Source of the DNA: Salinibacterium sp. ZJ450 | Lineage (GTDB): Bacteria; Actinomycetota; Actinomycetes; Actinomycetales; Microbacteriaceae | Length of the DNA: 64,000 bases | Reading direction: 5' to 3' | Assembly (NCBI RefSeq): GCF_011751885.2 | Contig: NZ_CP061771.1 | Coordinates: 1,860,001-1,924,000, forward strand | Shown here: piece after piece, positions 1 through 64,000 of the stretch | Position numbering within the stretch: position 1 is the stretch's first letter | Layout: the number at the start of each line of letters is the position of its first letter | Made by a program: the position numbers and the translations under genes | The notes under the pieces: model-generated | The model's database searches: none | Seen by the model: the letters and a program-made list of their open reading frames with translations, nothing else | Told to the model about the DNA's origin: nothing

Positions 1-1
1 C

Positions 2-487
2 GGCGTCGCCCTGCCGTGGGCGCTGGAAGCCCAGGCCATGCTCGCCGCAGACTGGAACGTCTCGGCGGATGTCTGGAGCGTGACGTCCTGGACCGAACTG
101 CGCCGCGACGGCCTCGCCGCCGAGCAGCACAACTTCCTGCACCCTGACGAGGAACCGCAGGTGCCGTATGTGACGCAGAAGCTGTCTGGCAGGGAGGGAC
201 CGTTCCTTGCGGTGACCGACTTCATGCACGCGGTGCCCGACCAGATCCGGCAGTTCGTGCCGGGCGACTACGCCACGCTCGGCGCGGATGACTTCGGCTT
301 CTCGGACACCCGCGCCGCCGCTCGCCGCTACTTCAAGATCGACGGCCCGTCGCTGGTGGTGCGCACCCTCGAGTCGCTCGCGAAGCAGGGCAAGGTCGAC
401 CGCGCGGTCATCGGTCAGGCGATCGAGAAGTACCAGCTGCACGACGTGAGCGCTGGCAGCACCGGCACGGCCGGCGGGGAGAGCTAG
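2..487 (+). CDS. aceE: Pyruvate dehydrogenase E1 component, C-terminal part (partial)
   Basis: The reading frame is already open at the window edge and ends at 487, so only the last 161 residues are present. The segment matches the C-terminal domain of the homodimeric E1 of the pyruvate dehydrogenase complex: a stretch on VWSVTSWTELRRDG, then VTDFMHAVPDQIRQFVPG, then the DDFGFSDTRAAARRYF block typical of AceE. E1 decarboxylates pyruvate with thiamine diphosphate and passes the acetyl group to E2-lipoate, giving acetyl-CoA. In many actinobacteria aceE sits directly before the fatty-acid operon, as here, which links acetyl-CoA supply to lipid synthesis. The thiamine-binding part lies outside the window. 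Confidence 0.93.
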   Translation, partial: GVALPWALEAQAMLAADWNVSADVWSVTSWTELRRDGLAAEQHNFLHPDEEPQVPYVTQKLSGREGPFLAVTDFMHAVPDQIRQFVPGDYATLGADDFGFSDTRAAARRYFKIDGPSLVVRTLESLAKQGKVDRAVIGQAIEKYQLHDVSAGSTGTAGGES

Positions 488-494
488 CCCGCCC

Positions 495-1688
495 GTGCCC
501 ACGCCCAAAACCAAACAGCAGACGCTCGCATGGTTGCGCGCGGTCTCGGGCGAGCTCGCGACCGCAACGATCAAGCGTCTGGAGGAGACGCTGCCCTGGT
601 ATAGCGACATGCCGCCAGGGCGGCGCTCCGCTGTCGGGATGGTCGCGCAGGCCGGCATCACCTCGTTCATCGCCTGGTACGACGACCCGAAGTCCACGCC
701 GTGGATCGCCGCGGATGTTTTCGGTGTGGCGCCGCGCGAGCTGCTGCGTTCGGTGAGCCTGCAGCAGACACTGCAGCTGATCCGGGTGACCGTGGAACTG
801 GTCGAAGACCGGGTGAAGGACGGCGACGACTCACTGCGTGAGGCGATCCTGCTGTACTCGCGCGAGATCGCCTTCGCCGCCGCCGACGTCTACGCCCGCG
901 CGGCCGAGGCTCGTGGCCTGTGGGATGCGCGCCTGGAGGCGCTCGTGGTCGACTCGATCCTCTCCGGCGAGTACGACAATGAACTTCCCAGCCGGATCGC
1001 TGCGCTGGGCTGGAACGGCCACGGCGAGGCCTGCGTGCTGGTGGGCACCGCGCCGCACATGCTCGACGTCGACCAGCTGCGCCGCACCGCCCGCCACCTC
1101 GAGGCGGACCTGTTGATCGGGGTGCAGGGCAACCGCCTGGTGCTGGTCATCGGCCGCGCCCGCGCCGCCGCCGCCGACTTGGCCGAGGATGCGCCGGCCC
1201 CCATGCCGTTCATCGACATCGCCACCCAGCTGGAACCTGGCTTTGGACCCGGCCATCTGGTGCTCGGCCCCGAGGTGGAGACCCTGGTCGATGCATCCCG
1301 CAGCGCGAAGGCCGCACTCGCCGGGTTTGCCGTCGCCAAGGCCTGGCGCAACGCGCCGCGCCCCACGCTCGCGGACGACCTGCTGCCGGAGCGCGCCCTG
1401 GCCGGGGATCCAATCGCGCGCAGCACGCTGATCAATCGCATCTACCGTCCCCTGAAGAACCACTCCACCGATCTGCTGACCACGCTGTGGTGCTATCTCG
1501 ACAACGGCCGCTCACTCGAAGCCACCGCCCGGGAGCTGTTCGTGCACCCGAACACGGTGCGGTACCGCCTGAAGCGGATCAGCGAGGTCATCGGCTGGGA
1601 CGCCACCGGCGCCCGCGAGGCGCTCATCCTGCAGTCCGCCCTGATCATCGGCTCGATCGCGGAACCGGACGGGCAGAAACGGCGCTGA
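495..1688 (+). CDS. PucR/CdaR-family transcriptional regulator, probable activator of the fab operon
   Basis: A 397-residue protein starting with GTG eight bases after the aceE stop. Residues about 338-369 form the PucR-type C-terminal helix-turn-helix (LEATARELFVHPNTVRYRL), the signature of this family. The middle part is the GGDEF-like CdaR region and the N-terminus is alpha-helical. In Streptomyces the equivalent gene before fabD (FasR) activates fabD-fabH-acpP-fabF; that role here is inferred from position. An inverted repeat at 1721-1741 in front of fabD is a possible binding site. No signal peptide or membrane segment is visible, so it should act in the cytoplasm. Confidence 0.85.
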   Translation: MPTPKTKQQTLAWLRAVSGELATATIKRLEETLPWYSDMPPGRRSAVGMVAQAGITSFIAWYDDPKSTPWIAADVFGVAPRELLRSVSLQQTLQLIRVTVELVEDRVKDGDDSLREAILLYSREIAFAAADVYARAAEARGLWDARLEALVVDSILSGEYDNELPSRIAALGWNGHGEACVLVGTAPHMLDVDQLRRTARHLEADLLIGVQGNRLVLVIGRARAAAADLAEDAPAPMPFIDIATQLEPGFGPGHLVLGPEVETLVDASRSAKAALAGFAVAKAWRNAPRPTLADDLLPERALAGDPIARSTLINRIYRPLKNHSTDLLTTLWCYLDNGRSLEATARELFVHPNTVRYRLKRISEVIGWDATGAREALILQSALIIGSIAEPDGQKRR

Positions 1689-1720
1689 CTGCGCGCCGTT
1701 CACAAGAGATCCGCTGATCT

Positions 1721-1741
1721 TTGGTGGAATACCTACACCAA
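1721..1741. promoter_or_regulatory. Inverted repeat upstream of fabD, candidate regulator operator
   Basis: TTGGTG (1721-1726) and CACCAA (1736-1741) are perfect 6-bp arms 9 bp apart, in the 84-bp gap between the PucR-type regulator and fabD. Position and symmetry suit a dimeric regulator and the neighbour is the obvious candidate; binding is inferred. Confidence 0.45.
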
Positions 1742-1772
1742 GCACCGTCAATCAGGTTGGGAGACTAGATAA

Positions 1773-2693
1773 GTGATTGTTGTCGTTGCCCCCGGACAGG
1801 GCTCACAGACCCCAGGGTTCCTCGAACCCTGGCTGGCCGAAGAGCGATTCCGCGACCAGCTCAGCCGTATCTCGGACACCATCGGAATGGATCTGGTCGC
1901 CCACGGCACCGTGTCCGATGCCGACACCATCCGTGACACGGCGGTCGCCCAGCCCCTCATCGTGGCGGCAGGCCTCCTCACCCTGAGTGCCCTCCTCGAC
2001 GGCGGCCGCCGTAAGAAGCTCGGCGGCATCGCCGGGCACTCCGTCGGCGAGATCACCGCGGCGGCAGGTGCCGGCGTGCTGTCAGAGTCCGACGCCATGC
2101 GGTTCGTGCGCGAACGCGGCACGGCGATGGCGACCGCAGCGGCCGAGGTGCACACCGGGATGAGCGCCGTCGTGGGCGGCGATGAAGCGGAGCTGCTCGA
2201 GACGCTCGACCGGCTCGGCCTGTTCCCGGCCAACTTCAATGGCGGTGGCCAGATCGTGGTCGCCGGCGAACTGCCTGCACTGGACGAGTTGAAGGCTGCC
2301 CCTCCTGCCGGATCACGGGTGATCCCGCTGCAGGTCGCCGGGGCGTTCCACACCCGTTACATGGCCTCGGCCGTGAACCACCTCCGCGACGTGGCGGCCA
2401 CCCTGACGGTGACCGACCCGACGCTTGCGCTCTGGACTAACCGGGACGGCAAGCAGGTGGCATCCGGCCCGGTGTTCGTCGATCTGCTGGTCGGCCAGGT
2501 GTCATCGCCGGTGCGCTGGGACCTCACCATGGGGTCCCTCGCGACCGCCGGAGTGACCGGCATCATCGAGCTTGCCCCCGCCGGCGCGCTGGTCGGCCTC
2601 GCCAAGCGCGGGCTGCGCGGCGTTCCCACGGTGGCCGTGAAGACTCCCGACGACCTGCCCGCCGCCCTCGAAATGATTGATACGAACGCATGA
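1773..2693 (+). CDS. fabD: Malonyl-CoA:ACP transacylase
   Basis: A 306-residue acyltransferase that moves malonyl from CoA to acyl carrier protein, the entry step for chain elongation. Visible motifs: PGQGSQ at residues 7-12, the nucleophile elbow GHSVGE with Ser90, and the catalytic His193 in GAFHTRYM. Length is normal for FabD. The GTG start is preceded by a GGGAG ribosome site. It is the first gene of the fabD-fabH-acpP-fabF operon and its stop overlaps the fabH start by four bases, so the two are probably translationally coupled. Confidence 0.96.
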   Translation: MIVVVAPGQGSQTPGFLEPWLAEERFRDQLSRISDTIGMDLVAHGTVSDADTIRDTAVAQPLIVAAGLLTLSALLDGGRRKKLGGIAGHSVGEITAAAGAGVLSESDAMRFVRERGTAMATAAAEVHTGMSAVVGGDEAELLETLDRLGLFPANFNGGGQIVVAGELPALDELKAAPPAGSRVIPLQVAGAFHTRYMASAVNHLRDVAATLTVTDPTLALWTNRDGKQVASGPVFVDLLVGQVSSPVRWDLTMGSLATAGVTGIIELAPAGALVGLAKRGLRGVPTVAVKTPDDLPAALEMIDTNA

Positions 2694-3694
2694 CGCATCC
2701 CACCCTTACTCAGTCTCGCGGCGTGGAGTTCACGCGCATCTACAGCTACGGAGCTGCCCGCGGCGACGTCAGCGTGCCGAATGAGGATCTGATCGGCCCG
2801 ATCGACTCCAGCGATGAGTGGATCCGGCAGCGCACGGGCATCATCACCCGCACCCGGGCCTCCGCCGAGGTATCTGCGGTTGACCTCGCCACCGAGGCCG
2901 GTCGTGAAGCGATCGAGGCATCCGGCATCCGTCCCGATCAGATCGACCTCGTCATCGCGGCGACGATCAGCAATGTGCGCCAGACCCCATCGATGGCGGC
3001 CGTCGTCGCCGACAACCTCGGCGCGAACCCGGCAGCCGCCTACGACTCCAACGCCGCCTGCGCCGGATTCAGCTACGCCATCACCCAGGCCGATGCCCTA
3101 ATCCGCAGCGGGGCAGCCCACTACGCCCTCGTGATCGGCGCCGAGAAGCTCTCAGACGTTGTCGACCCAACCGATCGATCGATCTCCTTCCTGCTCGGCG
3201 ACGGAGCCGGTGCCGCCGTGGTCGGCCCGAGCGACTTCCCGGGCATCGCAGCGCCGGTATGGGGCTCAGACGGCTCGCGAGCCGGTGCTGTGACCATGAA
3301 CTCCACGCTCGTCGAGTACCGCGACGGCAAGGCCGAGTGGCCCACGCTGCGCCAGGAAGGCCAGACGGTCTTCCGCTGGGCGGTCTGGGAGATGGCCAAG
3401 GTCGCCAAGCAGGCCCTTGAGGCTGCGGGCGTCACCAGCGACCAGCTCGCCGCGTTCATCCCCCACCAGGCGAACATGCGCATCATCGACGAGTTCGCCA
3501 AGCAGCTGAAGCTGCCGGAGAGCGTCGTGATCGCCCGAGACATCGAGACCACCGGAAACACGTCCGCTGCCTCGATTCCCCTCGCCACTCACCGGCTGCT
3601 CAAGGAACATCCCGAACTCAGCGGCGGGCTTGCGCTGCAAATCGGGTTCGGCGCGGGCCTCGTATTCGGGGCCCAAGTAATAGTTCTTCCGTAG
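2690..3694 (+). CDS. fabH: Beta-ketoacyl-ACP synthase III
   Basis: A 334-residue condensing enzyme that starts fatty-acid synthesis by joining a primer acyl-CoA to malonyl-ACP. The Cys-His-Asn triad is complete: Cys124 in SNAACAGFSYA, His259 in PHQAN and Asn290 in GNTSAAS. Start ATG 2690 overlaps the fabD stop in an ATGA arrangement. Actinobacterial FabH often accepts branched primers, which would give iso/anteiso fatty acids, but specificity cannot be read from the sequence. Confidence 0.96.
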   Translation: MTHPTLTQSRGVEFTRIYSYGAARGDVSVPNEDLIGPIDSSDEWIRQRTGIITRTRASAEVSAVDLATEAGREAIEASGIRPDQIDLVIAATISNVRQTPSMAAVVADNLGANPAAAYDSNAACAGFSYAITQADALIRSGAAHYALVIGAEKLSDVVDPTDRSISFLLGDGAGAAVVGPSDFPGIAAPVWGSDGSRAGAVTMNSTLVEYRDGKAEWPTLRQEGQTVFRWAVWEMAKVAKQALEAAGVTSDQLAAFIPHQANMRIIDEFAKQLKLPESVVIARDIETTGNTSAASIPLATHRLLKEHPELSGGLALQIGFGAGLVFGAQVIVLP

Positions 3695-3733
3695 ACTGAC
3701 TCTCGGTCAAAATCGATCCACAAGGAGAAAACA

Positions 3734-3982
3734 ATGGCATTGTCCACCGAAGAAGTACTTGCCGGCCTGGCAGAACTCGTCAACGACGAAACCGGCATTG
3801 CAACCGACACGGTTGAACTCGACAAGTCGTTCACCGACGACCTGGACATCGACTCGATCTCGATGATGACCATTGTCGTCAACGCCGAAGAGAAGTTCGA
3901 CGTGAAGATCCCCGACGAAGAGGTCAAGAACCTCAAGACCGTCGGCGACGCTGTGACCTTCATCGTCAACGCCCAGGCCTAG
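3734..3982 (+). CDS. acpP: Acyl carrier protein
   Basis: An acidic 82-residue protein with the phosphopantetheine attachment motif DIDSIS; Ser41 should carry the 4'-phosphopantetheine arm. Length and four-helix layout are normal. An AAGGAGAA ribosome site lies 6-8 bases before the ATG, the strongest in this operon, in keeping with the large amount of ACP cells need. A GC-rich hairpin follows immediately (3991-4012). Confidence 0.97.
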   Translation: MALSTEEVLAGLAELVNDETGIATDTVELDKSFTDDLDIDSISMMTIVVNAEEKFDVKIPDEEVKNLKTVGDAVTFIVNAQA

Positions 3983-3990
3983 TTGCACCA

Positions 3991-4024
3991 GGTGGGGGCT
4001 TCGGCCCCCACCACTGCTTGTTTT
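3991..4024 (+). terminator. Hairpin between acpP and fabF, probable attenuator
   Basis: A perfect 9-bp stem (GGTGGGGGC, 3991-3999, with its complement at 4004-4012) closed by a UUCG-type tetraloop, then TTGTTTT at 4018-4024. It looks like an intrinsic terminator inside the operon. It may lower fabF transcription relative to acpP or protect the acpP message 3' end. Confidence 0.65.
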
Positions 4025-4063
4025 CCCCCTGACCTCCCTTTGTGACCCGCAGAGAGCATCGCT

Positions 4064-5302
4064 ATGACCAAAAAGATTGTCGTCACCGGTATCGGCGCGA
4101 CCTCCCCCCTGGGCGGAACCGCCCGGGACACCTGGAACGCGCTCCTCGCGGGCGAGTCCGGGATCACCCGCCTCGAGCAGGAATGGGTGGAACGCTACGA
4201 ACTCCCCGTGAAGTTCGCCGGTCAGGCGAAGGTTCCTGCCGCAGACGTTCTGGAGCGCCAGGAGATCAAGCGACTTGACCCGTCGAGCCAGTTCGCGCTG
4301 ATCGCCGCACGTGAGGCATGGGCGGATGCCGGCGCTCCCAACGTCGACCCGCTGCGCGTGGGCGTCGACTACTCCACCGGAATTGGCGGACTGTGGACCC
4401 TCCTTGACGCGTTCGAGACGCTCAAGGAAAAGGGCCCCCGCCGCGTGCTGCCCATGACCATCCCGATGATCATGCCGAACGGCGCAGCCGCCGCGATCAG
4501 CATGAACATCCCCTCCCGCGCCTACGCCCGCACCGTGGTGTCCGCCTGCGCATCGAGCACCGAGGCGCTCGCCAACGCCTACGAGCACCTGCAGCAGGGA
4601 CTCGCGGATGTCGTCATCGCCGGCGGCACCGAGGCCGTCGTGCATCCGCTGCCGATCGCCGCGTTCGCCGCCATGCAGGCGCTGTCACGCCGCAACGACG
4701 ACCCGGCCACGGCATCCCGACCATACGACAGCGAACGCGACGGCTTCGTCCTCAGCGAAGGAGCCGGCGCACTCGTGCTGGAGACCGAGGAGCACGCGCT
4801 CGCCCGCGGCGCCCGGATTTACGCGGAACTCGCCGGAGCGGCTGTCACCGCCGACTCGTATCACATCACTGCGCCCGACCCCGAGGGATCCGCCGCGGCA
4901 CGGGCCATGCTCGACGCGCTCGAGCAGGCCGGCGCCACGCCGCAGGACGTGCACCACATCAACGCGCACGCCACCTCCACCCCGGTGGGCGACATCGCCG
5001 AGTACAACGCCATGCTGCGTGTCTTCGGTGACCATCTGCCCAACATCCCCGTGTCGGCGACGAAGGCCGCCACCGGGCACCTGCTCGGCGGCACCGGCGC
5101 GCTGGAGGCGATCTTCACGATCCTCGCCTTGCACGAGCGCACCGCTCCCCCGACGATCAACCTCACCAACCAGGATCCAGCGATCCCGCTCGATGTCGTC
5201 ACCACGCCGCGCAAGCTGCCGGAAGGACCGCTGCTCGCGATCAGCAACTCGTTCGGCTTCGGCGGACACAACGCCGTGGCGGCCTTCCGCACTTACAGCT
5301 AA
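4064..5302 (+). CDS. fabF: Beta-ketoacyl-ACP synthase II
   Basis: A 412-residue elongation condensing enzyme. The Cys-His-His-Lys set is present: Cys162 in VVSACASSTEA, His302 in NAHATST, Lys334 and His339 in SATKAATGHLLGG; the C-terminal GFGGHN loop is intact. It extends acyl-ACP with malonyl-ACP in the cytoplasm. It is the last gene of the fab operon, separated from acpP by the hairpin at 3991, and is followed by an 18-bp inverted repeat at 5309. Confidence 0.96.
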   Translation: MTKKIVVTGIGATSPLGGTARDTWNALLAGESGITRLEQEWVERYELPVKFAGQAKVPAADVLERQEIKRLDPSSQFALIAAREAWADAGAPNVDPLRVGVDYSTGIGGLWTLLDAFETLKEKGPRRVLPMTIPMIMPNGAAAAISMNIPSRAYARTVVSACASSTEALANAYEHLQQGLADVVIAGGTEAVVHPLPIAAFAAMQALSRRNDDPATASRPYDSERDGFVLSEGAGALVLETEEHALARGARIYAELAGAAVTADSYHITAPDPEGSAAARAMLDALEQAGATPQDVHHINAHATSTPVGDIAEYNAMLRVFGDHLPNIPVSATKAATGHLLGGTGALEAIFTILALHERTAPPTINLTNQDPAIPLDVVTTPRKLPEGPLLAISNSFGFGGHNAVAAFRTYS

Positions 5303-5308
5303 ATCCGT

Positions 5309-5348
5309 TGGTCGAGCTTGTCGAGACCCCTCTCGACAAGCTCGACCA
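5309..5348. terminator. Perfect 18-bp inverted repeat between convergent fabF and DUF3145 genes
   Basis: Two perfectly complementary 18-base arms (5309-5326 and 5331-5348, core GTCGAGCTTGTCGAGA) with a CCCC loop. It lies between the fabF stop and the end of the convergent DUF3145 gene, so it can serve as a two-way terminator although there is no T run. From memory, this core is a dispersed repeat in Microbacteriaceae genomes. Confidence 0.65.
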
Positions 5349-5405
5349 CCGAGCGGCAGCGTCACGACCGGGCCCGAACCCGGTCGCACGACCAGCCGCT
5401 CTGCG

Positions 5406-5909
5406 TCACCCCACCTTGTGAAGCCACACCACCTGGCTGTCCTCTCCGGCGTACCGGAAGGGCTCCAGTTCTTGATCCCACGCGTGGCCGAGGGCCAGAC
5501 GCAGTTCGCGGTGTAGTTCAAGCGCGTTGGTTCCTGCGATCTCCATGGCGTACCGCACGCGATCCTCCGGGATCACCGTGTTTCCCGCCGTGTCGGTCTG
5601 TGCGTAGTAGATGCCGAGGTCGGGAGTGTGCATCCAGCGACCGCCGTCGGTACCAAGGCCGGCGTCCTCGGTCACCTCGTAGCGCAGGTGCTCCCAGCCG
5701 CGCAGGGCCGACGCCAACCGGGCACCGGTGCCCTTGTCGCCTTCCCAGTAGAACTCGGTGCGCTGGGCGCCACGCAGCACCGGCTGGCTGGTCCAGGCAA
5801 AATTCACGGCACGACCAAGAGCGCGACCTGCAGCCCATTCGACATGGGGGCAGAGCGCGCGAGGGGCGGAGTGAACATAAATCACTCCGCGCGCAGTTGC
5901 AGCAGCCAC
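5406..5909 (-). CDS. DUF3145 family protein
   Basis: A 167-residue cytoplasmic protein that I recognise as DUF3145 from its conserved opening RGVIYVHSAPRALCPHVEWA and the later HRELRLALGHAWDQELEPFRYAGE block. The family is restricted to actinobacteria and has no known reaction. It lies convergent to fabF, a conserved arrangement in this group that suggests, without proving, a link to lipid metabolism. Confidence 0.85.
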   Translation of the reverse strand: MAAATARGVIYVHSAPRALCPHVEWAAGRALGRAVNFAWTSQPVLRGAQRTEFYWEGDKGTGARLASALRGWEHLRYEVTEDAGLGTDGGRWMHTPDLGIYYAQTDTAGNTVIPEDRVRYAMEIAGTNALELHRELRLALGHAWDQELEPFRYAGEDSQVVWLHKVG

Positions 5910-6059
5910 GTTTCACTCCGTTTCGTTAGGTGCGACTTCCCCATCGACCTGTGAAACCGAGCTGCAGTGTTGCTTTCAGCATTATTGCCGACACAAGCGG
6001 GCAATAACAAGCGTGTCATTCAATTAATCTGAGGATGACTTGCCGCTAGAGTCTGCTCT

Positions 6060-6572
6060 ATGTCAACCCGGATGGCGATTCTCGCCGTGCTCACGCTCGG
6101 CCCCGCCTATGGATATCAGCTGCACGGTGAGGTCGTGGAACGCACAGGGCGCGAGCGTCCCCTTAACGCCGGGCAGGTGTACTCCACGCTCGACCGGTTG
6201 AAACGTGATTCCCTGGTGCGCGACGCCGGCCTGAGCGATGATCGACTCCCCCTCTACGAGCTCAGCCCGACGGGCGCGGCCGCCGCATCGGAGTGGCTCA
6301 CGGATGCCTCGACCGCTGACTGGGGCGACATGGTCGAACGCGTGCTGCTGGCACGTTCCCTTCCGGGCTTTGACGCGAGCGACCTGATCGCCTCGGCGCG
6401 TCTGGCCTGGCTGCACCGGGCCTCGGCAGCCACCGGACCGCGGGTTCAGGCGACGCGGCTGCTTGCCGAAGCGGCGCTGCGCTGGCTGGACGACCTGCCG
6501 CCCACCCGCGGCTGGCCGGTGCGCACCGACCGCCCGAAGCGAGGCCGTCGCCGCATCCCGCAAGCCGCCTGA
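6060..6572 (+). CDS. PadR-family transcriptional regulator
   Basis: A 170-residue protein with the N-terminal PadR winged helix (ILAVLTLGPAYGYQLHGEV, then GQVYSTLDRLKRDSLV) and a helical C-terminal dimerisation part. PadR proteins are usually repressors released by small molecules. A -10-like TAGAGT seven bases before the ATG and no Shine-Dalgarno suggest a leaderless message. It abuts the convergent polymerase gene by one base and has no obvious target gene beside it, so its regulon is unknown. Confidence 0.85.
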   Translation: MSTRMAILAVLTLGPAYGYQLHGEVVERTGRERPLNAGQVYSTLDRLKRDSLVRDAGLSDDRLPLYELSPTGAAAASEWLTDASTADWGDMVERVLLARSLPGFDASDLIASARLAWLHRASAATGPRVQATRLLAEAALRWLDDLPPTRGWPVRTDRPKRGRRRIPQAA

Positions 6573-8279
6573 CTATTTCGCGTCGGCGTAGGAGTCCACC
6601 ACCGCGACCGTGACTCTGAAATCGACGGGGCTGCCGGGGAACAGCAGTCGTCCGGCATCGGCCGCAGCCTGCTCCAGGATGTCGGCCACCTGGGGCGCCA
6701 GAGCCTTCGGGGTGTGCACCATCACCTCGTCGTGCAGGAAGAACGCCAGATGCGGTCCATCCGTCAGCGTGCCGTCATACAGCGTCCGCAACCGCATCCG
6801 CACCGACGCCATCCAGCTGAGAGCCCATTCCGCCGCGGTGCCCTGCACCACGAAGTTGCGGGTGAACCGCCCCCAGCTGCGTGCCTGTCCGCGCGCACTC
6901 GACTGCAGCGCCGCGCTTGCGCCGTCGTCGGATGCCTCGTCTTGGGCCTGTCGCCAGGAGGCGCCGGGCGCCGGCGAGGTGCGGCCGAGCCAGGTGCTCA
7001 CCCGTTCGCCGCGCTCCCCAGCCCGGGCCGCATGCTCGACCAGTCCGATCGCCCGCGGAAAAGCGCGCGCCAGCCGCGGCAGCATACGCCCGCTCTCACC
7101 GGTGGTACCGCCGTACATGGCACCGAGCATGCCGTACTTCGCCTGCTGGCGAGTCTCCACGGCGCCGGCGGTTACCATGCCCTCGTACAGGTCGCCGCCA
7201 TGGCCGGCGATGGCCATGGCATTGTCGCCGGCCATCGCGGCCAGAATCCGGGGCTCCAACTGTGCGGCATCGGCGACCACGAGCGTCCAGCCGGGGTCGG
7301 CTCGAACCGCGTCGCGCACCTGATGCGGCAGCTGCAGCGCACCGCCGCCGTCCGATGCCCACCGGCCGGTCACGACACCGCCAGGAATGTATGTCGGGCG
7401 AAAGCGTCCGTGCGCCACCCACGTGTCGAGCCAGTTCCATCCGTTCGCGGTCATCAGCCTTGCCAGCTTCTTGTACTCCAGCAGCGGCTCGATCGCCGGG
7501 TGGTCGATCTCCGCGAGCTCGAATGAGCGGGTGCTCTGGGCGACGATTCCGGCGCCGTGTAGTGCCTTCATCAGCTCGCCGGGCGAATCAGGGTTCAGCT
7601 CCGGCACCTCGAGCGCCGCCCGCACCTCCCCGAGCTTCGCCTCCAGCTTGCTCGGCCGGTACCCGGCGAACGGTCGCGGACCGAGCATGTCGGCCAGGAT
7701 GCGCTCGTGTTCGTCGGCCCGCCACGGCACACCCGCGAACGTCATCTCGGCAGCGACCAGCGCGCCAGCCGACTCGGCGGCGAGCAGGAGCCCGAGACGT
7801 CCGTCGGTCTGCTTGAGCGCACGCTGCTGCAGCAGGAACTCCTCGACGGGGTCGCCGTCCGCCGCCGGCTCCAGCTCGAACAGTCCGGCAACGGGTGTCG
7901 CCGAGCGCGGCCCGTCCCACACCGAGGACGGTGCGGTGGCGAGATCACTGGAGGCAGTCGCCGCACTCGCCCGAAGAATCGCATGACAGAGTCGGAGATC
8001 GACGCAACGCGCGACGGATACGCCCTCGCCGAGCAGGCGCGGGTACCAGACGGCGGTGTCCGACCACACCCAACGCGGCGGCTGCGGCCGCTGCTCCATG
8101 TCTCGGATGAGGGGCGCCAACGCCACCCGCGGAACATCCTGAACATCCGTGCGGGCAAAGTCAGCGCCGTCCACGACAAGCGTGGTCAGCCGTACGCCGC
8201 CTTCATGCAGAGTGCTGAGGACGACGTGCATCCCACCAGTCTGCATGGTGCCGGCGACACCGCTGGCACCATCACCCAC
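6573..8279 (-). CDS. Family-A DNA polymerase lacking the 5' nuclease (3'-5' exonuclease-like/polymerase protein)
   Basis: Up to 568 residues; the GTG at 8279 overlaps the TGA of the upstream gene (TGAGTG), and ATG at 8246 or 8231 are alternative starts. The polymerase palm and fingers are present: motif A as VVADAAQLEPRIL, motif B as RQQAKYGMLGAMYGG, and motif C as FFLHDEVMVH. There is no 5'-3' nuclease domain and the exonuclease-like N-terminal part is degenerate. Such short polymerases occur next to a full-length PolA in Microbacteriaceae and probably work in repair; that role is inferred. Motif A has Ala-Ala where PolA has Tyr-Ser (DYSQIELR). Confidence 0.85.
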   Translation of the reverse strand: MGDGASGVAGTMQTGGMHVVLSTLHEGGVRLTTLVVDGADFARTDVQDVPRVALAPLIRDMEQRPQPPRWVWSDTAVWYPRLLGEGVSVARCVDLRLCHAILRASAATASSDLATAPSSVWDGPRSATPVAGLFELEPAADGDPVEEFLLQQRALKQTDGRLGLLLAAESAGALVAAEMTFAGVPWRADEHERILADMLGPRPFAGYRPSKLEAKLGEVRAALEVPELNPDSPGELMKALHGAGIVAQSTRSFELAEIDHPAIEPLLEYKKLARLMTANGWNWLDTWVAHGRFRPTYIPGGVVTGRWASDGGGALQLPHQVRDAVRADPGWTLVVADAAQLEPRILAAMAGDNAMAIAGHGGDLYEGMVTAGAVETRQQAKYGMLGAMYGGTTGESGRMLPRLARAFPRAIGLVEHAARAGERGERVSTWLGRTSPAPGASWRQAQDEASDDGASAALQSSARGQARSWGRFTRNFVVQGTAAEWALSWMASVRMRLRTLYDGTLTDGPHLAFFLHDEVMVHTPKALAPQVADILEQAAADAGRLLFPGSPVDFRVTVAVVDSYADAK

Positions 8280-8783
8280 TCAGCCGATGCGCGGCGGCTC
8301 GTGTCGTCCGGCGTCGGGGTCAGGCGTGTCCGGGTGGCTGGCGTCGCGAACCGGCGGCTCCACGGTCGTGTCGGGGGTGGTGTCCGGAGTGGTGTCGGCA
8401 GTCGTGTCGGGAGCGGTGCCACGCCGCACGTCGCCACGCCGATCCGTCACCACGTCGGGATCCACCTTGTCGGCCCGGTTCAACTGTTCCTGAGCCTCGG
8501 AGCGCACCTGCTGGGCATCGTTCTGGCGCTGCGCGGCCTCGCGGCGCAGGCGTTCAGCATCCACTTCCGCCTGCCGCGCGTTCGCGTCCGCCTGGGCGGC
8601 CTTCGCCTCGCGCTCCTTCGCGGCGAGCTCTGACTCCTGCGCTCGCGCCCGCAGTTCGGCGGCCTGTTTGCGGTTCTGCTCGTCGCGCACGCCCTGACGT
8701 TGCCGCATGAAGAACACGATGGCAGCGATGACAATGACGATGACGACGATTCCGACAATGATCCACACCCACTGGTTATCCAT
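8280..8783 (-). CDS. Membrane-anchored coiled-coil protein
   Basis: A 167-residue protein beginning MDNQWVWIIVGIVVI: a single N-terminal membrane segment (residues about 5-25), then an Arg/Glu/Ala-rich coiled coil of roughly 80 residues, then an Asp/Thr/Pro-rich tail with repeats of DTTPDTT. I chose ATG 8783 because GAGAGG lies nine bases upstream; the frame is open to 8867. It resembles general actinobacterial envelope-stress membrane proteins but I cannot assign a function. Its stop touches the start of the polymerase gene, so the two may share a transcript. Confidence 0.7.
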   Translation of the reverse strand: MDNQWVWIIVGIVVIVIVIAAIVFFMRQRQGVRDEQNRKQAAELRARAQESELAAKEREAKAAQADANARQAEVDAERLRREAAQRQNDAQQVRSEAQEQLNRADKVDPDVVTDRRGDVRRGTAPDTTADTTPDTTPDTTVEPPVRDASHPDTPDPDAGRHEPPRIG

Positions 8784-8895
8784 TTGGTGCACCTCTCTTC
8801 GGGAGATCTGGTGCGACCAGTTAACTCCCAGACAGCCTGCGTTCACCATATACACAGGCCGCTCCAAGGTTCGCAGGGCGCCGGCACAGCACGCC

Positions 8896-8921
8896 GCCCG
8901 GGCGCGATTCGCTGCCCGGGC
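8896..8921 (-). terminator. Hairpin downstream of the CsbD gene
   Basis: GCCCGGGC occurs at 8896-8903 and again at 8914-8921, forming an 8-bp stem with a 10-base loop, just after the CsbD stop on the minus strand. There is no T tract, so termination strength is uncertain. Confidence 0.45.
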
Positions 8922-8937
8922 CGCTGCTTGCCATCTG

Positions 8938-9111
8938 CTACTTCTTGAACGCGTCCTTGACGTTCTCGCCGGCCTGCTTCAGGTTGGCCTTCGTCTGCTC
9001 GGCCTGTCCCTCGGCTTCCAGATCCCGGTTGTCCGTTGCGTCGCCCACGGCTTCCTTCATCTTGCCGGTGGCTTTCTCCGCTGCGTTCTTCGCCTTGTCG
9101 TCGAGTCCCAT
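8938..9111 (-). CDS. CsbD-family stress protein
   Basis: A 57-residue protein: it opens MGLDDKAKNAAEKATGKMKE and continues with EAVGDATDNRDLEAEGQAEQ, the pattern of CsbD general-stress proteins (small, lysine/alanine/glutamate rich, no membrane segment). An AGGAA ribosome site lies seven bases before ATG 9111. CsbD proteins are commonly controlled by the general stress sigma factor, but no such promoter is obvious here. The biochemical role of the family is unknown. Confidence 0.85.
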   Translation of the reverse strand: MGLDDKAKNAAEKATGKMKEAVGDATDNRDLEAEGQAEQTKANLKQAGENVKDAFKK

Positions 9112-9201
9112 GATCAGTTCCTCACTTCCTCATGTGCATCGCGCCTCATGCGCTACTCCTGACTGTGCTGCGCGAACCTGAAAACGGGGTGGGTGGCTGC
9201 G

Positions 9202-9726
9202 TCAATATCGCGATGGCGCATCGGCGTCGGTCACCTTCTCACCGTCGGGTGTGATCACCCACCAGATCCCGCCGACTCCTTGGCCGTTGACGTCGCCTGG
9301 CTGTTCATCCTCCGCGAAGTAGTACACCGGCAGACCGTTGATAGTGACCTGGTCGCTGCCGTCCGCCCGGGTGTACAAGCCGAGCTGAGCGTCAATCCCC
9401 TCCTCGCCTGTTGGTTCATCCGACGAAGTCACCGGCGGCCAGGTCGCCGCGCAGTCCCCCTCGCAGGCGCTCTTTGATCCGGCGGTGTCGTTGTCGAACA
9501 GGTACAGCGTCCTGCCCTGCTCGTCGACCATGATCTCACCGAGATCGCTCTCTGCCGTAGTGATGGTGAGCGCACCTTTGGCGTTCTGGCCATGACCCTC
9601 CGTGGTGCGCGGTGCGCCGCCGTTGCCGGTCGTGTCACTGTACGGCTGGGTGCATCCGCCGAGGGCGGCGATCGCCACCAGCGTGATCAGCATGCCCTGC
9701 AGCGTGCGGTGGGATGTCTCGATCAT
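9202..9726 (-). CDS. COG4315-type secreted lipoprotein
   Basis: A 174-residue protein with a lipoprotein signal peptide (LITLVAIAALGGC lipobox) and two copies of the Tyr-x-Phe/Tyr-x-x-Asp repeat known from COG4315 proteins (LYLFDNDTAG, then VYYFAEDEQPG), with the CEGDCAATWPPV and WWVITPDG blocks of that family. ATG 9726 has an AAGGAA ribosome site; the frame extends upstream to 9795 without a better start. It should be anchored outside the membrane. The function of the family is unknown. Confidence 0.83.
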   Translation of the reverse strand: MIETSHRTLQGMLITLVAIAALGGCTQPYSDTTGNGGAPRTTEGHGQNAKGALTITTAESDLGEIMVDEQGRTLYLFDNDTAGSKSACEGDCAATWPPVTSSDEPTGEEGIDAQLGLYTRADGSDQVTINGLPVYYFAEDEQPGDVNGQGVGGIWWVITPDGEKVTDADAPSRY

Positions 9727-9814
9727 GAGCGATTCCTTCTTCCGCGAAAGCAGTCCCCCAACTCGCAGGATAACCCTCTGCCGCGCGCACGTCACGCGTG
9801 GGGGCCGGCATCCG

Positions 9815-10093
9815 TCAGGTGACCCGAACCGCGCCGGATGGCCCGACCGTGATCAGCAGGGCGATCCGCTTTCGGTTGATCAGCCGAGCGATCACGACAA
9901 TCATCCACAGGCCGAAAGTGAAGAAGGTGAGCACTATGTTCCAGAACCAGCCGATGCGCTTGTTCTTGGAGAGAACGGCCTGATCCGTCGTGATCGACTG
10001 CACCTGCCAGCCGCGCGCGGCGTATCGTGCGATCTCAGCGTTCAGGATGCGCGCACGGGCATCATCGGACAGCGCCGCTCTCGAGTCGACCAT
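9815..10093 (-). CDS. Small membrane protein with cytoplasmic N-domain
   Basis: 92 residues. The first 45 look soluble (ARILNAEIARYAARGWQVQS), followed by a hydrophobic stretch on FWNIVLTFFTFGLWMIVVIA and a short basic tail. This layout is common in actinobacterial proteins of unknown function. It lies 60 bases after the flotillin-like gene on the same strand and may share its transcript. Confidence 0.65.
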   Translation of the reverse strand: MVDSRAALSDDARARILNAEIARYAARGWQVQSITTDQAVLSKNKRIGWFWNIVLTFFTFGLWMIVVIARLINRKRIALLITVGPSGAVRVT

Positions 10094-10153
10094 GACCGCA
10101 GCCTAATCCGGTCGGCTGCGACACGGCCAGCCCGCGGTGCGACGTGCTGGTCG

Positions 10154-11653
10154 CTAGCTTGCCGGGACCGACTCGGTTGCCGGCACCGCAGGTGCGGCCG
10201 GTGCAGCCGGAGCGGTGTCGACGGTGAGCGCGGGCTCGTCCTCGACGACGGACTCGAACCTCGGGTGCGCTGTGGCGTGACCCGAGGTTGCCACCTGCCC
10301 GAACGCCGCACCTGCGGCACTGCCGCCGACGAACTTGCCGAGCAGGTCACGCACGCTGACGCCCATCGTGGAGGACAGTACGCTGTCCACCTCGGTCAGG
10401 CCCGACACCACGTTCTTGGTCAGTTGGCTCGCGCCGTCGGTGGAGATCACGGTCAGCTGGTCGATGTTGCCCATCGGGGCGGCCAACTCGCGTGCGATCA
10501 GCGGCAGGCTCTCGATCATCCGCAACTGGATAAGGGCATCGGACTGGTGCGCGAGCGCGTCGGCGGCAGCCTTGGTCGCCTCGGCCTCGGCGTTTCCCTT
10601 GGCGCGGATGGCGTCGGCCTGCGCCTGGCCCTCTTCGCGGATCGCCGCGGCCGCCGCGATCCGGGAATCCCGGTCGGCGTTCGCGCGGGCGACGGATGCC
10701 CCGGCCTCCGCCTCGGCGAGCTTCTGCAGGCGGTACGCCTCGGCGTCGGCTTCCGCCTTGACCTCCGCGTCGAGCTCGGCCTTGCGCAGTTCGGCGCGTC
10801 GGTTGGCGGTCTGTTCCTGCTCGGCGACGATCGACTGCTGCGCCTTCGCCTCGGCGAGAGGCTTCGCCGCAGCCGCCTCGGCGGCGGCGCGGTCGGTGTC
10901 CAGCTGCAGCGCGGCCTTACGCAGCGCCAGCAGGTTCTCTGCCTCGGCGACCGCTTGCTCGTTGGTGATGGCAGCTTCCCGCGCTTCACGGGTCGCCTGC
11001 GATTCCGCCACTTCGGCCTGTTTGCGCACCTTCGCCTGCTCGGCGCGACCGAGGTCTTCGATGTAGCCGTTTTGGTCGGTGATGCCCTTGATCTCGAACG
11101 AGTCCACGTCGATGCCCTGGTTCGCGAGCGAATCGCGGGCGGTCACGAGAACCGACGCGCCGAGCTCATCGCGCCGCTGGATGATCGTCAGCACGTCGGT
11201 GGCGCCGATCGACGCGCGCAGCGAGCCGGACAGCACCTCCTGCGAGAAGTTATCGATGTTCTTGTCCTGGCCGAGGAACCGCTGGGCGGCCGCGCGAATC
11301 GCTTCCTCGGTGTCACCGACCTTAACGATGGCCACGGCCTCCACGGTCAGCGTGACGCCGTTCTTGTCCTGGGCCACCGCGGTCAGCTCGATGGCGCGGG
11401 AGCGGAGCGACAACTTGTGCGCCTTCTGGAAGAACGGGGTGATGAACACGCCGGCGCCGCGCACGACCTTCTGACCCGATTCCTCGGTCGTCTGCCCATC
11501 CACCACGGTGACCTTGGACCGTCGGCCGGTCACCAGGATGGCTTCATCCGGCCCGGCGTTCTTGTAAATCGACCGCGCATAGAACACGCCGATCAGGATG
11601 ACGAGAAGTGCAAGGCCGATGATGGGCAGCAGTCCCAGGATGATCTCCAGCAT
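10154..11653 (-). CDS. Flotillin-like SPFH-domain protein
   Basis: 499 residues from ATG 11653 (a longer frame opens at 11746, but the membrane anchor MLEIILGLLPIIGLALLV begins here). Order: N-terminal membrane segment, SPFH/band-7 domain (about 40-190), a long Ala/Glu-rich coiled coil with repeated EAEA motifs (about 200-390), then a flotillin C-terminal domain and a Pro/Ala-rich tail. Flotillins organise membrane microdomains and oligomerise through SPFH and coiled coil. Next to it lies a CPBP membrane protease; functional coupling is inferred only from adjacency. Confidence 0.9.
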   Translation of the reverse strand: MLEIILGLLPIIGLALLVILIGVFYARSIYKNAGPDEAILVTGRRSKVTVVDGQTTEESGQKVVRGAGVFITPFFQKAHKLSLRSRAIELTAVAQDKNGVTLTVEAVAIVKVGDTEEAIRAAAQRFLGQDKNIDNFSQEVLSGSLRASIGATDVLTIIQRRDELGASVLVTARDSLANQGIDVDSFEIKGITDQNGYIEDLGRAEQAKVRKQAEVAESQATREAREAAITNEQAVAEAENLLALRKAALQLDTDRAAAEAAAAKPLAEAKAQQSIVAEQEQTANRRAELRKAELDAEVKAEADAEAYRLQKLAEAEAGASVARANADRDSRIAAAAAIREEGQAQADAIRAKGNAEAEATKAAADALAHQSDALIQLRMIESLPLIARELAAPMGNIDQLTVISTDGASQLTKNVVSGLTEVDSVLSSTMGVSVRDLLGKFVGGSAAGAAFGQVATSGHATAHPRFESVVEDEPALTVDTAPAAPAAPAVPATESVPAS

Positions 11654-11663
11654 GGTCGTTACC

Positions 11664-12572
11664 CTACCGTGGCGTTGTGAGGTCCTGTCGGGTTTTTGTG
11701 CCCGGGTTTTCCGGGGCGGCGTCGTCGGCTGCCCCGGTCGAGGCAAGAACCGCGGTCACTCCAGCGCTGCGGTCGAGCATGGCCTTGCGGTTCGCTACGG
11801 CCACCACGACGGCGACGGCGACGAAGATCCACATGTCCCAGGGTTGGGCGTCCGGCCAGATCGGGTTGTTCATCTGCGCGTGGAAGAGGAAGGCCACCAG
11901 CAGGCTGCCGCGGGACGCGTTGAACATCGCGGTGAGGATGACGCTGATCGCGATAATGCCGCAGAAGAAGGGCCAGAACTCCCATCCGGCCTGCTTGGTG
12001 CCGCTCAGTAGGAATGACGGTGTGTGCCAGAGAGCGATGATCAACCCGAGCAGGAGAGCCGACCAAAGCGGCGCCATGCGGCGTTGCAGCAAGGGCAGGG
12101 CAACGCCCCGCCAGCCGAGTTCCTCGATCGGGCCGATGAAGAGCATCGCCAGCATGGCAGGCCACAGGGCGTCCCACGTGGCGAACGGGAACGGGTCGGT
12201 GATGCTGCCGGTGACGGCGGCGCCTGCGTAGTACACCGCGGGCATACCCAGTAGTAGCACGAGCCACCAGACCAGCGACATCCGCCAGAGCGCGAACCGC
12301 CGGAAGAAGCGGCCAAGTCCCGACATCCCGTAGTGACGCAGCACCATCAGCACGCCGACGATGCCCGGCGCGTAGACCATGAAGATGAAGACCGGGTTGG
12401 TGTACTGCATTGGCCCGAAGATGGCGTCGACTTGCTCTTGGAACAGCACATAGCTGATGCCCGCCCCCCACGACACGACGAAGGTGGCGACGAAGAAGAA
12501 GATCAGTGACCGGCCGGTGAGTCCCGCCTTGTCGGATCGTGCGGCGTCGGGACGTGGTGTTCGGACGGTCAT
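11664..12572 (-). CDS. CPBP-family intramembrane glutamic protease
   Basis: 302 residues with about eight hydrophobic segments. The family motifs are intact: EELGWRG (catalytic Glu-Glu and Arg), a His in IIALWHTPSF, and HAQMNN near the C-terminus. CPBP proteins (formerly CAAX/Abi) cleave or bind membrane substrates and some take part in bacteriocin self-immunity. It lies ten bases upstream of the flotillin-like gene and is probably co-transcribed with it. The substrate is unknown. Confidence 0.88.
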   Translation of the reverse strand: MTVRTPRPDAARSDKAGLTGRSLIFFFVATFVVSWGAGISYVLFQEQVDAIFGPMQYTNPVFIFMVYAPGIVGVLMVLRHYGMSGLGRFFRRFALWRMSLVWWLVLLLGMPAVYYAGAAVTGSITDPFPFATWDALWPAMLAMLFIGPIEELGWRGVALPLLQRRMAPLWSALLLGLIIALWHTPSFLLSGTKQAGWEFWPFFCGIIAISVILTAMFNASRGSLLVAFLFHAQMNNPIWPDAQPWDMWIFVAVAVVVAVANRKAMLDRSAGVTAVLASTGAADDAAPENPGTKTRQDLTTPR

Positions 12573-12789
12573 GCTGGCCTCTCTGAATCAGATGGGCGGT
12601 CGGAGAACCGCCCGAGACCAGCGTTCCAGCTTGAGCGTTGCTCGGATATCGGGGGTTACCCTGAGCGTTCCCTGAGTGCTGCCAGCTGTTCGCCCCAACG
12701 ACGCGCTCGGTCCTCCTCCCCCGGGCTCCCTCGACCCCGACCTGTCAGCGCCCTTGTCGGGTGCGGTGATGGTGCGTACGGTCGGCTGT

Positions 12790-14116
12790 ATGGACCGCCT
12801 CCGGCCCGAGCGGATCAGCGCCGATGACCTAATGTCGTTGGCGGCTGAACGGGGATCCACGCCCATGCAGGTGGGGGCCGCTCTGTTCCTCAGCGTGGAT
12901 GCTGAGTTTGACCCCGCGTCGGTGCTGGATGCCATCAGGGATCGGGTACCGACGTACCCGGCTCCGGCAACGCCTGCTTCGCGTCCCGATGGGATTTGGT
13001 CGACCGGTGTGGACAGATGATCCAGACTTTCAAATCGAGAACCACGTGTCGGTTGTCTCGTGTCCTGAACCGGGTGGGGTGCAGTCGGTTCTCGATATCG
13101 CAGCCGAACTGCCGACCCCGGCTGAGACAGGCCGGCCACTCTGGCGCATCCGCATCATCACCCACACCGGCGAACGGCAGGCGGCGCTGGTCGCGGTGTT
13201 CCATCACGTGCTCGCAGACGGCATCGCCGGGCTCGCCGTGCTGGCAGGCATCGTCGACGGAGCAGAGCGGATGTCGCCGGGCACGTTCCCCCGAACGGCT
13301 CCGACTCGCCGTGCCCTGTTCGCGGACGCGCTCATGGAACACATCCGGACGATCCGACGACTCCCCCAGGCACTCCGGCGGCTGGCTGCCGCCTTCCACC
13401 GAGTTGCGCCCGGCGGTGCGACCGCTGCTGCCGCGATCGTCCCTCAACCAGCCGACGGGCCCGCGCCGGCGATACGCCAGCCTGCGCTTCAGCCTGCAAC
13501 GGATCATCGCTGTCGCCCATCAGCACGACGCCACGGTGAACGATCTGTTGCTCGCGGCGATCACCGGGGCATTGCATACCCTGCTTCAGTCCCGTGGCGA
13601 AACCCTGGACCACTTCGTGCTGTCGGTACCGGTATCAGACCGGCGCGAAACAACTATCGCGAACCCGGGGGAACAGAAACGGGGTGATCCCCCTGGTACT
13701 GCCCGGAACCGGCGACCCAGCGTCCCGTCTGGAACTGATCACCCGAATCATCCGAGCGGCGAAGCTGCCTCCCCGCGCGGCATCCAATGCCCTGATTGGC
13801 CCGGTATTTCGGACGCTCGGCCGCACCGGTGTGTATCGCCGGTTCATTGACCATCAGCGCCTGGTGAACACCTTTGTGACCAACGTCAGAGGCCCCGTGG
13901 CGACGATGAGCCTTGCCGGCAACCCGGTGACCGAGATCCTGCCGCTCGGCGTCGCGGCCGGCAACGTCACGGTCTCGTTCGCGGCGCTCTCCTACGCGGG
14001 AAACCTGGTGCTGACCATTGCCTCGGACCCGGACACCTGCCCGGACCTCGACCGCCTCACCGAGGCGATCACGAGCGAAGTGCTCGCGCTGAGCGAGAGT
14101 GCGCGAGGAATTCCCG
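12790..14116 (+). pseudogene. Wax ester synthase/diacylglycerol acyltransferase, frameshifted
   Basis: The segment encodes a WS/DGAT protein only if the frame changes three times: near 12957 (after DRVPTYP), near 13435 (before SLNQPTGPRRRYASL) and near 13665 at a run of five G (after RRETTIANPG). The acyltransferase motif HHVLADG is present at about 13203, and the C-terminal TNVRGP and FAALSYAGNL blocks are readable. The last frame reads directly into the tRNA-derived repeat at 14118, so the true 3' end is probably lost. When intact, such enzymes esterify acyl-CoA to alcohols or diacylglycerol for storage lipid. Confidence 0.85.
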
Positions 14117-14117
14117 G

Positions 14118-14140
14118 AGGGCGGACGGGACTTGAACCCG
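14118..14140. repeat. Relic copy of tRNA-derived attachment sequence (23 bp)
   Basis: The 23 bases here are identical to the first part of the attachment core at 49567 (complement of the tRNA T-arm and acceptor 3' strand). The match then stops. It lies exactly at the end of the decayed WS/DGAT gene, marking the left limit of the integration zone. Confidence 0.65.
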
Positions 14141-14179
14141 CGGGCTACCGCACGTCAGCCCACCAGGGCTTAACGAGGA

Positions 14180-14216
14180 ACGGCCAGCCGCTGCCTTCCG
14201 GCAGACGGCTGGCCGT
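14180..14216 (-). terminator. Strong hairpin after the beta-helix gene
   Basis: An 11-bp outer stem (ACGGCCAGCCG, 14180-14190, with 14206-14216) and an inner CTGCC/GGCAG stem with a TTCC loop, 15 bases past the end of the minus-strand gene at 14231. Very stable; no clear T run. Confidence 0.6.
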
Positions 14217-14230
14217 GGCCGTTGTGTCAG

Positions 14231-15238
14231 CTAGCTGCAGTCGACGTTGGTGAGGCCCTGGGCGGCGTCTGAGGCCTTGCAGTCGACGACGTTGCCAGGC
14301 GTCTTCGAGGCGATGTTCACCTCGAAGCCCGGGACTGCAGCGACGGTGCCGTTGCCGGTGAACGTGTTGTTCCCACCCCAGCCGTCTCGCACCGAGTGAA
14401 CCTGGATCGCGTCGACGCGGGCGGTGGTGCCGGAGTTGTCAGCGACCACGTAACCGTTGCCCTTGATGTCGATCCAGGAGTCTGCGTTGTTGGCACCCGA
14501 GTGGCCTGCGTTATCGAAACTGTTCCCGATGACACGGCCGCCGGTCGTGCCCTCCTTCACGTCGATGCCCTCGGCGGCGGTGTTGAAGATCCGGTTGTTC
14601 TCGATAACCGCGTTGTCGGACTGGTCGGCGGTGGACGAGGAACCCATGACCTCGCCCCAGTTGCTCTCGGCGGTTCCGACGTAGATGCCCTCGCCGATTG
14701 CCGGCGTGACCACGCCGGCGTCGTGGACGGTGGAGTTGCGGACGGTGACGCCGTTGCTGCTCGAGCGAAGGTGGATGCCTTCGTGGCCGGTCGATCCAAC
14801 ATCGACGCCGTCGATCACGGTGTTGTCCGAGTCATCGAGGACGATGCCCTTCTGCGCGCCGGACACGCTGAAGCCCGTGATGTTCCAGTTGTGCCCGGTG
14901 ACGTGCAGGCCATAGCCGGAGGAGGTCGAGCCGGTGGTGAGCACGGCGTTGGGCGAGCCGACGAGCGTGATCGGGGCGGCCTGGGTACCGGATGCCGCCG
15001 CCTTGAATTTGCCAGTGTAGGTGCCGTCTTCCAGGGTGATGACATCGCCGGCGGTGGCGGATGTCAGTGCCGACGTAAGTTCAGCGGAGGATGAGACGCT
15101 AACCGCGCCGGCTGCCTCTGCGGAGGAGTTGCCGACGGGGGCGAAGGCGACTCCGAGGACTGCGGCGGCGGCCACAGCGCCGAGCGCGCAGTGCTTGCGG
15201 AGACGAGCTGTTCTCTTGTGGGTGGAAGTGGCGGGCAT
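14231..15238 (-). CDS. Secreted right-handed parallel beta-helix protein
   Basis: 335 residues from ATG 15238. A twin-charged N-terminus (HKRTARLRKH) is followed by a hydrophobic core and an Ala-x-Ala cleavage region, a Sec signal peptide. The mature part opens VSVSSSAELTSALTSATAGD and EDGTYTG, as in pectate-lyase/chondroitinase-B-like proteins, then shows parallel-beta-helix repeats with regularly spaced Asn, Gly and Val (DNTVIDGV, NGVTVRNSTV, NAVIENNRIF). It is probably a polysaccharide lyase or binding protein acting outside the cell; the substrate cannot be told. It lies between two tRNA-fragment relics and may be cargo of an older element. Confidence 0.8.
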   Translation of the reverse strand: MPATSTHKRTARLRKHCALGAVAAAAVLGVAFAPVGNSSAEAAGAVSVSSSAELTSALTSATAGDVITLEDGTYTGKFKAAASGTQAAPITLVGSPNAVLTTGSTSSGYGLHVTGHNWNITGFSVSGAQKGIVLDDSDNTVIDGVDVGSTGHEGIHLRSSSNGVTVRNSTVHDAGVVTPAIGEGIYVGTAESNWGEVMGSSSTADQSDNAVIENNRIFNTAAEGIDVKEGTTGGRVIGNSFDNAGHSGANNADSWIDIKGNGYVVADNSGTTARVDAIQVHSVRDGWGGNNTFTGNGTVAAVPGFEVNIASKTPGNVVDCKASDAAQGLTNVDCS

Positions 15239-15540
15239 GCGGTGAGACGACAAAAACTAGTACCTAACGCGATTGATTCTCTGGTCTTCTGGGGCTTTTC
15301 CCCGGAATCTCGGCAGCTACGGTACCCGACGTTGAATCGCATTTTGGCAAGCGATTGCTCACCTCTGGAGTGCTGGGGTACGCGTCGCCCGGCAGCACGC
15401 GGGAGCTAGGGCTTTCTGAGAAGTCACGGTGAATTTCGCACGCCACAAAGAATCTTTATGGGTGTGCAGGGCATGCCGTGGGGTCCCATCCGTGATCATC
15501 GATGGCTATGATTCCCGCAATGATGCTCCACACCGCAGCG
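15239..15540. other. Intergenic stretch without a convincing gene
   Basis: About 300 bases between the divergent beta-helix gene and the DUF445 relic. It is less GC-rich than its surroundings near 15250-15350 and presumably holds the beta-helix promoter. I see no RNA gene or conserved frame. Confidence 0.5.
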
Positions 15541-16562
15541 CGACGCCCTTCATCTAATCCCGAATCGCAAGGACGAGATCGGTCAGAACCTCGGCGAGTT
15601 CGTCGAGACCGAAATTCCTCCGCGGCGACGTCGTCCGCACCAAGCTCGAGCGGACGGCGATCGCCGCGCGGCTCGGCGAGTGGCTTCTGGTGCCCGCCCA
15701 CGCAGAGCGCGTGGGCACCGAGGCATCCGTCATAGCGGCGGACGTCCTGCGCGCGCTCAGCGACGACGACGTGAACGACATCATCGAGGATCTCGCCCGC
15801 GAGCACCTGGTCGCGCCGCAGTGGGGACCGCCGCTGGGCGAATGGCTCGGGCGCATCGTCGGGTCCGGGGCCCACCACGGCGCGGTCGACCTCGCAGTCG
15901 ACAGCATCGCGACGTGGCTCGCCGCCAACCACGCGTCGTTCTCGGGGCTCGTCTCGCGTCGTCTGCCGGTGTGGGTGCCGTCGATCGCAGCTCGCCTCGT
16001 CGATGACACGGTGTACAACGAAGCCGTGAAGTTCGTCGCCGCCGTGCAGGCCGATCGCCGGCATCCTGCTCGCATCGCGATCGACGGCTACCTCCGACGC
16101 CTCGCCGATCACCTGCATCACGATCCTGCGACGATGGCACGGCTCGAGGCGACGAAGGCTACGCTGTTCGACAGCCCGCGCGTCCGCGAACTCGCCTCCG
16201 AGGCGTGGAACACTGCCAAGGCGGGGCTGCTCATCTCGCTCGCCGACCCGCAGAGTGGTTTGCGCCGCCGCGCCGCGCAGGCGCTCGTCGAGATCGGCGG
16301 ACGGCTGACGACGGATGCCGCGCTCCAACGCCGCGTCGACGGCTGGGTGACCGACGCGGCCGTGCCGCTGGTCGACCGGTATCGCCATGACATCGCCTCG
16401 ATCATCACCGACACGGTCGAGCGATGGGATGCCGCAGAGACCACCGAGAAGATCGAGCTGATGGTGGGTCGCGACCTCCAGTACATCCGCCTGAACGGCA
16501 CGATCGTCGGCGCCCTTGCCGGATTGGTCATCTACACGATCGCGCAGGCGCTGCTTGGCTGA
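15541..16562 (+). pseudogene. DUF445 membrane protein, 5'-truncated and frameshifted
   Basis: The DUF445 signature IPNRKDEIGQNLGEFVETE is readable at about 15560-15615 in one frame; the continuation RGDVVRTKLERTAIAARLGEWL is in another, so a frameshift sits near 15614. From there the frame is open to 16562 and ends in the typical RLNGTIVGALAGLVIYTIAQ membrane tail. The N-terminal membrane segments are missing. A GTG at 15690 could start a truncated 290-residue product. DUF445 proteins are poorly characterised envelope proteins. Confidence 0.8.
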
Positions 16563-16682
16563 TCGACTGCCGAACAACTTGAACGCCGAACTTGAGGAAC
16601 GGGAGGGGTCAAATAAGGGGCAGAATCAGTACCGCTCAGCAACTGGACGGTCCCAAATAGACTCCTGGCCAGCAAATACACG

Positions 16683-16718
16683 GTAGGGCGGACGGGACTT
16701 GAGCCCGTGACCGACGGA
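16683..16718. repeat. Relic copy of tRNA-derived attachment sequence (36 bp)
   Basis: 36 bases match the core at 49565 with one substitution (GAG for GAA). A plausible left end of an earlier insertion, about 1 kb outside the current left attachment site. Confidence 0.75.
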
Positions 16719-16760
16719 AGGCGACGGGCACTTCACACCGCGAGTGCCGGACTCGGGCGT

Positions 16761-17030
16761 GTGCATATCTTGATCGTTGCTGCCGCCGCATTTCTTGGCA
16801 ACCTCACCATCCAATGGTTCACCATCCGCCGGTTCACGACGGGGCTCCACGACTTCTGGCCGAATCTCGATAAGACCGTCCAGTGGTGGTGGGGATTGCC
16901 CATCGGGCCAATGCCGCTGTGGATCATCGGCTCAATCGCTTTCGCGATCGTCTGCGCGCTGGCTGTTCTCTATGCGTGGCGCGCCAACGACTCATTGGAT
17001 AGCGACGATCGGCCCGCAATTCGCGTCTGA
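16761..17030 (+). CDS. Small two-TM membrane protein
   Basis: 89 residues from GTG 16761; the frame also opens at 16707 inside the tRNA relic. Two hydrophobic segments (VHILIVAAAAFLGNLTI and LWIIGSIAFAIVCALAVLYA) flank a Trp-rich loop (FWPNLDKTVQWWW). I do not recognise the family. It lies in the short segment between two tRNA-fragment relics. Confidence 0.5.
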   Translation: MHILIVAAAAFLGNLTIQWFTIRRFTTGLHDFWPNLDKTVQWWWGLPIGPMPLWIIGSIAFAIVCALAVLYAWRANDSLDSDDRPAIRV

Positions 17031-17112
17031 TGGCGAAGGGGTCATCCCAGGGCGTAGTAATAGCGCGCGACAGCCGCGCGAGCCAGGTCGGGCCGCGGCC
17101 GGCCATGGCTCG

Positions 17113-17673
17113 TTAGAGCCGCGCCGCATCCGACGTGATGTCCTGGCTGGCCTCGCTCGCCAACCAGCCCGGCACGGGCTGCTCGCCGAGCCGGTAGAGC
17201 CTGACGGCAGTGCCGAATATGGGATTAAGCGTGATAACGGGCATCTCGGCATTTCCCACCACCAGCAAGGTACTACCGTTCCGGCTGTCGCGATGTTCGC
17301 CCTTGAAGCTGATCCAGAACGCATCCGGGCGCTGCGCCTGAAGTACGTCGACGTAGTACGCGTGCACCTGATCGATGAGACGCAGCTGCTGCGGAGTCCA
17401 TCGGGCATCCTTTGGCGTGCCCGTGCCTGCGGGTGGAAATGCCATGTCCCACCAAACAGGCAAGTACATGTCGCCGTCAGGTTCGTTAGCTTTCAACCGA
17501 TCGATGAACCAGTCGCCCAAGAAGCGCAGACTTTCAACAGTCTTGTCCGGCTGGAACTCCGGGGTGTGCTCCAGCCTGCTGTAAAGCCGGTCCTGCGCTC
17601 TCTGTAGCTCGTTCAGGAAGGTGTCGTGATACTCCGAGATCGATTCGGCAGAGTCGTAGGTGAGGAGACGCAC
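17113..17673 (-). CDS. Uncharacterised 186-residue protein
   Basis: A soluble protein with no signal peptide or membrane segment; Trp-rich block LPVWWDMAFPPAGTGTPKDA near the middle. GTG 17673 is preceded by TACCCT and six bases, a leaderless arrangement. I cannot assign a family. It lies just outside the current left attachment site, in the older insertion segment. Confidence 0.6.
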   Translation of the reverse strand: MRLLTYDSAESISEYHDTFLNELQRAQDRLYSRLEHTPEFQPDKTVESLRFLGDWFIDRLKANEPDGDMYLPVWWDMAFPPAGTGTPKDARWTPQQLRLIDQVHAYYVDVLQAQRPDAFWISFKGEHRDSRNGSTLLVVGNAEMPVITLNPIFGTAVRLYRLGEQPVPGWLASEASQDITSDAARL

Positions 17674-17713
17674 GAGACTAGGGTATCCAGATTGTGTAGG
17701 GACACCTTTTTTC

Positions 17714-17763
17714 GTAGGGCGGACGGGCCTTGAACCCGTGACCGACGGATTATTAGTCCGCTG
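17714..17763. repeat. Left attachment site (attL), 50-bp copy of tRNA 3' part
   Basis: 50 bases match 49565-49614 with two differences: one in the T-arm and one in the anticodon triplet, so this copy cannot be a working tRNA. It lies about 150 bases before the integrase start, as expected for the left end of an element inserted in the 3' part of a tRNA gene. Confidence 0.88.
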
Positions 17764-17842
17764 AAATCACGTGTGAACGATGGTAGAGCCGCATTAGTAC
17801 GGGGATTTTGATGCCGCACGATGCCGTGCGAAACGACACGAA

Positions 17843-17866
17843 CGACTACACTTGTGACTACACCTG
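17843..17866 (+). promoter_or_regulatory. Tandem arm-type integrase site, left end
   Basis: Two adjacent 12-base units, CGACTACACTTG and TGACTACACCTG, followed by ATTT. The same pair in the same orientation occurs at 49529-49552 beside the right attachment site. Position upstream of int suggests integrase arm binding and perhaps autoregulation; this is inferred. Confidence 0.5.
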
Positions 17867-17910
17867 ATTTGAGACATGCGGCGAACGGGAGTTCGCGGAA
17901 GGACGGCGTT

Positions 17911-19272
17911 GTGGCGGAGGTCGATGAGGCCGTGAAGAAGGCGCGACGGACCGCCGGAGCGGGGACCCAGTTCTTCGACGAGAAGCGCAACCTCTGGGTC
18001 ATGGAATACAAGCCCGACCGCATCCGCGTCACAGCGCGGACCCAAAGCAGAGTTGAACAGAAGTTCAGGGATGCGCGGTCGAACGCCGGGCTCGCAAAGA
18101 TCCGGGTTGTGAGTAACCCTTGGACGGTCAAGCGCTGGATGTGGCATTGGTTTGACACTATCAATCGCTCCAAACCACGCACACGCGCCGGGTACAAGTC
18201 CAAGATTTCGACCATCATCATCCCCGCGATCGGTCACGTGCTGCTCACTGATTTCACCGCCGAGCACGCGCAAGCCATCGTCCACTATGCAATCAGGACG
18301 GGCCGATCAGCAACGAGTGCCCGGCAGGCCCAAGCGATATTCGCCTCAGCCGCGCTCAGTGCCGAAACGCACAAGTTGATGCCGTTCAACCCCATGCCCC
18401 TCATCAAGAAGATTCCGGCGCGAGCGTACAAACCGGTGGCGCTATCCGTCGACGATGCCTTCCGAGTTTTCGATGTGACGCGCAATGACCGCCTCGGCTC
18501 TCGATGGGCTGCTGGACTGCTTACGGCGGCACGCCAAGGCGAGATCCTTGGACTTGAAATCGAGCGAGCGGACTTCGGCTCGGGGCTCATCCATTTGGAA
18601 TGGGCGCTTCAAGCGGTGCCGTGGGCCCATGGGTGCTCCCCGGACCCGATACACGGCGGGATGTATCCGTGCGGCAAGGTCCGCGGCGGCAGCTGTCCGG
18701 AGCGCCGTCGCGATGTGAAAGAGGAGTACGAGCATCGTGTACTCGACGTCGACTCCGGTCTGATGCTCCTACGCCCAAAGACCCGTGGCTCGGCCCGGAC
18801 CGTTCCGATGGAGGCCACGCTCCGAGCGTGGCTTGAGGAGCGCGTCGACGAGGCGGCTACCGAGCCGAATCCCTTCGGACTGATGTGGACGAGCGAGAGA
18901 AAGCGCAATCGCGGCGGCAACAATGGGCGTAGTGCGGACAGTTTGACTCCCAGCGTTCGAACACTCCTCCCCCTCGACGGGTCCCCCATCGATCCATCAG
19001 CAGACAACCGCGCTTGGCATGCGGTACTCGAAAGGGCGGGTGGCCCACAGGTGCGCGTACACGACTCGCGCGTCACCGCGGTCACTCTGATGCGTCGCGC
19101 TGGAATTCCCCTGGAAATCATCCGCAGCATCGCGGGCCACGCAACCGTCGAGATGAGTCTCAAATACGACGCCGGGGACGCGACTTTCGCCGCCGAACGC
19201 GACGCGCTGAGCAGGCTCGGGGCCTCGATCAATTTCGAACTCCGGCCCAAGGAGAGCGATCCTGTTAACTAG
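17911..19272 (+). CDS. int: Tyrosine recombinase (integrase)
   Basis: 453 residues from GTG 17911, chosen for the GGAAGGAC ribosome site eight bases upstream; an ATG at 17821 is in frame but reads through the arm repeats. The catalytic set is complete: Arg208 (TAARQGE), His384 and Arg387 (HDSR), His410 (AGHATVEMS) and Tyr419 (SLKYD). An N-terminal arm-binding part and a SAM-like core domain precede. Between catalytic Arg208 and His384 is a Cys-rich insert (GCSPD...MYPCGK...SCPERR) that might bind zinc. It should catalyse integration at the tRNA gene. Its stop overlaps the convergent excisionase gene by four bases. Confidence 0.93.
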   Translation: MAEVDEAVKKARRTAGAGTQFFDEKRNLWVMEYKPDRIRVTARTQSRVEQKFRDARSNAGLAKIRVVSNPWTVKRWMWHWFDTINRSKPRTRAGYKSKISTIIIPAIGHVLLTDFTAEHAQAIVHYAIRTGRSATSARQAQAIFASAALSAETHKLMPFNPMPLIKKIPARAYKPVALSVDDAFRVFDVTRNDRLGSRWAAGLLTAARQGEILGLEIERADFGSGLIHLEWALQAVPWAHGCSPDPIHGGMYPCGKVRGGSCPERRRDVKEEYEHRVLDVDSGLMLLRPKTRGSARTVPMEATLRAWLEERVDEAATEPNPFGLMWTSERKRNRGGNNGRSADSLTPSVRTLLPLDGSPIDPSADNRAWHAVLERAGGPQVRVHDSRVTAVTLMRRAGIPLEIIRSIAGHATVEMSLKYDAGDATFAAERDALSRLGASINFELRPKESDPVN

Positions 19273-19529
19273 GCGGTCTTCGGTGCCTTGGTCGGCAATC
19301 CGAGGAGCCACTGTTCTAGCGCGACAGCGGTGACGATGGGCTTGCTCCCGACGTAGCGAACTTCGAGCAGCCCCAACTTGATGTGGTCACGGAGCATAGT
19401 CTGCCCGAGCCCGACTGCAGCGGCGGCGTCCGCAATCGAGTACGCAAGCGGTCGCGTGCACGGACTGACTGAGTCCCACGCCTCGGAGGCGCGGTCGGTC
19501 GTGGACATTCGTGTGACGTGGTGGCTCAT
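19269..19529 (-). CDS. xis: Excisionase-type helix-turn-helix protein
   Basis: 86 residues from ATG 19529; a GTG at 19553 is also in frame. Residues about 30-75 form a MerR/excisionase-like winged helix (YSIADAAAAVGLGQTMLRDHIKLGLLEVRYVGSKPIVT). Small proteins of this kind beside a tyrosine integrase direct excision. The box CACGCATAG followed by seven bases and ATG supports a leaderless start. The gene is convergent with int and the two stops overlap by four bases, so their transcripts would be antisense at the ends. Confidence 0.8.
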   Translation of the reverse strand: MSHHVTRMSTTDRASEAWDSVSPCTRPLAYSIADAAAAVGLGQTMLRDHIKLGLLEVRYVGSKPIVTAVALEQWLLGLPTKAPKTA

Positions 19530-19536
19530 GCCCTGC

Positions 19537-19546
19537 CTATGCGTGA
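19537..19546 (-). promoter_or_regulatory. Island promoter box upstream of xis
   Basis: Minus strand TCACGCATAG, then seven bases, then the ATG of xis. The 15 bases GCAGCTCACGCATAG are repeated exactly at 37558-37572 on the plus strand. Confidence 0.5.
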
Positions 19547-19651
19547 GCTGCACGACCGGCTGGGCTCCGAGAGCCTGCGAGCCGGAGGCGCGGGTGAAAC
19601 GAGTTGTCGGTTCTCAGCGAACATGGGACTTGAGTCAGGCAAATCAAGACT

Positions 19652-19697
19652 CCGGCGGCAGCCATGTCCACCTGAAGAGGAAGGTGGCCACCGCCGG
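19652..19697. other. Two-tier hairpin in the 300-base gap between xis and the next gene
   Basis: CCGGCGG (19652-19658) pairs with CCGCCGG (19691-19697), and inside it CCACCT (19668-19673) pairs with AGGTGG (19682-19687). It could be a terminator or a structured leader for the gene at 19831. Nothing else is evident between 19554 and 19830. Confidence 0.4.
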
Positions 19698-19830
19698 AAG
19701 TCGCGCGGGTACCCTTTCTGCCGCGCAGGCGACCGTGCCATCTTTACTCCAGGCCTGCTTCCTTCTAGCTGACGGCCACAGCAGTCGGCTACCTTTACCG
19801 TATGAGAGTGACTCGACCGGACCATAAGGC

Positions 19831-20481
19831 ATGAGCGGCAGGGCTCTCGCAGGACTGGCGACTTTTGTGATCGTGGTCTGGTGCTTCGTCATGCTCGCGT
19901 TCGTAGGTGCACTGTGGGGAGCCGTCGCGTCTGATGCAGGTTGGGGGCCAGCGGGCGGATGGTTCCTTCCCGCCCTCGGACTTTTCCTGATCGGGCAAGC
20001 GCTGGCAGCGGCGGCCAAGCGTAAGGGCGTCAACCCAACCACTGGGGAGGCATACCCCGAGGGTCAGCCCGTAGGAAAGTCCGATCCGACCCGGACCCGG
20101 TTTATCATGGCCGCCCTCCGGCAGATGATCGTAGAAGATCCCGCGGCCACGCAGATTGACGGCATCAACCTCGCGGCGGCTGACGAAATCCTCAGCAGCT
20201 ACCACCAGACCCGAGAAGCAAATTGGGGTGTCCTGTGGCAGGCCGCCGCCAGGACAAGAAGCTTGCCCATGTATGGCAAGCCGCCCTACTGGTCGAACAG
20301 CGGACCCGGCGGGCGTCCTGTGCCGTTGAGCTACCTGGCGTTCTGGGATACTCCGGATCGGATGCGCGCGGTGCGAGACAATATGACCGCCCCGGAGGTC
20401 ATTTCGCTCGCTGCGACCGACCCCGATCGAGCGGTGGCGCAGGTGGCGGCACGCAAGATCTCACTTCGACCGAGTGATTAG
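19831..20481 (+). CDS. Membrane protein of unknown function
   Basis: 216 residues. Two N-terminal membrane segments (LAGLATFVIVVWCFVMLAFV and GGWFLPALGLFLIGQALAAA) are followed by a cytoplasmic domain of about 150 residues rich in Ala, Asp and Arg. No catalytic motif is recognised. It lies next to the int/xis module but faces away from xis. Confidence 0.65.
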   Translation: MSGRALAGLATFVIVVWCFVMLAFVGALWGAVASDAGWGPAGGWFLPALGLFLIGQALAAAAKRKGVNPTTGEAYPEGQPVGKSDPTRTRFIMAALRQMIVEDPAATQIDGINLAAADEILSSYHQTREANWGVLWQAAARTRSLPMYGKPPYWSNSGPGGRPVPLSYLAFWDTPDRMRAVRDNMTAPEVISLAATDPDRAVAQVAARKISLRPSD

Positions 20482-20790
20482 GCGCCCTCGCTCGCAGCCT
20501 GTGATGACGTCGAACGGCCTCGCCTCGTCCCAACGTCAAGTGGTCTCACGTTGCTGCGGAACCTGGTAGCGACAGGAAGTCAGCTCGCACACGAGTGCTG
20601 ATCTCTTGACTAGCCAGGAGCCCGAACCGTCCTACAAAGCGGGGAAAGATCAGAGGCCACCGACCTCGTTTCTCGCGAACGGAAGATCTGATGGGTTTGC
20701 GCAAAAATACAACCACGAGTGCGGGAAGTCTCGACTTCGCTGACAATGTCAGAATGCCCGCGAGACGCTCCCTCCAGCGTTCTCAAAGTC

Positions 20791-21536
20791 TCAACTCCTT
20801 CCAGAAGTCTTGTGATCGCGGAGGACCGACACGAGGGGGCTCGCAGCTGGTCGTCGCTCTCGTAGCTGTCGGAACCGATCAGCCCTCCGTATTGGCCGGC
20901 AAACAACGCCTCGGCTCCGCATGTGAGCACATCGTGGCCACCAATCTCTGGGTGAATGGCCCCGAAGTACCCGTTGACAAAGCTGCCGGGCACCAGCTTG
21001 ATCTCGGGGTATTCCTCGTCCGGCACGGCAGAGGCAGGTGCGCCGTCGGCGCCGCGTTCACGACGAAGCTCGATGAAATCGCGTTCGACGTCGATGATCT
21101 GGGCGCTTCGCATCGCGAAGTGATGGGCGAGCTCATGAATCGCCATCCCGCGGAGATGGCGTCGCGAGACACGACTGTCGAGCACGATCAACGGACCGGC
21201 AAAACTCGCGGCGCGGCCAGAGATTTTGCCCTCGCCGTAAGACGCGCCGTCGGGGGCGACGACGATCGCAATCGGGTCGGTTTTGACCGCGCCGATCCAA
21301 TCAGCTGGGAAATGGCGAAGCGCCTCGTGCAACAAGCGTGCCGCGCTGCGAGTTGAACTCAACGATGTCGAGGGCACCACCCATCGGCCGGGCCTCTGCC
21401 AACGCCGCCGAGTATGCCCGGGAAAGCTTTCGTCGCCACCGAGCTTCGAAACGGGCATAACCGACGTACACGCTCGCAATCGGGCGGCGAGCTGCAGCCG
21501 CTTCTCCTTGTCCAGCAGAACGGCCAGAGCCGCCAA
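20791..21536 (-). pseudogene. MuF-like metallopeptidase fragment with several frameshifts
   Basis: The central part carries a zinc metallopeptidase motif, MAIHELAHHFAMR, followed by VLTCGAEALFAGQYGGLIG, as in the C-terminal peptidase domain of long polyvalent proteins on actinobacterial mobile elements. The typical upstream block ASVYVGYARFEARWRRKLSR is present at about 21400-21480 but in a different frame from both LLDKEKRLQLAARL before it and AARLLHEALRHF after it. At least two frameshifts are therefore needed, and the end near 20800 also looks displaced. Probably not functional. Confidence 0.65.
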
Positions 21537-21954
21537 GCTAGTTCGTCTCGTGTCTCTTCGAACTGGTCATGCTTGCGGCGAGAGGCCCGCCGATAGCCTG
21601 AGATCTCGTCCGCTCGATCCGCAATCCGCCGCCCGTGCCCGGAACGCCGAACGGTTCGCCACCTCGGTCGACCCGAAGATCCTCGCCCTGCCCGCCACGA
21701 CCTGGATCGACAAGCCAGCCGAGAACACCGACGATGAAACCGCCGCGAAAACTAGCCGCCTAAACTCCCGCTGGCCTCATTCACCTCGACAAATTCCGTT
21801 CCAATAGTGTTGTCATGGATGCTCCTTTGTGCCGCCCCACCGCAGTGGCGATTTGCGACGCCGCGAAGTGTGCCACATCGACGATCTGTACGCTAGGTTC
21901 CACTGTCTGCTCAAAGTCTCCGTGCGTCGACCGTCGTGATTCCGGGAAGAGCGT
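21537..21954. other. Intergenic or decayed stretch without a confident gene
   Basis: About 420 bases between the broken metallopeptidase and the zinc-ribbon-like gene. A plus-strand frame around 21601-21807 reads FATSVDPKILALPATTWIDK and looks protein-like, but has no convincing start or family. It may be a further relic. Confidence 0.35.
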
Positions 21955-22425
21955 TCATGCGTACAGGTATGATTCCTTGTAGCGGTAGACGGACGCCCTG
22001 ACGAGCCTTCCACAACTCACGCAGAAGGCGTCTCGCCCGGTGTCAGACATCTCGAAGGTGTTCTGCGTGCCAAGCAGCGTGTCTCTCACCAACGCCTTGT
22101 CGTGAATGCGCTGTTTCAGTGCGGTGACGACGACATCCAGCGCGCTGGGGGTTCGTCCGCATGAGCACACTTCATGTCCGACGGCGGGTATCGTACCGAA
22201 TTCCTTCATGTGGCCCATGGGCAGATCGAGCAGCCCTTCGAGATATCGAAGCTCATCTGGCGGCGTGAGCCTGTATCTCTTATCACTGGTCACGAGGGCA
22301 CTCGCTCTCTCCATTGTCTTGTCATCGAGTACCACCCTCGTGGCGTACCCCTTCGACTTCAGATGGCGCTTGAGCGTGTCGATGTCCTTGAAAACGGCCG
22401 ACTGGGGATCGATGCTGAGTGACAT
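21955..22425 (-). CDS. Zinc-ribbon-like protein of unknown function
   Basis: 156 residues from ATG 22425, which has a strong GGGAGGGA ribosome site. A helical N-terminal part (VFKDIDTLKRHLKSKGYATR) is followed by a Cys pair EVCSCGRT near the middle and a second pair FCVSCGRLV near the C-terminus, enough for one zinc site. I do not recognise the family. Confidence 0.6.
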   Translation of the reverse strand: MSLSIDPQSAVFKDIDTLKRHLKSKGYATRVVLDDKTMERASALVTSDKRYRLTPPDELRYLEGLLDLPMGHMKEFGTIPAVGHEVCSCGRTPSALDVVVTALKQRIHDKALVRDTLLGTQNTFEMSDTGRDAFCVSCGRLVRASVYRYKESYLYA

Positions 22426-22524
22426 GAGGTCCCTCCCTACAAGCAGAAACACTCGGAGCCTAGCAACGATATCCGGATAAAACAGGGTCATGTCGAACTG
22501 ACGTGAAACGCAGGTCATGAAGCG

Positions 22525-23139
22525 ATGCGCGACCGCAGTCGAATAAAGGAGACGAAATACTCGGCCCCCGCCGAGGGTCTCAACACAGTGGTCTCCGGCT
22601 CATGGGCTATGTCCCTGTGCGGCCGGTGCGACAACTCGTCGGCATAACGGGACGACGTCCTAATCTATCCGCGAGCGTCGCTTGCGCGCCGGCCTCACGC
22701 CGACATGCCTGCGGCAGCACGAGAGCTGTATACGGAAGCCGCAGACGTCCTTGCAATATCCAAGAGAGCAGCAACCGCACGCGCCTCGGCCACGCTCGAA
22801 CGCTTACTCCGCGAACTCGATCCGGACGCTGGCAAGGTGTCCTTGGCCGACCGGATCGATCCCGTGCTTGGGAGGGTGTCCACTCCCTTGGACGAGATGT
22901 TGGCGGTCATCCGCCACGTCGGCAACAAGTCCTTGCACGTCGAGGACGAGCCAGACGATGTCACGATGCTCGTCCTAGACCCGAACGAAGAAGAAATCGT
23001 GGAGTTGATCTTCGAGTCGATCAACGACCTAGTCGACGAGCTGATCACTCGTCCAGCGCGGTCACGAGCGATCTGCGAGCGAGTGCCGGAACGTGTCCGG
23101 GCGATGGTAGGCAAAGCCGTGGGCGCGGCCACGGCCTAA
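22525..23139 (+). pseudogene. DUF4145 protein with an in-frame stop
   Basis: From ATG 22525 the frame reads to SLCGRCDNSSA and then meets TAA at 22645. Directly after it, in the same frame, follows RDDVLIYPRASLARRPHADM and the DUF4145 domain (AARELYTEAADVLAISKRAATA, then IRHVGNKSLHVED) to 23139. In related proteins a Trp-Arg-Asp-Asp stretch sits at this point, so the TAA most likely replaced a Trp codon. A shorter 144-residue product from ATG 22705 is possible. DUF4145 often occurs in restriction or other defence proteins. Confidence 0.7.
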
Positions 23140-23185
23140 GCGAATCAATGCGCCCGGTGGCATTCTCCGCGGTGGAGTCAAGTCG

Positions 23186-23202
23186 TCTCGCCAAAGGCGA
23201 GA
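23186..23202. terminator. Two-way hairpin between convergent genes
   Basis: TCTCGCC and GGCGAGA form a 7-bp stem with an AAA loop, between the DUF4145 stop (23139) and the end of the minus-strand gene at 23247. Confidence 0.5.
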
Positions 23203-23246
23203 GCCCCAACACCGAACGCGGCACCGCTACTGGGGCGCGCCGGCTG

Positions 23247-23459
23247 TTAAGCCGGTCGGTACGAGACGAGACGGCGCTCATGATCCGCCTCGTCATACTC
23301 CCAGTTGCCAACGACTGGGGCGCCGTTCAAATCGAGAGGATCAGTGAGCCGAGTGGGCAGGACCCCATGCTCAGCGAAGACCGTAGCGACAGCGCCGGTG
23401 CCAGCCCTCGTTCCCTGAGACGGGTGAAAACTCGCGGTGTAGGGTACGGGATCGGTCAT
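23247..23459 (-). CDS. Small protein downstream of the DUF2637 gene
   Basis: 70 residues from ATG 23459, which has a perfect AGGAGG six bases upstream. Sequence includes VLPTRLTDPLDLNGAPVVG. No membrane segment. It lies 55 bases after the DUF2637 gene on the same strand and is probably co-transcribed. Family unknown. Confidence 0.65.
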   Translation of the reverse strand: MTDPVPYTASFHPSQGTRAGTGAVATVFAEHGVLPTRLTDPLDLNGAPVVGNWEYDEADHERRLVSYRPA

Positions 23460-23514
23460 CGAAGGCCTCCTAATGAGGGTCGCGGCGTTGCGCTGATACA
23501 AACGATCATCCCGG

Positions 23515-24216
23515 TCACGCCGGCGAGTTCAGCGCCTTCGACACGGTCACTCTCGAAACATTGAACAGCTTGGCCAACTCGGTCCCACTGAGGTCGGGCT
23601 CCGCCAGTTTCGCGGCCTTGATCAGCTGAGCCTCGTCGTGAGCCTCGTCGGGGCTCTTGCGTGGTCGCTTTGACCCTGCGGCCTGTCCGGACATCGCCAC
23701 ACGGTCAACAACACGCGCTTTAGCCCGAAGTAGTTCGCGATCGGTGGACGTGGGCGGCGCGACCAGGATGCCGAGTACCTGTTCGGAGGTGCCGAGCACT
23801 GCTACTGGGATGAGCGCGGAGACAACAACAGCGCCAAGGATGCCCCAACCCTCTACCGTGCCTAGCGACGCTGAATGCCAGACGTTTGCACCAATTGAGG
23901 CGCCAGTGAACGTGGCGAGCCACACGTAAGAACCGCGAGTCGACTCGCCGCGCGCTCGGTGCGAGATCGCCCCGAGTCCGAACGCCAACATCGGCGCGTC
24001 GATCGCCAGAGGTACCGCGATTCGCGCCCAACCAGGCAGCCCTATCTGCTCGCCCACCCAGATTTGTGCGAAGCCGGAGATGAGAAACGCGGCAGCGAAA
24101 GAGATCAACGTCACAGCGACGGTGACCTTCACGAACGCACCCGACGTGGGGCTGATGCGCGCTATGGGGCGTTGCGCCTCGGTGGCGATGAGGGTGGGGC
24201 TGTCGAATTTCGGCAC
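23515..24216 (-). CDS. DUF2637 membrane protein with C-terminal helix-turn-helix
   Basis: 233 residues from GTG 24216 (AGGAG seven to eight bases upstream). Four membrane segments (about 25-50, 60-80, 90-115, 120-145) match DUF2637, a family typical of actinobacterial plasmids and integrative elements, where relatives resemble plasmid spread proteins. The last 40 residues form a small DNA-binding helix-turn-helix (GTELAKLFNVSRVTVSKALN). A role in mycelial or cell-to-cell spread, or in partition at the membrane, is inferred from family context. The promoter box at 24249 fits a 25-base leader. Confidence 0.78.
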   Translation of the reverse strand: MPKFDSPTLIATEAQRPIARISPTSGAFVKVTVAVTLISFAAAFLISGFAQIWVGEQIGLPGWARIAVPLAIDAPMLAFGLGAISHRARGESTRGSYVWLATFTGASIGANVWHSASLGTVEGWGILGAVVVSALIPVAVLGTSEQVLGILVAPPTSTDRELLRAKARVVDRVAMSGQAAGSKRPRKSPDEAHDEAQLIKAAKLAEPDLSGTELAKLFNVSRVTVSKALNSPA

Positions 24217-24248
24217 TGTGTCTCCTGTCGTCGGTGGCGCTGCTCCTC

Positions 24249-24258
24249 CTATGCGCGG
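24249..24258 (-). promoter_or_regulatory. Island promoter box upstream of the DUF2637 gene
   Basis: Minus strand CCGCGCATAG, seven bases, then an A at 24241 as predicted transcription start; AGGAG and the GTG follow 10-25 bases later. Confidence 0.55.
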
Positions 24259-24334
24259 AACAGTCGAGCTCAGGTACGACAGATGCGGCGAATCCGCATC
24301 GCCAAGGCGAGATTCGTTCGGTTACCGTATAGCC

Positions 24335-25516
24335 ATGCCTCTAGTAGCCGTCGTAGCCGGTCTGCGCGTTGAGTCGTGGAGCATGCCGGAGGACGAATGG
24401 AGCGCGCTCAAATCTTCGTATCGGACAACCGGGTTGACGATGAGTTGCGGGCAACCTGGTGTGCCGAAGACCTCGTCGCTAGGCCTACAGTTTTTCGCAC
24501 ACAAGCTGAAGGCCGACTGCCAGCTACACGAGGGCGGAGAGACACCCGAGCACTTGCGCGCAAAAGCGATCGTCGCCGAGGTCGCGCGCGAGCTCGGGTG
24601 GAAATCCACGGTCGAGTTCATGGGGCCGGATCGAGAGTGGATCGCCGACGTGTTGCTAGAACGCGGCAACATCAAGCTCGCCATTGAGATCCAGTGGTCG
24701 GCGCAGACGGAAGCCGACTTCGTCCGGCGGCAGGCGCGGTACACGAACGCCGAGCTCGAATGCCGGTGGCTGGTCTCAGAGAAGAACCTCACGAACGCCC
24801 AGCGTGTGCCCAATCATGCGATCGCTGGGACGGCCGATGAACTCAGGATCTCCGTGCCGGGGCGGCCCGGACGCACCGAGGACATTGCGCTGTCCGAGGG
24901 CTTCGCACGTCTGCTGCGAGGGGACGTGCGATCGCGAGTCGAAGTCGCGACCCGGCAGCTCCATGTCTCGACGGCGATGGCTCGCTGCTGGCGGCCGGAG
25001 TGCAACCAATGGCTCTCGCTGTGGCATCTGGAGGCAGTGCAGCTTGAAACGCGCTGCGGCCACGCGCTCGCGCTCAGCAAACTGGGTGGGTACCGGCCGT
25101 GGCTCGTCGAGCGCTCAGAGATCCGAGTTGAAGACTCGGTGCGATCGGCAATCAGTCGAAGCGGGCTCCCCTCACCCATCAGGTACGAGGTCCGAACCAG
25201 CAAGCAGGTGGACCGAACCTACGCTGCTCAGATTTGCCCGAGTTGCGGCGTCCTCCAAGGCGACGGTCATGTTGCTGCCATGGCAAGGAACTGGACCGTC
25301 TACGAGATCCCCCACCGTGAACGCTTGCCACTCGACCCCGGACTTCTCAGGCTCGACCATCTGTGCGAGGACCAAGGGCACGGACGCTGTGAACCCCCGT
25401 CCGCGCTTCCCGCGCGGGGCCTCGACCAATTCCCGGTCGAAGACATGTGGTGGCTCCAAGTCGGGACCTATGAGGCCGAGCAGCTGCCGGAGAGGAAAGG
25501 GTCGAAGAGAAGATGA
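24335..25516 (+). CDS. CoiA-like competence/nuclease-family protein
   Basis: 393 residues from ATG 24335; TACCGT followed by six bases and the ATG suggests a leaderless message, though the frame is open from 24080. The N-terminal half has the CoiA layout: ETPEHLRAKAIVAEVARELGW, then the restriction-like core SGPDREWIADVLLERG-type segment (here MGPDREWIADVLL) and KLAIEIQWSAQTEADFVRR, i.e. Asp...Glu-x-Gln. The C-terminal half contains Cys pairs (ICPSCGVLQ) suggesting a zinc ribbon. CoiA proteins belong to the PD-(D/E)XK nuclease group and are linked to uptake of DNA; the role on this island is unknown. Confidence 0.7.
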   Translation: MPLVAVVAGLRVESWSMPEDEWSALKSSYRTTGLTMSCGQPGVPKTSSLGLQFFAHKLKADCQLHEGGETPEHLRAKAIVAEVARELGWKSTVEFMGPDREWIADVLLERGNIKLAIEIQWSAQTEADFVRRQARYTNAELECRWLVSEKNLTNAQRVPNHAIAGTADELRISVPGRPGRTEDIALSEGFARLLRGDVRSRVEVATRQLHVSTAMARCWRPECNQWLSLWHLEAVQLETRCGHALALSKLGGYRPWLVERSEIRVEDSVRSAISRSGLPSPIRYEVRTSKQVDRTYAAQICPSCGVLQGDGHVAAMARNWTVYEIPHRERLPLDPGLLRLDHLCEDQGHGRCEPPSALPARGLDQFPVEDMWWLQVGTYEAEQLPERKGSKRR

Positions 25517-25697
25517 TCAGGTCGTTCTCTACGAGAACGAATCGATCCCTGAGTACAGATGGTCCTCAGTCCACAAAGCGTTCCTGACCCAGTACAAGAC
25601 TGAGTCCTACGTACCGTCCTGCGCATAGGTGATCGCGTCGACATCGTCACCGTCCAGATCGCGCCGCGCACCCGTACCGTCCTCGACTCGTCATCAA
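25517..25697 (+). other. Protein-like relic after the CoiA-like gene
   Basis: In a frame shifted against the CoiA-like gene, 25503-25628 reads DDQVVLYENESIPEYRWSSV and on to SYVPSCA before TAG. It has no start codon of its own and may be the original C-terminus of the CoiA-like protein or a fragment of a lost gene. 25629-25697 holds nothing further that I can support. Confidence 0.35.
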
Positions 25698-25939
25698 CCA
25701 CGCAGCGTCTCGGATCGTCAGCGTCACGCTCACACCGGGCGCCTCCGGCGCCCTCACGCCCACGCAGCGTCTCCGTCCCGCCCGCGCCGCGATTGCGGTA
25801 CGGCGCCGCATCGACACCGAGACGCCTGCGTGCCGACGTCGATACGAAGGTTCCATGACGAATGGCGTGACGTGGACGCTGCGATGCCGGCGGAGACGGA
25901 GCGCTAGCGGAGGCGGAGCCGGGATGTCGACGCTGCGTG
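25698..25939. repeat. Five iteron-like repeats of GACGCTGCGTG
   Basis: The element occurs on the minus strand at 25699-25709 and 25761-25771 (both inside the identical 14-mer CCACGCAGCGTCTC) and on the plus strand at 25821 (with one extra C), 25875 (GACGCTGCG) and 25929. The three plus-strand copies are spaced exactly 54 bases. The stretch has no credible gene and precedes the 510-residue protein at 26102. It may be a replication origin or an operator array. Confidence 0.45.
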
Positions 25940-26003
25940 ACTGTTGCTGATCGCCGGCGTTCACGTAGTTGCGCGGCTGACTTCACGGTGCCCTCGGGCG
26001 CTG

Positions 26004-26013
26004 CCGCGCATAG
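26004..26013 (+). promoter_or_regulatory. Island promoter box for the gene at 26102
   Basis: CCGCGCATAG, seven bases, then A at 26021. The predicted 81-base leader contains the hairpin at 26034-26070 and a TTGGAG ribosome site. Confidence 0.55.
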
Positions 26014-26033
26014 ACGGGATAGCCGCACACAGT

Positions 26034-26070
26034 CTGGATGACCCCTGACGCTTCGCTCCGGGGCATCCAG
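26034..26070 (+). promoter_or_regulatory. Leader hairpin before the gene at 26102
   Basis: CTGGATG-A-CCCC pairs with GGGG-CATCCAG, an 11-bp stem with one bulged A, 32 bases before the ATG. No T run follows, so translation or stability control is more likely than termination. Confidence 0.45.
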
Positions 26071-26101
26071 AAACTGGCTATCTACTGCTTGGAGCTTCCT
26101 G

Positions 26102-27634
26102 ATGTCTGTTGCGTTTACCTCTGACACCGGCGCTGACGCGCCCCTTCCGACGCTCGATGACCTGCTACGTCGCGTGCTCACTGACCGGGCTGCAGACCCG
26201 TCACCGACTTCCCGGATCCTCGCCACGCTGACACTCGCACTCGATCGGGGCTTCGCCCCCGCTGCTGCTCGGCGTTCCATTCTCAGGCTCGGCTCAGAAC
26301 CGGTTCGCGTTGTCGCACGCTCCGATCGCAGCTGGTACCGACTTGTCAAGGCTGCCCGGTCACACATCGCTCTCGTCGGCTCCTCTGCCTCCACTCCCCC
26401 AGGCCAGCTGCCCGCCGCCCGCCTGCACGTCGCTCGCAGTGTCGTCGGTCACCTCCTCGCCCCGGCCCGGCCCGGGGTTGGTGTGGGTAAGAAGGCCCAA
26501 GTCACCGCGCGTGCGGCTCTCGCTGTTCTCGGGGCACAGACGCTACTCGACGGTCGCGGCTATTCGAATGCGTTGGCCTCCCGCGACTGGCTGGCGCTGC
26601 AAACGAACCTCACACCGGGTAACGCCGGGATCGTGCTCGGAAACTTGGTCAAGCTCGGTTGGATCAAGCGACAGAACTCAACGTCGTTGGGAACCGCCCG
26701 CTGGTCGTTCACGAAACTATCCCGGGACGAGGGAGACCGCGCGTGGGCGTGGGCGGACACGATCGAAACGCTGGCCACCGGCGATTACGGCGCCGACCCG
26801 CTCGCGGAGCTCATCTCGGAGGTCCCGCACCCTGCGTTCGCGTACTCCGAGGTTCTGGGCATGCGCGCTTGGCTCGCAGCGGCAAGCGGCCTCGGTGGAG
26901 TCGACCCCGAGGTGCTCGGGCTGACGAAGCGCTCCGCGCGGGACCTTCGAAGGCGTGTGACGGCGGCGCTGCCGGGTCTAGGAGCGGAGCGGCTTCGTCC
27001 ACAGCTCGATGCGCACGCGGAGGAGAGTCTGGCGATGTTCATCAAAGCGGATCGGAAGACGGATCTCGCGCAGCTCGTGGATGAACGAAACGCCGAGCGC
27101 GCCCGCTTCGCGGCGGAGAAGGCGGAGCGAGCCGAGGACCGCAGCTACGTGCGGAGCCTGCTGCGCGAGGTATGGCCCGCTGTCGGCGACGCACCGGATT
27201 CGGCGTCGACCAGCGAAGACATCGACGCATGGACGGGGCGCGCAGCGCGGTACTTCTCGGGCCCGGGGCGGATCCATGACGCGACCCTGCTACCGGTTGC
27301 GCGTCAGCTGCTGACCTCGACACTCGAACGCCGCGGCGTCCTCATCGAGTTGGCGGCTGACGTCGTACGGCGGGTACTGCCCAAGACGGAGACCGACTAC
27401 ATCGCTTCTGTCGAAGCGGTCGCCGGCTCCGTGCCGGCCAACACCTCGGAGCTCCAAGAATGGACGACCGCAGCAGCCGCGTTCATGTACGGGTCCGGCT
27501 CACCAGCGTTGACGAGCGACCAAGTCATCAATGGGCAACTACTGCTGCGCGAGCAGATCATCGAAGCGGGTCACGCCGAGCGGCATGCAGACCAAGTCGC
27601 GCAGTTCGTGATGCGGCTCGCTGCGGCAGCCTGA
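26102..27634 (+). CDS. Uncharacterised 510-residue protein, possible replication or DNA-binding protein
   Basis: No membrane segment or signal peptide. Residues about 150-210 look like a winged helix (SRDWLALQTNLTPGNAGIVL, then GNLVKLGWIKRQ, a strand and a wing). A charged helical stretch (DERNAERARFAAEKAERAED) lies near residue 340. The position after iteron-like repeats and a leader hairpin, on an element with an integrase but no other Rep candidate, makes a replication initiator conceivable; I see no known Rep motif, so this is a guess from context. Confidence 0.65.
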   Translation: MSVAFTSDTGADAPLPTLDDLLRRVLTDRAADPSPTSRILATLTLALDRGFAPAAARRSILRLGSEPVRVVARSDRSWYRLVKAARSHIALVGSSASTPPGQLPAARLHVARSVVGHLLAPARPGVGVGKKAQVTARAALAVLGAQTLLDGRGYSNALASRDWLALQTNLTPGNAGIVLGNLVKLGWIKRQNSTSLGTARWSFTKLSRDEGDRAWAWADTIETLATGDYGADPLAELISEVPHPAFAYSEVLGMRAWLAAASGLGGVDPEVLGLTKRSARDLRRRVTAALPGLGAERLRPQLDAHAEESLAMFIKADRKTDLAQLVDERNAERARFAAEKAERAEDRSYVRSLLREVWPAVGDAPDSASTSEDIDAWTGRAARYFSGPGRIHDATLLPVARQLLTSTLERRGVLIELAADVVRRVLPKTETDYIASVEAVAGSVPANTSELQEWTTAAAAFMYGSGSPALTSDQVINGQLLLREQIIEAGHAERHADQVAQFVMRLAAAA

Positions 27635-27645
27635 AGGACTAACTC

Positions 27646-28995
27646 CTAAGCATCCGGATGGAAGTAGAGAACCCGAGCCGAGGCAGCGAACTCGATCTCG
27701 AAGGATCCCGACGCCACAGCATCAATGTTGCTGGCGGTTGCGGTCCACTCAGCAACTACTGGTTCAGATCGCTCCGCCGGAACCACGATGACGATCTCGT
27801 CGTCAAGAACTGCCTCACCTCGCGGACGAAGGTTGACGTCCAAGAACTCGATCTGAAAACTCCCGCCGTTGGAAATGATTGATGCAGGAGCCGACGGGAA
27901 GCCGAGAGACAGTTCGTGAGCTAAATCGGTTTGGGACGCAAAGGCAGAGCTGAAGCTGTTCACTGTCCCCCACGCCTTGGGAGGCCTGGGCAGGACGTCA
28001 AGTGGATCTTCAGTTCCGTCTCCGGCGCGCGCCTGACCGGCGACGTGCAACTGGACTCTGACGTCGACGTAATTGCGGTTCGACCGGTTGATGAGGACAA
28101 ACTCCGGTGCGGGCAACGAGACGAACGCAACCGCGTCCATCGCCGCTTCCCACCCATTAGCAACCTCAGCCAAGTACTCCTCGACACTTTCCCTGAATCG
28201 GTCCGGGTTGCGGGTTTCGGCGGTCAAATGCTTCACAAGGAGGTCCTGCTCCCCCGACGAAGTGTTCAGGGCCCCCTTGATGGCGGCGAAACCGAGGGGC
28301 GTGTTCAGCGACGCGAGGTGAGCTTCCAACGGTTCTAGGAGCTTCTGGCGTTCGTCCGCGAGGTACTTGGCCAAGTCTGCTGGGTTGGGAGCCACCCGCG
28401 GCAACGCCTCGGGGTATCTGACCTCGACATCAATGTCCAGCGACTGCTGTACCTGCTTGGGCAGCGAGCGTCGTGCAAGGCGTTGCAGATCCTCGTGGTC
28501 GGCAGGTACCGATCGGGAGCCTTTACGAACATAAATGGTGCCCGGGGTGATCTTCCCTGCTGCGGCTCGGAAGGAATGAATTGGGTCACCCTGACGGGGC
28601 GCGCCCACCGCGATCGCCAGTACAGTTTCTCCATCGATGGGAATCCAATGCGGGGTCCAACGCGGACCGTCTTCACCAATGAATCGTGTGAGGCGGGGTT
28701 CGAACTGAGCATGATCGACTGACTCAACGCCGTGAAGCGTGCCATCGGACAGCCCGATGAGGATGACACCAGCCCCACCGAAGTAATCGCCGGCAATGTC
28801 GGGCTCACGATTCGCCATCGCGACAATCGCCTTCGCGAGCGTTTGCCCGACTATCTGCTGGTCGTTAAGATCCAGCGCCGATTTCCACTCGATCCAGTGA
28901 TACTCGTCGTGTTGGTTGGCTGCTAGTGCCGCGCGAACAAGCGCGGCCCACTCGTGGGGTCGCTGTGGCAGCTCGGAAACGTCGAAGTCGATCAC
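27646..28995 (-). CDS. AlbA_2/Schlafen-like domain protein
   Basis: 449 residues. The N-terminal 150 match the AlbA_2 (AAA_4, Schlafen-type) putative DNA- or RNA-binding domain: WIEWKSALDLN (the E-x-K-x site), KAIVAMANRE and GGAGVILIGLSDGTLHGVE. The C-terminal two thirds are unassigned beta-rich sequence without membrane segments. Relatives occur in transcription regulators and in phage-defence genes. It converges on the preceding gene with an 11-base gap and has no clear operon partner. Confidence 0.72.
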   Translation of the reverse strand: MIDFDVSELPQRPHEWAALVRAALAANQHDEYHWIEWKSALDLNDQQIVGQTLAKAIVAMANREPDIAGDYFGGAGVILIGLSDGTLHGVESVDHAQFEPRLTRFIGEDGPRWTPHWIPIDGETVLAIAVGAPRQGDPIHSFRAAAGKITPGTIYVRKGSRSVPADHEDLQRLARRSLPKQVQQSLDIDVEVRYPEALPRVAPNPADLAKYLADERQKLLEPLEAHLASLNTPLGFAAIKGALNTSSGEQDLLVKHLTAETRNPDRFRESVEEYLAEVANGWEAAMDAVAFVSLPAPEFVLINRSNRNYVDVRVQLHVAGQARAGDGTEDPLDVLPRPPKAWGTVNSFSSAFASQTDLAHELSLGFPSAPASIISNGGSFQIEFLDVNLRPRGEAVLDDEIVIVVPAERSEPVVAEWTATASNIDAVASGSFEIEFAASARVLYFHPDA

Positions 28996-29331
28996 GCTTC
29001 GACAATAGCGACAGCTTGAGACACCGGGCTCGCTGGCGCTCGCCCTCTCGGACGCGGCACTCCCCCACTTCCAGCAGCCCCAAACACCCGCGTCCTCACC
29101 GCCATCGCGCCGTGTAACGCGCCGCTGCCGGCTACGCCGTCTCCGTCCCGTGAGCGCGCCGCTGGCGACCCGTCGGCGGTAGCTGCGATACGGGGTCGCT
29201 CCGTGGCCGGTACGTCGTCACCGGCACGCTTCCGCACCGCAACGTTCCGTCTCCTCTCCGCGTTATCGTCGCGGTGGTCGCACCGCCTTCGGCCTGCCAA
29301 GCCCTGCGGGGCAGGCGCGATCGGTTCGCTG
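28996..29331. other. Gene-free stretch with a terminator-like hairpin
   Basis: Between two minus-strand genes. GCCTGCC (29292-29298) and GGCAGGC (29310-29316) form a hairpin downstream of the gene ending at 29332. The rest has open frames only with shadow-like composition (Arg/Ser/Pro rich), so I annotate no gene. Confidence 0.5.
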
Positions 29332-29844
29332 CTAGGGAATTGTGACAACAGCCTCGCGTCCGCCCTTGATTGGATCCCTCCAGTTGATCCTCACGTTGAT
29401 GCTGCCCGGGTCAGTCATTCCTCCGCCAAACTGGAAGAACACGCTCGCACCCTTAGCGATATCGCGCCAGGGTTGCTCGTCCTCTACCTGGAGGTGTCCG
29501 TCCGGCTCCCCCTTGATGTCAACGAAGTCAGCATTGGCCCCCGATTGGTTCGTCAGCTTCCAACGGGTTTTGGCAACGCGCTCCATATGCCATGGCGGTT
29601 TGGCAGTGGCACTCTCGGCGATGTCTGCTTGGCGTTCGAGGGCATCAGCAGCACGCTTGTGCTCGTCCGCCGAGCGCACCGCTGCGTCTGCCGCGTTGAT
29701 CGCGGCCGCTAGCGCAGCTGCTTCGTGCCGCTTCGCCTCGTCACGCGCCTCGCGGGCGTCGCTGACAGATCGCCAAGCGATTATCGCCGCGATGACCGTG
29801 GCGGCGAACAGCCCGATGTTTGTGATGAGCACAGCAATTTCCAC
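29332..29844 (-). CDS. One-TM coiled-coil protein
   Basis: 170 residues: an N-terminal membrane segment (VLITNIGLFAATVIAAIIAW), a charged Ala-rich coiled coil of about 60 residues, and a beta-rich C-terminal domain (RWKLTNQSGANADFVDIKGE). The layout fits a membrane-anchored sensor or structural protein of unknown function. Proteins of this shape recur several times on this island. Confidence 0.62.
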   Translation of the reverse strand: MEIAVLITNIGLFAATVIAAIIAWRSVSDAREARDEAKRHEAAALAAAINAADAAVRSADEHKRAADALERQADIAESATAKPPWHMERVAKTRWKLTNQSGANADFVDIKGEPDGHLQVEDEQPWRDIAKGASVFFQFGGGMTDPGSINVRINWRDPIKGGREAVVTIP

Positions 29845-29892
29845 GAGGTTCCCTTCCCGGACAGCGTCTAACGACGACCGTCGATGATCAGC

Positions 29893-30246
29893 TCAGTTTG
29901 AGATGGACGTGCGCCGTTCGAGCTCGGCACCGATTGCCGCCGCCAACTCCTTGTCCTCGCGTACGTCGGCGATCTTTCCGCCGACAATCCCCATCGGGAT
30001 GAGCGCGGCGCAAACCGTGAGCGGGACCCAATAAATCAGCCAACCGGGACCGAACTGAAGATTTGAGTTCAATGCAGGGAGTATCCACGGCGCAAGGACG
30101 ATAGCGACGAACAGGCCGATGAACCAAACCGATGCACCCTCAACGTGGTCGAGCGCGCGGCGAGGGTATGCGAGTTTGCGGAGATGAATCTCCAGCTTCT
30201 CGGTCGGCTGCTCCGCAACGTTTTGCATCCGCACGTTCTGTGCCAT
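29893..30246 (-). CDS. Small two-TM membrane protein
   Basis: 117 residues (ATG 30246, or ATG 30228). Charged N-terminus, two hydrophobic segments (WFIGLFVAIVLAPWIL and WLIYWVPLTVCAALIPMGIV), charged C-terminal helix. No family recognised. It lies 48 bases upstream of the one-TM coiled-coil gene and may be co-transcribed with it. Confidence 0.6.
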   Translation of the reverse strand: MAQNVRMQNVAEQPTEKLEIHLRKLAYPRRALDHVEGASVWFIGLFVAIVLAPWILPALNSNLQFGPGWLIYWVPLTVCAALIPMGIVGGKIADVREDKELAAAIGAELERRTSISN

Positions 30247-30318
30247 GCGGCGAGTGTATCGGGTGAGTGAGTGTCGCTCGACAAACGGTTTATTTGCATC
30301 GCGCGGACGGCACGTGAC

Positions 30319-30467
30319 GGCGTGTCACACGGAGCCAGGGAATCGAGACGGTCTGGGATGCGATCAGCGGCTTCGCAAAGAACGAGGTCCGCGCCCGTAC
30401 CGACGGCCGGTTCGCGACCGACGTGTTCGCCCCCGCGGCGATCGTCACGGTCGACCTCACGGCGTAG
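30319..30467 (+). pseudogene. C-terminal fragment of an unidentified protein
   Basis: One frame reads GIETVWDAISGFAKNEVRAR and on to FAPAAIVTVDLTA before TAG at 30465, followed by a strong hairpin at 30479, as at a real gene end. A stop lies just upstream and there is no start, so only a remnant is present. I cannot name the family. Confidence 0.35.
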
Positions 30468-30478
30468 GGACGAACCCG

Positions 30479-30514
30479 GCAGGGCCGGCATCCTCCATCG
30501 GGTGCCGGCCCTGC
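30479..30514 (+). terminator. Perfect 12-bp hairpin
   Basis: GCAGGGCCGGCA (30479-30490) pairs with its complement at 30503-30514, 12-base loop, twelve bases after the TAG of the relic frame. Confidence 0.55.
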
Positions 30515-30538
30515 TACGTTCGCCGGTACGTTCTACCT

Positions 30539-31351
30539 ATGGCGCCGCTGATTTCAGACGAAGAGTTTCAGCATGGGCGTGGTCGAGAGATTGCCGCCGA
30601 ATACTTCCCGCTCGTCAGCGAGGGTGTTGAGCCACTCATCGATCGCTTGCAGACGTTCAAAGTGCAGCCACGAAGCTCATTGGCGGGCGATGATCGCGCA
30701 TCGACTACGGACGCCGTCAGTCACCAAGCTCGTGGACTGTTGTCCGTCGGCGCGGACCATATCAAGGCTGTCTCCGACCTCTTGATGAAGGCCGACACAA
30801 TGCCCGCCTTCGCGGGCTTCACGCTGACGCGAAGCGCGCTCGAATGCGCGGGCGTGGCCCTCTGGCTCATTGGTCCCCCCGATCGCGACACACGAGTGCT
30901 TCGCGCAATTCAGCTCTCCAGGGAGTCGTTGAACGATAGTCGTCGACTAGCCGCCACGGCCGCCGGCGCAAAACACCGAGGGCTTGAACCCGACGATCCG
31001 TATCTCAAACAGTTCGAAGAGATGCGTGACGCTCGGCCCAACAATGCTGGCGTGACTCTGTCAGCGCCGTCGATCACTGATCGGCTCGATGCTGCCGAGG
31101 TCTTCGTCATTAGGCACACGCCCGAGCAGGAGACACTCCTGATGCAGTGGCAGCGCACGAGCGGACTCGCGCACGGTCGGCGTCACTCCATCTGGCAACA
31201 CAGCAACGCTCGTCTGCACAGCGCGGACCACATCGGGTTTCAAGTCAGGGTCACCGGAGACCTCGTCGCCCTCACCGCCCACTTCGAGTCAGCGGTGAAC
31301 TACCTTGAGGACGGCATCTCGCTCCTTGAGCAGAGGGGCGCAGCCCCCTAG
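30539..31351 (+). CDS. Uncharacterised 270-residue protein
   Basis: ATG 30539 is preceded by TACGTT and six bases, a leaderless start; the frame extends further upstream without a better start. The protein is largely helical and soluble; ALECAGVALWLIGPPDRDTR and later SGLAHGRRHS recall HEPN-like or DUF5677-like helical proteins, but the resemblance is weak and I assign no function. Confidence 0.55.
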   Translation: MAPLISDEEFQHGRGREIAAEYFPLVSEGVEPLIDRLQTFKVQPRSSLAGDDRASTTDAVSHQARGLLSVGADHIKAVSDLLMKADTMPAFAGFTLTRSALECAGVALWLIGPPDRDTRVLRAIQLSRESLNDSRRLAATAAGAKHRGLEPDDPYLKQFEEMRDARPNNAGVTLSAPSITDRLDAAEVFVIRHTPEQETLLMQWQRTSGLAHGRRHSIWQHSNARLHSADHIGFQVRVTGDLVALTAHFESAVNYLEDGISLLEQRGAAP

Positions 31352-31360
31352 CCGCGCGGG

Positions 31361-31570
31361 CTACCCCGGAATCAGCGCGCCGATGATCGACCCAATGATA
31401 TACACGACGGCTCCAGCGCCGAATATCAAGAGACATCCGAACCCACACCCTCCCATTCCCTGTTTGGAATTGGCTTCGGCGCGAGCTGCTTGCTCGTCTC
31501 GCGCCTTGACCCGCTCAGGGTCAGGGCGGGCCGCAGGGCGCTCGGAGTATGGTCGCGGCTCGTCAGGCAC
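31361..31570 (-). CDS. Small one-TM protein
   Basis: 69 residues from GTG 31570. Charged, Pro/Arg-rich N-terminus, then a Gly-rich membrane segment (GCLLIFGAGAVVYIIGSIIG). The G of its GTG is the last base of the TAG of the upstream small gene, so translation is probably coupled. Confidence 0.55.
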   Translation of the reverse strand: MPDEPRPYSERPAARPDPERVKARDEQAARAEANSKQGMGGCGFGCLLIFGAGAVVYIIGSIIGALIPG

Positions 31571-31755
31571 TAGACGGTCTCAACCACTGCAACCAGTTGA
31601 ACGCCCATCGCCAGGCTTGTGAAGGTGATGCTGATCGAGACGATCCGCACGGCCGGATAGACCTCAAGCTCCTTGTAAAGCTTTGCGACCGCCTTCTCAA
31701 CGGTCCCGCCGGAGTTGTCGATCACGATGATGTTCTGCTGGGGAATCAAAGGCAT
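31570..31755 (-). CDS. Small protein, first gene of a two-gene operon
   Basis: 61 residues from ATG 31755. TACTAT followed by six bases and the ATG is a near-ideal leaderless promoter. Sequence IIVIDNSGGTVEKAVAKLY suggests a small alpha/beta fold. Family unknown. It overlaps the next gene by one base. Confidence 0.55.
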   Translation of the reverse strand: MPLIPQQNIIVIDNSGGTVEKAVAKLYKELEVYPAVRIVSISITFTSLAMGVQLVAVVETV

Positions 31756-31856
31756 GCCCGAATAGTAATGGCTGCTTGTGACCCCGCACACACACACCCT
31801 GGGTCGCGAGCGAGTCTCTGCGCTCGGAACTCCAAACCGGGGACGCGGAACTACTG

Positions 31857-32161
31857 GCGGGCCGGCGCCCCGGTGTTCAACGACGTCGACGCGGTTGCCG
31901 ACGTGCTGCCAGGCGACGCAGCGCAGCCCGAGGCAGTACTGCTCGCCCAAGAGCGCCGCCGACAGGTCAGGGCCGCCGTCGCGGTGCTGCCGGATCGGGT
32001 CCGGCGGCGTGATCGAGCTTCTCCACTGCGGGGACACGGAAGTGCGCGTCGGTGAGTTTGCCGAGGCGCTCGGGGTCAGCCACTCCGCCGTTTCGCAGTT
32101 GCGATCGCAGGGACTGGCGTTACTCCGTCAGAGGCTGAGCCACTACGAGCTGGTGGCGTAG
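31857..32161 (+). pseudogene. Sigma-70 region 4 fragment, frameshifted (copy 1)
   Basis: Reads APVFNDVDAVADVLPGDAAQ and QERRRQVRAAVAVLPDRVR, then after a frameshift near 32005 continues VIELLHCGDTEVRVGEFAEA and LGVSHSAVSQLRSQGLALLR. This is the region 3-4 linker and region 4 helix-turn-helix of a FliA/SigB-type sigma factor. Regions 1-3 are absent. A second copy lies at 33772. Confidence 0.7.
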
Positions 32162-32238
32162 AGGGACACGGACGGGCAATATGTATCACGTAACCGTGCC
32201 CGATGCTCCCTGCTCGGGCGCGTGAGTAAAGGGGCTCA

Positions 32239-33690
32239 ATGACCGCGGAACAATTGCCAGCACTCGTCCGTCCCTTCATTTCGGAGCTCGGTACGCTCCG
32301 ACAGACATCGGACAGCGTTCCCCCTTCGTGGTCAATCGACATGACTATTGGAATGACTCTGAAGAGAAGCGAGGACTACCTCGGCTCGGCTAGGACCTAC
32401 ATCGAACTCACTCGCAGGTCAGGTGTTGTATACACCTCGCTCATCAGATCGCTCTACAAGACCGTTGCGTGCGCTGGCTACTTGGCTGAGGCGCTCGAAC
32501 TTGCGGCTGTTGGTCGGACAATCTATGACCGTTCGCCGAACGCGCTCGCAGTTGAGCTCGGAGAGCCATCTGCATTCGCGAACGACATCGCGGAGTTGCT
32601 CCTATCGTCGAAGTCTTGGTCCCAGTTGGAGCCCTACTTGGCTCGGATCTCCGGGAATCCGATTTACCGAACACCACGGGGATACTCGGTGATGGTCGAG
32701 GAACTGAACCAAGCCGCAACTCGACTGGATCACGATCTCGGTAGTGACCAAGTTGCACAAATCCAAGATCGTTGGGAGCGCGGCGAACGCGAGAATCCCG
32801 GATCGGCCGTATTTCCGTTGGACGCCGAGGTCCTCGCAACCTTGGATCTCGCAACTGCCGCGCAGCTGCGGGGCGACATTGATCAGGCGATCCACTGGAA
32901 CACCAAGGCGCTTGGAGACGGGATTTGGCAAGTCGAGCTCCGGCGTATCACGATGTCCACCTTGGGAGTGCTTCTAGAAAAGCGGGGTGACCTCGACAAA
33001 GCCATCCGCTGGTACACCGAAGCTGCCGAAGCCGGCGAGGTACTCGCGATGCCGATGCTCGGGCACGCCCTGCTGAAACGGAACGACCCCGACCGAGCGA
33101 TCGATTGGTTCCGTAAGGCGTTGGAGATAGGCAGCCCGGACGCAGCTTCCCGAGCCGACTGGATGTTCGGGCTCGGCCGTGCCTATCACTGGAGAGAGGA
33201 CCTTGGTCAGGCTATCGAGTGTTACACGAAGGCACTTGAAGGCGACCACTTCTCCGCGGCGGAGCGGGGCGACATCATGGTGAATCTAGGCGAAGCCTTG
33301 GATGAGCGCGGCGAAACCGCGCAGGCGGTGTACTGGTTCACCAGAGCCGAACACGCCGGCGACTCCAGGGCGACTAAACTCAAGCTCGCTGCCGGCCAGC
33401 CCGCCGTTTCTCACGGAAACGATCAACCAGCCAAGAGCGGTTGCTATATCGCCACCGCGGTATACGGCTCCTATGACGCGGCTCCGGTGTTGACACTTCG
33501 TCGCTTCCGAGATGCCGACCTCGCGACGTCCCCGATCGGAAGGGCCTTCATCCGTGGCTACTACGCAGTGAGCCCCGCGTTGGCGAGACACTTCGAGCAG
33601 GCGACGGTGCTCAACCGGGTCGCTAGATGGTTACTCGACATCGCTGTCAGACGATTGGATGATCGGGGCTATTCCGACGCCCGACGCTGA
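32239..33690 (+). CDS. TPR/SEL1-like repeat protein with C-terminal CFI-box
   Basis: 483 residues. An N-terminal helical part of about 200 residues is followed by tetratricopeptide/SEL1-type repeats (DIDQAIHWNTKALGDGIWQV, DLDKAIRWYTEAAEAGE, DPDRAIDWFRKALEIGS, DLGQAIECYTKALEGDH) and ends in a CFI-box: CYIATAVYGSYDAAPVLTLR followed by RFRDADL and a hydrophobic helix. CFI-box C-termini occur on bacterial proteins with repeat or sensor domains, possibly as membrane- or partner-interacting modules. No enzymatic domain is seen. Probably a scaffold in a multi-protein assembly, but partners are unknown. Confidence 0.75.
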   Translation: MTAEQLPALVRPFISELGTLRQTSDSVPPSWSIDMTIGMTLKRSEDYLGSARTYIELTRRSGVVYTSLIRSLYKTVACAGYLAEALELAAVGRTIYDRSPNALAVELGEPSAFANDIAELLLSSKSWSQLEPYLARISGNPIYRTPRGYSVMVEELNQAATRLDHDLGSDQVAQIQDRWERGERENPGSAVFPLDAEVLATLDLATAAQLRGDIDQAIHWNTKALGDGIWQVELRRITMSTLGVLLEKRGDLDKAIRWYTEAAEAGEVLAMPMLGHALLKRNDPDRAIDWFRKALEIGSPDAASRADWMFGLGRAYHWREDLGQAIECYTKALEGDHFSAAERGDIMVNLGEALDERGETAQAVYWFTRAEHAGDSRATKLKLAAGQPAVSHGNDQPAKSGCYIATAVYGSYDAAPVLTLRRFRDADLATSPIGRAFIRGYYAVSPALARHFEQATVLNRVARWLLDIAVRRLDDRGYSDARR

Positions 33691-33771
33691 TCTCCACGGG
33701 TCGAGGCGAGCACGCGACGCGGACGCCGCGACCTTTTCCTGCCACCGGCTGGTATGACGTCGCGTCATAAT

Positions 33772-34017
33772 CGCCGACCACAGCCCAACCCGATCACGCG
33801 CTGGTCGCCAGTGAACGTCGGGACCAAGTCCGCCGCGCCGTCGCTGCGCTGCCGGATCGAGTTCGTGTCGTGGTTGAGGCGGTGTACGGGGACGAGCGGA
33901 CCATGGGTGAGGTCGCTGAAGAGCTCTGCGTCACGCACTCGGCGGTGTCGCAGTTGAGGGCGCGCGGGCTGGCGCTCCTGCGCTCGCAGCTCGCGGCATA
34001 TGAGCTCGCGGCGTAGG
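33772..34017 (+). pseudogene. Sigma-70 region 4 fragment (copy 2)
   Basis: In one frame after a TAA at about 33769, without a start codon: SERRDQVRRAVAALPDRVRV, then GEVAEELCVTHSAVSQLRAR and GLALLRSQLAAYELAA, stop at 34017. It is clearly paralogous to the fragment at 31857 and covers only region 4. The candidate RNA module A starts three bases later. Confidence 0.7.
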
Positions 34018-34019
34018 TC

Positions 34020-34149
34020 CTCGGGATTCTGAGCGATCGCCGCGCACAAGCTGGACATGCCGCCCCGCGACGCTCCAGTGGGGTCGGCGTGTATGTGGTG
34101 GTGAAGGGCGGCCGGGCTCCTGAGGTTTATTGGGGGCCCGGCCGCTTCA
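34020..34149 (+). ncRNA. Candidate small RNA gene, module A
   Basis: Contains the box CCGCGCACAA (34040-34049), seven bases, predicted start A at 34057, a first hairpin (GCCG-CCCC with GGGG-CGGC, about 34059-34088) and a second hairpin with a perfect 10-bp stem GCGGCCGGGC (34108-34117 with 34136-34145). No gene follows on this strand. Module B at 36755 shares the promoter and first hairpin. A 15-codon frame starts at the predicted A of ATG, but the differences between copies change its amino acids. Confidence 0.5.
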
Positions 34150-34182
34150 CGGATTCACCCCTCGCGATCCTGATCGACGCAA

Positions 34183-34656
34183 TTACTCGAAATTGTACGG
34201 AGGGAGGCCGCAGAGATCAGCGACCGATGCGACCGTGGTCTGCACAGCAAGCCACTTGGTGGTCGAAATATTGCCAGTAGGCCTATATTCGTCAGCGGCC
34301 GCTGCGGCGGCTGCGGCCGCGTTCGGGAGCGCGGCCTGTACTTCAGTTCCGTCGCCAGCCATCACGCTCTGCGTGCCGATTTCGAACGCAAGAGTCGAGA
34401 GAGCGTCCGCGTACGCCTCAACTGAGGACGCTTCGCGGGACGATCCCCCGAAGTCGGTCATGGCGTCGAAAAACCCCATGCACGCAGTTCTGTCTTGGGC
34501 GCTCTGCTTGCTCTGGTCTGTCTCGGCGGTTGGCGCCGGAGTTGTCACAGCGACCGGGGACCCGGAGGGCTCCCCCGGAAGGGACGCGCAACCAGCGAGG
34601 CAGATTGCCGCGACGCCAACACTGAAGAGCGCCCATGCTTTGGTGAATACTGCCAT
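34183..34656 (-). CDS. Lipoprotein of unknown function
   Basis: 157 residues from ATG 34656 (AGGAGAG ten bases upstream; a longer open frame lacks a ribosome site). The signal peptide ends in a lipobox ICLAGC. A Thr/Pro linker (TTPAPTAETD) is followed by a helical domain and a poly-Ala stretch of nine. Two Cys (TACMG, ADLCG) may form a disulfide. It should sit on the outer face of the membrane. Family not recognised. Confidence 0.68.
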   Translation of the reverse strand: MAVFTKAWALFSVGVAAICLAGCASLPGEPSGSPVAVTTPAPTAETDQSKQSAQDRTACMGFFDAMTDFGGSSREASSVEAYADALSTLAFEIGTQSVMAGDGTEVQAALPNAAAAAAAAADEYRPTGNISTTKWLAVQTTVASVADLCGLPPYNFE

Positions 34657-34911
34657 GAATATTGGGCTCTCCTGACCCTTCGGTAGTGTGCACGTCTGAA
34701 TGTAGCGCACGCCGTTCTCTAGTCCGGGATCAAAGCCGTGGTCGGAACACGTGGCGGAGAGCGAACGGCGCGGACCTGTTCCGTCCGCTCGAAGCCGAAC
34801 GCCGTGTGCAGCGCCGCGGCGCGTCCAACCGGGAGCCATCACCGCGGCGATTAGCCGCTCGGCCCACAAGTGCGCGGCCCTGGCATTCCAATGCGGTCCT
34901 GGTGCGCGGCG

Positions 34912-35478
34912 CTACATACAGTTGATCTTCGAAAGCTCAAAGCTGTCACCTGCGTCAGAGAAGTCCTCCAGCAGTGCTGCGATCGTAGTGAACGGCGCCG
35001 CCCCCGCCGCCAGATGATTCGCCATGCCGATCGCCACACCGTTTCTCATGACCGCTGCCTCGACGTAGACCCCGCCGGGGCAGTTGCTCGTGGTGATCAC
35101 GCTCACATACACACAGTCCCACCGCCCACAGGAGAAATCGGCCGGATCAGCGAACTGGTAATAGATGCCCTCGCCAGCCGGAGAGTATCCCAAGGCTGCC
35201 CATCGTGCATCGTCCTCCTCCCGCTGACGCGTATCGGCCGCGACGGCCCGCTCCGCTGATTCCTGCGCCCGCTGAGCCCTATCGAACGCTTCCTGCTCCG
35301 CCTCGACTTCAGCTGCCTTAGTTTGGTATGCGGCCGTTGCGTTGGACGCGAAGCCATAGCCATACGCAAGTAGGCCCCCTCCAGCAAGAAACAGCGCGGC
35401 GCTCACGGCCAACAGAACGGTCGTACGCGCCGCTCCCCAACGCACCGGCCGTCCCATGCCCTTTGGTGTCCTACTCAT
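34912..35478 (-). CDS. One-TM protein with coiled coil and Cys-containing extracellular domain
   Basis: 188 residues: basic N-terminus, membrane segment (TVLLAVSAALFLAGGGLLAY), coiled coil (about 50-90), then a C-terminal domain with four Cys (FSCGRWDC, TSNCPGG and a terminal INCM). Its start overlaps the end of the preceding gene at 35471 by eight bases, so the two form an operon. The function is unknown; the Cys-rich domain probably lies outside the cell. Confidence 0.62.
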   Translation of the reverse strand: MSRTPKGMGRPVRWGAARTTVLLAVSAALFLAGGGLLAYGYGFASNATAAYQTKAAEVEAEQEAFDRAQRAQESAERAVAADTRQREEDDARWAALGYSPAGEGIYYQFADPADFSCGRWDCVYVSVITTSNCPGGVYVEAAVMRNGVAIGMANHLAAGAAPFTTIAALLEDFSDAGDSFELSKINCM

Positions 35479-35836
35479 CGGTCAGAACCTTCAGTTCATC
35501 CATTCGCTCCACAGTGCTGAAACCGGTGATCAGATTCACCGCTCCAAGCGCCCCCGCCGCTATCCCTAGCGCGAGCAGCGGGATCGACACCGCAAGCACA
35601 ACCGATCGCCGGACGCCGCGACTCGGTTTCCGCTGAGTTCGAACGCCGGCCGCCTCGTCATCGAGACGAGCCTCGTCTCGCTCGGCACCGGCCCAGCCCA
35701 CCCGGGGCGGTCGCGCATTGAACGCCCGGACGTACGCGATCTCATACTCAGTCAACGACCATGGCCAGCCGCCCTCAGGCTGGACATTGACGCCGCGCAC
35801 GGGCGCAATGGATATGTCTGGCACAGATTCCCCCAC
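35471..35836 (-). CDS. One-TM protein, operon partner of the 188-residue protein
   Basis: 121 residues. A cytoplasmic N-terminal part with a Trp-rich block (GGWPWSLTEYEIAYVRAFNA), then a membrane segment (VVLAVSIPLLALGIAAGALG) and a short tail. Family unknown. It overlaps the downstream gene by eight bases. Confidence 0.58.
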   Translation of the reverse strand: MGESVPDISIAPVRGVNVQPEGGWPWSLTEYEIAYVRAFNARPPRVGWAGAERDEARLDDEAAGVRTQRKPSRGVRRSVVLAVSIPLLALGIAAGALGAVNLITGFSTVERMDELKVLTDE

Positions 35837-35915
35837 GATGCTTTCCGGTCATCCTAGCGGCGGAGATGAGGGCACGTCGGTAACTGGGGTTCCGGCCTGT
35901 ACGGCGTCCGGAGAC

Positions 35916-36602
35916 CTAGACCCAGAACTCAGGTGGAGGCCCAAAGGCCCGCCGGCTCGCTCGGATCGCAGCCTCCGCCATCAGCAGATTGGCGCCCGCT
36001 CCGATGACAGCGCCAATGCCGAATGGGACCACCTTGCCGAGCACGATGATGCCCTGCTTGGTGCCGTACTTGGTGATGAAGTTCTTTCCCAGCACGCTGT
36101 TGATCTGGTTCAGTCGCGACATAGGGACCTTAGCGACGATTTGCTTGGCCCAGTGTTTGCCCGACCGCTCCGCCATCTTGCCGATGGTTTCGGCACCACC
36201 ACCGCCGAGCACGATCCCCATCACGAGGGTCCGGCGGCGCTCCAGCTCGTGAAGCTGAACCCCATGAATCTGGGCGAGCGACAAGGCGAAAAGCGCGGTC
36301 AGCTCCAGCGATGTGAGAGCTTCACCACCCGAGATCGCGAGCGCCGCCCCTGTGCCGACTCCGGGCGCGGCAGCGACGGCGCCAACCGCCGCTCCGGTAC
36401 CGGATAGAGCGCTCCGATACATCATCTCCAAGGTTCGGATGACCTCGGCCGGTGTGGCATCAGGGTGCCGCTGACGTGCACGAGCGAGGTTCTTCTCCAC
36501 CGCCGTCGTCTGAACGCTAAAGGCCTTATCGAGCGCAGCGCGGGCAAGACTCCGCCATTCCACGGACGACGGTTCGTCGTCGGCGGGCGTACTGTCTGGC
36601 AT
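35916..36602 (-). CDS. EcsC-like/actinobacterial conserved protein
   Basis: 228 residues from ATG 36602; TAGTCT followed by six bases and the ATG is a leaderless start. The sequence resembles a conserved actinobacterial family similar to EcsC: ATPAEVIRTLEMMYRSALSG, GTGAAVGAVAAAPGVGTGAA and the C-terminal FITKYGTKQGIIVLGKVVPF. Gly/Ala-rich amphipathic segments suggest membrane association. The role is unknown. EcsC proteins are linked to ABC exporter function in Bacillus, which need not apply here. Confidence 0.65.
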   Translation of the reverse strand: MPDSTPADDEPSSVEWRSLARAALDKAFSVQTTAVEKNLARARQRHPDATPAEVIRTLEMMYRSALSGTGAAVGAVAAAPGVGTGAALAISGGEALTSLELTALFALSLAQIHGVQLHELERRRTLVMGIVLGGGGAETIGKMAERSGKHWAKQIVAKVPMSRLNQINSVLGKNFITKYGTKQGIIVLGKVVPFGIGAVIGAGANLLMAEAAIRASRRAFGPPPEFWV

Positions 36603-36754
36603 GCACACAGACTAGAGCTATCTTCACGGCTACGGCGCCAGCGACAAGCCCGATGACGCGGAGAGCCGCTCCGAGCGAACCGCGGCCGGGGACGACGTCG
36701 CGGCCGCCGACGCGCTCGTCGACGAACGCTTGCCTCGATCGGCCACCTACGCCG

Positions 36755-36877
36755 CTCGGGATTTTGAGCGATCGCCGCGCACAAGCTGGACATGCCGCTC
36801 CGCGACGCTCCAGCGGGGCCGGCGTGTATGGGCGGTGAAGGGCGGCTGGGTCTCGATCTTGAGACTCGGCCGCTTCG
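36755..36877 (+). ncRNA. Candidate small RNA gene, module B
   Basis: Same layout as module A: CCGCGCACAA (36775-36784), seven bases, predicted start A at 36792, first hairpin in about 36794-36826, then a second hairpin of 13 pairs (GCGGCTGGGTCTC, 36842-36854, with 36861-36873). Its stem and loop sequence differ from module A, yet every position still pairs (two G-U). The surrounding 36603-37085 holds no convincing protein gene. Confidence 0.5.
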
Positions 36878-37085
36878 CTGCCTAGAGAAGTGCGGGTTCG
36901 CCCTCGTTGTCGGCCCTCAGCGCTGCTGAACGAACCGAGCGGGATGAACACCCCCACGAACGGGAAGCACTTATCGAGGCGACAGGTGCGCTCCTCGGCC
37001 GGTAGCCCCTATCGCTGCCCGAGCGTCGGCAACCCACCCGACACCGCCCACACGCTGCCTTTGGCCTCTCGCTCCGGCCTGCCGG

Positions 37086-37259
37086 TCAGCGTTGCCACGG
37101 TACGCCGCCGCCTGCACACCACTGCCAAGACTGATCGAAATGCGCAGCGAGCGCACCGTCCACTTCGTTCACGTGGACCTCTCGGCTGCAAACCGGGCAC
37201 AGCGGCACCCGCTTCGGCGCCGGATCCGAAGGCGTCGACGTCTGGTAGGAGAAGGGCAT
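37086..37259 (-). CDS. Small zinc-ribbon-like protein
   Basis: 57 residues, opening MPFSYQTSTPSDPAPKRV. It has CPVCSREVHVNEVDGALAAH and a later Trp-x-Trp-Cys (QSWQWCAGG), enough for a zinc site with the His. Codon use is gene-like and no larger frame on the other strand is credible. Such small Cys-x-x-Cys proteins are frequent on actinobacterial mobile elements. Function unknown. Confidence 0.5.
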   Translation of the reverse strand: MPFSYQTSTPSDPAPKRVPLCPVCSREVHVNEVDGALAAHFDQSWQWCAGGGVPWQR

Positions 37260-37683
37260 GCCGTAATCGTGGCCGAGAGCTGAGGCAACGGCAAGTGGCG
37301 CCGCGGGGCGATCACTGCGAAGGCCACCTGACCTCTACTGAGGCGCCCGGCGAGAACCCCGCCGGAAGGCACCGTCGAATGGTTGACCCCTTGGAAGCGC
37401 CCTGCCTGCAAACCCAGAACACCCGACTGTTCAACGCAAGCTGCCAGGAACGGCCGCGCGCCGACAGGCCCCGTTACGACCAGCGGTTCGTTAGCGGGTC
37501 GCCCGACGTGTGCGTCCCCTTGGCGGCGCACTCAGCACGCGGATTCCAGCCGGGTCAGCAGCTCACGCATAGACCCGGTACGCGCCACGGCTGAACTGTG
37601 CGTCCCCCGCACACATACCAGTCATAGCCGCGGAAAACGGTTCGGGATCGGCTCGAACGCGCGGCGTAGTGATCGGAGATCGA
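37260..37683 (+). promoter_or_regulatory. Gene-free leader region with an island promoter box
   Basis: The 15-mer GCAGCTCACGCATAG at 37558-37572 is identical to the one before xis; seven bases later is an A (37580), giving a predicted 104-base leader for the gene at 37684. The leader can form CGGCT/AGCCG and TGTGCG/CGCACA stems (37588-37630). A long plus-strand frame covers the region but its Arg/Pro-rich composition is shadow-like. Confidence 0.4.
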
Positions 37684-38457
37684 ATGTGTAGATCAGTTAT
37701 TCAGGGCGGAAGGCGTTGCGGGCGGGGCTTGTCGGGCGGAGTGAGGAAGGGGCTGAGGAACGCGAAGCTTCGGCTGAAGCGGGCTGTGGTCGTCGGTGGG
37801 AGCGAGAAGATCGCGATCGAGGAAGCGGAGGTTGCTCGGTACGCCGAGCTCGCCGCAGCAGAGCGGGACGTACATCGGGTCGATGATGGGGTCCCGATGG
37901 TCGAGGAAGTGGTGCCGACATTCGTGGCGCAGCCCGAGGGTGCGTCCCTTGCCGAGGAGTTTGTTGTCAGCGAGGCACCCGACGCCGAGCTCGACACCTG
38001 CGCGGCAGGGCCTTCCGACAAGCTCGAAGCGGTGCGCCTGGCGAAGGCCGCCATTTTGGGGGACGCGCCGACTGTGGAGGCTCCAGAACTCGAACCGGCA
38101 CGGACCGGCGTAACGCTCCTGACCTCACTCACGGGTCTCCGCCGAGCCCTCGTTGAAGGTGCACTTGTGACGGTGACGTCCGTCGAACGCCGAGCGGACC
38201 GCAACGCCCAGTGGAAGCCGGCAGCTAGTCGGCAGCTGGGACGCACACAGCCCGTCACCGCAGTCGAACGCTCCGGCGTTAAGCTCGCCGACGGGTCACG
38301 GTTTTCCTTCGGCCACGATCAGGACTGGTCTTTTGAGAACGGCTCGGCAATCCAGCAGACCGCTCTGAGCCGTACCGTTTACCGGGTCGCCCTAGCCCTC
38401 GCCGCCCTCAGCGGCACCGTGCGGCTGGCGACCCGCAGGCGCCGCGCGGCGGAGTAA
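37684..38457 (+). CDS. Mobile-element protein with N-terminal CRS...GGRRC motif
   Basis: 257 residues from ATG 37684 (GGAG eight bases upstream). It opens MCRSVIQGGRRC, a Cys-containing start seen on several actinobacterial phage and plasmid proteins, followed by a basic helix and an acidic middle part (IAIEEAEVARYAELAAAERD). The C-terminal part is beta-rich and ends in a basic tail with a possible membrane segment (RVALALAALSGTVRLATRRR). Function unknown. Confidence 0.6.
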   Translation: MCRSVIQGGRRCGRGLSGGVRKGLRNAKLRLKRAVVVGGSEKIAIEEAEVARYAELAAAERDVHRVDDGVPMVEEVVPTFVAQPEGASLAEEFVVSEAPDAELDTCAAGPSDKLEAVRLAKAAILGDAPTVEAPELEPARTGVTLLTSLTGLRRALVEGALVTVTSVERRADRNAQWKPAASRQLGRTQPVTAVERSGVKLADGSRFSFGHDQDWSFENGSAIQQTALSRTVYRVALALAALSGTVRLATRRRRAAE

Positions 38458-38470
38458 CGCATGGGCTTCG

Positions 38471-38500
38471 CGCCCCGCTCTCGGCCTCGCGAGCGGGGCG
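38471..38500 (+). terminator. 10-bp hairpin after the gene ending at 38457
   Basis: CGCCCCGCTC (38471-38480) pairs with GAGCGGGGCG (38491-38500), ten-base loop; thirteen bases after the stop codon. No strong T run. Confidence 0.55.
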
Positions 38501-38651
38501 CTCAAAAGCCCCGGTCAACGCACCGACCCGCCACTATTCCCCATGATTGGAACGACAAGCTCATGACCCGACTCCCCCGCCCACTCACCTCGGTTCTCAC
38601 CACCCGAGCGCTGGCGCCCCGACGTCGCATCGTCGCAGTGGGAGCGCGACC

Positions 38652-39341
38652 GTGACGGGCTGGCGGCGAGTGGGGCGCGCAGCGCTCAACGTCGTCTGTG
38701 CCGGGTCGCTGGCGGTGGCGGGACTGGCGTTGCTGCCAAGTAGTGGCCCCGTGGAAACGGCTGGGCGCGAGCCGGTGCGCGCCGCGGCTCAAGCGATTGT
38801 GGAGCCTCGCGCGTTAGAGATTCCGAGCGAGCTGGCGCGAGTCGTGGTTGAGGCGGCACCGGAGTCAGTAGGGCGCCTTGTCGTCCCGAGCGTTGGGATC
38901 GACTCGGAGCTGCACACGATGGAGGCGATGGACGGGGACTTTATCGACCCGCCTGGTTTCGCAGATCCATATTTGCTCTTGAACCCGGGGTATGGCATGC
39001 CCGGCGACGACTCTATGACCACGTATCTGGCCATTCACAGCTGGCGCGGGGGTAACGCTCTTGGCAACGCTCTGCTGGACGCCCAAACGGGGCAGCCGCG
39101 GGTTCAAACGGGTGCCGCTATCTTTCTTGACGGCGTCGAGTACCAAGTGCAAGTCGTGAACACGGTGGTGAAGCCCGACTTCCGGCATATCGACGAGGTA
39201 TTCGACGCCTCTTGGGATCTCGTGATCTTTACGTGCCGATGGCATCCGAGCGGCGGACCTAGCGACGCCGCGTACCTGCTCGCCAACCAAGTGGTTCCAA
39301 CCGCAACAGATCTTGTCGCCGCGGCCCCCGCGGCTCCATAG
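38652..39341 (+). CDS. Sortase-like secreted protein
   Basis: 229 residues from GTG 38652 (GGAG eight bases upstream). A signal or anchor segment (ALNVVCAGSLAVAGLALLPS) is followed by a sortase-like core: VGRLVVPSVGIDSELHTMEA, catalytic-type His in LAIHSWRGG, and Cys in VIFTCRWHPSG. The spacing fits a class E/F-like sortase, but the conserved Arg is not clearly placed (an Arg directly follows the Cys), so transpeptidase activity is uncertain. It could attach or process surface proteins from the island. Confidence 0.6.
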   Translation: MTGWRRVGRAALNVVCAGSLAVAGLALLPSSGPVETAGREPVRAAAQAIVEPRALEIPSELARVVVEAAPESVGRLVVPSVGIDSELHTMEAMDGDFIDPPGFADPYLLLNPGYGMPGDDSMTTYLAIHSWRGGNALGNALLDAQTGQPRVQTGAAIFLDGVEYQVQVVNTVVKPDFRHIDEVFDASWDLVIFTCRWHPSGGPSDAAYLLANQVVPTATDLVAAAPAAP

Positions 39342-39479
39342 ACCGGGGAGCTCGGTGAGTCTTGGTCGTCGACCCGAGCTCCCCTTCAATCTCCACGCGC
39401 TGCCGCGCACACACAGAGAGCAGGGCTCAGTCGACTCCTGCCATCGCTTCTGCTCGTTTATCTCTTCGAGGGCGCCACG

Positions 39480-39767
39480 GTGACCCGCCATAGCGGCGAG
39501 CAGGCGACGACGCTGCGGTACGACACGCGGCGCGATCTCCGCGCGCTCCCCTCCGTCGCACTCGTCGTCGGGCTTGTCCTCGCCTTCGCGTACGCAGGCG
39601 CGCTCACCCGGCGAGCCCTCGATATCGAGCTTCTCGGCCCGGTCATGGGCGTCTTGGCAGTGGCCTGCTACTACGGGATCGTCGGCATCCGTGCCGCGCG
39701 CGCGGCATGGAGAGAGGCCGTGTCCGGCCTTGTCGAGGAGTCGCGGGCAGTGCCCAGCGCCTCCTGA
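39480..39767 (+). CDS. Small two-TM membrane protein
   Basis: 95 residues from GTG 39480 (GAGGG upstream). Two hydrophobic segments (VALVVGLVLAFAYAGAL and LGPVMGVLAVACYYGIVGI) with charged ends. Family unknown; it lies downstream of the sortase-like gene on the same strand. Confidence 0.55.
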   Translation: MTRHSGEQATTLRYDTRRDLRALPSVALVVGLVLAFAYAGALTRRALDIELLGPVMGVLAVACYYGIVGIRAARAAWREAVSGLVEESRAVPSAS

Positions 39768-39811
39768 CGGTGGGAGCGCCACCGCTGACCGCTTCACCCG
39801 GGCAGCCCAGG

Positions 39812-40333
39812 TCACCCTTCGACGGGGAACTCCAGCGCCTTGAGAGTGGGTTCCTCGCCGCGCTCGTCCGCAGCGTGATACTCGGCGAGTATCGACCGCA
39901 GAATCCAGTCCCGCGTGGGTGTTAGCTGGCGGAGATGTTCGAGGATGGGGTCCTCCTCATACCCGTCGAGGTCCCACACCGCTGATGCGAGGCCTCGCCG
40001 GCCCGACTCGGGTTCCAAATCCAAGCGATGCGCGGCCGCGACGAGTGTCGTGCCTTCCCGGTCGGTGAACCAGCAACCCAAATCCTCCATCTCTTCGCTG
40101 ATGAGGTTTCTGAATGCGATGAGCACGCGGTCTGCGAGCGGACCGCCTGCGGGGTCCTCACCGAAGAATGGCGCGAGTTTGTCGAGAAACTCGTCGCGCG
40201 CCGCGGCCTAGTCGGCTCGCTCCTGCTCGACATCGATTGGGTTTCCGAACATGTCGACTGGCTGGGCGGGAGTTTCGGTCTGGCTGGTGATGCGGGTCAA
40301 TTGCTTTTCTCTCTGGTTGGCTATGAGGTTCAC
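39812..40333 (-). pseudogene. Uncharacterised protein gene with an in-frame TAG
   Basis: From GTG 40333 (AGGGG ribosome site) 41 codons read MNLIANQREKQLTRITSQTE and on to DVEQERAD, then TAG at 40208-40210. In the same frame it continues AAARDEFLDKLAPFFGED through LEPESGRRGLASAVWDLDG to 39812. No good start follows the TAG until GTG 40126. Either a nonsense mutation split a 173-residue gene, or only the short first frame and a separate 104-residue frame are made. Family unknown. Confidence 0.5.
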
Positions 40334-40354
40334 CGTATGTGTCCCCTGCCATAT

Positions 40355-40364
40355 CTATGCGCGG
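40355..40364 (-). promoter_or_regulatory. Island promoter box for the gene at 40333
   Basis: Minus strand CCGCGCATAG, seven bases, then A (40347) followed directly by GGGG, which then serves as the ribosome site for GTG 40333. This is a short-leader case of the box. Confidence 0.55.
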
Positions 40365-40518
40365 CACATTCTTGGAATCGACGCATCCGCCGCATGTCTG
40401 TTCGATGCGAACGCGTTGTCTTCTGCGTGTGTCGTCACGCATCGCCCCAGCCCATGCGTTGCAGGAGCCATCTGCGGCGAGAATCTGTAGGTGGGCGGGA
40501 GACAGATACACTCAGCCC

Positions 40519-40911
40519 GTGAATCAAGCTCAGTCGATGACTTTGGCGACCAGCGACCCGCACAGGTCGAATAGTCAACAGCCCAAACCCAAACGGCGAG
40601 TGTGGTGGGTGGTCGGGCTAGTCACCCTCGCACTCTCGACCACCGGGCTTGCCGTCGGCTTCGCGCTCACGTTCGTGGAGCTGATTTCTGCCCGCTCTGA
40701 TGCTGAGGCGTTCGAAGCACAGCTGTGGGACGCCGAAGCGCAGGTCTGGGACTTAGAGCAAGAGCTGCGCGGCATCACAGATTATGTAGACGCGCTTGAA
40801 GGCGAGGTCGCTGAGTGCAAGTCCACGATCGATGAGGGATCGTTGCTGCTCTCGATGCGCGATTTCGATAGCGCCTTCTGGGAGCTCGCCGGCTCGGACT
40901 GCAGCTACTGA
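40519..40911 (+). CDS. One-TM coiled-coil protein
   Basis: 130 residues from GTG 40519; TACACT followed by six bases and GTG indicates a leaderless message. Basic Pro/Lys N-terminus, membrane segment (VGLVTLALSTTGLAVGFALT), then an acidic coiled coil (QLWDAEAQVWDLEQELRG) and a short Cys-containing end. Function unknown; similar in shape to other small island proteins. Confidence 0.6.
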   Translation: MNQAQSMTLATSDPHRSNSQQPKPKRRVWWVVGLVTLALSTTGLAVGFALTFVELISARSDAEAFEAQLWDAEAQVWDLEQELRGITDYVDALEGEVAECKSTIDEGSLLLSMRDFDSAFWELAGSDCSY

Positions 40912-40956
40912 GCATTCGTACGCCGTTAGGTGTGCCGCCGACCTGTTTCGGTGGGC

Positions 40957-41262
40957 TTACCGACCGTGGGAGCTTGGCCCCGGGTCGATCCTGATGTCGA
41001 TGGGATTCTCCGCGAGGTACGCGCGACCCGCTGCTGTGACTTCAACCGAGAACAGCCCGTCGTCCTCTGTCTGCTCCAAGTACCCGGCGCTGATAAGAGC
41101 CGTGACCGTGTTGCCTTTTACTGGCGGGAAGCCGGTGAAGTTCAGCGCGGCGACTGCGCTGCCGCCGTCGCCATAGGCGCCCTTCGGAATCCAGGTGTAG
41201 AGGCCAAACATTTCGATCGCGGTGAGTATACCCAGTGCGTAATCGGTGAGTGGTCGCGGCAT
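40957..41262 (-). CDS. Small winged-helix-like protein
   Basis: 101 residues from ATG 41262; TAGGCT seven bases upstream suggests leaderless translation. The sequence has a helix-turn-helix followed by a wing-like strand pair (GNTVTALISAGYLEQTEDDG, then LFSVEVTAAGRAYLAEN), as in MarR/PadR-like DNA-binding proteins. It is divergent from the small gene at 41301, whose promoter box lies between them, so it could control that region. Confidence 0.55.
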   Translation of the reverse strand: MPRPLTDYALGILTAIEMFGLYTWIPKGAYGDGGSAVAALNFTGFPPVKGNTVTALISAGYLEQTEDDGLFSVEVTAAGRAYLAENPIDIRIDPGPSSHGR

Positions 41263-41283
41263 GGCGCTGAGCCTACCGATCCG

Positions 41284-41293
41284 CCGCGCATAG
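41284..41293 (+). promoter_or_regulatory. Island promoter box upstream of the 32-codon gene
   Basis: CCGCGCATAG, seven bases, then ATG 41301. Confidence 0.55.
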
Positions 41294-41300
41294 GTCTGGC

Positions 41301-41399
41301 ATGACGACCACAGAACAACCGACCGGTATTGCCGGTCAAAAGACCGCCGCCTCAGATCCGTATGATTCTGCGGCCACTCATCCGGCACAACTTAGGTGA
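41301..41399 (+). CDS. Predicted 32-residue leaderless peptide
   Basis: MTTTEQPTGIAGQKTAASDP and twelve more residues, stop at 41397-41399. It is supported mainly by its ATG sitting exactly at the predicted transcription start of an island promoter box, and by its position 39 bases before the recombinase gene. It might be a leader peptide for that gene or a short protein of its own. Confidence 0.4.
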   Translation: MTTTEQPTGIAGQKTAASDPYDSAATHPAQLR

Positions 41400-41438
41400 G
41401 AACTGACCAACTCAGAAGGGACCCTTTCGCTGGGTACC

Positions 41439-42009
41439 GTGTCTCAGATCTACGGCTACGCACGGGTCTCCCGCGGCGACTCCCAGAGCCTCGACCGGCA
41501 GATTCAGGAACTCACTGCTGTGGGTTGCACGAGGATCTTTACCGATGAGCTGAGCGGAGGCCGCGCTACCGAGAGCCGCCCGGGTTTTGCTGACGCGATC
41601 AGCCATCTGCGAAGCGGGGACGTCCTCGCAGCTGTGAGCCTCGATCGACTTTCCAGGTCGCTCGGAGACTTGATGGGAACGGTCGATGACTTGGTGCTGG
41701 AACGGGGTCACGGTGCGGGTGCTCAACCTCGGGGATCTCGACCCGCGTTCACCGTTGTCGCGGGTACTCCTCCAAGTGCTGGGCGCCGTTGCCGAACTCG
41801 AACGCAGCCTAATTCGTGAGCGCACCGTGAGCGGCATGCGCGCCGCAAAACAGCGAGGCGCTCGCATCGGCAGACCCGCGTCCCTCACGCCCGAACAGCT
41901 AAAGGCGGTCTTGGCCATGCGAGCGACCGGACAGTCCGCTGCTGCGACCGCCCGGGCCTTCGGCGTCTCTGAGCGCACGATCAGGCGCGTCTCTGAGGCG
42001 GCATCGTGA
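41439..42009 (+). pseudogene. Serine recombinase (resolvase/invertase family), frameshifted
   Basis: The N-terminal resolvase domain is complete with nucleophile context YARVSRGDSQSLDRQ (the Ser in VSR) and LDRLSRSLGDLMGTV. At about 41704, in a GGGG run, the frame breaks after DDLVLERG and resumes one base off as VTVRVLNLGDLDPRSPLSRV, continuing through AELERSLIRERT to the C-terminal helix-turn-helix (SAAATARAFGVSERTIRRVS). Joined, it is a normal-length (about 188 aa) DNA invertase-type recombinase. It would act on short inverted or direct sites; none is evident beside it. Confidence 0.8.
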
Positions 42010-42022
42010 CGATCGTCTTGGG

Positions 42023-42931
42023 CTAAGCGGCGGCCCTCTGCCCCAAGCGCAGCTCCAAGTGCCGCGCGTAGCTCGGCGCCCTCAGCGGGTCATGTGCGGT
42101 GCACGGTCGACCATCCAACTCGCTGACTGCCTCCGCTAGATCTTCCGTAGGCGCCTCAATTCCTCGGCGGATGATGCCGGTCTCATCCACGACCACATAC
42201 CCCCACTCGAAAAGTGCATCGCATCCGAGTGCGCACGCGAGCATCGCGATCGCACCGAAGTCGCGTCGCTCCTCCTCGGTGGAGAGACTTCTGGGAACGA
42301 TGTGGGCGGCGATGAGCAGGCCCTTCGGCAGCCGGCGTCCGCACAGAGCGCAGTCGGCAGCCGTACGTCCGTCGAGAAGATGCGCTCGCAGCTCGCCCTG
42401 TTCGAGCCGGACCTTTGCAACCGTCTCAGCATCAGTCACATCACCACCCCAAGTCGACGCGGGCAGCCCGTAGAGGCTGTCGCCCTCGGGCTCGATCACA
42501 ACGCCGAGCTCGCCCAGGAGCCGTGCCCCGTCCTCGTCGCTCAGCGGCGAGACGTACTTCTGGGCTGTGACGCCCCGGTAGTCCAACGGCCCCCGGTTGC
42601 CGTGCGTGATGAGTTCGGCGGCCCGCTGCCACGGAAGCCACAGTCCCGTGGTTATCGGCGCGACTTTGACGTACCAACCGACGTCCAAGTCGTCCGGCTT
42701 CTTCTTCGGGTAGCCGTCCGGTCGCGGCGCATCCACCCATTCTTCGGCGACCGTGCTTACAGCTCGTATCGCCTGCCCCGCGTAGTGGAAGACGATGTCA
42801 CCGCGCTTCAGTTGATGGAGGGCGATTCGTGATGCTTGGCGGACCCCGCTAGCGGTCTCCGATGACCAAAGCGAACCTTGATCGATCGCCGTCTCGTAGT
42901 TCTTCGTCTGCGTTGCCCACCAGAACGCCAT
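42023..42931 (-). CDS. EVE-like domain fused to HNH nuclease
   Basis: 302 residues from ATG 42931 (GGGGGA ribosome site). The N-terminal 160 residues look like an EVE/PUA-type modified-base reader: MAFWWATQTKNYETAIDQGS, then LKRGDIVFHYAGQAIRAVST. The C-terminal part has a zinc-anchored HNH-type nuclease site: CALCGRRLPKGLLIAAHIVP, followed by a hydrophobic stretch with CALGCDALFEWG. This architecture is known from modification-dependent restriction enzymes. The fold assignment of the N-terminal domain is inferred. A target such as modified phage DNA is plausible. Confidence 0.72.
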   Translation of the reverse strand: MAFWWATQTKNYETAIDQGSLWSSETASGVRQASRIALHQLKRGDIVFHYAGQAIRAVSTVAEEWVDAPRPDGYPKKKPDDLDVGWYVKVAPITTGLWLPWQRAAELITHGNRGPLDYRGVTAQKYVSPLSDEDGARLLGELGVVIEPEGDSLYGLPASTWGGDVTDAETVAKVRLEQGELRAHLLDGRTAADCALCGRRLPKGLLIAAHIVPRSLSTEEERRDFGAIAMLACALGCDALFEWGYVVVDETGIIRRGIEAPTEDLAEAVSELDGRPCTAHDPLRAPSYARHLELRLGQRAAA

Positions 42932-43020
42932 CAGTCCCCCATTTCTTCGGCGCCATCGCCGCTCTGAGGCTATCGCGCCCCCGCACCGCCAACGGTTCGC
43001 CGACGCTGCGTCCCGCGCCA

Positions 43021-43061
43021 CCGACTTGTGTGCAGGACGACCCGGGGACGCACACAGTCGG
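43021..43061. other. Long imperfect inverted repeat upstream of the restriction gene
   Basis: CCGACTTGTGTGC (43021-43033) pairs with GCACACAGTCGG (43050-43061) with one bulged T, 90 bases before the nuclease start. It could be an operator, terminator or leader structure. Confidence 0.4.
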
Positions 43062-43178
43062 ATGGGCGCTGGACGGCTCGGCCGAAGCCTCGCATCGATC
43101 CGTCGTGCGTCCCGAGCCCGAATAGCCGCACGATTCGCGGACGTGCCGGCGTAACGGCGGCGTGGCGAGGCCGAGCCG

Positions 43179-43520
43179 GTGCCGGTCGGGTCGTCGTCTC
43201 ACTCCGCGCGAACAATGGCGACACGAATCTCAGGTGTGCCCCCCCCTTTTTCGCCGCATTTATCAGGGCAGGGATGGGAGAGCAGCAAGCTTCCCGCCAG
43301 ACGACACCGAAAGGGCCACCATCATGGTTATCCCTCTATCGACCGAAAGACCCGCCGTATCCGCGCCTCGGAGCGCCGTGCATGGCCCTACCTTGCCGAG
43401 AGCACCACAGCTCTCGATCTCGCGCCTACGTACCTGCCGCAGATCGACCGCCGCGCCGCCTGGGATATCCGCCGCTCGGGAGCACGCGATAACGACGGGG
43501 ATGCGAAGGGGGCCCGCTAG
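43179..43520 (+). CDS. Low-confidence small protein
   Basis: A 113-residue frame whose last 50 residues look gene-like (RRAWPYLAESTTALDLAPTY, then LPQIDRRAAWDIRRSG) while the first half is of poor composition. The start is uncertain and no family is recognised. It may be the end of a decayed gene. Confidence 0.25.
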   Translation: MPVGSSSHSARTMATRISGVPPPFSPHLSGQGWESSKLPARRHRKGHHHGYPSIDRKTRRIRASERRAWPYLAESTTALDLAPTYLPQIDRRAAWDIRRSGARDNDGDAKGAR

Positions 43521-44071
43521 CCCTTCACACTTAGCGTCGTGCGCACGGCGAGAATGAACGCCTCATTCGCCGATGTGGTCGTCTCGTCGTCATCCAGCGC
43601 GAACGTCTCCGTCATCTTGTTGAACGCGTCCAGAACGTGCGAGGGGCCCAAGATTTCGAGTGGCGCGACGGCATCGCTGATCTCCTCCCGCAGCGTCGTG
43701 GCGTTGCTCAAGTAATCGTCGAGACGTGCGTTCAGCGTCTGGCGCCGCTCGTCCGTCAGGTCGTCGTCCCCGAGTTCGGCCATGATGCCGTTGCCGGTCT
43801 TCCGGAGGTATCGCCATTGGTCTGCGAATCGCGTAGCACAAACGTAGGCGTCGAATCGACGCTCACGTACCCACCGGGCGTGCTCTCGCCGTCCCTGAAT
43901 CCACGCGCCGAAGAGCCCACCCAGCACCGCCAGCGCAGCGCCGCCGAAGATCGATAGCAGGGCGAGCACTGTCGGGTCGAGCGGCGCGGCAGCTGCCCCG
44001 TCAGCGGCGCGGCTGGCCGATGGACTTGGCACAAGAGTGAGGGCAAGAGTGAGCGCGGTGAACACGTCCAC
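43517..44071 (-). CDS. Membrane protein with cytoplasmic helical domain
   Basis: 184 residues from GTG 44071 (GTG 44065 is an alternative; the open frame runs further but is Arg-rich). An N-terminal hydrophobic segment (VFTALTLALTLVPSPSA) and a second one (LLSIFGGAALAVLGGLFGAW) precede a soluble helical domain starting QGRREHARWVRERRFDAYVC. Similar layouts are common in actinobacterial proteins of unknown function. Confidence 0.58.
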   Translation of the reverse strand: MDVFTALTLALTLVPSPSASRAADGAAAAPLDPTVLALLSIFGGAALAVLGGLFGAWIQGRREHARWVRERRFDAYVCATRFADQWRYLRKTGNGIMAELGDDDLTDERRQTLNARLDDYLSNATTLREEISDAVAPLEILGPSHVLDAFNKMTETFALDDDETTTSANEAFILAVRTTLSVKG

Positions 44072-44210
44072 AGTCTGCCCTGCTCGCTGTGCGCCGCTCT
44101 GTAGCGACGCGCTCTGCCCCGTCGCCCCTATGGGCCCGAGCCGGATTGCTCGGCGCCGCCGCCCAATTCGACATCCCAGCGCCCGCGGTCGGTGATGACG
44201 CGGAGCCGCC

Positions 44211-44528
44211 TCACCGCGGGGCCCGCCGCTCATCCTCTTGGAGCCACGCGGACCGACGTACCATCGTGTTCAGCGCATCCTCCACCGCGAGCCGCCGCAC
44301 TGGGTACACGCGGCTCATGTCGAGCTGCGGGTCGAGGCCCGCGGCGGCGGCGAGGATCCACGCGTACTGCCCGAGGCCCGATTGAATCCGGTCAAGCTCC
44401 GCCAACAGCTCCTCCACGAGCCTCACCCACGCCGCGACATCGGATCGATCGCGAGGCGTCCCGCGGTCGAGTTCGTGGAGGAGCTGGCGGGCGCGGCGCT
44501 CGTGCTGCTCGGTGCTCAGGAGGACCAC
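44211..44528 (-). CDS. Small helical protein, third gene of a mini-operon
   Basis: 105 residues from GTG 44528 (the frame opens at 44579). Helical throughout (HERRARQLLHELDRG, AAWVRLVEELLAELDRIQSG); no membrane segment. It overlaps the 29-codon frame upstream by 13 bases. Function unknown. Confidence 0.48.
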   Translation of the reverse strand: MVLLSTEQHERRARQLLHELDRGTPRDRSDVAAWVRLVEELLAELDRIQSGLGQYAWILAAAAGLDPQLDMSRVYPVRRLAVEDALNTMVRRSAWLQEDERRAPR

Positions 44529-44605
44529 CGAGTGGCGATGACCTCGCGGGCGGTGAGGCCGCTGCCGAGGGCGCACCACTCTTGATCAGCGCTTGCGCGC
44601 GTCAT
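44516..44605 (-). CDS. Predicted 29-residue peptide, second gene of a mini-operon
   Basis: MTRASADQEWCALGSGLTAR and nine more residues. ATG 44605 lies inside the end of the 59-codon gene, with GGGGGTG just upstream. Supported by overlap with genes on both sides; otherwise weak. Confidence 0.3.
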   Translation of the reverse strand: MTRASADQEWCALGSGLTAREVIATRWSS

Positions 44606-44765
44606 CACCCCCGTAGTCGATCCCGGGCTGGGCGCGGGTGACCGTGGAGGCTTGGGCCAAGGCGCTGTCGAGGGTCGTGTAGCTGCCGCCGACGAGGTCG
44701 GGACCGGTAGTGGTTTCGGAAGAGTGGGAGTAGAGGATTCCGTACTCGGTCGGTTTGGATGTCAT
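44586..44765 (-). CDS. Small 59-residue protein, leaderless
   Basis: Begins MTSKPTEYGILYSHSSETTT and continues GPDLVGGSYTTLDSALAQAS. Its ATG (44765) is placed exactly seven bases after the promoter box at 44773. Codon use is gene-like and the C-terminus is basic (DDARKR). No homologous family comes to mind. It heads a probable three-gene minus-strand operon ending at 44211. Confidence 0.5.
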   Translation of the reverse strand: MTSKPTEYGILYSHSSETTTGPDLVGGSYTTLDSALAQASTVTRAQPGIDYGGDDARKR

Positions 44766-44772
44766 GCCTCGG

Positions 44773-44782
44773 CTATGCGCGG
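44773..44782 (-). promoter_or_regulatory. Island promoter box upstream of the 59-codon gene
   Basis: Minus strand CCGCGCATAG, seven bases, then ATG 44765. Confidence 0.55.
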
Positions 44783-44821
44783 CAGGCGCGCCCGCGCGAG
44801 AGTGTCTGCCAGAGTGAGGGC

Positions 44822-45289
44822 GTGAAACTCACTCCGCTCATCGCTGTCGTCGTGCTTGGGTTGCTCGTCAGTGGCTGTTCATCGAGCGATAGCTCCGAGG
44901 CCGTGGTCCCCAACGCGCCTGCTGCGGTAGAGACCGCAGTCCCGATCGACGCTGAAGCCCAAGCCGAAGTGGCGGCAGCCGACAACGAGGCTGCCGAGGC
45001 CCTCCGGCTCAAAGTTTCTTACGAATCCTGGGAGGCCGGGTATTTTGACGGGTATCACGAGGGCAACCGATATCTGGAGCCCACCCCGCACGCCGAGGAC
45101 TGGTCCGCGTCCGACCGAACCGCATACGACGAGGGCTACACAGTGGGGCTCAACGACGGCGAAATCGGCGAGTTCTACGGCTACTCAGGCGTCAGTGAGT
45201 ACGCCGACGCCTGGTTTGCCCACCAGTTCGGCGGTGAGGGTTGGGGCGAGGAGATTGGTTGCGCGCTGGTTGGGTGTGAGGGCCGCTAG
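44822..45289 (+). CDS. Lipoprotein with Tyr/Gly repeats
   Basis: 155 residues from GTG 44822 (GAGGG just upstream). Lipobox LLVSGC, Ser/Asp linker, then an Ala/Glu-rich helix and two repeats of a Tyr-x-x-Gly-Tyr type (GYFDGYHEGNRY and AYDEGYTVGLNDG). Two C-terminal Cys (IGCALVGC) could be disulfide bonded. It should be membrane-anchored outside. It is divergent from the 59-codon gene. Function unknown. Confidence 0.65.
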   Translation: MKLTPLIAVVVLGLLVSGCSSSDSSEAVVPNAPAAVETAVPIDAEAQAEVAAADNEAAEALRLKVSYESWEAGYFDGYHEGNRYLEPTPHAEDWSASDRTAYDEGYTVGLNDGEIGEFYGYSGVSEYADAWFAHQFGGEGWGEEIGCALVGCEGR

Positions 45290-45321
45290 CTCATGATGGG
45301 CGAGAAATGACCGCTCTATGC

Positions 45322-46210
45322 TCAGATGGCCTCGACTGCCTCCGCGATCGAGATCACTTCAATGTCGGCGGGGGCGTCGTCTGCGACAACCACGAGCCCA
45401 CTGCCGATCAGCTCAGCCACTGCCCCGTTAATCTGCGCGGCCACGCCCGCAGATGCCAGCGATGCTCGAACGAGAGCCCGCCCAGCGGTGAACTCCGCAA
45501 CAGTCGAGAGATCCGCGGTTTCAGCGAGAGACGCCGCCGACTCCCCTAGATCCGCGATACTGCGGTGTAGCTCGTTGTCAGGGTCGAAGATCGGGATCGG
45601 CAGCCTCCACGGCAGCGTGTCGATATCGCGGGCTCCAAATAGCCCACGCGACTGGAGCTTGATTACTCGATCCATCACTACATCGCTGTTGAGAATTGCT
45701 GCCAGGTAGTGCCCCTCGCTCACACCCGCGACCGGCATCCAGTACAGCTTGTGCTCGACAACCGCATCTGCATCTGTCACATACGCGGCCGCGATGCGGT
45801 TACCGGAGGCCGAGTACACGACTCGATGGGTTTGGCCGGGGAGCTGCCGCTTCAGAGTCCCTTGGTAATTGAGTCGCTGGCTGAGCTCGATGCGGGAGGC
45901 ATCCGTTCGATTGGTCAACCTTGTCGAGTTGCGCCCAGCGCTTCGCGAGAAGTGGATAGTTCGCCATTTGCGACGGGGTCAAGATCTTGCCGTCAAAGAT
46001 CGGCAGTACCGCCTTCTCCGGCCAGACGACACGGTAGGGCACAACGGACGAACTCAGCAGGACCGTCTTCACGAACTGCTGCTCAATTGGTCCTTCGACG
46101 CTCTTCAGGCTCTTCCACGGCTGCTTCTCTTGCGTGGTTCTCGAACTGATCACATCTATTGTTCCCGCCGGGAGACCGAGGGGTCCGGCAGGCAATTCGT
46201 AATGGTTGAC
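45322..46210 (-). pseudogene. C-terminal remnant of an N6-adenine DNA methylase/restriction protein, frameshifted
   Basis: The upstream frame reads FVKTVLLSSSVVPYRVVWPE and ILTPSQMANYPLLAKRWAQL; the frame then shifts near 45915 to SQRLNYQGTLKRQLPGQTHR, YSASGNRIAAAYVTDADAVV and SEGHYLAAILNSDVVMDRVI. This is the target-recognition part that follows the catalytic domain in large N6 methylases (type IIG/IIL or related). The methyltransferase core itself is absent. Together with the EVE-HNH gene it indicates a former restriction locus. Confidence 0.65.
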
Positions 46211-46323
46211 AGGAGGACACGAGCACTATTCACACAGGATTCCGCTGAGCCACCGGGCCCACGCACTCATCCACAAACCCCGCGATCCGATCAACATCTG
46301 CCAACCGGTGGCCAGCCGCCGCC

Positions 46324-47268
46324 TCACGGACGTCGTCCAGCAAGGAGCTCGCGAATGGCATAGGCCCAGTAGTCGATCTCGATGCGGAGCCGAGACCGCC
46401 AGCCGAACTTCCAAGCCGACTGGCCCACGTAGTGGTTCCTGTAAGGATGGCCGCGATCGAGCTCGCAGCGCCAACATAATTGCGCCGGAGTGCGGAGTCG
46501 GTGGCCACAATCCGGACACGCCGAACGAGTCAGCCGGATGCTCTCAACGACGCCAACCGCCCAGAAATCGGCGTCCAAGTCTGCTGCCGTGCCGCTCCAG
46601 AGCGCCGCGCGCTGACCAATGGCGGCGTCCGTCATTCCTCTCCATTCTGACCAGATTGGATCGCCGGCACGTCGCGCTCGCAGTGTCTCCGCGTAGTGCT
46701 TGACCACATAGCGTTCGCCGTCTGCGATGACAGTGAAGCGGCCGTGATCTTTGTTCCCGATGCTCTGTCGCGCCCCGGCAGATGCCGACGCGAGGTGAAC
46801 CCGGCGCGGGTAGAGCTTGCGCCGGAACCGGCGTTGGTTTCGCTTTCGCCGCAGCAGCCAGCGAAGCTCATGCTTTGGGCTGCCGAGCAGTGGCGCCACG
46901 CGGTGATCCCACGCACAGAGCACCGAGACCCATCCGAACGCGTCGCGCAGGCGGCCACGGCGGCCACAAACCTCGCAGATCCGGCCGCCGGCGGCTTCGA
47001 ATGCCGCCACGACGGCCGCCGCGGCCTCCCGATCCTCTGGGTGCAGTGCCGCCGAGTACAACGTCAGGCGGCCCATCTTCTCGCGTGCGTTCACCATTCG
47101 CCAGCTCGGTGCGGCCGCCCGCCCCGCAGAATCCGCCGCCGTTACAAGCGCCCACCACCCCTCAGCGCATTCCAGTTTGACGCCGGCCAGCACCGTTGGG
47201 TCCGACGCGATCGCCGCGATGACGCGCCGCACCTGCTTCGTCGGCCGCCTGGTTCGATATTCACCCAT
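46324..47268 (-). CDS. Zinc-finger protein of unknown function
   Basis: 314 residues from ATG 47268, which lies seven bases after an island promoter box. Two Cys pairs in the middle (ICEVCGRRGRL) and near the end (ACPDCGHRLRTPAQLCWRCE) form at least one treble-clef-like zinc site. The part between is basic (RRKRNQRRFRRKLYPRRV) and could bind nucleic acid. No family recognised. Confidence 0.62.
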   Translation of the reverse strand: MGEYRTRRPTKQVRRVIAAIASDPTVLAGVKLECAEGWWALVTAADSAGRAAAPSWRMVNAREKMGRLTLYSAALHPEDREAAAAVVAAFEAAGGRICEVCGRRGRLRDAFGWVSVLCAWDHRVAPLLGSPKHELRWLLRRKRNQRRFRRKLYPRRVHLASASAGARQSIGNKDHGRFTVIADGERYVVKHYAETLRARRAGDPIWSEWRGMTDAAIGQRAALWSGTAADLDADFWAVGVVESIRLTRSACPDCGHRLRTPAQLCWRCELDRGHPYRNHYVGQSAWKFGWRSRLRIEIDYWAYAIRELLAGRRP

Positions 47269-47275
47269 GCATCGC

Positions 47276-47285
47276 CTATGCGCGG
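47276..47285 (-). promoter_or_regulatory. Island promoter box upstream of the zinc-finger gene
   Basis: Minus strand CCGCGCATAG, seven bases, then ATG 47268. Confidence 0.55.
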
Positions 47286-47370
47286 CAAGCCCGGCCCACA
47301 TGCGCCATGACTGTCTTCGCGGCGCCAAGGAGTCGCGTTCGCCGCATCTGCCATTGGCGGAGGTGTCACT

Positions 47371-48237
47371 ATGAGAATCAGGTTCGAGAAAGTCCAGGAG
47401 GCGCTCGGCGTCGCGGTCACAAGCTTGACGCTCGGTGCAGCGGCGTTGCTCTGCGCGCTCGCGGCGATCGACCCCGGCACCAGCCTCGGCTGGGATCCCA
47501 GGTATCCGCTGTCGGTCGCCCTCGGTGGCCGCGGCGGCGATATCGAAGTCGGGCTACCCATGGAGATTCGTGACGTCGAGCCCCTTGCCGGCGAGCTCTA
47601 CGCCGGGGCTAGGGAGACGCTCGACGACCTCGGCTTCACTGGCCGGCTCTACATTGACGACGAGGCATGTCTCGGTTCGAGCAGGACTGCACTCGCGTGC
47701 GCCGAAATAGACGGCGGCAGCATCTGGCTCCGACCCAGCGTCGTCGCCCCCAATGACAGGTGGGTCTTCGCCCACGAATTCGTCCACATTGAGACCAGCA
47801 CGTCGGAGCACGAATGGCTAGTAGCGAATTCGTCTGAAGTCGGATGGTCCTCGACCTCGTGGGGCTGGGGCAACTCCTCAGTAGAGGGCGCCGCAGACTG
47901 TGGCGCGACGATTCTGCTCGACGGTCTGATTCCCGGCTCATCGGCCGACGCGGCACACGGAGAGTGCTCACCGTTCGAACTCGAAATCGCCCAGAGGGTG
48001 CTCCACGACACACTCGCAGACCAATCGTTCAACGAGGTCTACGACAGCTTCGTCGAGCGCCGTACCCCACAGGTGACAGCGCTCGCGCATGCCTTAGGTT
48101 ACTCGGGCGCGGTCAAACTCGGCCCCGTCCAGGTCTCCGGCACTGAGCCCCTCTGGCTCCGCTTCGACGTCGCCGACGACGACGTCGCCCAAGCCCCGCT
48201 GTCGGAGTTTGAGAGTATCGATGCGTTCGGGAGGTGA
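47371..48237 (+). CDS. Membrane-anchored HExxH-type metallopeptidase-like protein
   Basis: 288 residues with GGAGG before ATG 47371. An N-terminal membrane anchor (VAVTSLTLGAAALLCALAAI) precedes an extracellular domain containing the zinc-peptidase motif VFAHEFVHIETS (His-Glu-x-x-His) and a downstream SVEGAADCGATILL that could supply the third ligand. Two Cys pairs may be disulfides. Protease activity at the cell surface is likely but the substrate is unknown. Confidence 0.68.
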   Translation: MRIRFEKVQEALGVAVTSLTLGAAALLCALAAIDPGTSLGWDPRYPLSVALGGRGGDIEVGLPMEIRDVEPLAGELYAGARETLDDLGFTGRLYIDDEACLGSSRTALACAEIDGGSIWLRPSVVAPNDRWVFAHEFVHIETSTSEHEWLVANSSEVGWSSTSWGWGNSSVEGAADCGATILLDGLIPGSSADAAHGECSPFELEIAQRVLHDTLADQSFNEVYDSFVERRTPQVTALAHALGYSGAVKLGPVQVSGTEPLWLRFDVADDDVAQAPLSEFESIDAFGR

Positions 48238-48252
48238 GGTGACTTGGAACAG

Positions 48253-48744
48253 TTAGAGCAGCCCGCAATCGATCTGCCGGAGTGAGCGAAGGCTGCGGAC
48301 CAAGCCGCACTCCCCGAGCGTCGCGATCACCGACACACCCTCGCAGTCAGGCAGGTCGCGGTCGTAGAGGAGGAACTGATCCTCAGTCAACAGGAGCGGG
48401 ATATCCGGCCGCGGCCAATCCCACGCGATCTCTGGCACAGGTTCCCCGATGCCGCGCACCGCGAAAAGCGCCTCGACGACCGTCGGCAGCTCAGTCTCCG
48501 GGCTCCACCTCTCGTTATCGGTGAGTTCGACGAGCAATAGTGCCTGCGAGAGGGTGGCTATGCGAGCGGCGATGTGGCCCCGCGCGGCCCATCGTGCGTC
48601 ATTATCGGCGCTCGCGAGGTAGTGGCCGGGGAAGTACGCTTCCAACAGCGATCCGTAATCTGGTGCGAGGAATGCTTCACCAGTTGGCAATCGCCCCCAT
48701 AACAGGCGTCCCTCGGGCACTCGATCTGGTAACGCGGGCATCAT
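48253..48744 (-). CDS. Uncharacterised protein, second gene of a coupled pair
   Basis: 163 residues from ATG 48744, overlapping the stop of the upstream gene as ATGA. Sequence includes PEGRLLWGRLPTGEAFLAPD and a C-terminal EGVSVIATLGECGLVRSLRS. No membrane segment. Probably made together with, and acting with, the upstream protein. Confidence 0.6.
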   Translation of the reverse strand: MMPALPDRVPEGRLLWGRLPTGEAFLAPDYGSLLEAYFPGHYLASADNDARWAARGHIAARIATLSQALLLVELTDNERWSPETELPTVVEALFAVRGIGEPVPEIAWDWPRPDIPLLLTEDQFLLYDRDLPDCEGVSVIATLGECGLVRSLRSLRQIDCGLL

Positions 48745-49250
48745 AGGTAGCCCCATTCGAGGAGCCCGACGGGTACCCGCGCGAGCGAGTTCAGAAGCGC
48801 CGATGTCGTGATGGAATCCAATGACTCGACAGCACCATGCGTGCGCCGGGGCCAATGATGGCGGCACACAAATAGGGGCGGTTGCCCGGCAGGCCACGCC
48901 CCCGGAGCGTTCATTAGCATCGTGCCACGGGACGCGGTCAACGCGTCTTTGATCCACTGAGGCTGGTCAAGCGACCAAGCGGGGTCGTCTCCCCCACCTC
49001 GCGCCCATTTCTCGACGACGGCGGCCTGGAGATCATCTGCGCACCGCTCGGCGATGAGCCGACGAACGCGTATTTTCTCGGCGGCGCTCGCCGAGGAGTC
49101 GTAGCCGGGGAAGATCCCCGCCAAAAGCTCATCGGCCGAGGCAGCCACCGCGAGTTGATTGTCGGCGAGCGATCCGTCGACCCACACTGCATTGCGAGTC
49201 CGCTGTGGTCTGCGCAGCGGGCGCTGTTCTCCGGGAGTGTCGTTGTCCAT
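48741..49250 (-). CDS. Uncharacterised protein, first gene of a coupled pair
   Basis: 169 residues from ATG 49250, seven bases after an island promoter box. Soluble, with QWIKDALTASRGTMLMNAPG and a C-terminal SALLNSLARVPVGLLEWGYL. Both this and the next protein resemble actinobacterial proteins of unknown function in length and composition. Translationally coupled to the gene at 48253 by a four-base overlap. Confidence 0.6.
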   Translation of the reverse strand: MDNDTPGEQRPLRRPQRTRNAVWVDGSLADNQLAVAASADELLAGIFPGYDSSASAAEKIRVRRLIAERCADDLQAAVVEKWARGGGDDPAWSLDQPQWIKDALTASRGTMLMNAPGAWPAGQPPLFVCRHHWPRRTHGAVESLDSITTSALLNSLARVPVGLLEWGYL

Positions 49251-49257
49251 GACACAC

Positions 49258-49267
49258 CTATGCGCGG
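49258..49267 (-). promoter_or_regulatory. Island promoter box upstream of the coupled pair
   Basis: Minus strand CCGCGCATAG, seven bases, then ATG 49250. Confidence 0.55.
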
Positions 49268-49331
49268 AGGCGGCCGTTTCCCGCAACGGCGCTCGCAGCT
49301 GCCCAACTGCCCGCGGCGACCCGGAAGCGCC

Positions 49332-49505
49332 TCAGCTAGCGCCTGGGAGCCGCTCAGACATTAGTCTGCCCTCGTACGTTACGACGTCCCAAGTGATCGA
49401 ACGGTGTGGAAGTCTTGCGACGGTGAGCGCCACCTTGTCGCCCGTCCAACGCACCACCGCGATCTCGTGGTGCATCGGTGTCCCGTCCCCGGCAGTCCAT
49501 TGCAC
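49332..49505 (-). CDS. Small protein near the right end of the island
   Basis: 57 residues from GTG 49505: VQWTAGDGTPMHHEIAVVRW, then TWDVVTYEGRLMSERL. The composition is protein-like, with alternating beta strands. The frame is open further upstream into the arm repeats without a better start, so this could also be the end of a gene truncated at the element boundary. Confidence 0.45.
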   Translation of the reverse strand: MQWTAGDGTPMHHEIAVVRWTGDKVALTVARLPHRSITWDVVTYEGRLMSERLPGAS

Positions 49506-49528
49506 GGAATCGGAAACCGGTGCCTGAA

Positions 49529-49552
49529 CGACTACACCTGCGACTACACCGA
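49529..49552 (+). promoter_or_regulatory. Tandem arm-type integrase site, right end
   Basis: CGACTACACCTG and CGACTACACCGA in tandem, followed by ATTT, twelve bases before the attachment core. Same order and orientation as at 17843. Confidence 0.5.
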
Positions 49553-49564
49553 TTTCCAGATGCA

Positions 49565-49614
49565 GTAGGGCGGACGGGACTTGAACCCGTGACCGACGGA
49601 TTATGAGTCCGCTG
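49565..49614. repeat. Right attachment site (attR), inside the intact tRNA gene
   Basis: 50 bases shared with 17714-17763 (two differences). It covers the tRNA from the anticodon arm to the 3' end plus one or two bases beyond. Confidence 0.88.
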
Positions 49615-49639
49615 CTCTAACCAGCTGAGCTACCGCCCC
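49566..49639 (-). tRNA. tRNA with CAU anticodon (tRNA-Met, or tRNA-Ile2 if lysidinylated)
   Basis: Read on the minus strand it folds as a complete cloverleaf: acceptor GGGGCGG with CCGCCCT (G1-U72 wobble), D-arm AGCTCAGCTGGTTAGAGC, anticodon loop CTCATAA, T-arm with GGTTCAAGTCC. CCA is not encoded. The CAU loop suits elongator Met or Ile2; I cannot separate these by eye. Its first ten bases contain the end of the glycosyltransferase gene, and its 3' part is the integration target. Confidence 0.93.
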
Positions 49640-50940
49640 GAGTCGGCACTGTCGCCATTGGCGGCAGACGCGACATCCGTGACCGGATCGGTCACTGGTT
49701 CCCCACGATACAGGCTCTCAAAGGTGAGCAGCGTGCGCTGGATGTCGTGTGCCGCCACGATCCGCAGGCTCTCCCGTTTCAGCCGTTCGAGTTCTTCCGG
49801 CGACGCGGTGAGCACGTCGGTGAGCCGCGCCGCGAACTGGTCGACGTCGGCCGGGTCGAACAGGTATCCGTTCTGGCCGTCGTGCACGAGGTGGGGCAGC
49901 GCCATGGCGTGGGCAGCGACCACTGGCAGGCCTGACGCCATCGCTTCCATGGTGGCGATGCTCTGCAGTTCTGCGGTAGACGGCATGGCAAACAGGGTGG
50001 CCCTGTGCAGCTGCAGTTTCAGGTACTCCTCCGGCACATGGCCGGCGAAGTGCACGTTGGAGCGGATGCCGAGCTCGTGCGCGAGCGCCTCGAGGTTGCT
50101 GCGCTGGTCGCCGTCACCGATGATCTCAACCTTGACGTCGAGCGCCGGATCGAGGCGGGCCACCGCGCGCAGCAGCCAGTCGATGTTCTTCTCCACCTCG
50201 ATGCGACCGATGAAGAGCACCACGTTCTCGCCGCGTGGGTCGAAGTTCGGGCTGTAGTTGGCCATCTCGATGCCGCACGACACCGCGTGCACGCCGGTGA
50301 TGCCGGTCATTTCTTCGAAGAACTCCGCGGCCCGCCGGGTGGGGGTGGTGATCGATTCCGCGCGGAGGAAGGTGTTAGTGAGCGCCTTCATGAACACCCG
50401 CAGCATTCTCGGCTGCACGGCCTTCGGGATCAGCGTGAACTGCATCATGTTGTCCGGCATGGTGTGATTCGTCGCGACGACGCGGATGCCGCGGTTGTTC
50501 GCCTCGATCGCAAGTCCCCTGCCGACTACGAAGTGGGACTGGAAGTGCACGACGTCTGGCCTCACCTGGTCGAGCACGCGAGCGCTGTTCTCCCTGACCC
50601 GCCAGGGCAGGGCGAAACGGAGCCACGGATGCGGGTACCAGCGCCAACTGTGCAGGCGGTGCATGATGATGGGCTCGCCCTCATGCATCTCTGTCCAGGT
50701 GCCGTGCTTGCGGCGGGCCGCCGGCGCCATGACATGCACCTCGTGCCCGCGCTGCACCAGGCCTGCCGCGAGCCGCTCGGCGAACTTCGCCGCACCGTTG
50801 ACATCCGGAGCGAAGGTGTCGGCGCCGATCAGGATGCGCATCGGGTTCTCGGACCTGCCGCGGGTCGCCGGCGCGGGATCGGCGCCGGTCTGGGCCGCTG
50901 CAGCCGAAGCTTCGGGTGTTGCGTGCGTATGGTCAGGCAA
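49630..50940 (-). CDS. GT4-type glycosyltransferase (PimB/MgtA-like)
   Basis: Up to 436 residues; TTG 50940 is the furthest start, but ATG 50841 (MRILIGADTFAPDVNGAAKF) fits the family better. GT-B fold signatures: DVNGAAKFAERLAAGL with the acceptor-side Gly loop, HFQSHFVVGRGLAIEA, VLFIGRIEVEKNIDWLLRAV, and the nucleotide-sugar site MPSTAELQSIATMEAMASGL. In actinobacteria relatives transfer mannose or other sugars to phosphatidylinositol or diacylglycerol. The TAG stop is formed by bases 8-10 of the following tRNA gene. Confidence 0.88.
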   Translation of the reverse strand: MPDHTHATPEASAAAAQTGADPAPATRGRSENPMRILIGADTFAPDVNGAAKFAERLAAGLVQRGHEVHVMAPAARRKHGTWTEMHEGEPIIMHRLHSWRWYPHPWLRFALPWRVRENSARVLDQVRPDVVHFQSHFVVGRGLAIEANNRGIRVVATNHTMPDNMMQFTLIPKAVQPRMLRVFMKALTNTFLRAESITTPTRRAAEFFEEMTGITGVHAVSCGIEMANYSPNFDPRGENVVLFIGRIEVEKNIDWLLRAVARLDPALDVKVEIIGDGDQRSNLEALAHELGIRSNVHFAGHVPEEYLKLQLHRATLFAMPSTAELQSIATMEAMASGLPVVAAHAMALPHLVHDGQNGYLFDPADVDQFAARLTDVLTASPEELERLKRESLRIVAAHDIQRTLLTFESLYRGEPVTDPVTDVASAANGDSADSGR

Positions 50941-50996
50941 GATGATGAATAGTCCTATTCGCGGGCAGTCAGGAGAAAACTATCCTCCAAACTACC

Positions 50997-51902
50997 TCAG
51001 CGGTGTGTTTGAGGGTGGTGTTTCGCGAGAGTGAATACGCCGGCGATCGCCACGGCGCCAGCGAGGACGAACCCGATCACTGCCCAGAGCGGCGCCTGAG
51101 ACGCCTCCCCGAGCACGACCACGGCGATGACCACCGCGACCATCGGATCGACGACCGTGAGTCCGGCTATCACCAGTTCCGGTGCGCCCACTGAGTACGC
51201 GGTCTGCACGAAATAACCGCCGAGCGCGGTAGCGCCGAGCAGCACTACCACCGCGAAGAAGGTGAGCCAGTCGAAGTCACCAGTGATGATGCGGGTCAGC
51301 ACCGACTTGGCGAGTGTGGCGACGAACCCGTAGAGCACGCCGGCACCGATGATGTAGAAGATGGCCCGCATGTGCTGCCGCAGGAAGGCGAATGCGATCG
51401 CATAGGCGACAACGACCGCGCCCAGGATGATGAGAATGATCGTCAACTGTTGAGTGCCGATGCGATGCTCGGTTGCGGTGACAGCGGCGATGGAGACGAA
51501 CACGGCGACACCGCCGACACACATCACGATCGCCCCGATTGAGCGCCCGTCCAGCCTCACCGCGGTCACCCTCGCGTTGAGGATCGAGGTGATCACCAGC
51601 GCCACCACACCGATTGGCTGCACCACGATCAAGGGCGCGAATGCGAGGGCGATGAGCTGCATCACGATCGCGAGCCCGAGCATCACGGTGCCGATCACCC
51701 AGGACGGCCGCGCGAGCAGAGCCTGCAACTGACGCACGCTGAGACCCTGCTTGGCGCCGTTGCCGTGGCTGATCTCGACCTTGCTCACGCCACGATGTTG
51801 GAACTGGGCGCCGAGCGCCAGGAACACCCCACCCAGGAACGCAATGAGAATTCCCAACGGTAGACGCAGATCTGATGCTACGTCCACCGCCCCAATGATC
51901 AC
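50997..51902 (-). CDS. DMT-superfamily transporter
   Basis: 301 residues, nine to ten hydrophobic segments in two halves typical of EamA/DMT proteins (PSWVIGTVMLGLAIVMQLIA, PLIVVQPIGVVALVITSILN, VDPMVAVVIAVVVLGE). This gene type commonly stands next to def in Microbacteriaceae. It is divergent from def. Substrate unknown. Confidence 0.85.
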   Translation of the reverse strand: MIIGAVDVASDLRLPLGILIAFLGGVFLALGAQFQHRGVSKVEISHGNGAKQGLSVRQLQALLARPSWVIGTVMLGLAIVMQLIALAFAPLIVVQPIGVVALVITSILNARVTAVRLDGRSIGAIVMCVGGVAVFVSIAAVTATEHRIGTQQLTIILIILGAVVVAYAIAFAFLRQHMRAIFYIIGAGVLYGFVATLAKSVLTRIITGDFDWLTFFAVVVLLGATALGGYFVQTAYSVGAPELVIAGLTVVDPMVAVVIAVVVLGEASQAPLWAVIGFVLAGAVAIAGVFTLAKHHPQTHR

Positions 51903-52003
51903 CCGACGAATCTACCCGTTCCCTCGCGAAACCTCGCCGATCCGGAGGGGTTTCGCGGATGTTCGTCTTCGGACAGCACGCGCGCCCCCGATATTCTTGC
52001 GGG

Positions 52004-52570
52004 ATGTCTGTTCTTCCCATCGTGATCACCGGTGACCCCGTCCTGCACACTCCGGCGTCGCCGGTATCGAACTTTGATGCCGATCTCGCGACCCTCGTCG
52101 CCGACATGTACGACACGATGGAGGCAGCCCCCGGGGTGGGGCTCGCTGCGCCGCAAGTCGGGGTGGCGCTGCGCGTCTTCGTGTACGACTGGACCGATGA
52201 CGATGACGTGCACTGGCGTGGTGAGGCGATCAACCCAGAACTCTGGCAGAGCCCGCTCACCCTCGGCGAGGCCGACGAGGACGTCGAGTCTGAGGGCTGT
52301 CTGTCGATTCCCGGCGAACGGTTTCCGCTGCGGCGCGCCGACCGCGTCCTTCTGCGCGCCCTGAACCTGCGCCAGGAGCCGTTCGAACTGGTCGCGGGAG
52401 GCTGGTTCGCCCGCATCCTGCAGCACGAGTATGACCACCTGGACGGCGTGCTGTATGCAGACCGGCTGGAGCACCGGTATGCGAAGCCGATGGCGAAGGT
52501 CATCCGCAAGAGCAGCTGGGGCATGCCTGGACAGAGCTGGATGCCCGGTGTCGACAACCTGGACAGCTGA
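52004..52570 (+). CDS. def: Peptide deformylase
   Basis: 188 residues from ATG 52004. All three motifs are intact: GVGLAAPQVG, EGCLSIPG (metal Cys) and QHEYDHLDG (two metal His and catalytic Glu). It removes the formyl group from N-terminal Met of new proteins. Normal length. The ATG is preceded by TATTCT and TGCGGG-type sequence; possibly leaderless. Confidence 0.96.
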   Translation: MSVLPIVITGDPVLHTPASPVSNFDADLATLVADMYDTMEAAPGVGLAAPQVGVALRVFVYDWTDDDDVHWRGEAINPELWQSPLTLGEADEDVESEGCLSIPGERFPLRRADRVLLRALNLRQEPFELVAGGWFARILQHEYDHLDGVLYADRLEHRYAKPMAKVIRKSSWGMPGQSWMPGVDNLDS

Positions 52571-52597
52571 GCCTTGGACAGCTGACCCGACCGTTGC

Positions 52598-52903
52598 CTA
52601 GGTGAATGCGCGGATAAGGGCAGCGGTCAGCGCGGCGGCGGCCACCACCACGATGAACGGCGCTCGCACCACCAGCAGCCCGGCCGCGACGATCAGCGCC
52701 GGGACTCTGGCGTCCACCACGATCGAGTTGCCCGCTGCCAGCGTCTGGCTCACCACGAGAGCCGCGAGCAGCGCGACGGTGAGCAGGTTCGCGACCCGTG
52801 ACGGCGTCGGCTTCTCGAGCGCCGCAGCCGGCACCAGATAGCCGGATACCTTCAGCGCCAGCACGACGATCGAGGCGAGCAGGATGAACTGCCAGATGGT
52901 CAC
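52598..52903 (-). CDS. azlD: AzlD-family branched-chain amino acid exporter subunit
   Basis: 101 residues from GTG 52903, overlapping the azlC stop by four bases. Four hydrophobic segments and the AzlD pattern (ALKVSGYLVPAAAL, RVANLLTVALLAALVVSQTL, DARVPALIVAAGLLVVRAPF). It works with AzlC to export branched-chain amino acids or analogues. Confidence 0.87.
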   Translation of the reverse strand: MTIWQFILLASIVVLALKVSGYLVPAAALEKPTPSRVANLLTVALLAALVVSQTLAAGNSIVVDARVPALIVAAGLLVVRAPFIVVVAAAALTAALIRAFT

Positions 52904-53598
52904 TCGGCCTTCCTCCCCCACCAGTTGGTGATGCCGACGACGACGGCGACGACGGCGGCCATCAGCACCGGGACTCCGGTGGGCAGCGCGGGCGTCAGCA
53001 CGGCGCACACCACCGCCGCGGCGATGGCCACGATGACCGGCTGCGCGGTAGACAGGCGCGGCCACAGCAGGCCCAGGAACGCCGCCGCCGCGGCCGCGTC
53101 GAGACCGAACCGGGTGACATCCCCGATGGCGTCGCCGATCAGCGCGCCGACCAGGGTGGTCAAATTCCAGCCGAGGAATATGAGGATGCCGGTGACCCAG
53201 AAGCCGACCCGCTGGGCGCGGGGCCGGTCCTGCGCGGTGGAGACGGCCATGCTCTCGTCGATGGTGACGTGCGCCGCCAGGCCCTTCCGCCACCAACGGC
53301 CGTCGATCACCGGGGCGAGCCGCATCGCGTAGATGCCGTTCCGGGCGCCGAGCAGGGCGGCGCTGGCCACCGCGGCCGGCCCTGCCGCGGCCCCGCCGGC
53401 CGCGATCACCCCGATGAAGGCGAACTGCGAGCCGCCCGAGAACATCAGCAGGCTGAGCACGCAGGTTTGCCAGATGTCCAGCCCAGCCGCGACCGACAGC
53501 GCCCCGAATGACACCCCGTACGCCGAGACGGCGACGGCGACCGCGACGCCCTCCTTGACCGCGACGGAGTCCCCCTCCTCACGTACCAGAGGCTTCAC
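52900..53598 (-). CDS. azlC: AzlC-family branched-chain amino acid exporter subunit
   Basis: 232 residues from GTG 53598; its G is the last base of the histidine-kinase TAG. About seven membrane segments and the AzlC signatures SAYGVSFGALSVAAGLDIWQ, SLLMFSGGSQFAFIGVIAAG and LGARNGIYAMRLAP. Large subunit of the AzlCD exporter; tightly coupled to the kinase gene upstream and azlD downstream. Confidence 0.92.
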   Translation of the reverse strand: MKPLVREEGDSVAVKEGVAVAVAVSAYGVSFGALSVAAGLDIWQTCVLSLLMFSGGSQFAFIGVIAAGGAAAGPAAVASAALLGARNGIYAMRLAPVIDGRWWRKGLAAHVTIDESMAVSTAQDRPRAQRVGFWVTGILIFLGWNLTTLVGALIGDAIGDVTRFGLDAAAAAAFLGLLWPRLSTAQPVIVAIAAAVVCAVLTPALPTGVPVLMAAVVAVVVGITNWWGRKAE

Positions 53599-54509
53599 TA
53601 CCGGGCGAGGTTCACGTCGTGCACCCCGTTGTGGTACTTGAGGTGGGGGAAGACCACGGACACCGAGAAACCGACCCCGGGCACCGGAGTGGCGGTGAAG
53701 ACACCGCCGAACAGTGCAGCGCGCTCGCGCATCTCGGTGATCCCGACGCCTTCGATCGCGCCAGTGAGGGCGTTCAGGTCGTCTTCGATGCTGTACCGAT
53801 GCTGGTTCGCGGTGTCGTTCGGGTCCATGCCGCGACGCTTCAGCGCGGCACGCGAGCCGTCATCATCGACCTTCAGCTGGAGCCCGTCGGCGGTCCAGGT
53901 GAACAGGACCCTGACCTCGGTACCCTCGCCACCGTACTTCAGCGAGTTCGACAGGGCTTCCTGCAGGATTCGGTACACGGCGAGTTCCGCGCCAGGCGCC
54001 AACCGGTAGCGCTCCCCCACCTCCTCGAAGGCGACGATCAACCCGGCATCGCGCATCACCTTGAACAGGTCACGCGCCGATTTGAGGCGGGGCTGGGGCG
54101 CGGCATCCGCTTCTCCCTCGCGCACCACGGTCATCACCCGGCGCAAATCGCCGAGGGTCGTGCGGGCGAGGTCGGCGATCTGCCCGGCGCTGCGGGCGGC
54201 GACAGCTGGGTCGGCAGCGGCGGCGTATCTGGCGCCCTCGGCGGTGGAGATGATGCCGGCAACCGACAGCACGGCCACCTCGTGCATCTCGCGGATGATC
54301 CGCAGCCTGCCGGTTTGCTCGGCGAGCGACAGCTCCAGATTGATGCGGTCACGTTGCGCGGAGACCCGATCGAAGGCCTGCCGTTTGCGGGCGGAGCGGG
54401 CGCGCAGCCAGGCGATCAACAGCGCCACGGCCAGCACCAGCAGAACGCCGGCGGCGGCGGCCAGCACCATCACGAGCAGCGTCGCGTGCTCGTCGATCCA
54501 CCTGGCCAT
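53598..54509 (-). CDS. Sensor histidine kinase (NarL/HisKA_3-like)
   Basis: 303 residues. One N-terminal membrane segment (LLVMVLAAAAGVLLVLAVALLIAWL), a dimerisation helix with the phospho-acceptor His in RIIREMHEVAVLSVAGI, and a HATPase domain (AVYRILQEALSNSLKYGGEG as the N box, VDDDG as the G1 box, GVGITEMRERAALFGG). No extracellular sensor of any size. It is the first gene of an operon with azlC and azlD; no response regulator gene is next to it. Confidence 0.87.
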   Translation of the reverse strand: MARWIDEHATLLVMVLAAAAGVLLVLAVALLIAWLRARSARKRQAFDRVSAQRDRINLELSLAEQTGRLRIIREMHEVAVLSVAGIISTAEGARYAAAADPAVAARSAGQIADLARTTLGDLRRVMTVVREGEADAAPQPRLKSARDLFKVMRDAGLIVAFEEVGERYRLAPGAELAVYRILQEALSNSLKYGGEGTEVRVLFTWTADGLQLKVDDDGSRAALKRRGMDPNDTANQHRYSIEDDLNALTGAIEGVGITEMRERAALFGGVFTATPVPGVGFSVSVVFPHLKYHNGVHDVNLAR

Positions 54510-54530
54510 GCGCTGCTCCTTGAACGGGGC

Positions 54531-54565
54531 CTAAAAAGGCCCAGGGGGTGGAGCCCCTGGGCCTT
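54531..54565 (-). terminator. Intrinsic terminator after tRNA-Asn
   Basis: Minus strand: AAGGCCCAGGGG pairs with CCCC-TGGGGCC-type arm (one bulge), followed by TTTTTAGG. A well-formed rho-independent terminator that ends the tRNA transcript just before the kinase gene. Confidence 0.85.
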
Positions 54566-54641
54566 GGCTCCCCGAGTTGGACTCGAACCAACAACCTGCC
54601 GGTTAACAGCCGGCTGCTCTGCCAATTGAGCTATCGAGGAT
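54566..54641 (-). tRNA. tRNA-Asn (GUU)
   Basis: On the minus strand: acceptor TCCTCGA with TCGGGGA, D-arm AGCTCAATTGGCAGAGC, anticodon loop CTGTTAA (GUU), T-arm with GGTTCGAGTCC, G73 and an encoded CCA (54566-54568). Complete cloverleaf. Confidence 0.97.
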
Positions 54642-54712
54642 CACTGGAACAGCTTGATTACTTTAGCAAAGATTTTGCGCCGCCAAGTCCAGCGACATCC
54701 CGCACGGCATGT

Positions 54713-55720
54713 TCAGTACCCCGCGCGAGGGTCGACGATCCCTCGAAACCGGCCGTCACCGAGGAACGCGCGCACGTTGTGGCGCACCCGTTCCGCGAGC
54801 AACGGGCGCGTCATCTCGGGCGTGTCGGCGGAGTGCATGGTCACCACGCTGTTCGGCGCATTCCAGAGCGGATGCCCCGCCGGCAGCGGTTCCGGATCGG
54901 TCACGTCCAGCCCGGCACCGGCGATCACGCCACGCTCGAGGGCGTCCACAAGCGCGTCGGTATCGACGATGCCGCCCCTGGCGATGTTCACGAGCACCGC
55001 GCGGGGCCGCATCAATGCCAGTTGCCGTCGGCCAATCAGGTGAGCGGATGTCGCGGACAACGCCGCCGCAACCACGAGCACATCGGCGTGCGGCAGGACG
55101 CTGTTGAGCTCATCGACGGTGACGGTGCGAGCGGCGCCGTCGATCGGGGTCGCCGACCGGCGCACCACGGTGATCGTCGTCTGGAACGGCGCGAGCAACC
55201 GGATCAGCTCGCGGGCGATGCCGCCGGCTCCGATGATCACCACGTGGCGGCCGTACAACGACGTGCCGCGGGACTCCTGTTCCCACGCGGACGCCCTGGC
55301 CTTCGCCGGGATGAACCGCAGCGTGGACAGCGTCAGGGCGAGGGCCTGCTCGGCGACCGGTTCGGAGTACGTGCCCTTGCCGCTGGTGATCAGCGGCAGC
55401 GTCGACTCAGTGTGCTGCAGCAGGTCAGCGAACGCGTCCACCCCCGCCCACGGCAGCTGCACCCACTCCAGTCGGGGATGTTCGGCCAGAACGGCGCGCA
55501 GCGCGCCGCTGCCATCCGGGGACAGCCAGATCAGCCCGCGGGTGTCGGCATCAAGCGGAGCGACCGTGGCCCCGGCGGCGCGGGCGGCGTTCACGAAGAA
55601 CGGCTCCGGTTCGGGCAGGACAGCGATCGGGCCAGGGGTGGGGCGAGCGGTCAGCCGTGGCGCGGCATCCGATCCGTCCAGATCACGGTGCTCCCCCGAC
55701 TGCCGGGCCGCCGCTGTCAT
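54713..55720 (-). CDS. D-isomer-specific 2-hydroxyacid dehydrogenase family protein
   Basis: 335 residues. Rossmann-type NAD site HVVIIGAGGIARELIRLLAP, followed by the catalytic-region blocks VNIARGGIVDTDALVDALER (Arg), DVTDPEPLPAGHPLW (Glu) and VVTMHSADTPEM (His). The substrate domain opens IAVLPEPEPFFVNAARAAGA. It should reduce 2-keto acids or oxidise D-2-hydroxy acids; the exact substrate is not predictable. Its start overlaps the end of the upstream ABC ATPase gene by four bases. Confidence 0.88.
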   Translation of the reverse strand: MTAAARQSGEHRDLDGSDAAPRLTARPTPGPIAVLPEPEPFFVNAARAAGATVAPLDADTRGLIWLSPDGSGALRAVLAEHPRLEWVQLPWAGVDAFADLLQHTESTLPLITSGKGTYSEPVAEQALALTLSTLRFIPAKARASAWEQESRGTSLYGRHVVIIGAGGIARELIRLLAPFQTTITVVRRSATPIDGAARTVTVDELNSVLPHADVLVVAAALSATSAHLIGRRQLALMRPRAVLVNIARGGIVDTDALVDALERGVIAGAGLDVTDPEPLPAGHPLWNAPNSVVTMHSADTPEMTRPLLAERVRHNVRAFLGDGRFRGIVDPRAGY

Positions 55721-56517
55721 TTGTATCCCAGGGTGCGGGCGAGGGACTCGACGTACGGGTGGTGCGGGTTGCGCAGCACCTGCTCGATACCGCCGAAGCC
55801 GACGATGACTCCGCCCTGCATCACCGCCACCTTGTCGGTCATGCGGCGGAGCTCACGCACGTCGTGGCCCACCACGACGGCGGAGAACTCGCGGTCCTGC
55901 TGCAGGTCACGGATCACGTCGAAGATGGGCCCGCGCACCATCACGTCGACACCCATGGTCGGGTCATCGGCGACCAGCAACTCCGGTTCGAGGATGAGCG
56001 CCTTGGCGAGCGCGACCCGCTGGCGCTGGCCCCGGCTCAGCTCGTGCGGGAACTTGCCCATCACGCCGAGAGGCAGCCGCACCGCGTCGATCAGGGTGGC
56101 AACGGCGGTGCCGGCCTCCAGCCGGTCGAACTTCTGATCGCGAGAGTAGATCGGTTCGGCCACGTTCTCGCCGACGGTGAGGTGCGGGGTCAAGCCGGAG
56201 CCGGCATCCTGCGGCAGGAAGCCCACGGCCATCGCCAGCCACTCCCGCTTGCGACGGCGAAGCGACCGCATGGGCACCCCGAGCACGGTGAGATCTCCCC
56301 CGACGATCTCGGGCAGGCCCGCCTCGCCGGCCTTGACCTGTCCAGCCAGGGCGCGCAACAGCGTCGATTTGCCGGCACCGGCCTCGCCGACGACCGCGAG
56401 GATCTCCCCCCGCCGTACGCCAAAACTCACGCCGTTGACGGCGAGCATCCGCTCGCCGGGGTACTGCATCGACAGATCGCTTGCCGCAACCGCCATGTCA
56501 CTGTGTCGCGGTGTCAC
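55717..56517 (-). CDS. ABC transporter ATP-binding protein
   Basis: 266 residues (ATG 56517 or ATG 56496). Walker A GEAGAGKST, signature LSRGQRQRVALAKAL, Walker B LLVADDP and H-loop VVVGHDVREL. The residue after the Walker B Asp is Asp instead of the usual catalytic Glu, which would slow ATP hydrolysis. It resembles the second half of dipeptide-type ATPases and lies next to the double ATPase gene, so it may serve the same or a related transporter. Confidence 0.85.
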   Translation of the reverse strand: MTPRHSDMAVAASDLSMQYPGERMLAVNGVSFGVRRGEILAVVGEAGAGKSTLLRALAGQVKAGEAGLPEIVGGDLTVLGVPMRSLRRRKREWLAMAVGFLPQDAGSGLTPHLTVGENVAEPIYSRDQKFDRLEAGTAVATLIDAVRLPLGVMGKFPHELSRGQRQRVALAKALILEPELLVADDPTMGVDVMVRGPIFDVIRDLQQDREFSAVVVGHDVRELRRMTDKVAVMQGGVIVGFGGIEQVLRNPHHPYVESLARTLGYK

Positions 56518-56543
56518 TGGGGGCCCTTCCGTGCCGTGTCAGA

Positions 56544-58211
56544 CTAGCCCAACAACGCCGCGCGTTCTCGGCGACGCACCTCCTGTGCCACCGGATCGGG
56601 TACCGGAAGGGATGCGAGCAACCGCTTCGTGTAGTCGTCGCGAGGCGCACCGAGCACTTGGTCGCCTGGCCCTTCCTCGACCAGTTTGCCGTGGTACAGC
56701 ACCGCAATGCGGTCAGCCAGCATGTCGACCACGGCCAGGTCGTGGCTGATGAACAGGCAGGCGAATCCCAGGTCTTTCTGCAGGTCGGCGAACAGTTCGA
56801 GCACTGTGGCCTGCACCGAGACGTCGAGTGCGCTTGTCGGTTCGTCGGCGATCAGCAGGCTCGGGTTGAGGGCGAGGGAACGGGCGAGGCTCGCGCGTTG
56901 CCGCTGGCCGCCGCTCAGTTCGTGCGGGAAACGGTCGCCGAACGCCAACGGTAGGCGCACCGCATCGAGCAACTCGTCAACGCGCGCACGCGCGGCCTTT
57001 GCGTTGGCCGCGACGTGATGCACGATCAGGGGCTCGGCCACCGCGTCGGCGATAGTGAGCAACGGGTTGAAACTGGTGGCCGGGTCTTGGAACACGAATC
57101 CGATCTGCCGGCGGACCGCGCGAAAGTCGCGCTCCTTGACCCCGCGCATTTCGTGGCCTAGTACCTGCAACGACCCGCCGGTCACTCGAGTCAGGCCGGC
57201 TATGGCCCGGCCGATGGTCGTCTTTCCCGAGCCGCTCTCTCCGACGAGGCCCAGCACTTCGCCCGGGCGAATATCGAAGCTGACTCTGTCGACGGCCCGG
57301 AAGCCAGGGCGGCCGAGCCTGCCCGGGTATACGATTTCGAGTTGTTTTGCCACGACGACGGGTTCAGCCGTTGGCGTCGGAAGGCGCGGCGCGGTTCGGG
57401 AACCGATCCGGGGCACAGCGGCCAGAAGCTTCCTGGTGTAGTCGTTCTGCGGGTTGGCGAACAGCTCGCGCACCGGTGCCTGTTCAACGACCTCACCCAG
57501 GTACATGACCGCAACACGGTCTGCGAGATCCGCGACGACCCCCATATTGTGCGTGATCAGCACAATCGAGGTTCCGAACTCGTCGCGCAATGACCGCAGC
57601 AGATCGAGGATTTCCGCCTGAACCGTCACGTCGAGTGCGGTCGTCGGCTCGTCGGCGACGATCACCTTCGGCCCGAGCACCAGCGCCTGGGCAATGACCA
57701 CGCGCTGCTTCTGCCCGCCGGAGAACTGGTGTGGGTAATAGTCGACGCGCTTTTCTGGCTCGGGGATGCCGACCTTGCGCAGCATCTCGATCGCCTTGAG
57801 CCTCGCGTCGGCCTTGGTGAACTCGCCGTGGGCGCGCAGGCCCTCCGCGATCTGCCAGCCGGCCGTGAAGACGGGGTTCAGCGCGGTCGACGGCTCCTGA
57901 AAAACCATGGCCGCATCCCGGCCGCGCATCTGGCGCAGTTCCGCGGCGTCGACGGTCAGGATGTCTTCTCCGGCCAGAATCACCGCACCCGACACGGTCG
58001 CCGTGTCGGGCAACAGTTTCAGGATCGACTTGGCGGTGACGGTCTTGCCGCTGCCAGACTCCCCCACGATCGCGAGCACCTCGCCCGGGTTGACGATAAG
58101 GGACACACCGGCGACGGCCGTGACCGACGCGGCATCGGTGGAGAAGTCCACCCGCAGGTCCTGGATGTCGACGACCGGAGACGGGTCACGGGTGGGGTTC
58201 GGCAAGCTCAT
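56544..58211 (-). CDS. Dipeptide/oligopeptide-type ABC transporter, fused double ATPase
   Basis: 555 residues from ATG 58211, overlapping the permease stop by four bases. Two complete ATPase domains: Walker A GESGSGKTVTAKS and GESGSGKTTIGRA; signatures FSGGQKQRV and LSGGQRQRA; Walker B VIVADEPTTALDV and LLIADEPTSALDV. Each is followed by a C-terminal oligopeptide-transporter extension. It powers import of peptides or other solutes with the permeases at 58208 and 59184. Confidence 0.94.
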   Translation of the reverse strand: MSLPNPTRDPSPVVDIQDLRVDFSTDAASVTAVAGVSLIVNPGEVLAIVGESGSGKTVTAKSILKLLPDTATVSGAVILAGEDILTVDAAELRQMRGRDAAMVFQEPSTALNPVFTAGWQIAEGLRAHGEFTKADARLKAIEMLRKVGIPEPEKRVDYYPHQFSGGQKQRVVIAQALVLGPKVIVADEPTTALDVTVQAEILDLLRSLRDEFGTSIVLITHNMGVVADLADRVAVMYLGEVVEQAPVRELFANPQNDYTRKLLAAVPRIGSRTAPRLPTPTAEPVVVAKQLEIVYPGRLGRPGFRAVDRVSFDIRPGEVLGLVGESGSGKTTIGRAIAGLTRVTGGSLQVLGHEMRGVKERDFRAVRRQIGFVFQDPATSFNPLLTIADAVAEPLIVHHVAANAKAARARVDELLDAVRLPLAFGDRFPHELSGGQRQRASLARSLALNPSLLIADEPTSALDVSVQATVLELFADLQKDLGFACLFISHDLAVVDMLADRIAVLYHGKLVEEGPGDQVLGAPRDDYTKRLLASLPVPDPVAQEVRRRERAALLG

Positions 58212-59182
58212 GCGACTGCCTCCTCGACGGGCTTGCTGCCCACGGCACGACGACGGATGCGCAGGCGGGGGTCGGACAGGTCGTTGAGGCTCTCGCCCAC
58301 CAGGGTGATGCCGAGCACCAGCAACACGATCGCGGCGCCGGGGTAGACGCCCGTCCACCAGATGCCACTCGCGGTGTCGGCGAGGGCCCGGTTCAGGTCG
58401 TAGCCCCATTCGGCTCCTGCCGTCGGACCGATTCCGAAACCAAGGAAGCCGAGTGCGGCGAGGGTCAGAATCGCTTCGGATGCGTTCAGCGTGAGGATCA
58501 GTGGAAGCGACCGGGTGGCGTTGCGCAGCACATGCCGGAACAGGATGCGCGGGGTTCGAGTGCCGATGACTTGGGCGGATTCGACGAACGCCTCTCCCCG
58601 CAACCGCACCGTTTCGGCGCGCACGACGCGGAAGTACTGCGGAATGAATACGACCGTGATCGAGATCGCCGCCGCGAAGATGCCGCCCCAGAAACTCGAC
58701 TGGCCTCCACTGATGATGATCGACATCACGATCGCCAGCAGCAGCGACGGGAACGCGTAGATGGCGTCGGCGATGGTGACCAGCAGCCGGTCGACCCAGC
58801 CACCGAAGTAGCCGGAGACCAGCCCGAGCAGGATGCCGGCAAACACCGAAACCACCACGGCGATGATGACAACGGAGAGGGCGGTCTGGGCGCCCCAGAT
58901 CACCCGCGAGAACACGTCGTAGCCGCCCACCGTGGTTCCCCAGATGTGTTCGGCGGATGGCGGGGCCTGCCGGGGAAAGGAGCCATCGGCGTCGCTCAAC
59001 TGGTTGAACCAGTACGGCGCGATGACGGGGGCGAAAATCGCCATGATGATGAACATCACGCACAGCGCGAGGCCGGCGATCAGCATCCCGCGCTGCAGCC
59101 CAATGCTGGCGCGCAGTTGCCAGATCAGCGGGAGCGTCTTCCAGCGGGGTTCGGCAGACCCGACGTGCACAACCTCCGTCAT
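58208..59182 (-). CDS. ABC transporter permease (DppC-like)
   Basis: 324 residues with about six membrane segments; an N-terminal cytoplasmic part, then the OppC-type region (TTVGGYDVFSRVIWGAQTAL) and the EAA loop near ESAQVIGTRTPRILFRHVLR. Partner of the DppB-like permease one base upstream. The family imports peptides, nickel or opines; which applies here cannot be read. Confidence 0.92.
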   Translation of the reverse strand: MTEVVHVGSAEPRWKTLPLIWQLRASIGLQRGMLIAGLALCVMFIIMAIFAPVIAPYWFNQLSDADGSFPRQAPPSAEHIWGTTVGGYDVFSRVIWGAQTALSVVIIAVVVSVFAGILLGLVSGYFGGWVDRLLVTIADAIYAFPSLLLAIVMSIIISGGQSSFWGGIFAAAISITVVFIPQYFRVVRAETVRLRGEAFVESAQVIGTRTPRILFRHVLRNATRSLPLILTLNASEAILTLAALGFLGFGIGPTAGAEWGYDLNRALADTASGIWWTGVYPGAAIVLLVLGITLVGESLNDLSDPRLRIRRRAVGSKPVEEAVA

Positions 59183-59183
59183 G

Positions 59184-60266
59184 TCAGTACCTCACTCTCG
59201 GGTCGACGAGCGCGGCGATGACGTCGACGATGAAGTTGGTGACCGCGACGATGACCGCGAGCAGCACCACGAAGCCCTGGACGGCGACAAAGTCGCGCGC
59301 GCCCAGGTATTGCGCCAGTTGGAAGCCGAGGCCGCGCCAGCCGAATGTCGATTCGGTCAGAATCGCGCCGCCCATCAGCAGCGCGATTTGCAGGCCCATC
59401 ACGGTGATGATCGGCACGAGCGCGGGCTTGTAGGCGTGCCGTCGCACGAGCCGTATTTCCTTGACACCCCGCGACCGAGCAGCGTCAACGTAGTCCATCG
59501 AGAGGGTGCCGATCAGGTTCGTGCGCACCAGGCGGAGGAAGATGCCCGCGGTGAGCAGGCCGAGCGTGAGCCCGGGCAACACGGCGTGCGCCAGCACGTC
59601 GCCGATCAGCGCGCCGCTTCCGGTACGGAGCGCGTCAATCAGGTAGATGCCGGTCGCGTTGTCGATGCGCCCGAGCACCAACGTCTCTCGGGTGCCCGCG
59701 CGACCGCCCAACGGAAGCCAGCCGAGCCACACCGAGAAGGTCAGTTTCAGCAACAGGCCGGCGAAGAAGACGGGCGTCGCGTAGGCGAGGATGGCGAAGA
59801 TCCGCAGCACGGCGTCTGGCCAGCGGTCGCGCAAGTATGCGGCCACCATGCCGAGGGGAATACCCACGATCAGGGCCACGATCAGCGCGTAGAACACGAG
59901 CTCCAGCGTGGCCGTGCCATAGGTGACGAGCACCTCGCTGATCGCTCGGTTGTCGGTGATGGTTCGCCCGAAGTTGCCGGTGAAAATCTGCCCCATGTAC
60001 TCGAAGTACTGCACGATGATCGGCCGGTCGTACCCGGCGTCGTGCAGCCGCTCATTGAGTTGCTGTTCGGTGAGGCGGCCACCGACGGATGATGAGATCG
60101 GGTTGCCGACCACTCGCATCAGAAAGAACACGAGGGTGACGAGAATGAACACCGTGGGAATGATCAGCAGGAAGCGGACGAGGATGTACCGTCCGAGTCC
60201 GCCGCCGCCGCCGCCCGGTTGCTTGTCGACGGTGTCTGGCCCTGTCAAGCTTTCTTCGATTGTCAC
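59184..60266 (-). CDS. ABC transporter permease (DppB-like)
   Basis: 360 residues with six membrane segments, first one in GRYILVRFLLIIPTVFILVT, a large periplasmic-side loop with FTGNFGRTITDNRAISEV, and the EAA loop with YVDAARSRGVKEIRLVRRHA. An N-terminal Gly-run (KQPGGGGGGLG) is unusual. First permease gene after the binding protein, from which it is separated by a strong hairpin. Confidence 0.92.
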   Translation of the reverse strand: MTIEESLTGPDTVDKQPGGGGGGLGRYILVRFLLIIPTVFILVTLVFFLMRVVGNPISSSVGGRLTEQQLNERLHDAGYDRPIIVQYFEYMGQIFTGNFGRTITDNRAISEVLVTYGTATLELVFYALIVALIVGIPLGMVAAYLRDRWPDAVLRIFAILAYATPVFFAGLLLKLTFSVWLGWLPLGGRAGTRETLVLGRIDNATGIYLIDALRTGSGALIGDVLAHAVLPGLTLGLLTAGIFLRLVRTNLIGTLSMDYVDAARSRGVKEIRLVRRHAYKPALVPIITVMGLQIALLMGGAILTESTFGWRGLGFQLAQYLGARDFVAVQGFVVLLAVIVAVTNFIVDVIAALVDPRVRY

Positions 60267-60307
60267 CGCGTCTCGTTCCTTGTCGACTCAGTCGGCCTGA
60301 AGGATTA

Positions 60308-60336
60308 GGGATGCCGCACGCCGGGTGCGGCATCCC
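60308..60336 (-). terminator. 12-bp hairpin between binding-protein and permease genes
   Basis: GGGATGCCGCAC (60308-60319) with its perfect complement at 60325-60336, five-base loop. On the minus strand it follows the binding-protein stop by nine bases. Lacking a T run, it probably attenuates or stabilises, raising binding-protein levels over the permeases. Confidence 0.65.
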
Positions 60337-60344
60337 TTCATTGG

Positions 60345-61994
60345 TTATTCGCGGCCGAGGGCCCCGTAGCGGAACTTGAACGACGGATCGAGGGTGGTTT
60401 CAACACCGGTGATGTCGTTACGGGCGACAGCAACCTGCGCACCCTGCAGATAGGGCAACGTCGATACCTGTTCTGCCACCTTGGTCTGAATTTCTTCGAT
60501 CAGTGCGGCCCGGGCATCGGGGTCCGCTTCCTCACCCTGAGCAAGGATGAGCTGATCCACCGCGGGGTCGTTGTAACCGTTGGCGAAGAACCCACCGTTG
60601 ACAGCGTTGCCGTCGGCATCGGTTGTGGGCAGGAAGAACGGCGTCAGGTAGTTGTCAGCGTCTGAGTAGTCGGGGTACCACCCCAGCTGGAAGAGCGGGT
60701 AGAGCCCCTCACGGTACTCAGGGTTGTAGGTGTCCCACAGCGTCGACTGCAGGTTGACCGTGAACAGTCCGGACTCGTTCAACTGGGCTTGGATGAGCGC
60801 GTACTCCTCGTCTGACGAGTTGCCATAGTGGTCGGGGTTGTACTGCAGGTTGAGTTGTACCGGCGTGGTCACACCCGCCGCCTGCAGTGTGGCTGCGGCC
60901 TTCTCAACGTCGGGACCACCCTGACCGTCTCCGTACACCTTCAGTGACTCGTTCGCACCGGTCAGGCCGTCGGGTACGTACGAGTAGAGCGGCGTGAATG
61001 TGTCGTTGTACACCTCGGAGGCGATCTGCTCGCGGTCGATCACGCCAGCGATCGCCTGACGCACGGCCAGCGCCTTTGCGGGGTCGGCGTCCGGCGTTTG
61101 GAGGCCGAATGGTTGCGTGTTGAAGTTGAACACGATGTAGCGGATCTCTCCACCCGGCCCGTCATACACGGTGACGTTTTCGTCGTCACGCAGGTCAGCG
61201 AGGTCGGTTGGGGTGAGGCTGCGGAACGCGACATCCGCATCGCCCTCCTGCACCGCCAACTTGAGCGATGTCTCGTCGGTGAAGTACTGCGCGGTGACGC
61301 TGTCAGTCTTGGCGGCGCCGAGCACCCCGTTATAGTCGGGGAAAGCCTCGTACTGGATGAGCTCGTTCTCGGCGTAGTCACTGATCGAGTACTGGCCGGC
61401 GAACCCGTTGCCGGCGACGACCTCGTCGGACGGGGTCAGCTCGGTGGCGGAGAACACCTCTTCGTCGACGATTGGTGAAACCGGGCTCGAGAGAATCTGT
61501 GGGAAGACCTGGTCGTTCTCGCTCTTCAGATGGAAGACCACAGTCAGGTCATCGGGGGCGTCGGTGCTCTCCAGGTTGTAGAGCAAGCTCGACGGGCCGT
61601 TCGGGTCGGCGATCGCCAGTTGGCGATCAAACGTGAACTTGACGTCGGACGACGTAAGTTCGTTGCCGTTCGCGAAGGTCAGGCCTTCCTTCAGGGTGAC
61701 GGTGTACTCCGTCGGCGCAGTGAACTCTGCGGATTCCGCGATGTCCGGCTCGACATCAGGACTGCCGTATGGACTGTTCATGAGGAACGGAAAGACCTGG
61801 TTCTGCACCGCGAATGACCCGTTGTCATAGGACCCTGCCGGGTCGAGCGACGTGATGACGTCGGTGGTGCCGATGATGATGCCGTCCAGTGCGGCGGTGT
61901 CGCCGGTTGACGCACATCCCGCGAGAACGAGTGCCGCTGCCGCGGTTGTGCCGAGCACGCCCAGCGTGCGCCGGCGCCTGATTGTGTGTGCCAT
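60345..61994 (-). CDS. ABC transporter substrate-binding lipoprotein, family 5
   Basis: 549 residues. Lipoprotein signal peptide with lipobox LVLAGC, then the SBP_bac_5 domain: DVITSLDPAGSYDNGSFAVQ, TVTLKEGLTFANGNELTSSD, VRQAIAGVIDREQIASEVYN. It captures peptides or similar solutes outside the membrane and delivers them to the permeases encoded downstream. First gene of the transporter operon. Confidence 0.94.
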   Translation of the reverse strand: MAHTIRRRRTLGVLGTTAAAALVLAGCASTGDTAALDGIIIGTTDVITSLDPAGSYDNGSFAVQNQVFPFLMNSPYGSPDVEPDIAESAEFTAPTEYTVTLKEGLTFANGNELTSSDVKFTFDRQLAIADPNGPSSLLYNLESTDAPDDLTVVFHLKSENDQVFPQILSSPVSPIVDEEVFSATELTPSDEVVAGNGFAGQYSISDYAENELIQYEAFPDYNGVLGAAKTDSVTAQYFTDETSLKLAVQEGDADVAFRSLTPTDLADLRDDENVTVYDGPGGEIRYIVFNFNTQPFGLQTPDADPAKALAVRQAIAGVIDREQIASEVYNDTFTPLYSYVPDGLTGANESLKVYGDGQGGPDVEKAAATLQAAGVTTPVQLNLQYNPDHYGNSSDEEYALIQAQLNESGLFTVNLQSTLWDTYNPEYREGLYPLFQLGWYPDYSDADNYLTPFFLPTTDADGNAVNGGFFANGYNDPAVDQLILAQGEEADPDARAALIEEIQTKVAEQVSTLPYLQGAQVAVARNDITGVETTLDPSFKFRYGALGRE

Positions 61995-62113
61995 GTGGGC
62001 CTACCTCTTTCTGGCTGCTGTGATAGAGAGAGAGTCACCGGCACCGACACCGACACCGCGGGATGACCGCCACCTCGACCAGAGTCTATCCCCCCGAATA
62101 GGGGGTGGAACAG

Positions 62114-64000
62114 CTATTCCTCTCTGAGGGCGCGTCGGTCTTTTTCGACCTGCACCAGGTCGCGCTGCAGCTGCGCGTACCGTTCCGGGTTGGCTGCGGC
62201 GTCGGTGCGCTGCAGCCCGCCGAGCAGATCCGACTTGCGGCGCGCGAGATCGCGGTCGATCAGCGACGTGGTGATTCCCTGGCAATAGGCCGCCAGTTGA
62301 CCTGGCCTCTCAGGGATGGGTGCGACCGCGAGTTCCTCGACGAGCCGGGTCAGTGGCGCGGGCACAGTCTGCGCGATCACGGTCAGCCAGTTGGGGGCGT
62401 CGATGTGGTCGAGATTCGCGGCGACCGCGTCACGCAACACCGACAACGGCTGGTTGTGGAAGCCCACTCTGGAGGCGCGTTCCACGAGGTCGCGGCCAAT
62501 CGCCGAGGGTTGCTGCAGGATCGCCATCATCGCGTCCCGTTCGAGCCGGGTCGACGGGTCGGTCGGCAGCGTCATGATCGACACCAGCGGTGCCTCAATG
62601 ACCGCGGGCACGGCCAAATAGGGCTCGGCTGGAGCGCCATACCCGGCGGGGTCGCCAGGGCCGCCGGGAGTGGGCCGGTTCGCGGTGTGCTCACCGCGGG
62701 GCTCCGCAGTTCCACGAGGGTCACCCGGCCGTCGGCTCTCGCCCGCGCCACGATGGTCGGTCGGGCCACGATGCTCGCCCGTGCCGCGGCTATCGGCTGC
62801 ACCCCGACTGTCGCCCGCACCGCGGGTCTCGGTTGTCCCCCGCGCCGCGAGGCTCTTGCGGGCGCTGGCGACAGCGCGGCCGACGTCGGCGGGATCGATG
62901 CCGATCCACCCGGCGACGCTGCGCACATAGCCGACGCTGAGCGACTGGTCACGGATGCCGGCGACCACGGGTGCCGCGGCCCGGAGCGCCGCGACGCGTC
63001 CCTCGACGGTCTCGAGGTCATGCTCGGTGAGTTCGCGGCGGATCATGAACTCGAACATCGGCTTGCGGGTCTGCACCAGCCGACGCACGGCATCGTCGCC
63101 GCGGTTCAGCCGCAGGTCGCAGGGGTCGAGCCCGTCCGGGGCGACCGCCACGAAGGTCTGCGCGGCGAAGCGCTGCTCTTCGCTGAACGCGCGGCTGGCC
63201 GCCTTCTGGCCGGCCTCATCGGGGTCGAAGGTGAAGATCACTTCGCCGGTTCCGGTGGTGTCGGAGTTCGCCACATCGCCGAGCACCCGACGCACCACCT
63301 TGATGTGGTCCACGCCGAACGCGGTACCGCAGGTGGCGACCGCGGTCGTCACCCCCGCCAGGTGGCAGGCCATCACATCGGTGTAGCCCTCTACGACCAC
63401 GACCTGCTTGCCCTTGGCTATGTCGCGTTTGGCCAGGTCCAGCCCGTACAGCACCTGGCTCTTGTGGTAGACGGGCGTTTCTGGGGTGTTCAGGTACTTC
63501 GGGCCCTTGTCGTCGTCGAACAGCCGGCGCGCCCCAAAGCCCACCGTCTGCCCGGTGACATCGCGGATCGGCCAGACCAGCCGACCGCGGAACCGGTCGT
63601 AGGAGTTGCCGCGGTCGCCGGTGCTCAGCAGCCCGGCGGTCACCAGTTCTTGCTCGGTGAAGCCCTGCGCCTTGAGCGCCTTCGACAGGGAGTCGAACGA
63701 CTTGGGCGCGTAGCCCACCCCGAATCGGTCAGCGGCGGCAGGGTCGAAGCCGCGCTGGCCCAGGAACCGGCGGGCCTCGGCGGCGTCGGACGAGTTGAGC
63801 TGGGCCCGGAAGTACTCTTCTGCCGCCTTGTTCGCCGCAAGCAGTCTGGCGCGGTTCCCGTGGTCGGCCGAGGCCTCGCCGCCGTCTTCGTAGTGCAGCG
63901 GGAACCCGATGCGGGCGGCAAGTCGTTCGACGGCCTCCTGGAAGGTGACGTGGTCGACCTTCTGCAGGAAGGTGAAGACGTCACCGCCCTCGCCGCAGCC
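62114..64000 (-). CDS. dnaG: DNA primase (N-terminal part beyond the window)
   Basis: 628 residues are visible; the zinc-binding N-terminus is off the right edge. The RNA-polymerase domain begins DVFTFLQKVDHVTFQEAVER; the TOPRIM site shows VVVEGYTDVMAC and the metal-binding FTFDPDEAGQKAASRAF. A long low-complexity linker (about 62660-62850) of five-residue units such as RGAGDS and RGTGEH separates it from the helicase-binding C-terminal domain, which ends DLVQVEKDRRALREE. It makes RNA primers at replication forks. The linker is longer than usual. Confidence 0.96.
   Translation of the reverse strand, partial: GCGEGGDVFTFLQKVDHVTFQEAVERLAARIGFPLHYEDGGEASADHGNRARLLAANKAAEEYFRAQLNSSDAAEARRFLGQRGFDPAAADRFGVGYAPKSFDSLSKALKAQGFTEQELVTAGLLSTGDRGNSYDRFRGRLVWPIRDVTGQTVGFGARRLFDDDKGPKYLNTPETPVYHKSQVLYGLDLAKRDIAKGKQVVVVEGYTDVMACHLAGVTTAVATCGTAFGVDHIKVVRRVLGDVANSDTTGTGEVIFTFDPDEAGQKAASRAFSEEQRFAAQTFVAVAPDGLDPCDLRLNRGDDAVRRLVQTRKPMFEFMIRRELTEHDLETVEGRVAALRAAAPVVAGIRDQSLSVGYVRSVAGWIGIDPADVGRAVASARKSLAARGTTETRGAGDSRGAADSRGTGEHRGPTDHRGAGESRRPGDPRGTAEPRGEHTANRPTPGGPGDPAGYGAPAEPYLAVPAVIEAPLVSIMTLPTDPSTRLERDAMMAILQQPSAIGRDLVERASRVGFHNQPLSVLRDAVAANLDHIDAPNWLTVIAQTVPAPLTRLVEELAVAPIPERPGQLAAYCQGITTSLIDRDLARRKSDLLGGLQRTDAAANPERYAQLQRDLVQVEKDRRALREE

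Follow-up and report, generated by a model that had tools for sequence, protein, structure and literature searches.

A box shared by a Salinibacterium tRNA-Met island and giant Microbacteriaceae plasmids probably marks a promoter class of mobile elements, with a divergent sigma-70-like protein as the candidate factor

We analyzed a 64-kb stretch of the Salinibacterium sp. ZJ450 genome (hereafter the window), which holds an integrated element of ~31.9 kb (31.85 kb) bordered by a tRNA-Met gene and a repeat of that gene's 3' end (Table 1). Besides a tyrosine integrase and an excisionase (xis) candidate, the island encodes a DUF2637-HTH protein of a family common to it and the megaplasmids described below (profile of the pS16/pCPAA3/Rathayibacter family, E 2e-8). 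Shared-gene screens between elements also found CoiA-like, AlbA-like and TraR/DksA-like genes and a piece of FliA on both island and plasmids. A Pfam scan named a conjugative function for none of 28 window proteins, none of nine pS16 ORFs taken from its conjugation regions (three being antisense) had a match in the island, and megablast of window positions 17000-41900 against plasmids returned no match. PADLOC, run on ten island proteins, returned just an EcsC-type match (PDC-S29) and a weak HNH match.

Table 1. Features of the tRNA-Met island (window coordinates; +1, predicted transcription start)
Feature	Position	Strand	Remark
attL-like direct repeat of tRNA-Met 3' end	17714-17755	+	40/42 identical to 49565-49606
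Tyrosine integrase of element	17911-19272	+	Pfam Phage_integrase 5.7e-11
Small HTH protein, xis (excisionase) candidate; ATG is the predicted +1	19269-19529	-	Pfam HTH_17 E 0.0029, under cut-off
Box variant TCACGCATAG; +1 at 19529, ATG of xis candidate	19537-19546	-	Variant without promoter-like copy on pCPAA3 or pS16
DUF2637 + C-terminal HTH protein	23515-24216	-	Pfam DUF2637 7.1e-5, HTH_11 3.9e-5, under cut-off
Box; +1 at 24241; GTG of DUF2637-HTH gene after a 25-nt leader that contains AGGAGA	24249-24258	-	
Box; +1 at 26021; 81-nt leader to 510-aa gene 26102-27634	26004-26013	+	
Box variant CCGCGCACAA; ATG at +1 (34057), opening no ORF of at least 25 codons	34040-34049	+	
Box variant CCGCGCACAA; ATG at +1 (36792), 45 codons	36775-36784	+	Duplicate of 34040 module
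Box variant TCACGCATAG; +1 at 37580; GTG 37669 (262 aa) after an 89-nt leader	37563-37572	+	
Box; +1 at 40347; GTG (41 codons) after a 14-nt leader	40355-40364	-	
Box; +1 at 41301, ATG of 32-codon ORF	41284-41293	+	Upstream of frameshifted serine resolvase
Box; +1 at 44765, ATG of 59-codon ORF	44773-44782	-	
Box; +1 at 47268, ATG of 314-codon ORF (46324-47268)	47276-47285	-	
Box; +1 at 49250, ATG of 169-codon ORF	49258-49267	-	
tRNA-Met at the right border of element; second attachment repeat formed by its 3' end	49565-49639	-	ARAGORN; repeat

The initial annotation had described eleven copies of a 10-bp box in this island, and we found all 11 where it had placed them, each followed by seven bases and then an A (numbered +1 here) that in 7 of the 11 opens an ATG. 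The exact 10-mer CCGCGCATAG accounts for seven of the sites, TCACGCATAG for two and CCGCGCACAA for two; the last two copies count as one event because both sit in visibly duplicated sequence. Position -1 is a pyrimidine at all 11 sites, and at all 16 when five from a second island are added to the alignment; in these 16 no shared -35 is visible, as the annotation had also remarked. Seven exact copies of CCGCGCATAG-N7-A occur in the window, where 0.03-0.05 are expected, and these, like the four variant copies, all lie within the tRNA-Met island. The expected values come from Markov simulations, run for the exact box with N6, Y and R (7 observed in 64 kb; mean 0.03 in 150 order-3 and 0.05 in 150 order-1 simulations, maximum 2), and box-N7-ATG, observed four times, was absent from every simulation. 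The one-mismatch 10-mer alone (14 versus 7.66) and the 18-base pattern with two mismatches (36 versus 25.35) are only mildly enriched. That the chromosomal arms hold no copy is correct for boxes with an A at +1, but not for the bare 10-mer (11573, +) or for CCACGCATAG (16970, -), neither of which has that A.

The box had been called island-specific, which it is not. Across the whole 3.83-Mb genome, exact box-N6-YR gave 14 sites (5 for a reversed-pattern control): seven in the window island, five in a second island at 2.463-2.502 Mb and two elsewhere. The box bearers also include an island of G162. On three Curtobacterium megaplasmids the box is present in 79 (pCPAA3), 83 (pS16) and 75 (D40) copies, compared with 0, 0 and 1 for the reversed control, and all 79 copies of the first lie on the plasmid, the rest of its 4.5-Mb genome (one chromosome checked) having no exact box. 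The box is a major promoter class of the 546-608 kb Curtobacterium plasmids and of plasmid-like Rathayibacter iranicus contigs. Scanning 397 Microbacteriaceae genomes with the full pattern yielded 27 sites outside the window genome versus 8 for the control, 20 of the 27 being single sites, while the looser GCGCATAG-N6-Y-ATG showed no excess in 98 relatives (13 sites versus 14). Among the matches listed from a scan of genome contigs, and in a viral scan (110 stretches), hits were mostly single, chance-like sites in unrelated organisms. All many-box elements found belong to Microbacteriaceae, the family that the genome scans mainly covered. A phage origin of the box, suggested by IMG/VR contig 2867207765 (G437; 19 sites), was rejected on a match to D40: contig sites 1876, 15207 and 20437 correspond to D40 positions 419124, 432455 and 437685 at a constant offset of 417,248 (three pairs checked), so we take the contig to be a plasmid piece.

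The plasmid copies also support reading the box as a common transcription start signal, as the annotation had proposed. A purine stands at +1 in 98 of 104 copies on pCPAA3 and 97 of 105 on pS16, and a start codon falls exactly at +1 in 46/104 and 43/105, respectively, compared with ranges of 0-13 and 0-15 over the 29 remaining offsets. Where the +1 purine is not the start of a leaderless gene, a Shine-Dalgarno sequence, a start codon and an ORF of at least 40 codons follow within 75 nt at 35 of 52 sites on pCPAA3 and 36 of 54 on pS16 (upstream control, 1/52 and 4/54); the same test on smaller sets gave 7/15 for the G437 contig (control 1) and 5/9 for Rathayibacter contigs C19 and C20 (control 0). 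Together, these statistics make it very probable that the box is a promoter with its start at +1. Variant CCGCGCACAA is supported by plasmid copies (ATG or GTG at +1 in 5/5 on pCPAA3 and 4/8 on pS16), while TCACGCATAG is not (start codon at +1 in 0/1 on each plasmid); the neighboring forms TCGCGCATAG and CCACGCATAG have a few copies with a start codon at +1 on these plasmids.

In its register the box is a -10-type element, A-11 T-10 A-9 G-8, accompanied on the plasmids only by a weak -35 (C-33 in 66/104 and 80/105 copies, G-31 in 57/104 and 61/105, on pCPAA3 and pS16). SigA-type promoters carry TANNNT, with T at -12 and T at -7. Here -12 is C, and T at -7 is avoided (4/98 on pCPAA3, 5/97 on pS16); the box is therefore not a SigA TANNNT. 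A second class of sites shares the GCATAG core and carries a separate upstream element, C-30 being present in 27 of 28.

The initial annotation had suggested a dedicated sigma factor or activator. A dedicated sigma is indeed the best explanation, but, judging from homology searches, the factor is probably encoded outside the window island. The best candidate is a divergent sigma-70-like family, represented by pS16 477285-478130 with its orthologs and paralogs. Its genes accompany the box in the G162 island and on pCPAA3, pS16, D40 and the Rathayibacter contigs, the last four being all the plasmids or plasmid-like contig sets rich in boxes. Pfam scanning at E<=1 found region 2 in none of seven family members and PF04539 (Sigma70_r3) in three (E 0.0045, 0.0063 and 0.019, all under the curated cut-off). 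Region 4 (PF04545, E<=1) matched none of the sigma-like genes on pS16 and D40, and PF04542 (region 2) had no match at E<=0.01 on G437, part of D40, and on pCPAA3 matched the FliA gene alone. In hhalign, the profile of the candidate was collinear with that of FliA (E 3.9e-5, probability 71, 190 columns; E 1.2e-5, probability 81, 127 columns). In G000, G417, G418 and G347, the weak matches of profile A4 (E 0.02-0.3) fall on FliA or principal-sigma genes of those genomes, in favor of a sigma-type similarity. Judged by title, all 50 PDB matches listed for the AF2 model of the candidate are either sigma factors or chains from RNA polymerase complexes that contain sigma; the two models, built on two-sequence alignments, have low pLDDT (64.8 and 53.3) and full-length TM-scores of ~0.2-0.4. 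The best Foldseek E was 7.5e-5 for the first model and 1.4e-3 for a 26%-identical homolog, whose match list was similar, with none at E<=0.001. Sigma-E region 2 with -10 DNA superposed on the candidate model at 2.5 A over 90 residues, and the best Z in VIA was 11.5, under the ~13 that VIA asks for helical models. On balance, we favor the view that this protein reads the box.

Part of the genomic distribution counts against the candidate. Profile searches found no homolog in the window island or anywhere in the window genome (all 31 first-look candidates scored), whose two islands hold at least 12 boxes, and the family was absent from the genes shared between window island and plasmids. Five of ten examined elements with at least two exact sites lack it (the window island, the second island, G418, G417 and G347). 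Four sigma-bearing loci were newly picked by profile. Two (G250 C1 and G271) have no box; the others (G250 C5 and G118), picked by sigma alone, have two sites and one site of TCGCGCATAG-N6-Y-ATG, ~4 kb and 11 kb from the sigma gene, where homologs of one plasmid gene from a conjugation region begin; in favor of the link, such sites appeared in 0 of 100 order-3 simulations of each locus. GCATAG is found within 250 nt upstream of none of seven sigma-like genes, so there is no sign of autoregulation. An ECF-type sigma on D40 (111835-112542, PF04545 E 3.8e-6) was discarded as a shared factor because it was not seen on pCPAA3 (PF04542) or pS16 (PF04545). No plasmid-encoded RNA polymerase is annotated on pS16 outside 335000-349788, in an annotation table that is itself incomplete.

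The strongest alternative, which we consider unlikely, is that a host factor reads the box, either activator-assisted SigA or a conserved alternative sigma of the chromosome, which mobile elements exploit. This would account for box-bearing islands in genomes without a detected candidate (G000, G418, G417 and G347) and would suit the restriction of the many-box elements found to one family; however, it fits poorly with the departures from SigA at -12 and -7, with the box-free chromosome beside the pCPAA3 sites and with the location of 12 of the 14 window-genome sites within two islands. Far less probable is an operator role, in which a repressor or activator acting across the plasmid would bind the box at a set spacing from the start, as at KorA sites on IncP plasmids, and sigma would not contact it. 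Some 80 copies per plasmid and a contiguous 10-bp conservation beside a -35 that is just weak would be compatible with an operator, but the box is asymmetric, keeps a fixed register to +1 with A-11 T-10 A-9 where sigma-70 promoters have their -10, and shares its core with a class that has a separate upstream element.

A plasmid FliA/WhiG-type sigma (P0001) was considered because the flagellar -10 of the window genome, TGCCGATAG, resembles the box, with ATAG in the same register, and because the island holds two decayed region-4 pieces (33780-34001 and 31888-32146; region-4 remnant E 6e-12) that could be its traces; each of the three Curtobacterium plasmids carries P0001 or a close relative. 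FliA/WhiG promoters have a GCCGATA-type -10 and a TAA-type -35, and the four flagellar sites of the window genome read CTAACG...TGCCGATAG, whereas the box shows C at -12 and G at -13 and lacks a CTAACG -35. We reject this sigma as very improbable, since where context was read it is mostly a flagellar-operon gene (three of four annotated plasmid loci: D40, Pseudarthrobacter and pS16, not Arthrobacter zg-Y1110), Arthrobacter zg-Y1110 and the Pseudarthrobacter plasmid, which carry such a sigma, have 0 boxes, and Rathayibacter (G301), G418 and G347 have boxes with no close FliA.

We favor a private sigma/promoter system of Microbacteriaceae mobile elements, to which we assign a probability of roughly 60%. 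In such a system, CCGCGCATAG-N6-Y-R would be the -10 region of promoters that belong to these elements alone, at which RNA polymerase would initiate at the +1 purine; as this purine is often the first base of ATG or GTG, about half of the transcripts would be leaderless, and in most of the others a ribosome site would stand in a short leader. The plasmid-borne sigma-70-like protein would read the GCATAG core with A-11 T-10 A-9 G-8. As the plasmids use the box ~80 times each and encode its probable reader, mobile DNA of this family appears to have a transcription channel to itself. Both islands of the window genome would have the promoters, with the candidate sigma and the tested conjugation-region homologs undetected, and might be switched on, xis candidate included, once a sigma-bearing element enters the cell. 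Dependence of the islands on the candidate sigma in trans is a tentative proposal. Equally tentative, or slightly more so, is the wider picture of a previously unrecognized sigma family as the giant plasmids' own channel and of islands as satellites that hijack the helper's sigma; having adopted the plasmid promoter, even for xis, these would be roused, excise and move only upon the arrival of such a plasmid.

In the literature searched, mostly at the level of titles and abstracts, we found no description of the box, the plasmid sigma or sigma hijacking by islands. CCGCGCATAG-N6-YR would be a simple searchable signature of genes expressed from mobile DNA across Microbacteriaceae and would place the 5' ends of many plasmid genes that lack annotation. 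Work on it would expose a sigma family missed by profile libraries and possibly provide an orthogonal promoter/sigma pair for actinobacterial genetics.

Two known systems invite comparison. SigN (ZpdN) of Bacillus subtilis plasmid pBS32 is described as a plasmid sigma that directs RNA polymerase to a plasmid regulon (PMC6751061). The likeness lies in a large low-copy plasmid with its own sigma and regulon, the sigma role here being that of a candidate; in contrast to SigN, the candidate has diverged too far for Pfam's region 2 model to match it, and the box recurs ~80 times per plasmid, with the same promoter on integrated islands. In SGI1, the xis promoter is reported to answer to AcaCD, master regulator of the IncA/C helper plasmid, and int is expressed independently (PMC4605294). 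The likeness lies in a chromosomal island on which a box variant precedes the xis candidate, while int has none of the 11 box sites upstream of it. The window island has an integrase, an HTH_17 xis candidate (under the cut-off), 42-bp repeats and no match to the tested conjugation-region ORFs. AcaCD differs in being an activator rather than a sigma, the xis copy here is a variant of the box, and helper dependence is here only proposed. If the satellite reading is true, hijacking of a helper's regulator, known for an activator, would extend to a sigma factor.

All eleven window sites of the box, a ten-letter -10-type signal, that the initial annotation had described proved to be real, each exactly where and how it was stated, and all lie inside a 31.85-kb integrated element bounded by 42-bp tRNA-Met repeats. 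The exact 10-mer is present at 7 of the 11. Counts against randomised sequence bore out the proposed enrichment: the box followed by six bases, a pyrimidine and a purine (box-N6-YR) occurs 7 times in the window versus 0.03-0.05 on average in simulated sequence, and box-N7-ATG 4 times versus 0 across all simulations (150 per Markov order). When the eleven sites were aligned with five from a second island on the same chromosome, position -1 was a pyrimidine in 16/16, and +1, the predicted start, was A in 14/16 and G in 2/16, which is the usual YR start. From its sequence, the HTH_17-type gene of the window island is taken for the putative excisionase gene.

Coordinates of the window island features and of the sigma-like genes
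Feature	Location	Remark
Attachment repeat of tRNA-Met 3' end, 42 bp	window 17714-17755	40/42 identical to 49565-49606
tRNA-Met 3' end, other repeat	window 49565-49606	
Tyrosine integrase of window island	window 17911-19272	
Excisionase candidate of window island	window 19269-19529	weak HTH_17 match
Sigma-like genes, pS16	477285-478130; 35568-36410 (both full-length)	
Sigma-like genes, pCPAA3	249371-250402; 359678-360535	
Sigma-like gene, D40 (via IMG/VR contig G437)	G437 55256-56158	
Sigma-like genes, Rathayibacter	C20 15924-16847; C19 30999-31832	

Partial extra copies of the attachment repeat lie beyond the element (14118-14140 and 16683-16724), as if left by earlier insertions. Within the window we also observed an EcsC-like protein (35916-36608, minus strand) matching the candidate defence family PDC-S29 (1.5e-14), a box-driven 314-aa protein (46324-47268, minus strand) with 31% identity over 93 aa (E 9e-9) to a TraR/DksA-annotated pS16 protein, and a small serine resolvase (41439-42009, plus strand) broken in two by a frameshift. 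Over 96 aa this resolvase shares ~44% identity with its counterpart in the second island, whose gene has a box at its start.

The genome, a single 3.83-Mb contig, contains 14 exact box-N6-YR sites in all versus 5 for a reversed-pattern control; the two islands account for 12 of them (7 in the window island, 5 in the 2.463-2.502 Mb region), and the remaining 2 lie outside both. The 2.46-Mb region, the second island, encodes a small resolvase as well as a large serine recombinase. Contrary to the initial annotation, the box is not specific to the window island: it also occurs in the second island, in Curtobacterium megaplasmids and in Rathayibacter iranicus contigs. When 398 genomes from the family were scanned for the pattern ending in ATG, 33 sites turned up in 23 genomes (control, 8): 6 in the genome under study, 5 in G301, 2 in G418 and 20 singly. 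Two scans of public collections led to pCPAA3, the R. iranicus contigs (these belong to the G301 genome, the site positions being identical) and an IMG/VR contig. Box-N6-YR counts were 79 versus a control of 0 for Curtobacterium pusillum AA3, every one on the 567-kb plasmid pCPAA3; 83 versus 0 for pS16 (Curtobacterium sp. MCSS17_016); 75 versus 1 for D40 (Curtobacterium sp. MCBD17_040); and 15 versus 3 for G301, 13 of them on contigs C19, C20 and C24. Two of these contigs encode homologs of genes from the pS16 conjugation region. The virus-listed contig IMGVR_UViG_2867207765_000001 (94.5 kb) appears to be a piece of D40, with a constant offset of 417,248 at three checked site pairs.

The plasmid copies, taken without condition on the start base, make it very probable (about 0.93) that the box is a promoter starting at the +1 purine. 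A purine occupies +1 in 98/104 copies on pCPAA3 and 97/105 on pS16, and ATG or GTG begins exactly there in 46/104 and 43/105, respectively, versus 0-13 and 0-15 copies at the remaining offsets from 0 to 29. Where +1 is a purine without a start codon, a Shine-Dalgarno-like sequence, a start and an ORF of 40 codons or more follow within 75 nt in 35/52 and 36/54 cases; upstream stretches used as a control gave 1 and 4. The same test was weaker in smaller sets (G437, 7/15, control 1; Rathayibacter C19 and C20, 5/9, control 0). When the 7-mers located at -14 to -8 from potential starts on pCPAA3 were scanned without bias, GGCATAG and CGCATAG ranked at the top. A leaderless class, C-GGCATAG-N7-[AG]TG, has 28 sites on pCPAA3, 27 of them with C at -30; judged by sequence it seems to be a sister class of promoters sharing the core, and perhaps belongs to a paralogous sigma. 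Near the exact box the plasmids show a weak -35 element (C at -33, G at -31), and in 37 pooled island and Rathayibacter sites -19 and -18 are the only upstream columns that exceed 0.25 bits. The core register is C-12 A-11 T-10 A-9 G-8, and T is avoided at -7, so the box is not of the SigA type.

Comparing box-bearing elements yielded a family of sigma-like proteins, mostly 277-307 aa, with shorter relatives also encoded by pS16 and pCPAA3. Pfam regions 2 and 4 did not match its members, and region 3 matched 3/7, below the cut-off. Its profile is collinear with FliA in profile comparison (E 3.9e-5 and 1.2e-5). Two members that share 26% identity gave AF2 models of low confidence (mean pLDDT 64.8 and 53.3); by title, the best 50 of their 259 and 152 Foldseek matches are sigma factors or chains from RNA polymerase complexes that contain sigma, with 14/259 and 0/152 at E <= 0.001 and full-length TM of ~0.2-0.4 for these low-confidence models. 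Over 90 residues, region 2 of sigma-E bound to -10 DNA aligns with a model at 2.5 A (Z 9.3); the best structural-alignment Z, 11.5, falls short of the value recommended by the tool for helical models. No single item is proof; in combination they make a divergent sigma the best reading of the family. A small conserved protein gene lies just before the sigma-like gene (pS16 476872-477288; G301 C20 16765-17169) and is also listed for the G162 element; it may resemble actinobacterial mIHF.

The family and the box occur together on the three Curtobacterium megaplasmids, the Rathayibacter contigs and an island in G162 (E 4.9e-5); the first profile, with no more than five candidates per genome scored, found the family in 4/398 genomes. 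At new sigma-like loci in G250 (C5) and G118, TCGCGCATAG-N6-Y-ATG occurs at 2 sites and 1 site, respectively (none in 100 simulations of either), ~4 kb and ~11 kb from the sigma-like gene, and one such promoter in each lies at the start of a gene homologous to one from the pS16 conjugation region. In 4/6 homologs of that gene examined (G250, G118, pS16 and pCPAA3), GCATAG-N7-ATG marks the gene start; it was not seen at the Rathayibacter and G437 homologs, where the gene starts used are uncertain. That a host factor reads the box is the main rival, which we consider less likely. A sigma-like homolog was not found in five box-bearing islands (window, second island, G418, G417 and G347), no box was found at two of the four new sigma-like loci (G250 C1 and G271), and GCATAG was absent upstream of seven sigma-like genes examined. 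The negative results for region 4, for these upstream stretches and for the model scores are too slight to shift the odds of the explanations appreciably.

Other sigma factors fared worse. The plasmid FliA/WhiG-type sigma, the first candidate, lies within a flagellar operon in 3/4 annotated plasmid loci, one Arthrobacter and one Pseudarthrobacter plasmid carry this sigma with 0 boxes, and four flagellar sites of the genome under study are TGCCGATAG with CTAACG upstream. An ECF-type sigma (NZ_CP126274.1 111835-112542, minus strand) was seen on D40 only, hence is no shared candidate. Long flagellar clusters with their own FliA occur on large actinobacterial plasmids (pS16 349-363 kb, D40 572-592 kb, NZ_CP061722.1), and the window island holds two decayed, region-4-only FliA-type pieces on the plus strand, one (33780-34001) directly upstream of the box at 34040 and one frameshifted (31888-32146).

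Homologs of the conjugation-region genes accompany the divergent sigma candidate on the plasmids, the Rathayibacter contigs, G162, G250 and G118; the window island, the second island, G418, G417 and G347 have promoters only, without those homologs, and G271 has a broken sigma-like gene and neither box nor conjugation-region homologs. Such a split is the pattern that would be expected from helpers and satellites. The satellite reading is weakened by the box copy of the excisionase candidate, a variant, TCACGCATAG, of which no promoter-like copy exists on pCPAA3 or pS16. The nearest precedent for a helper and satellite is SGI1, whose xis is turned on by AcaCD from a helper plasmid (PMC4605294); for a sigma encoded on a plasmid and governing a regulon of its own, it is SigN of pBS32 (PMC6751061).
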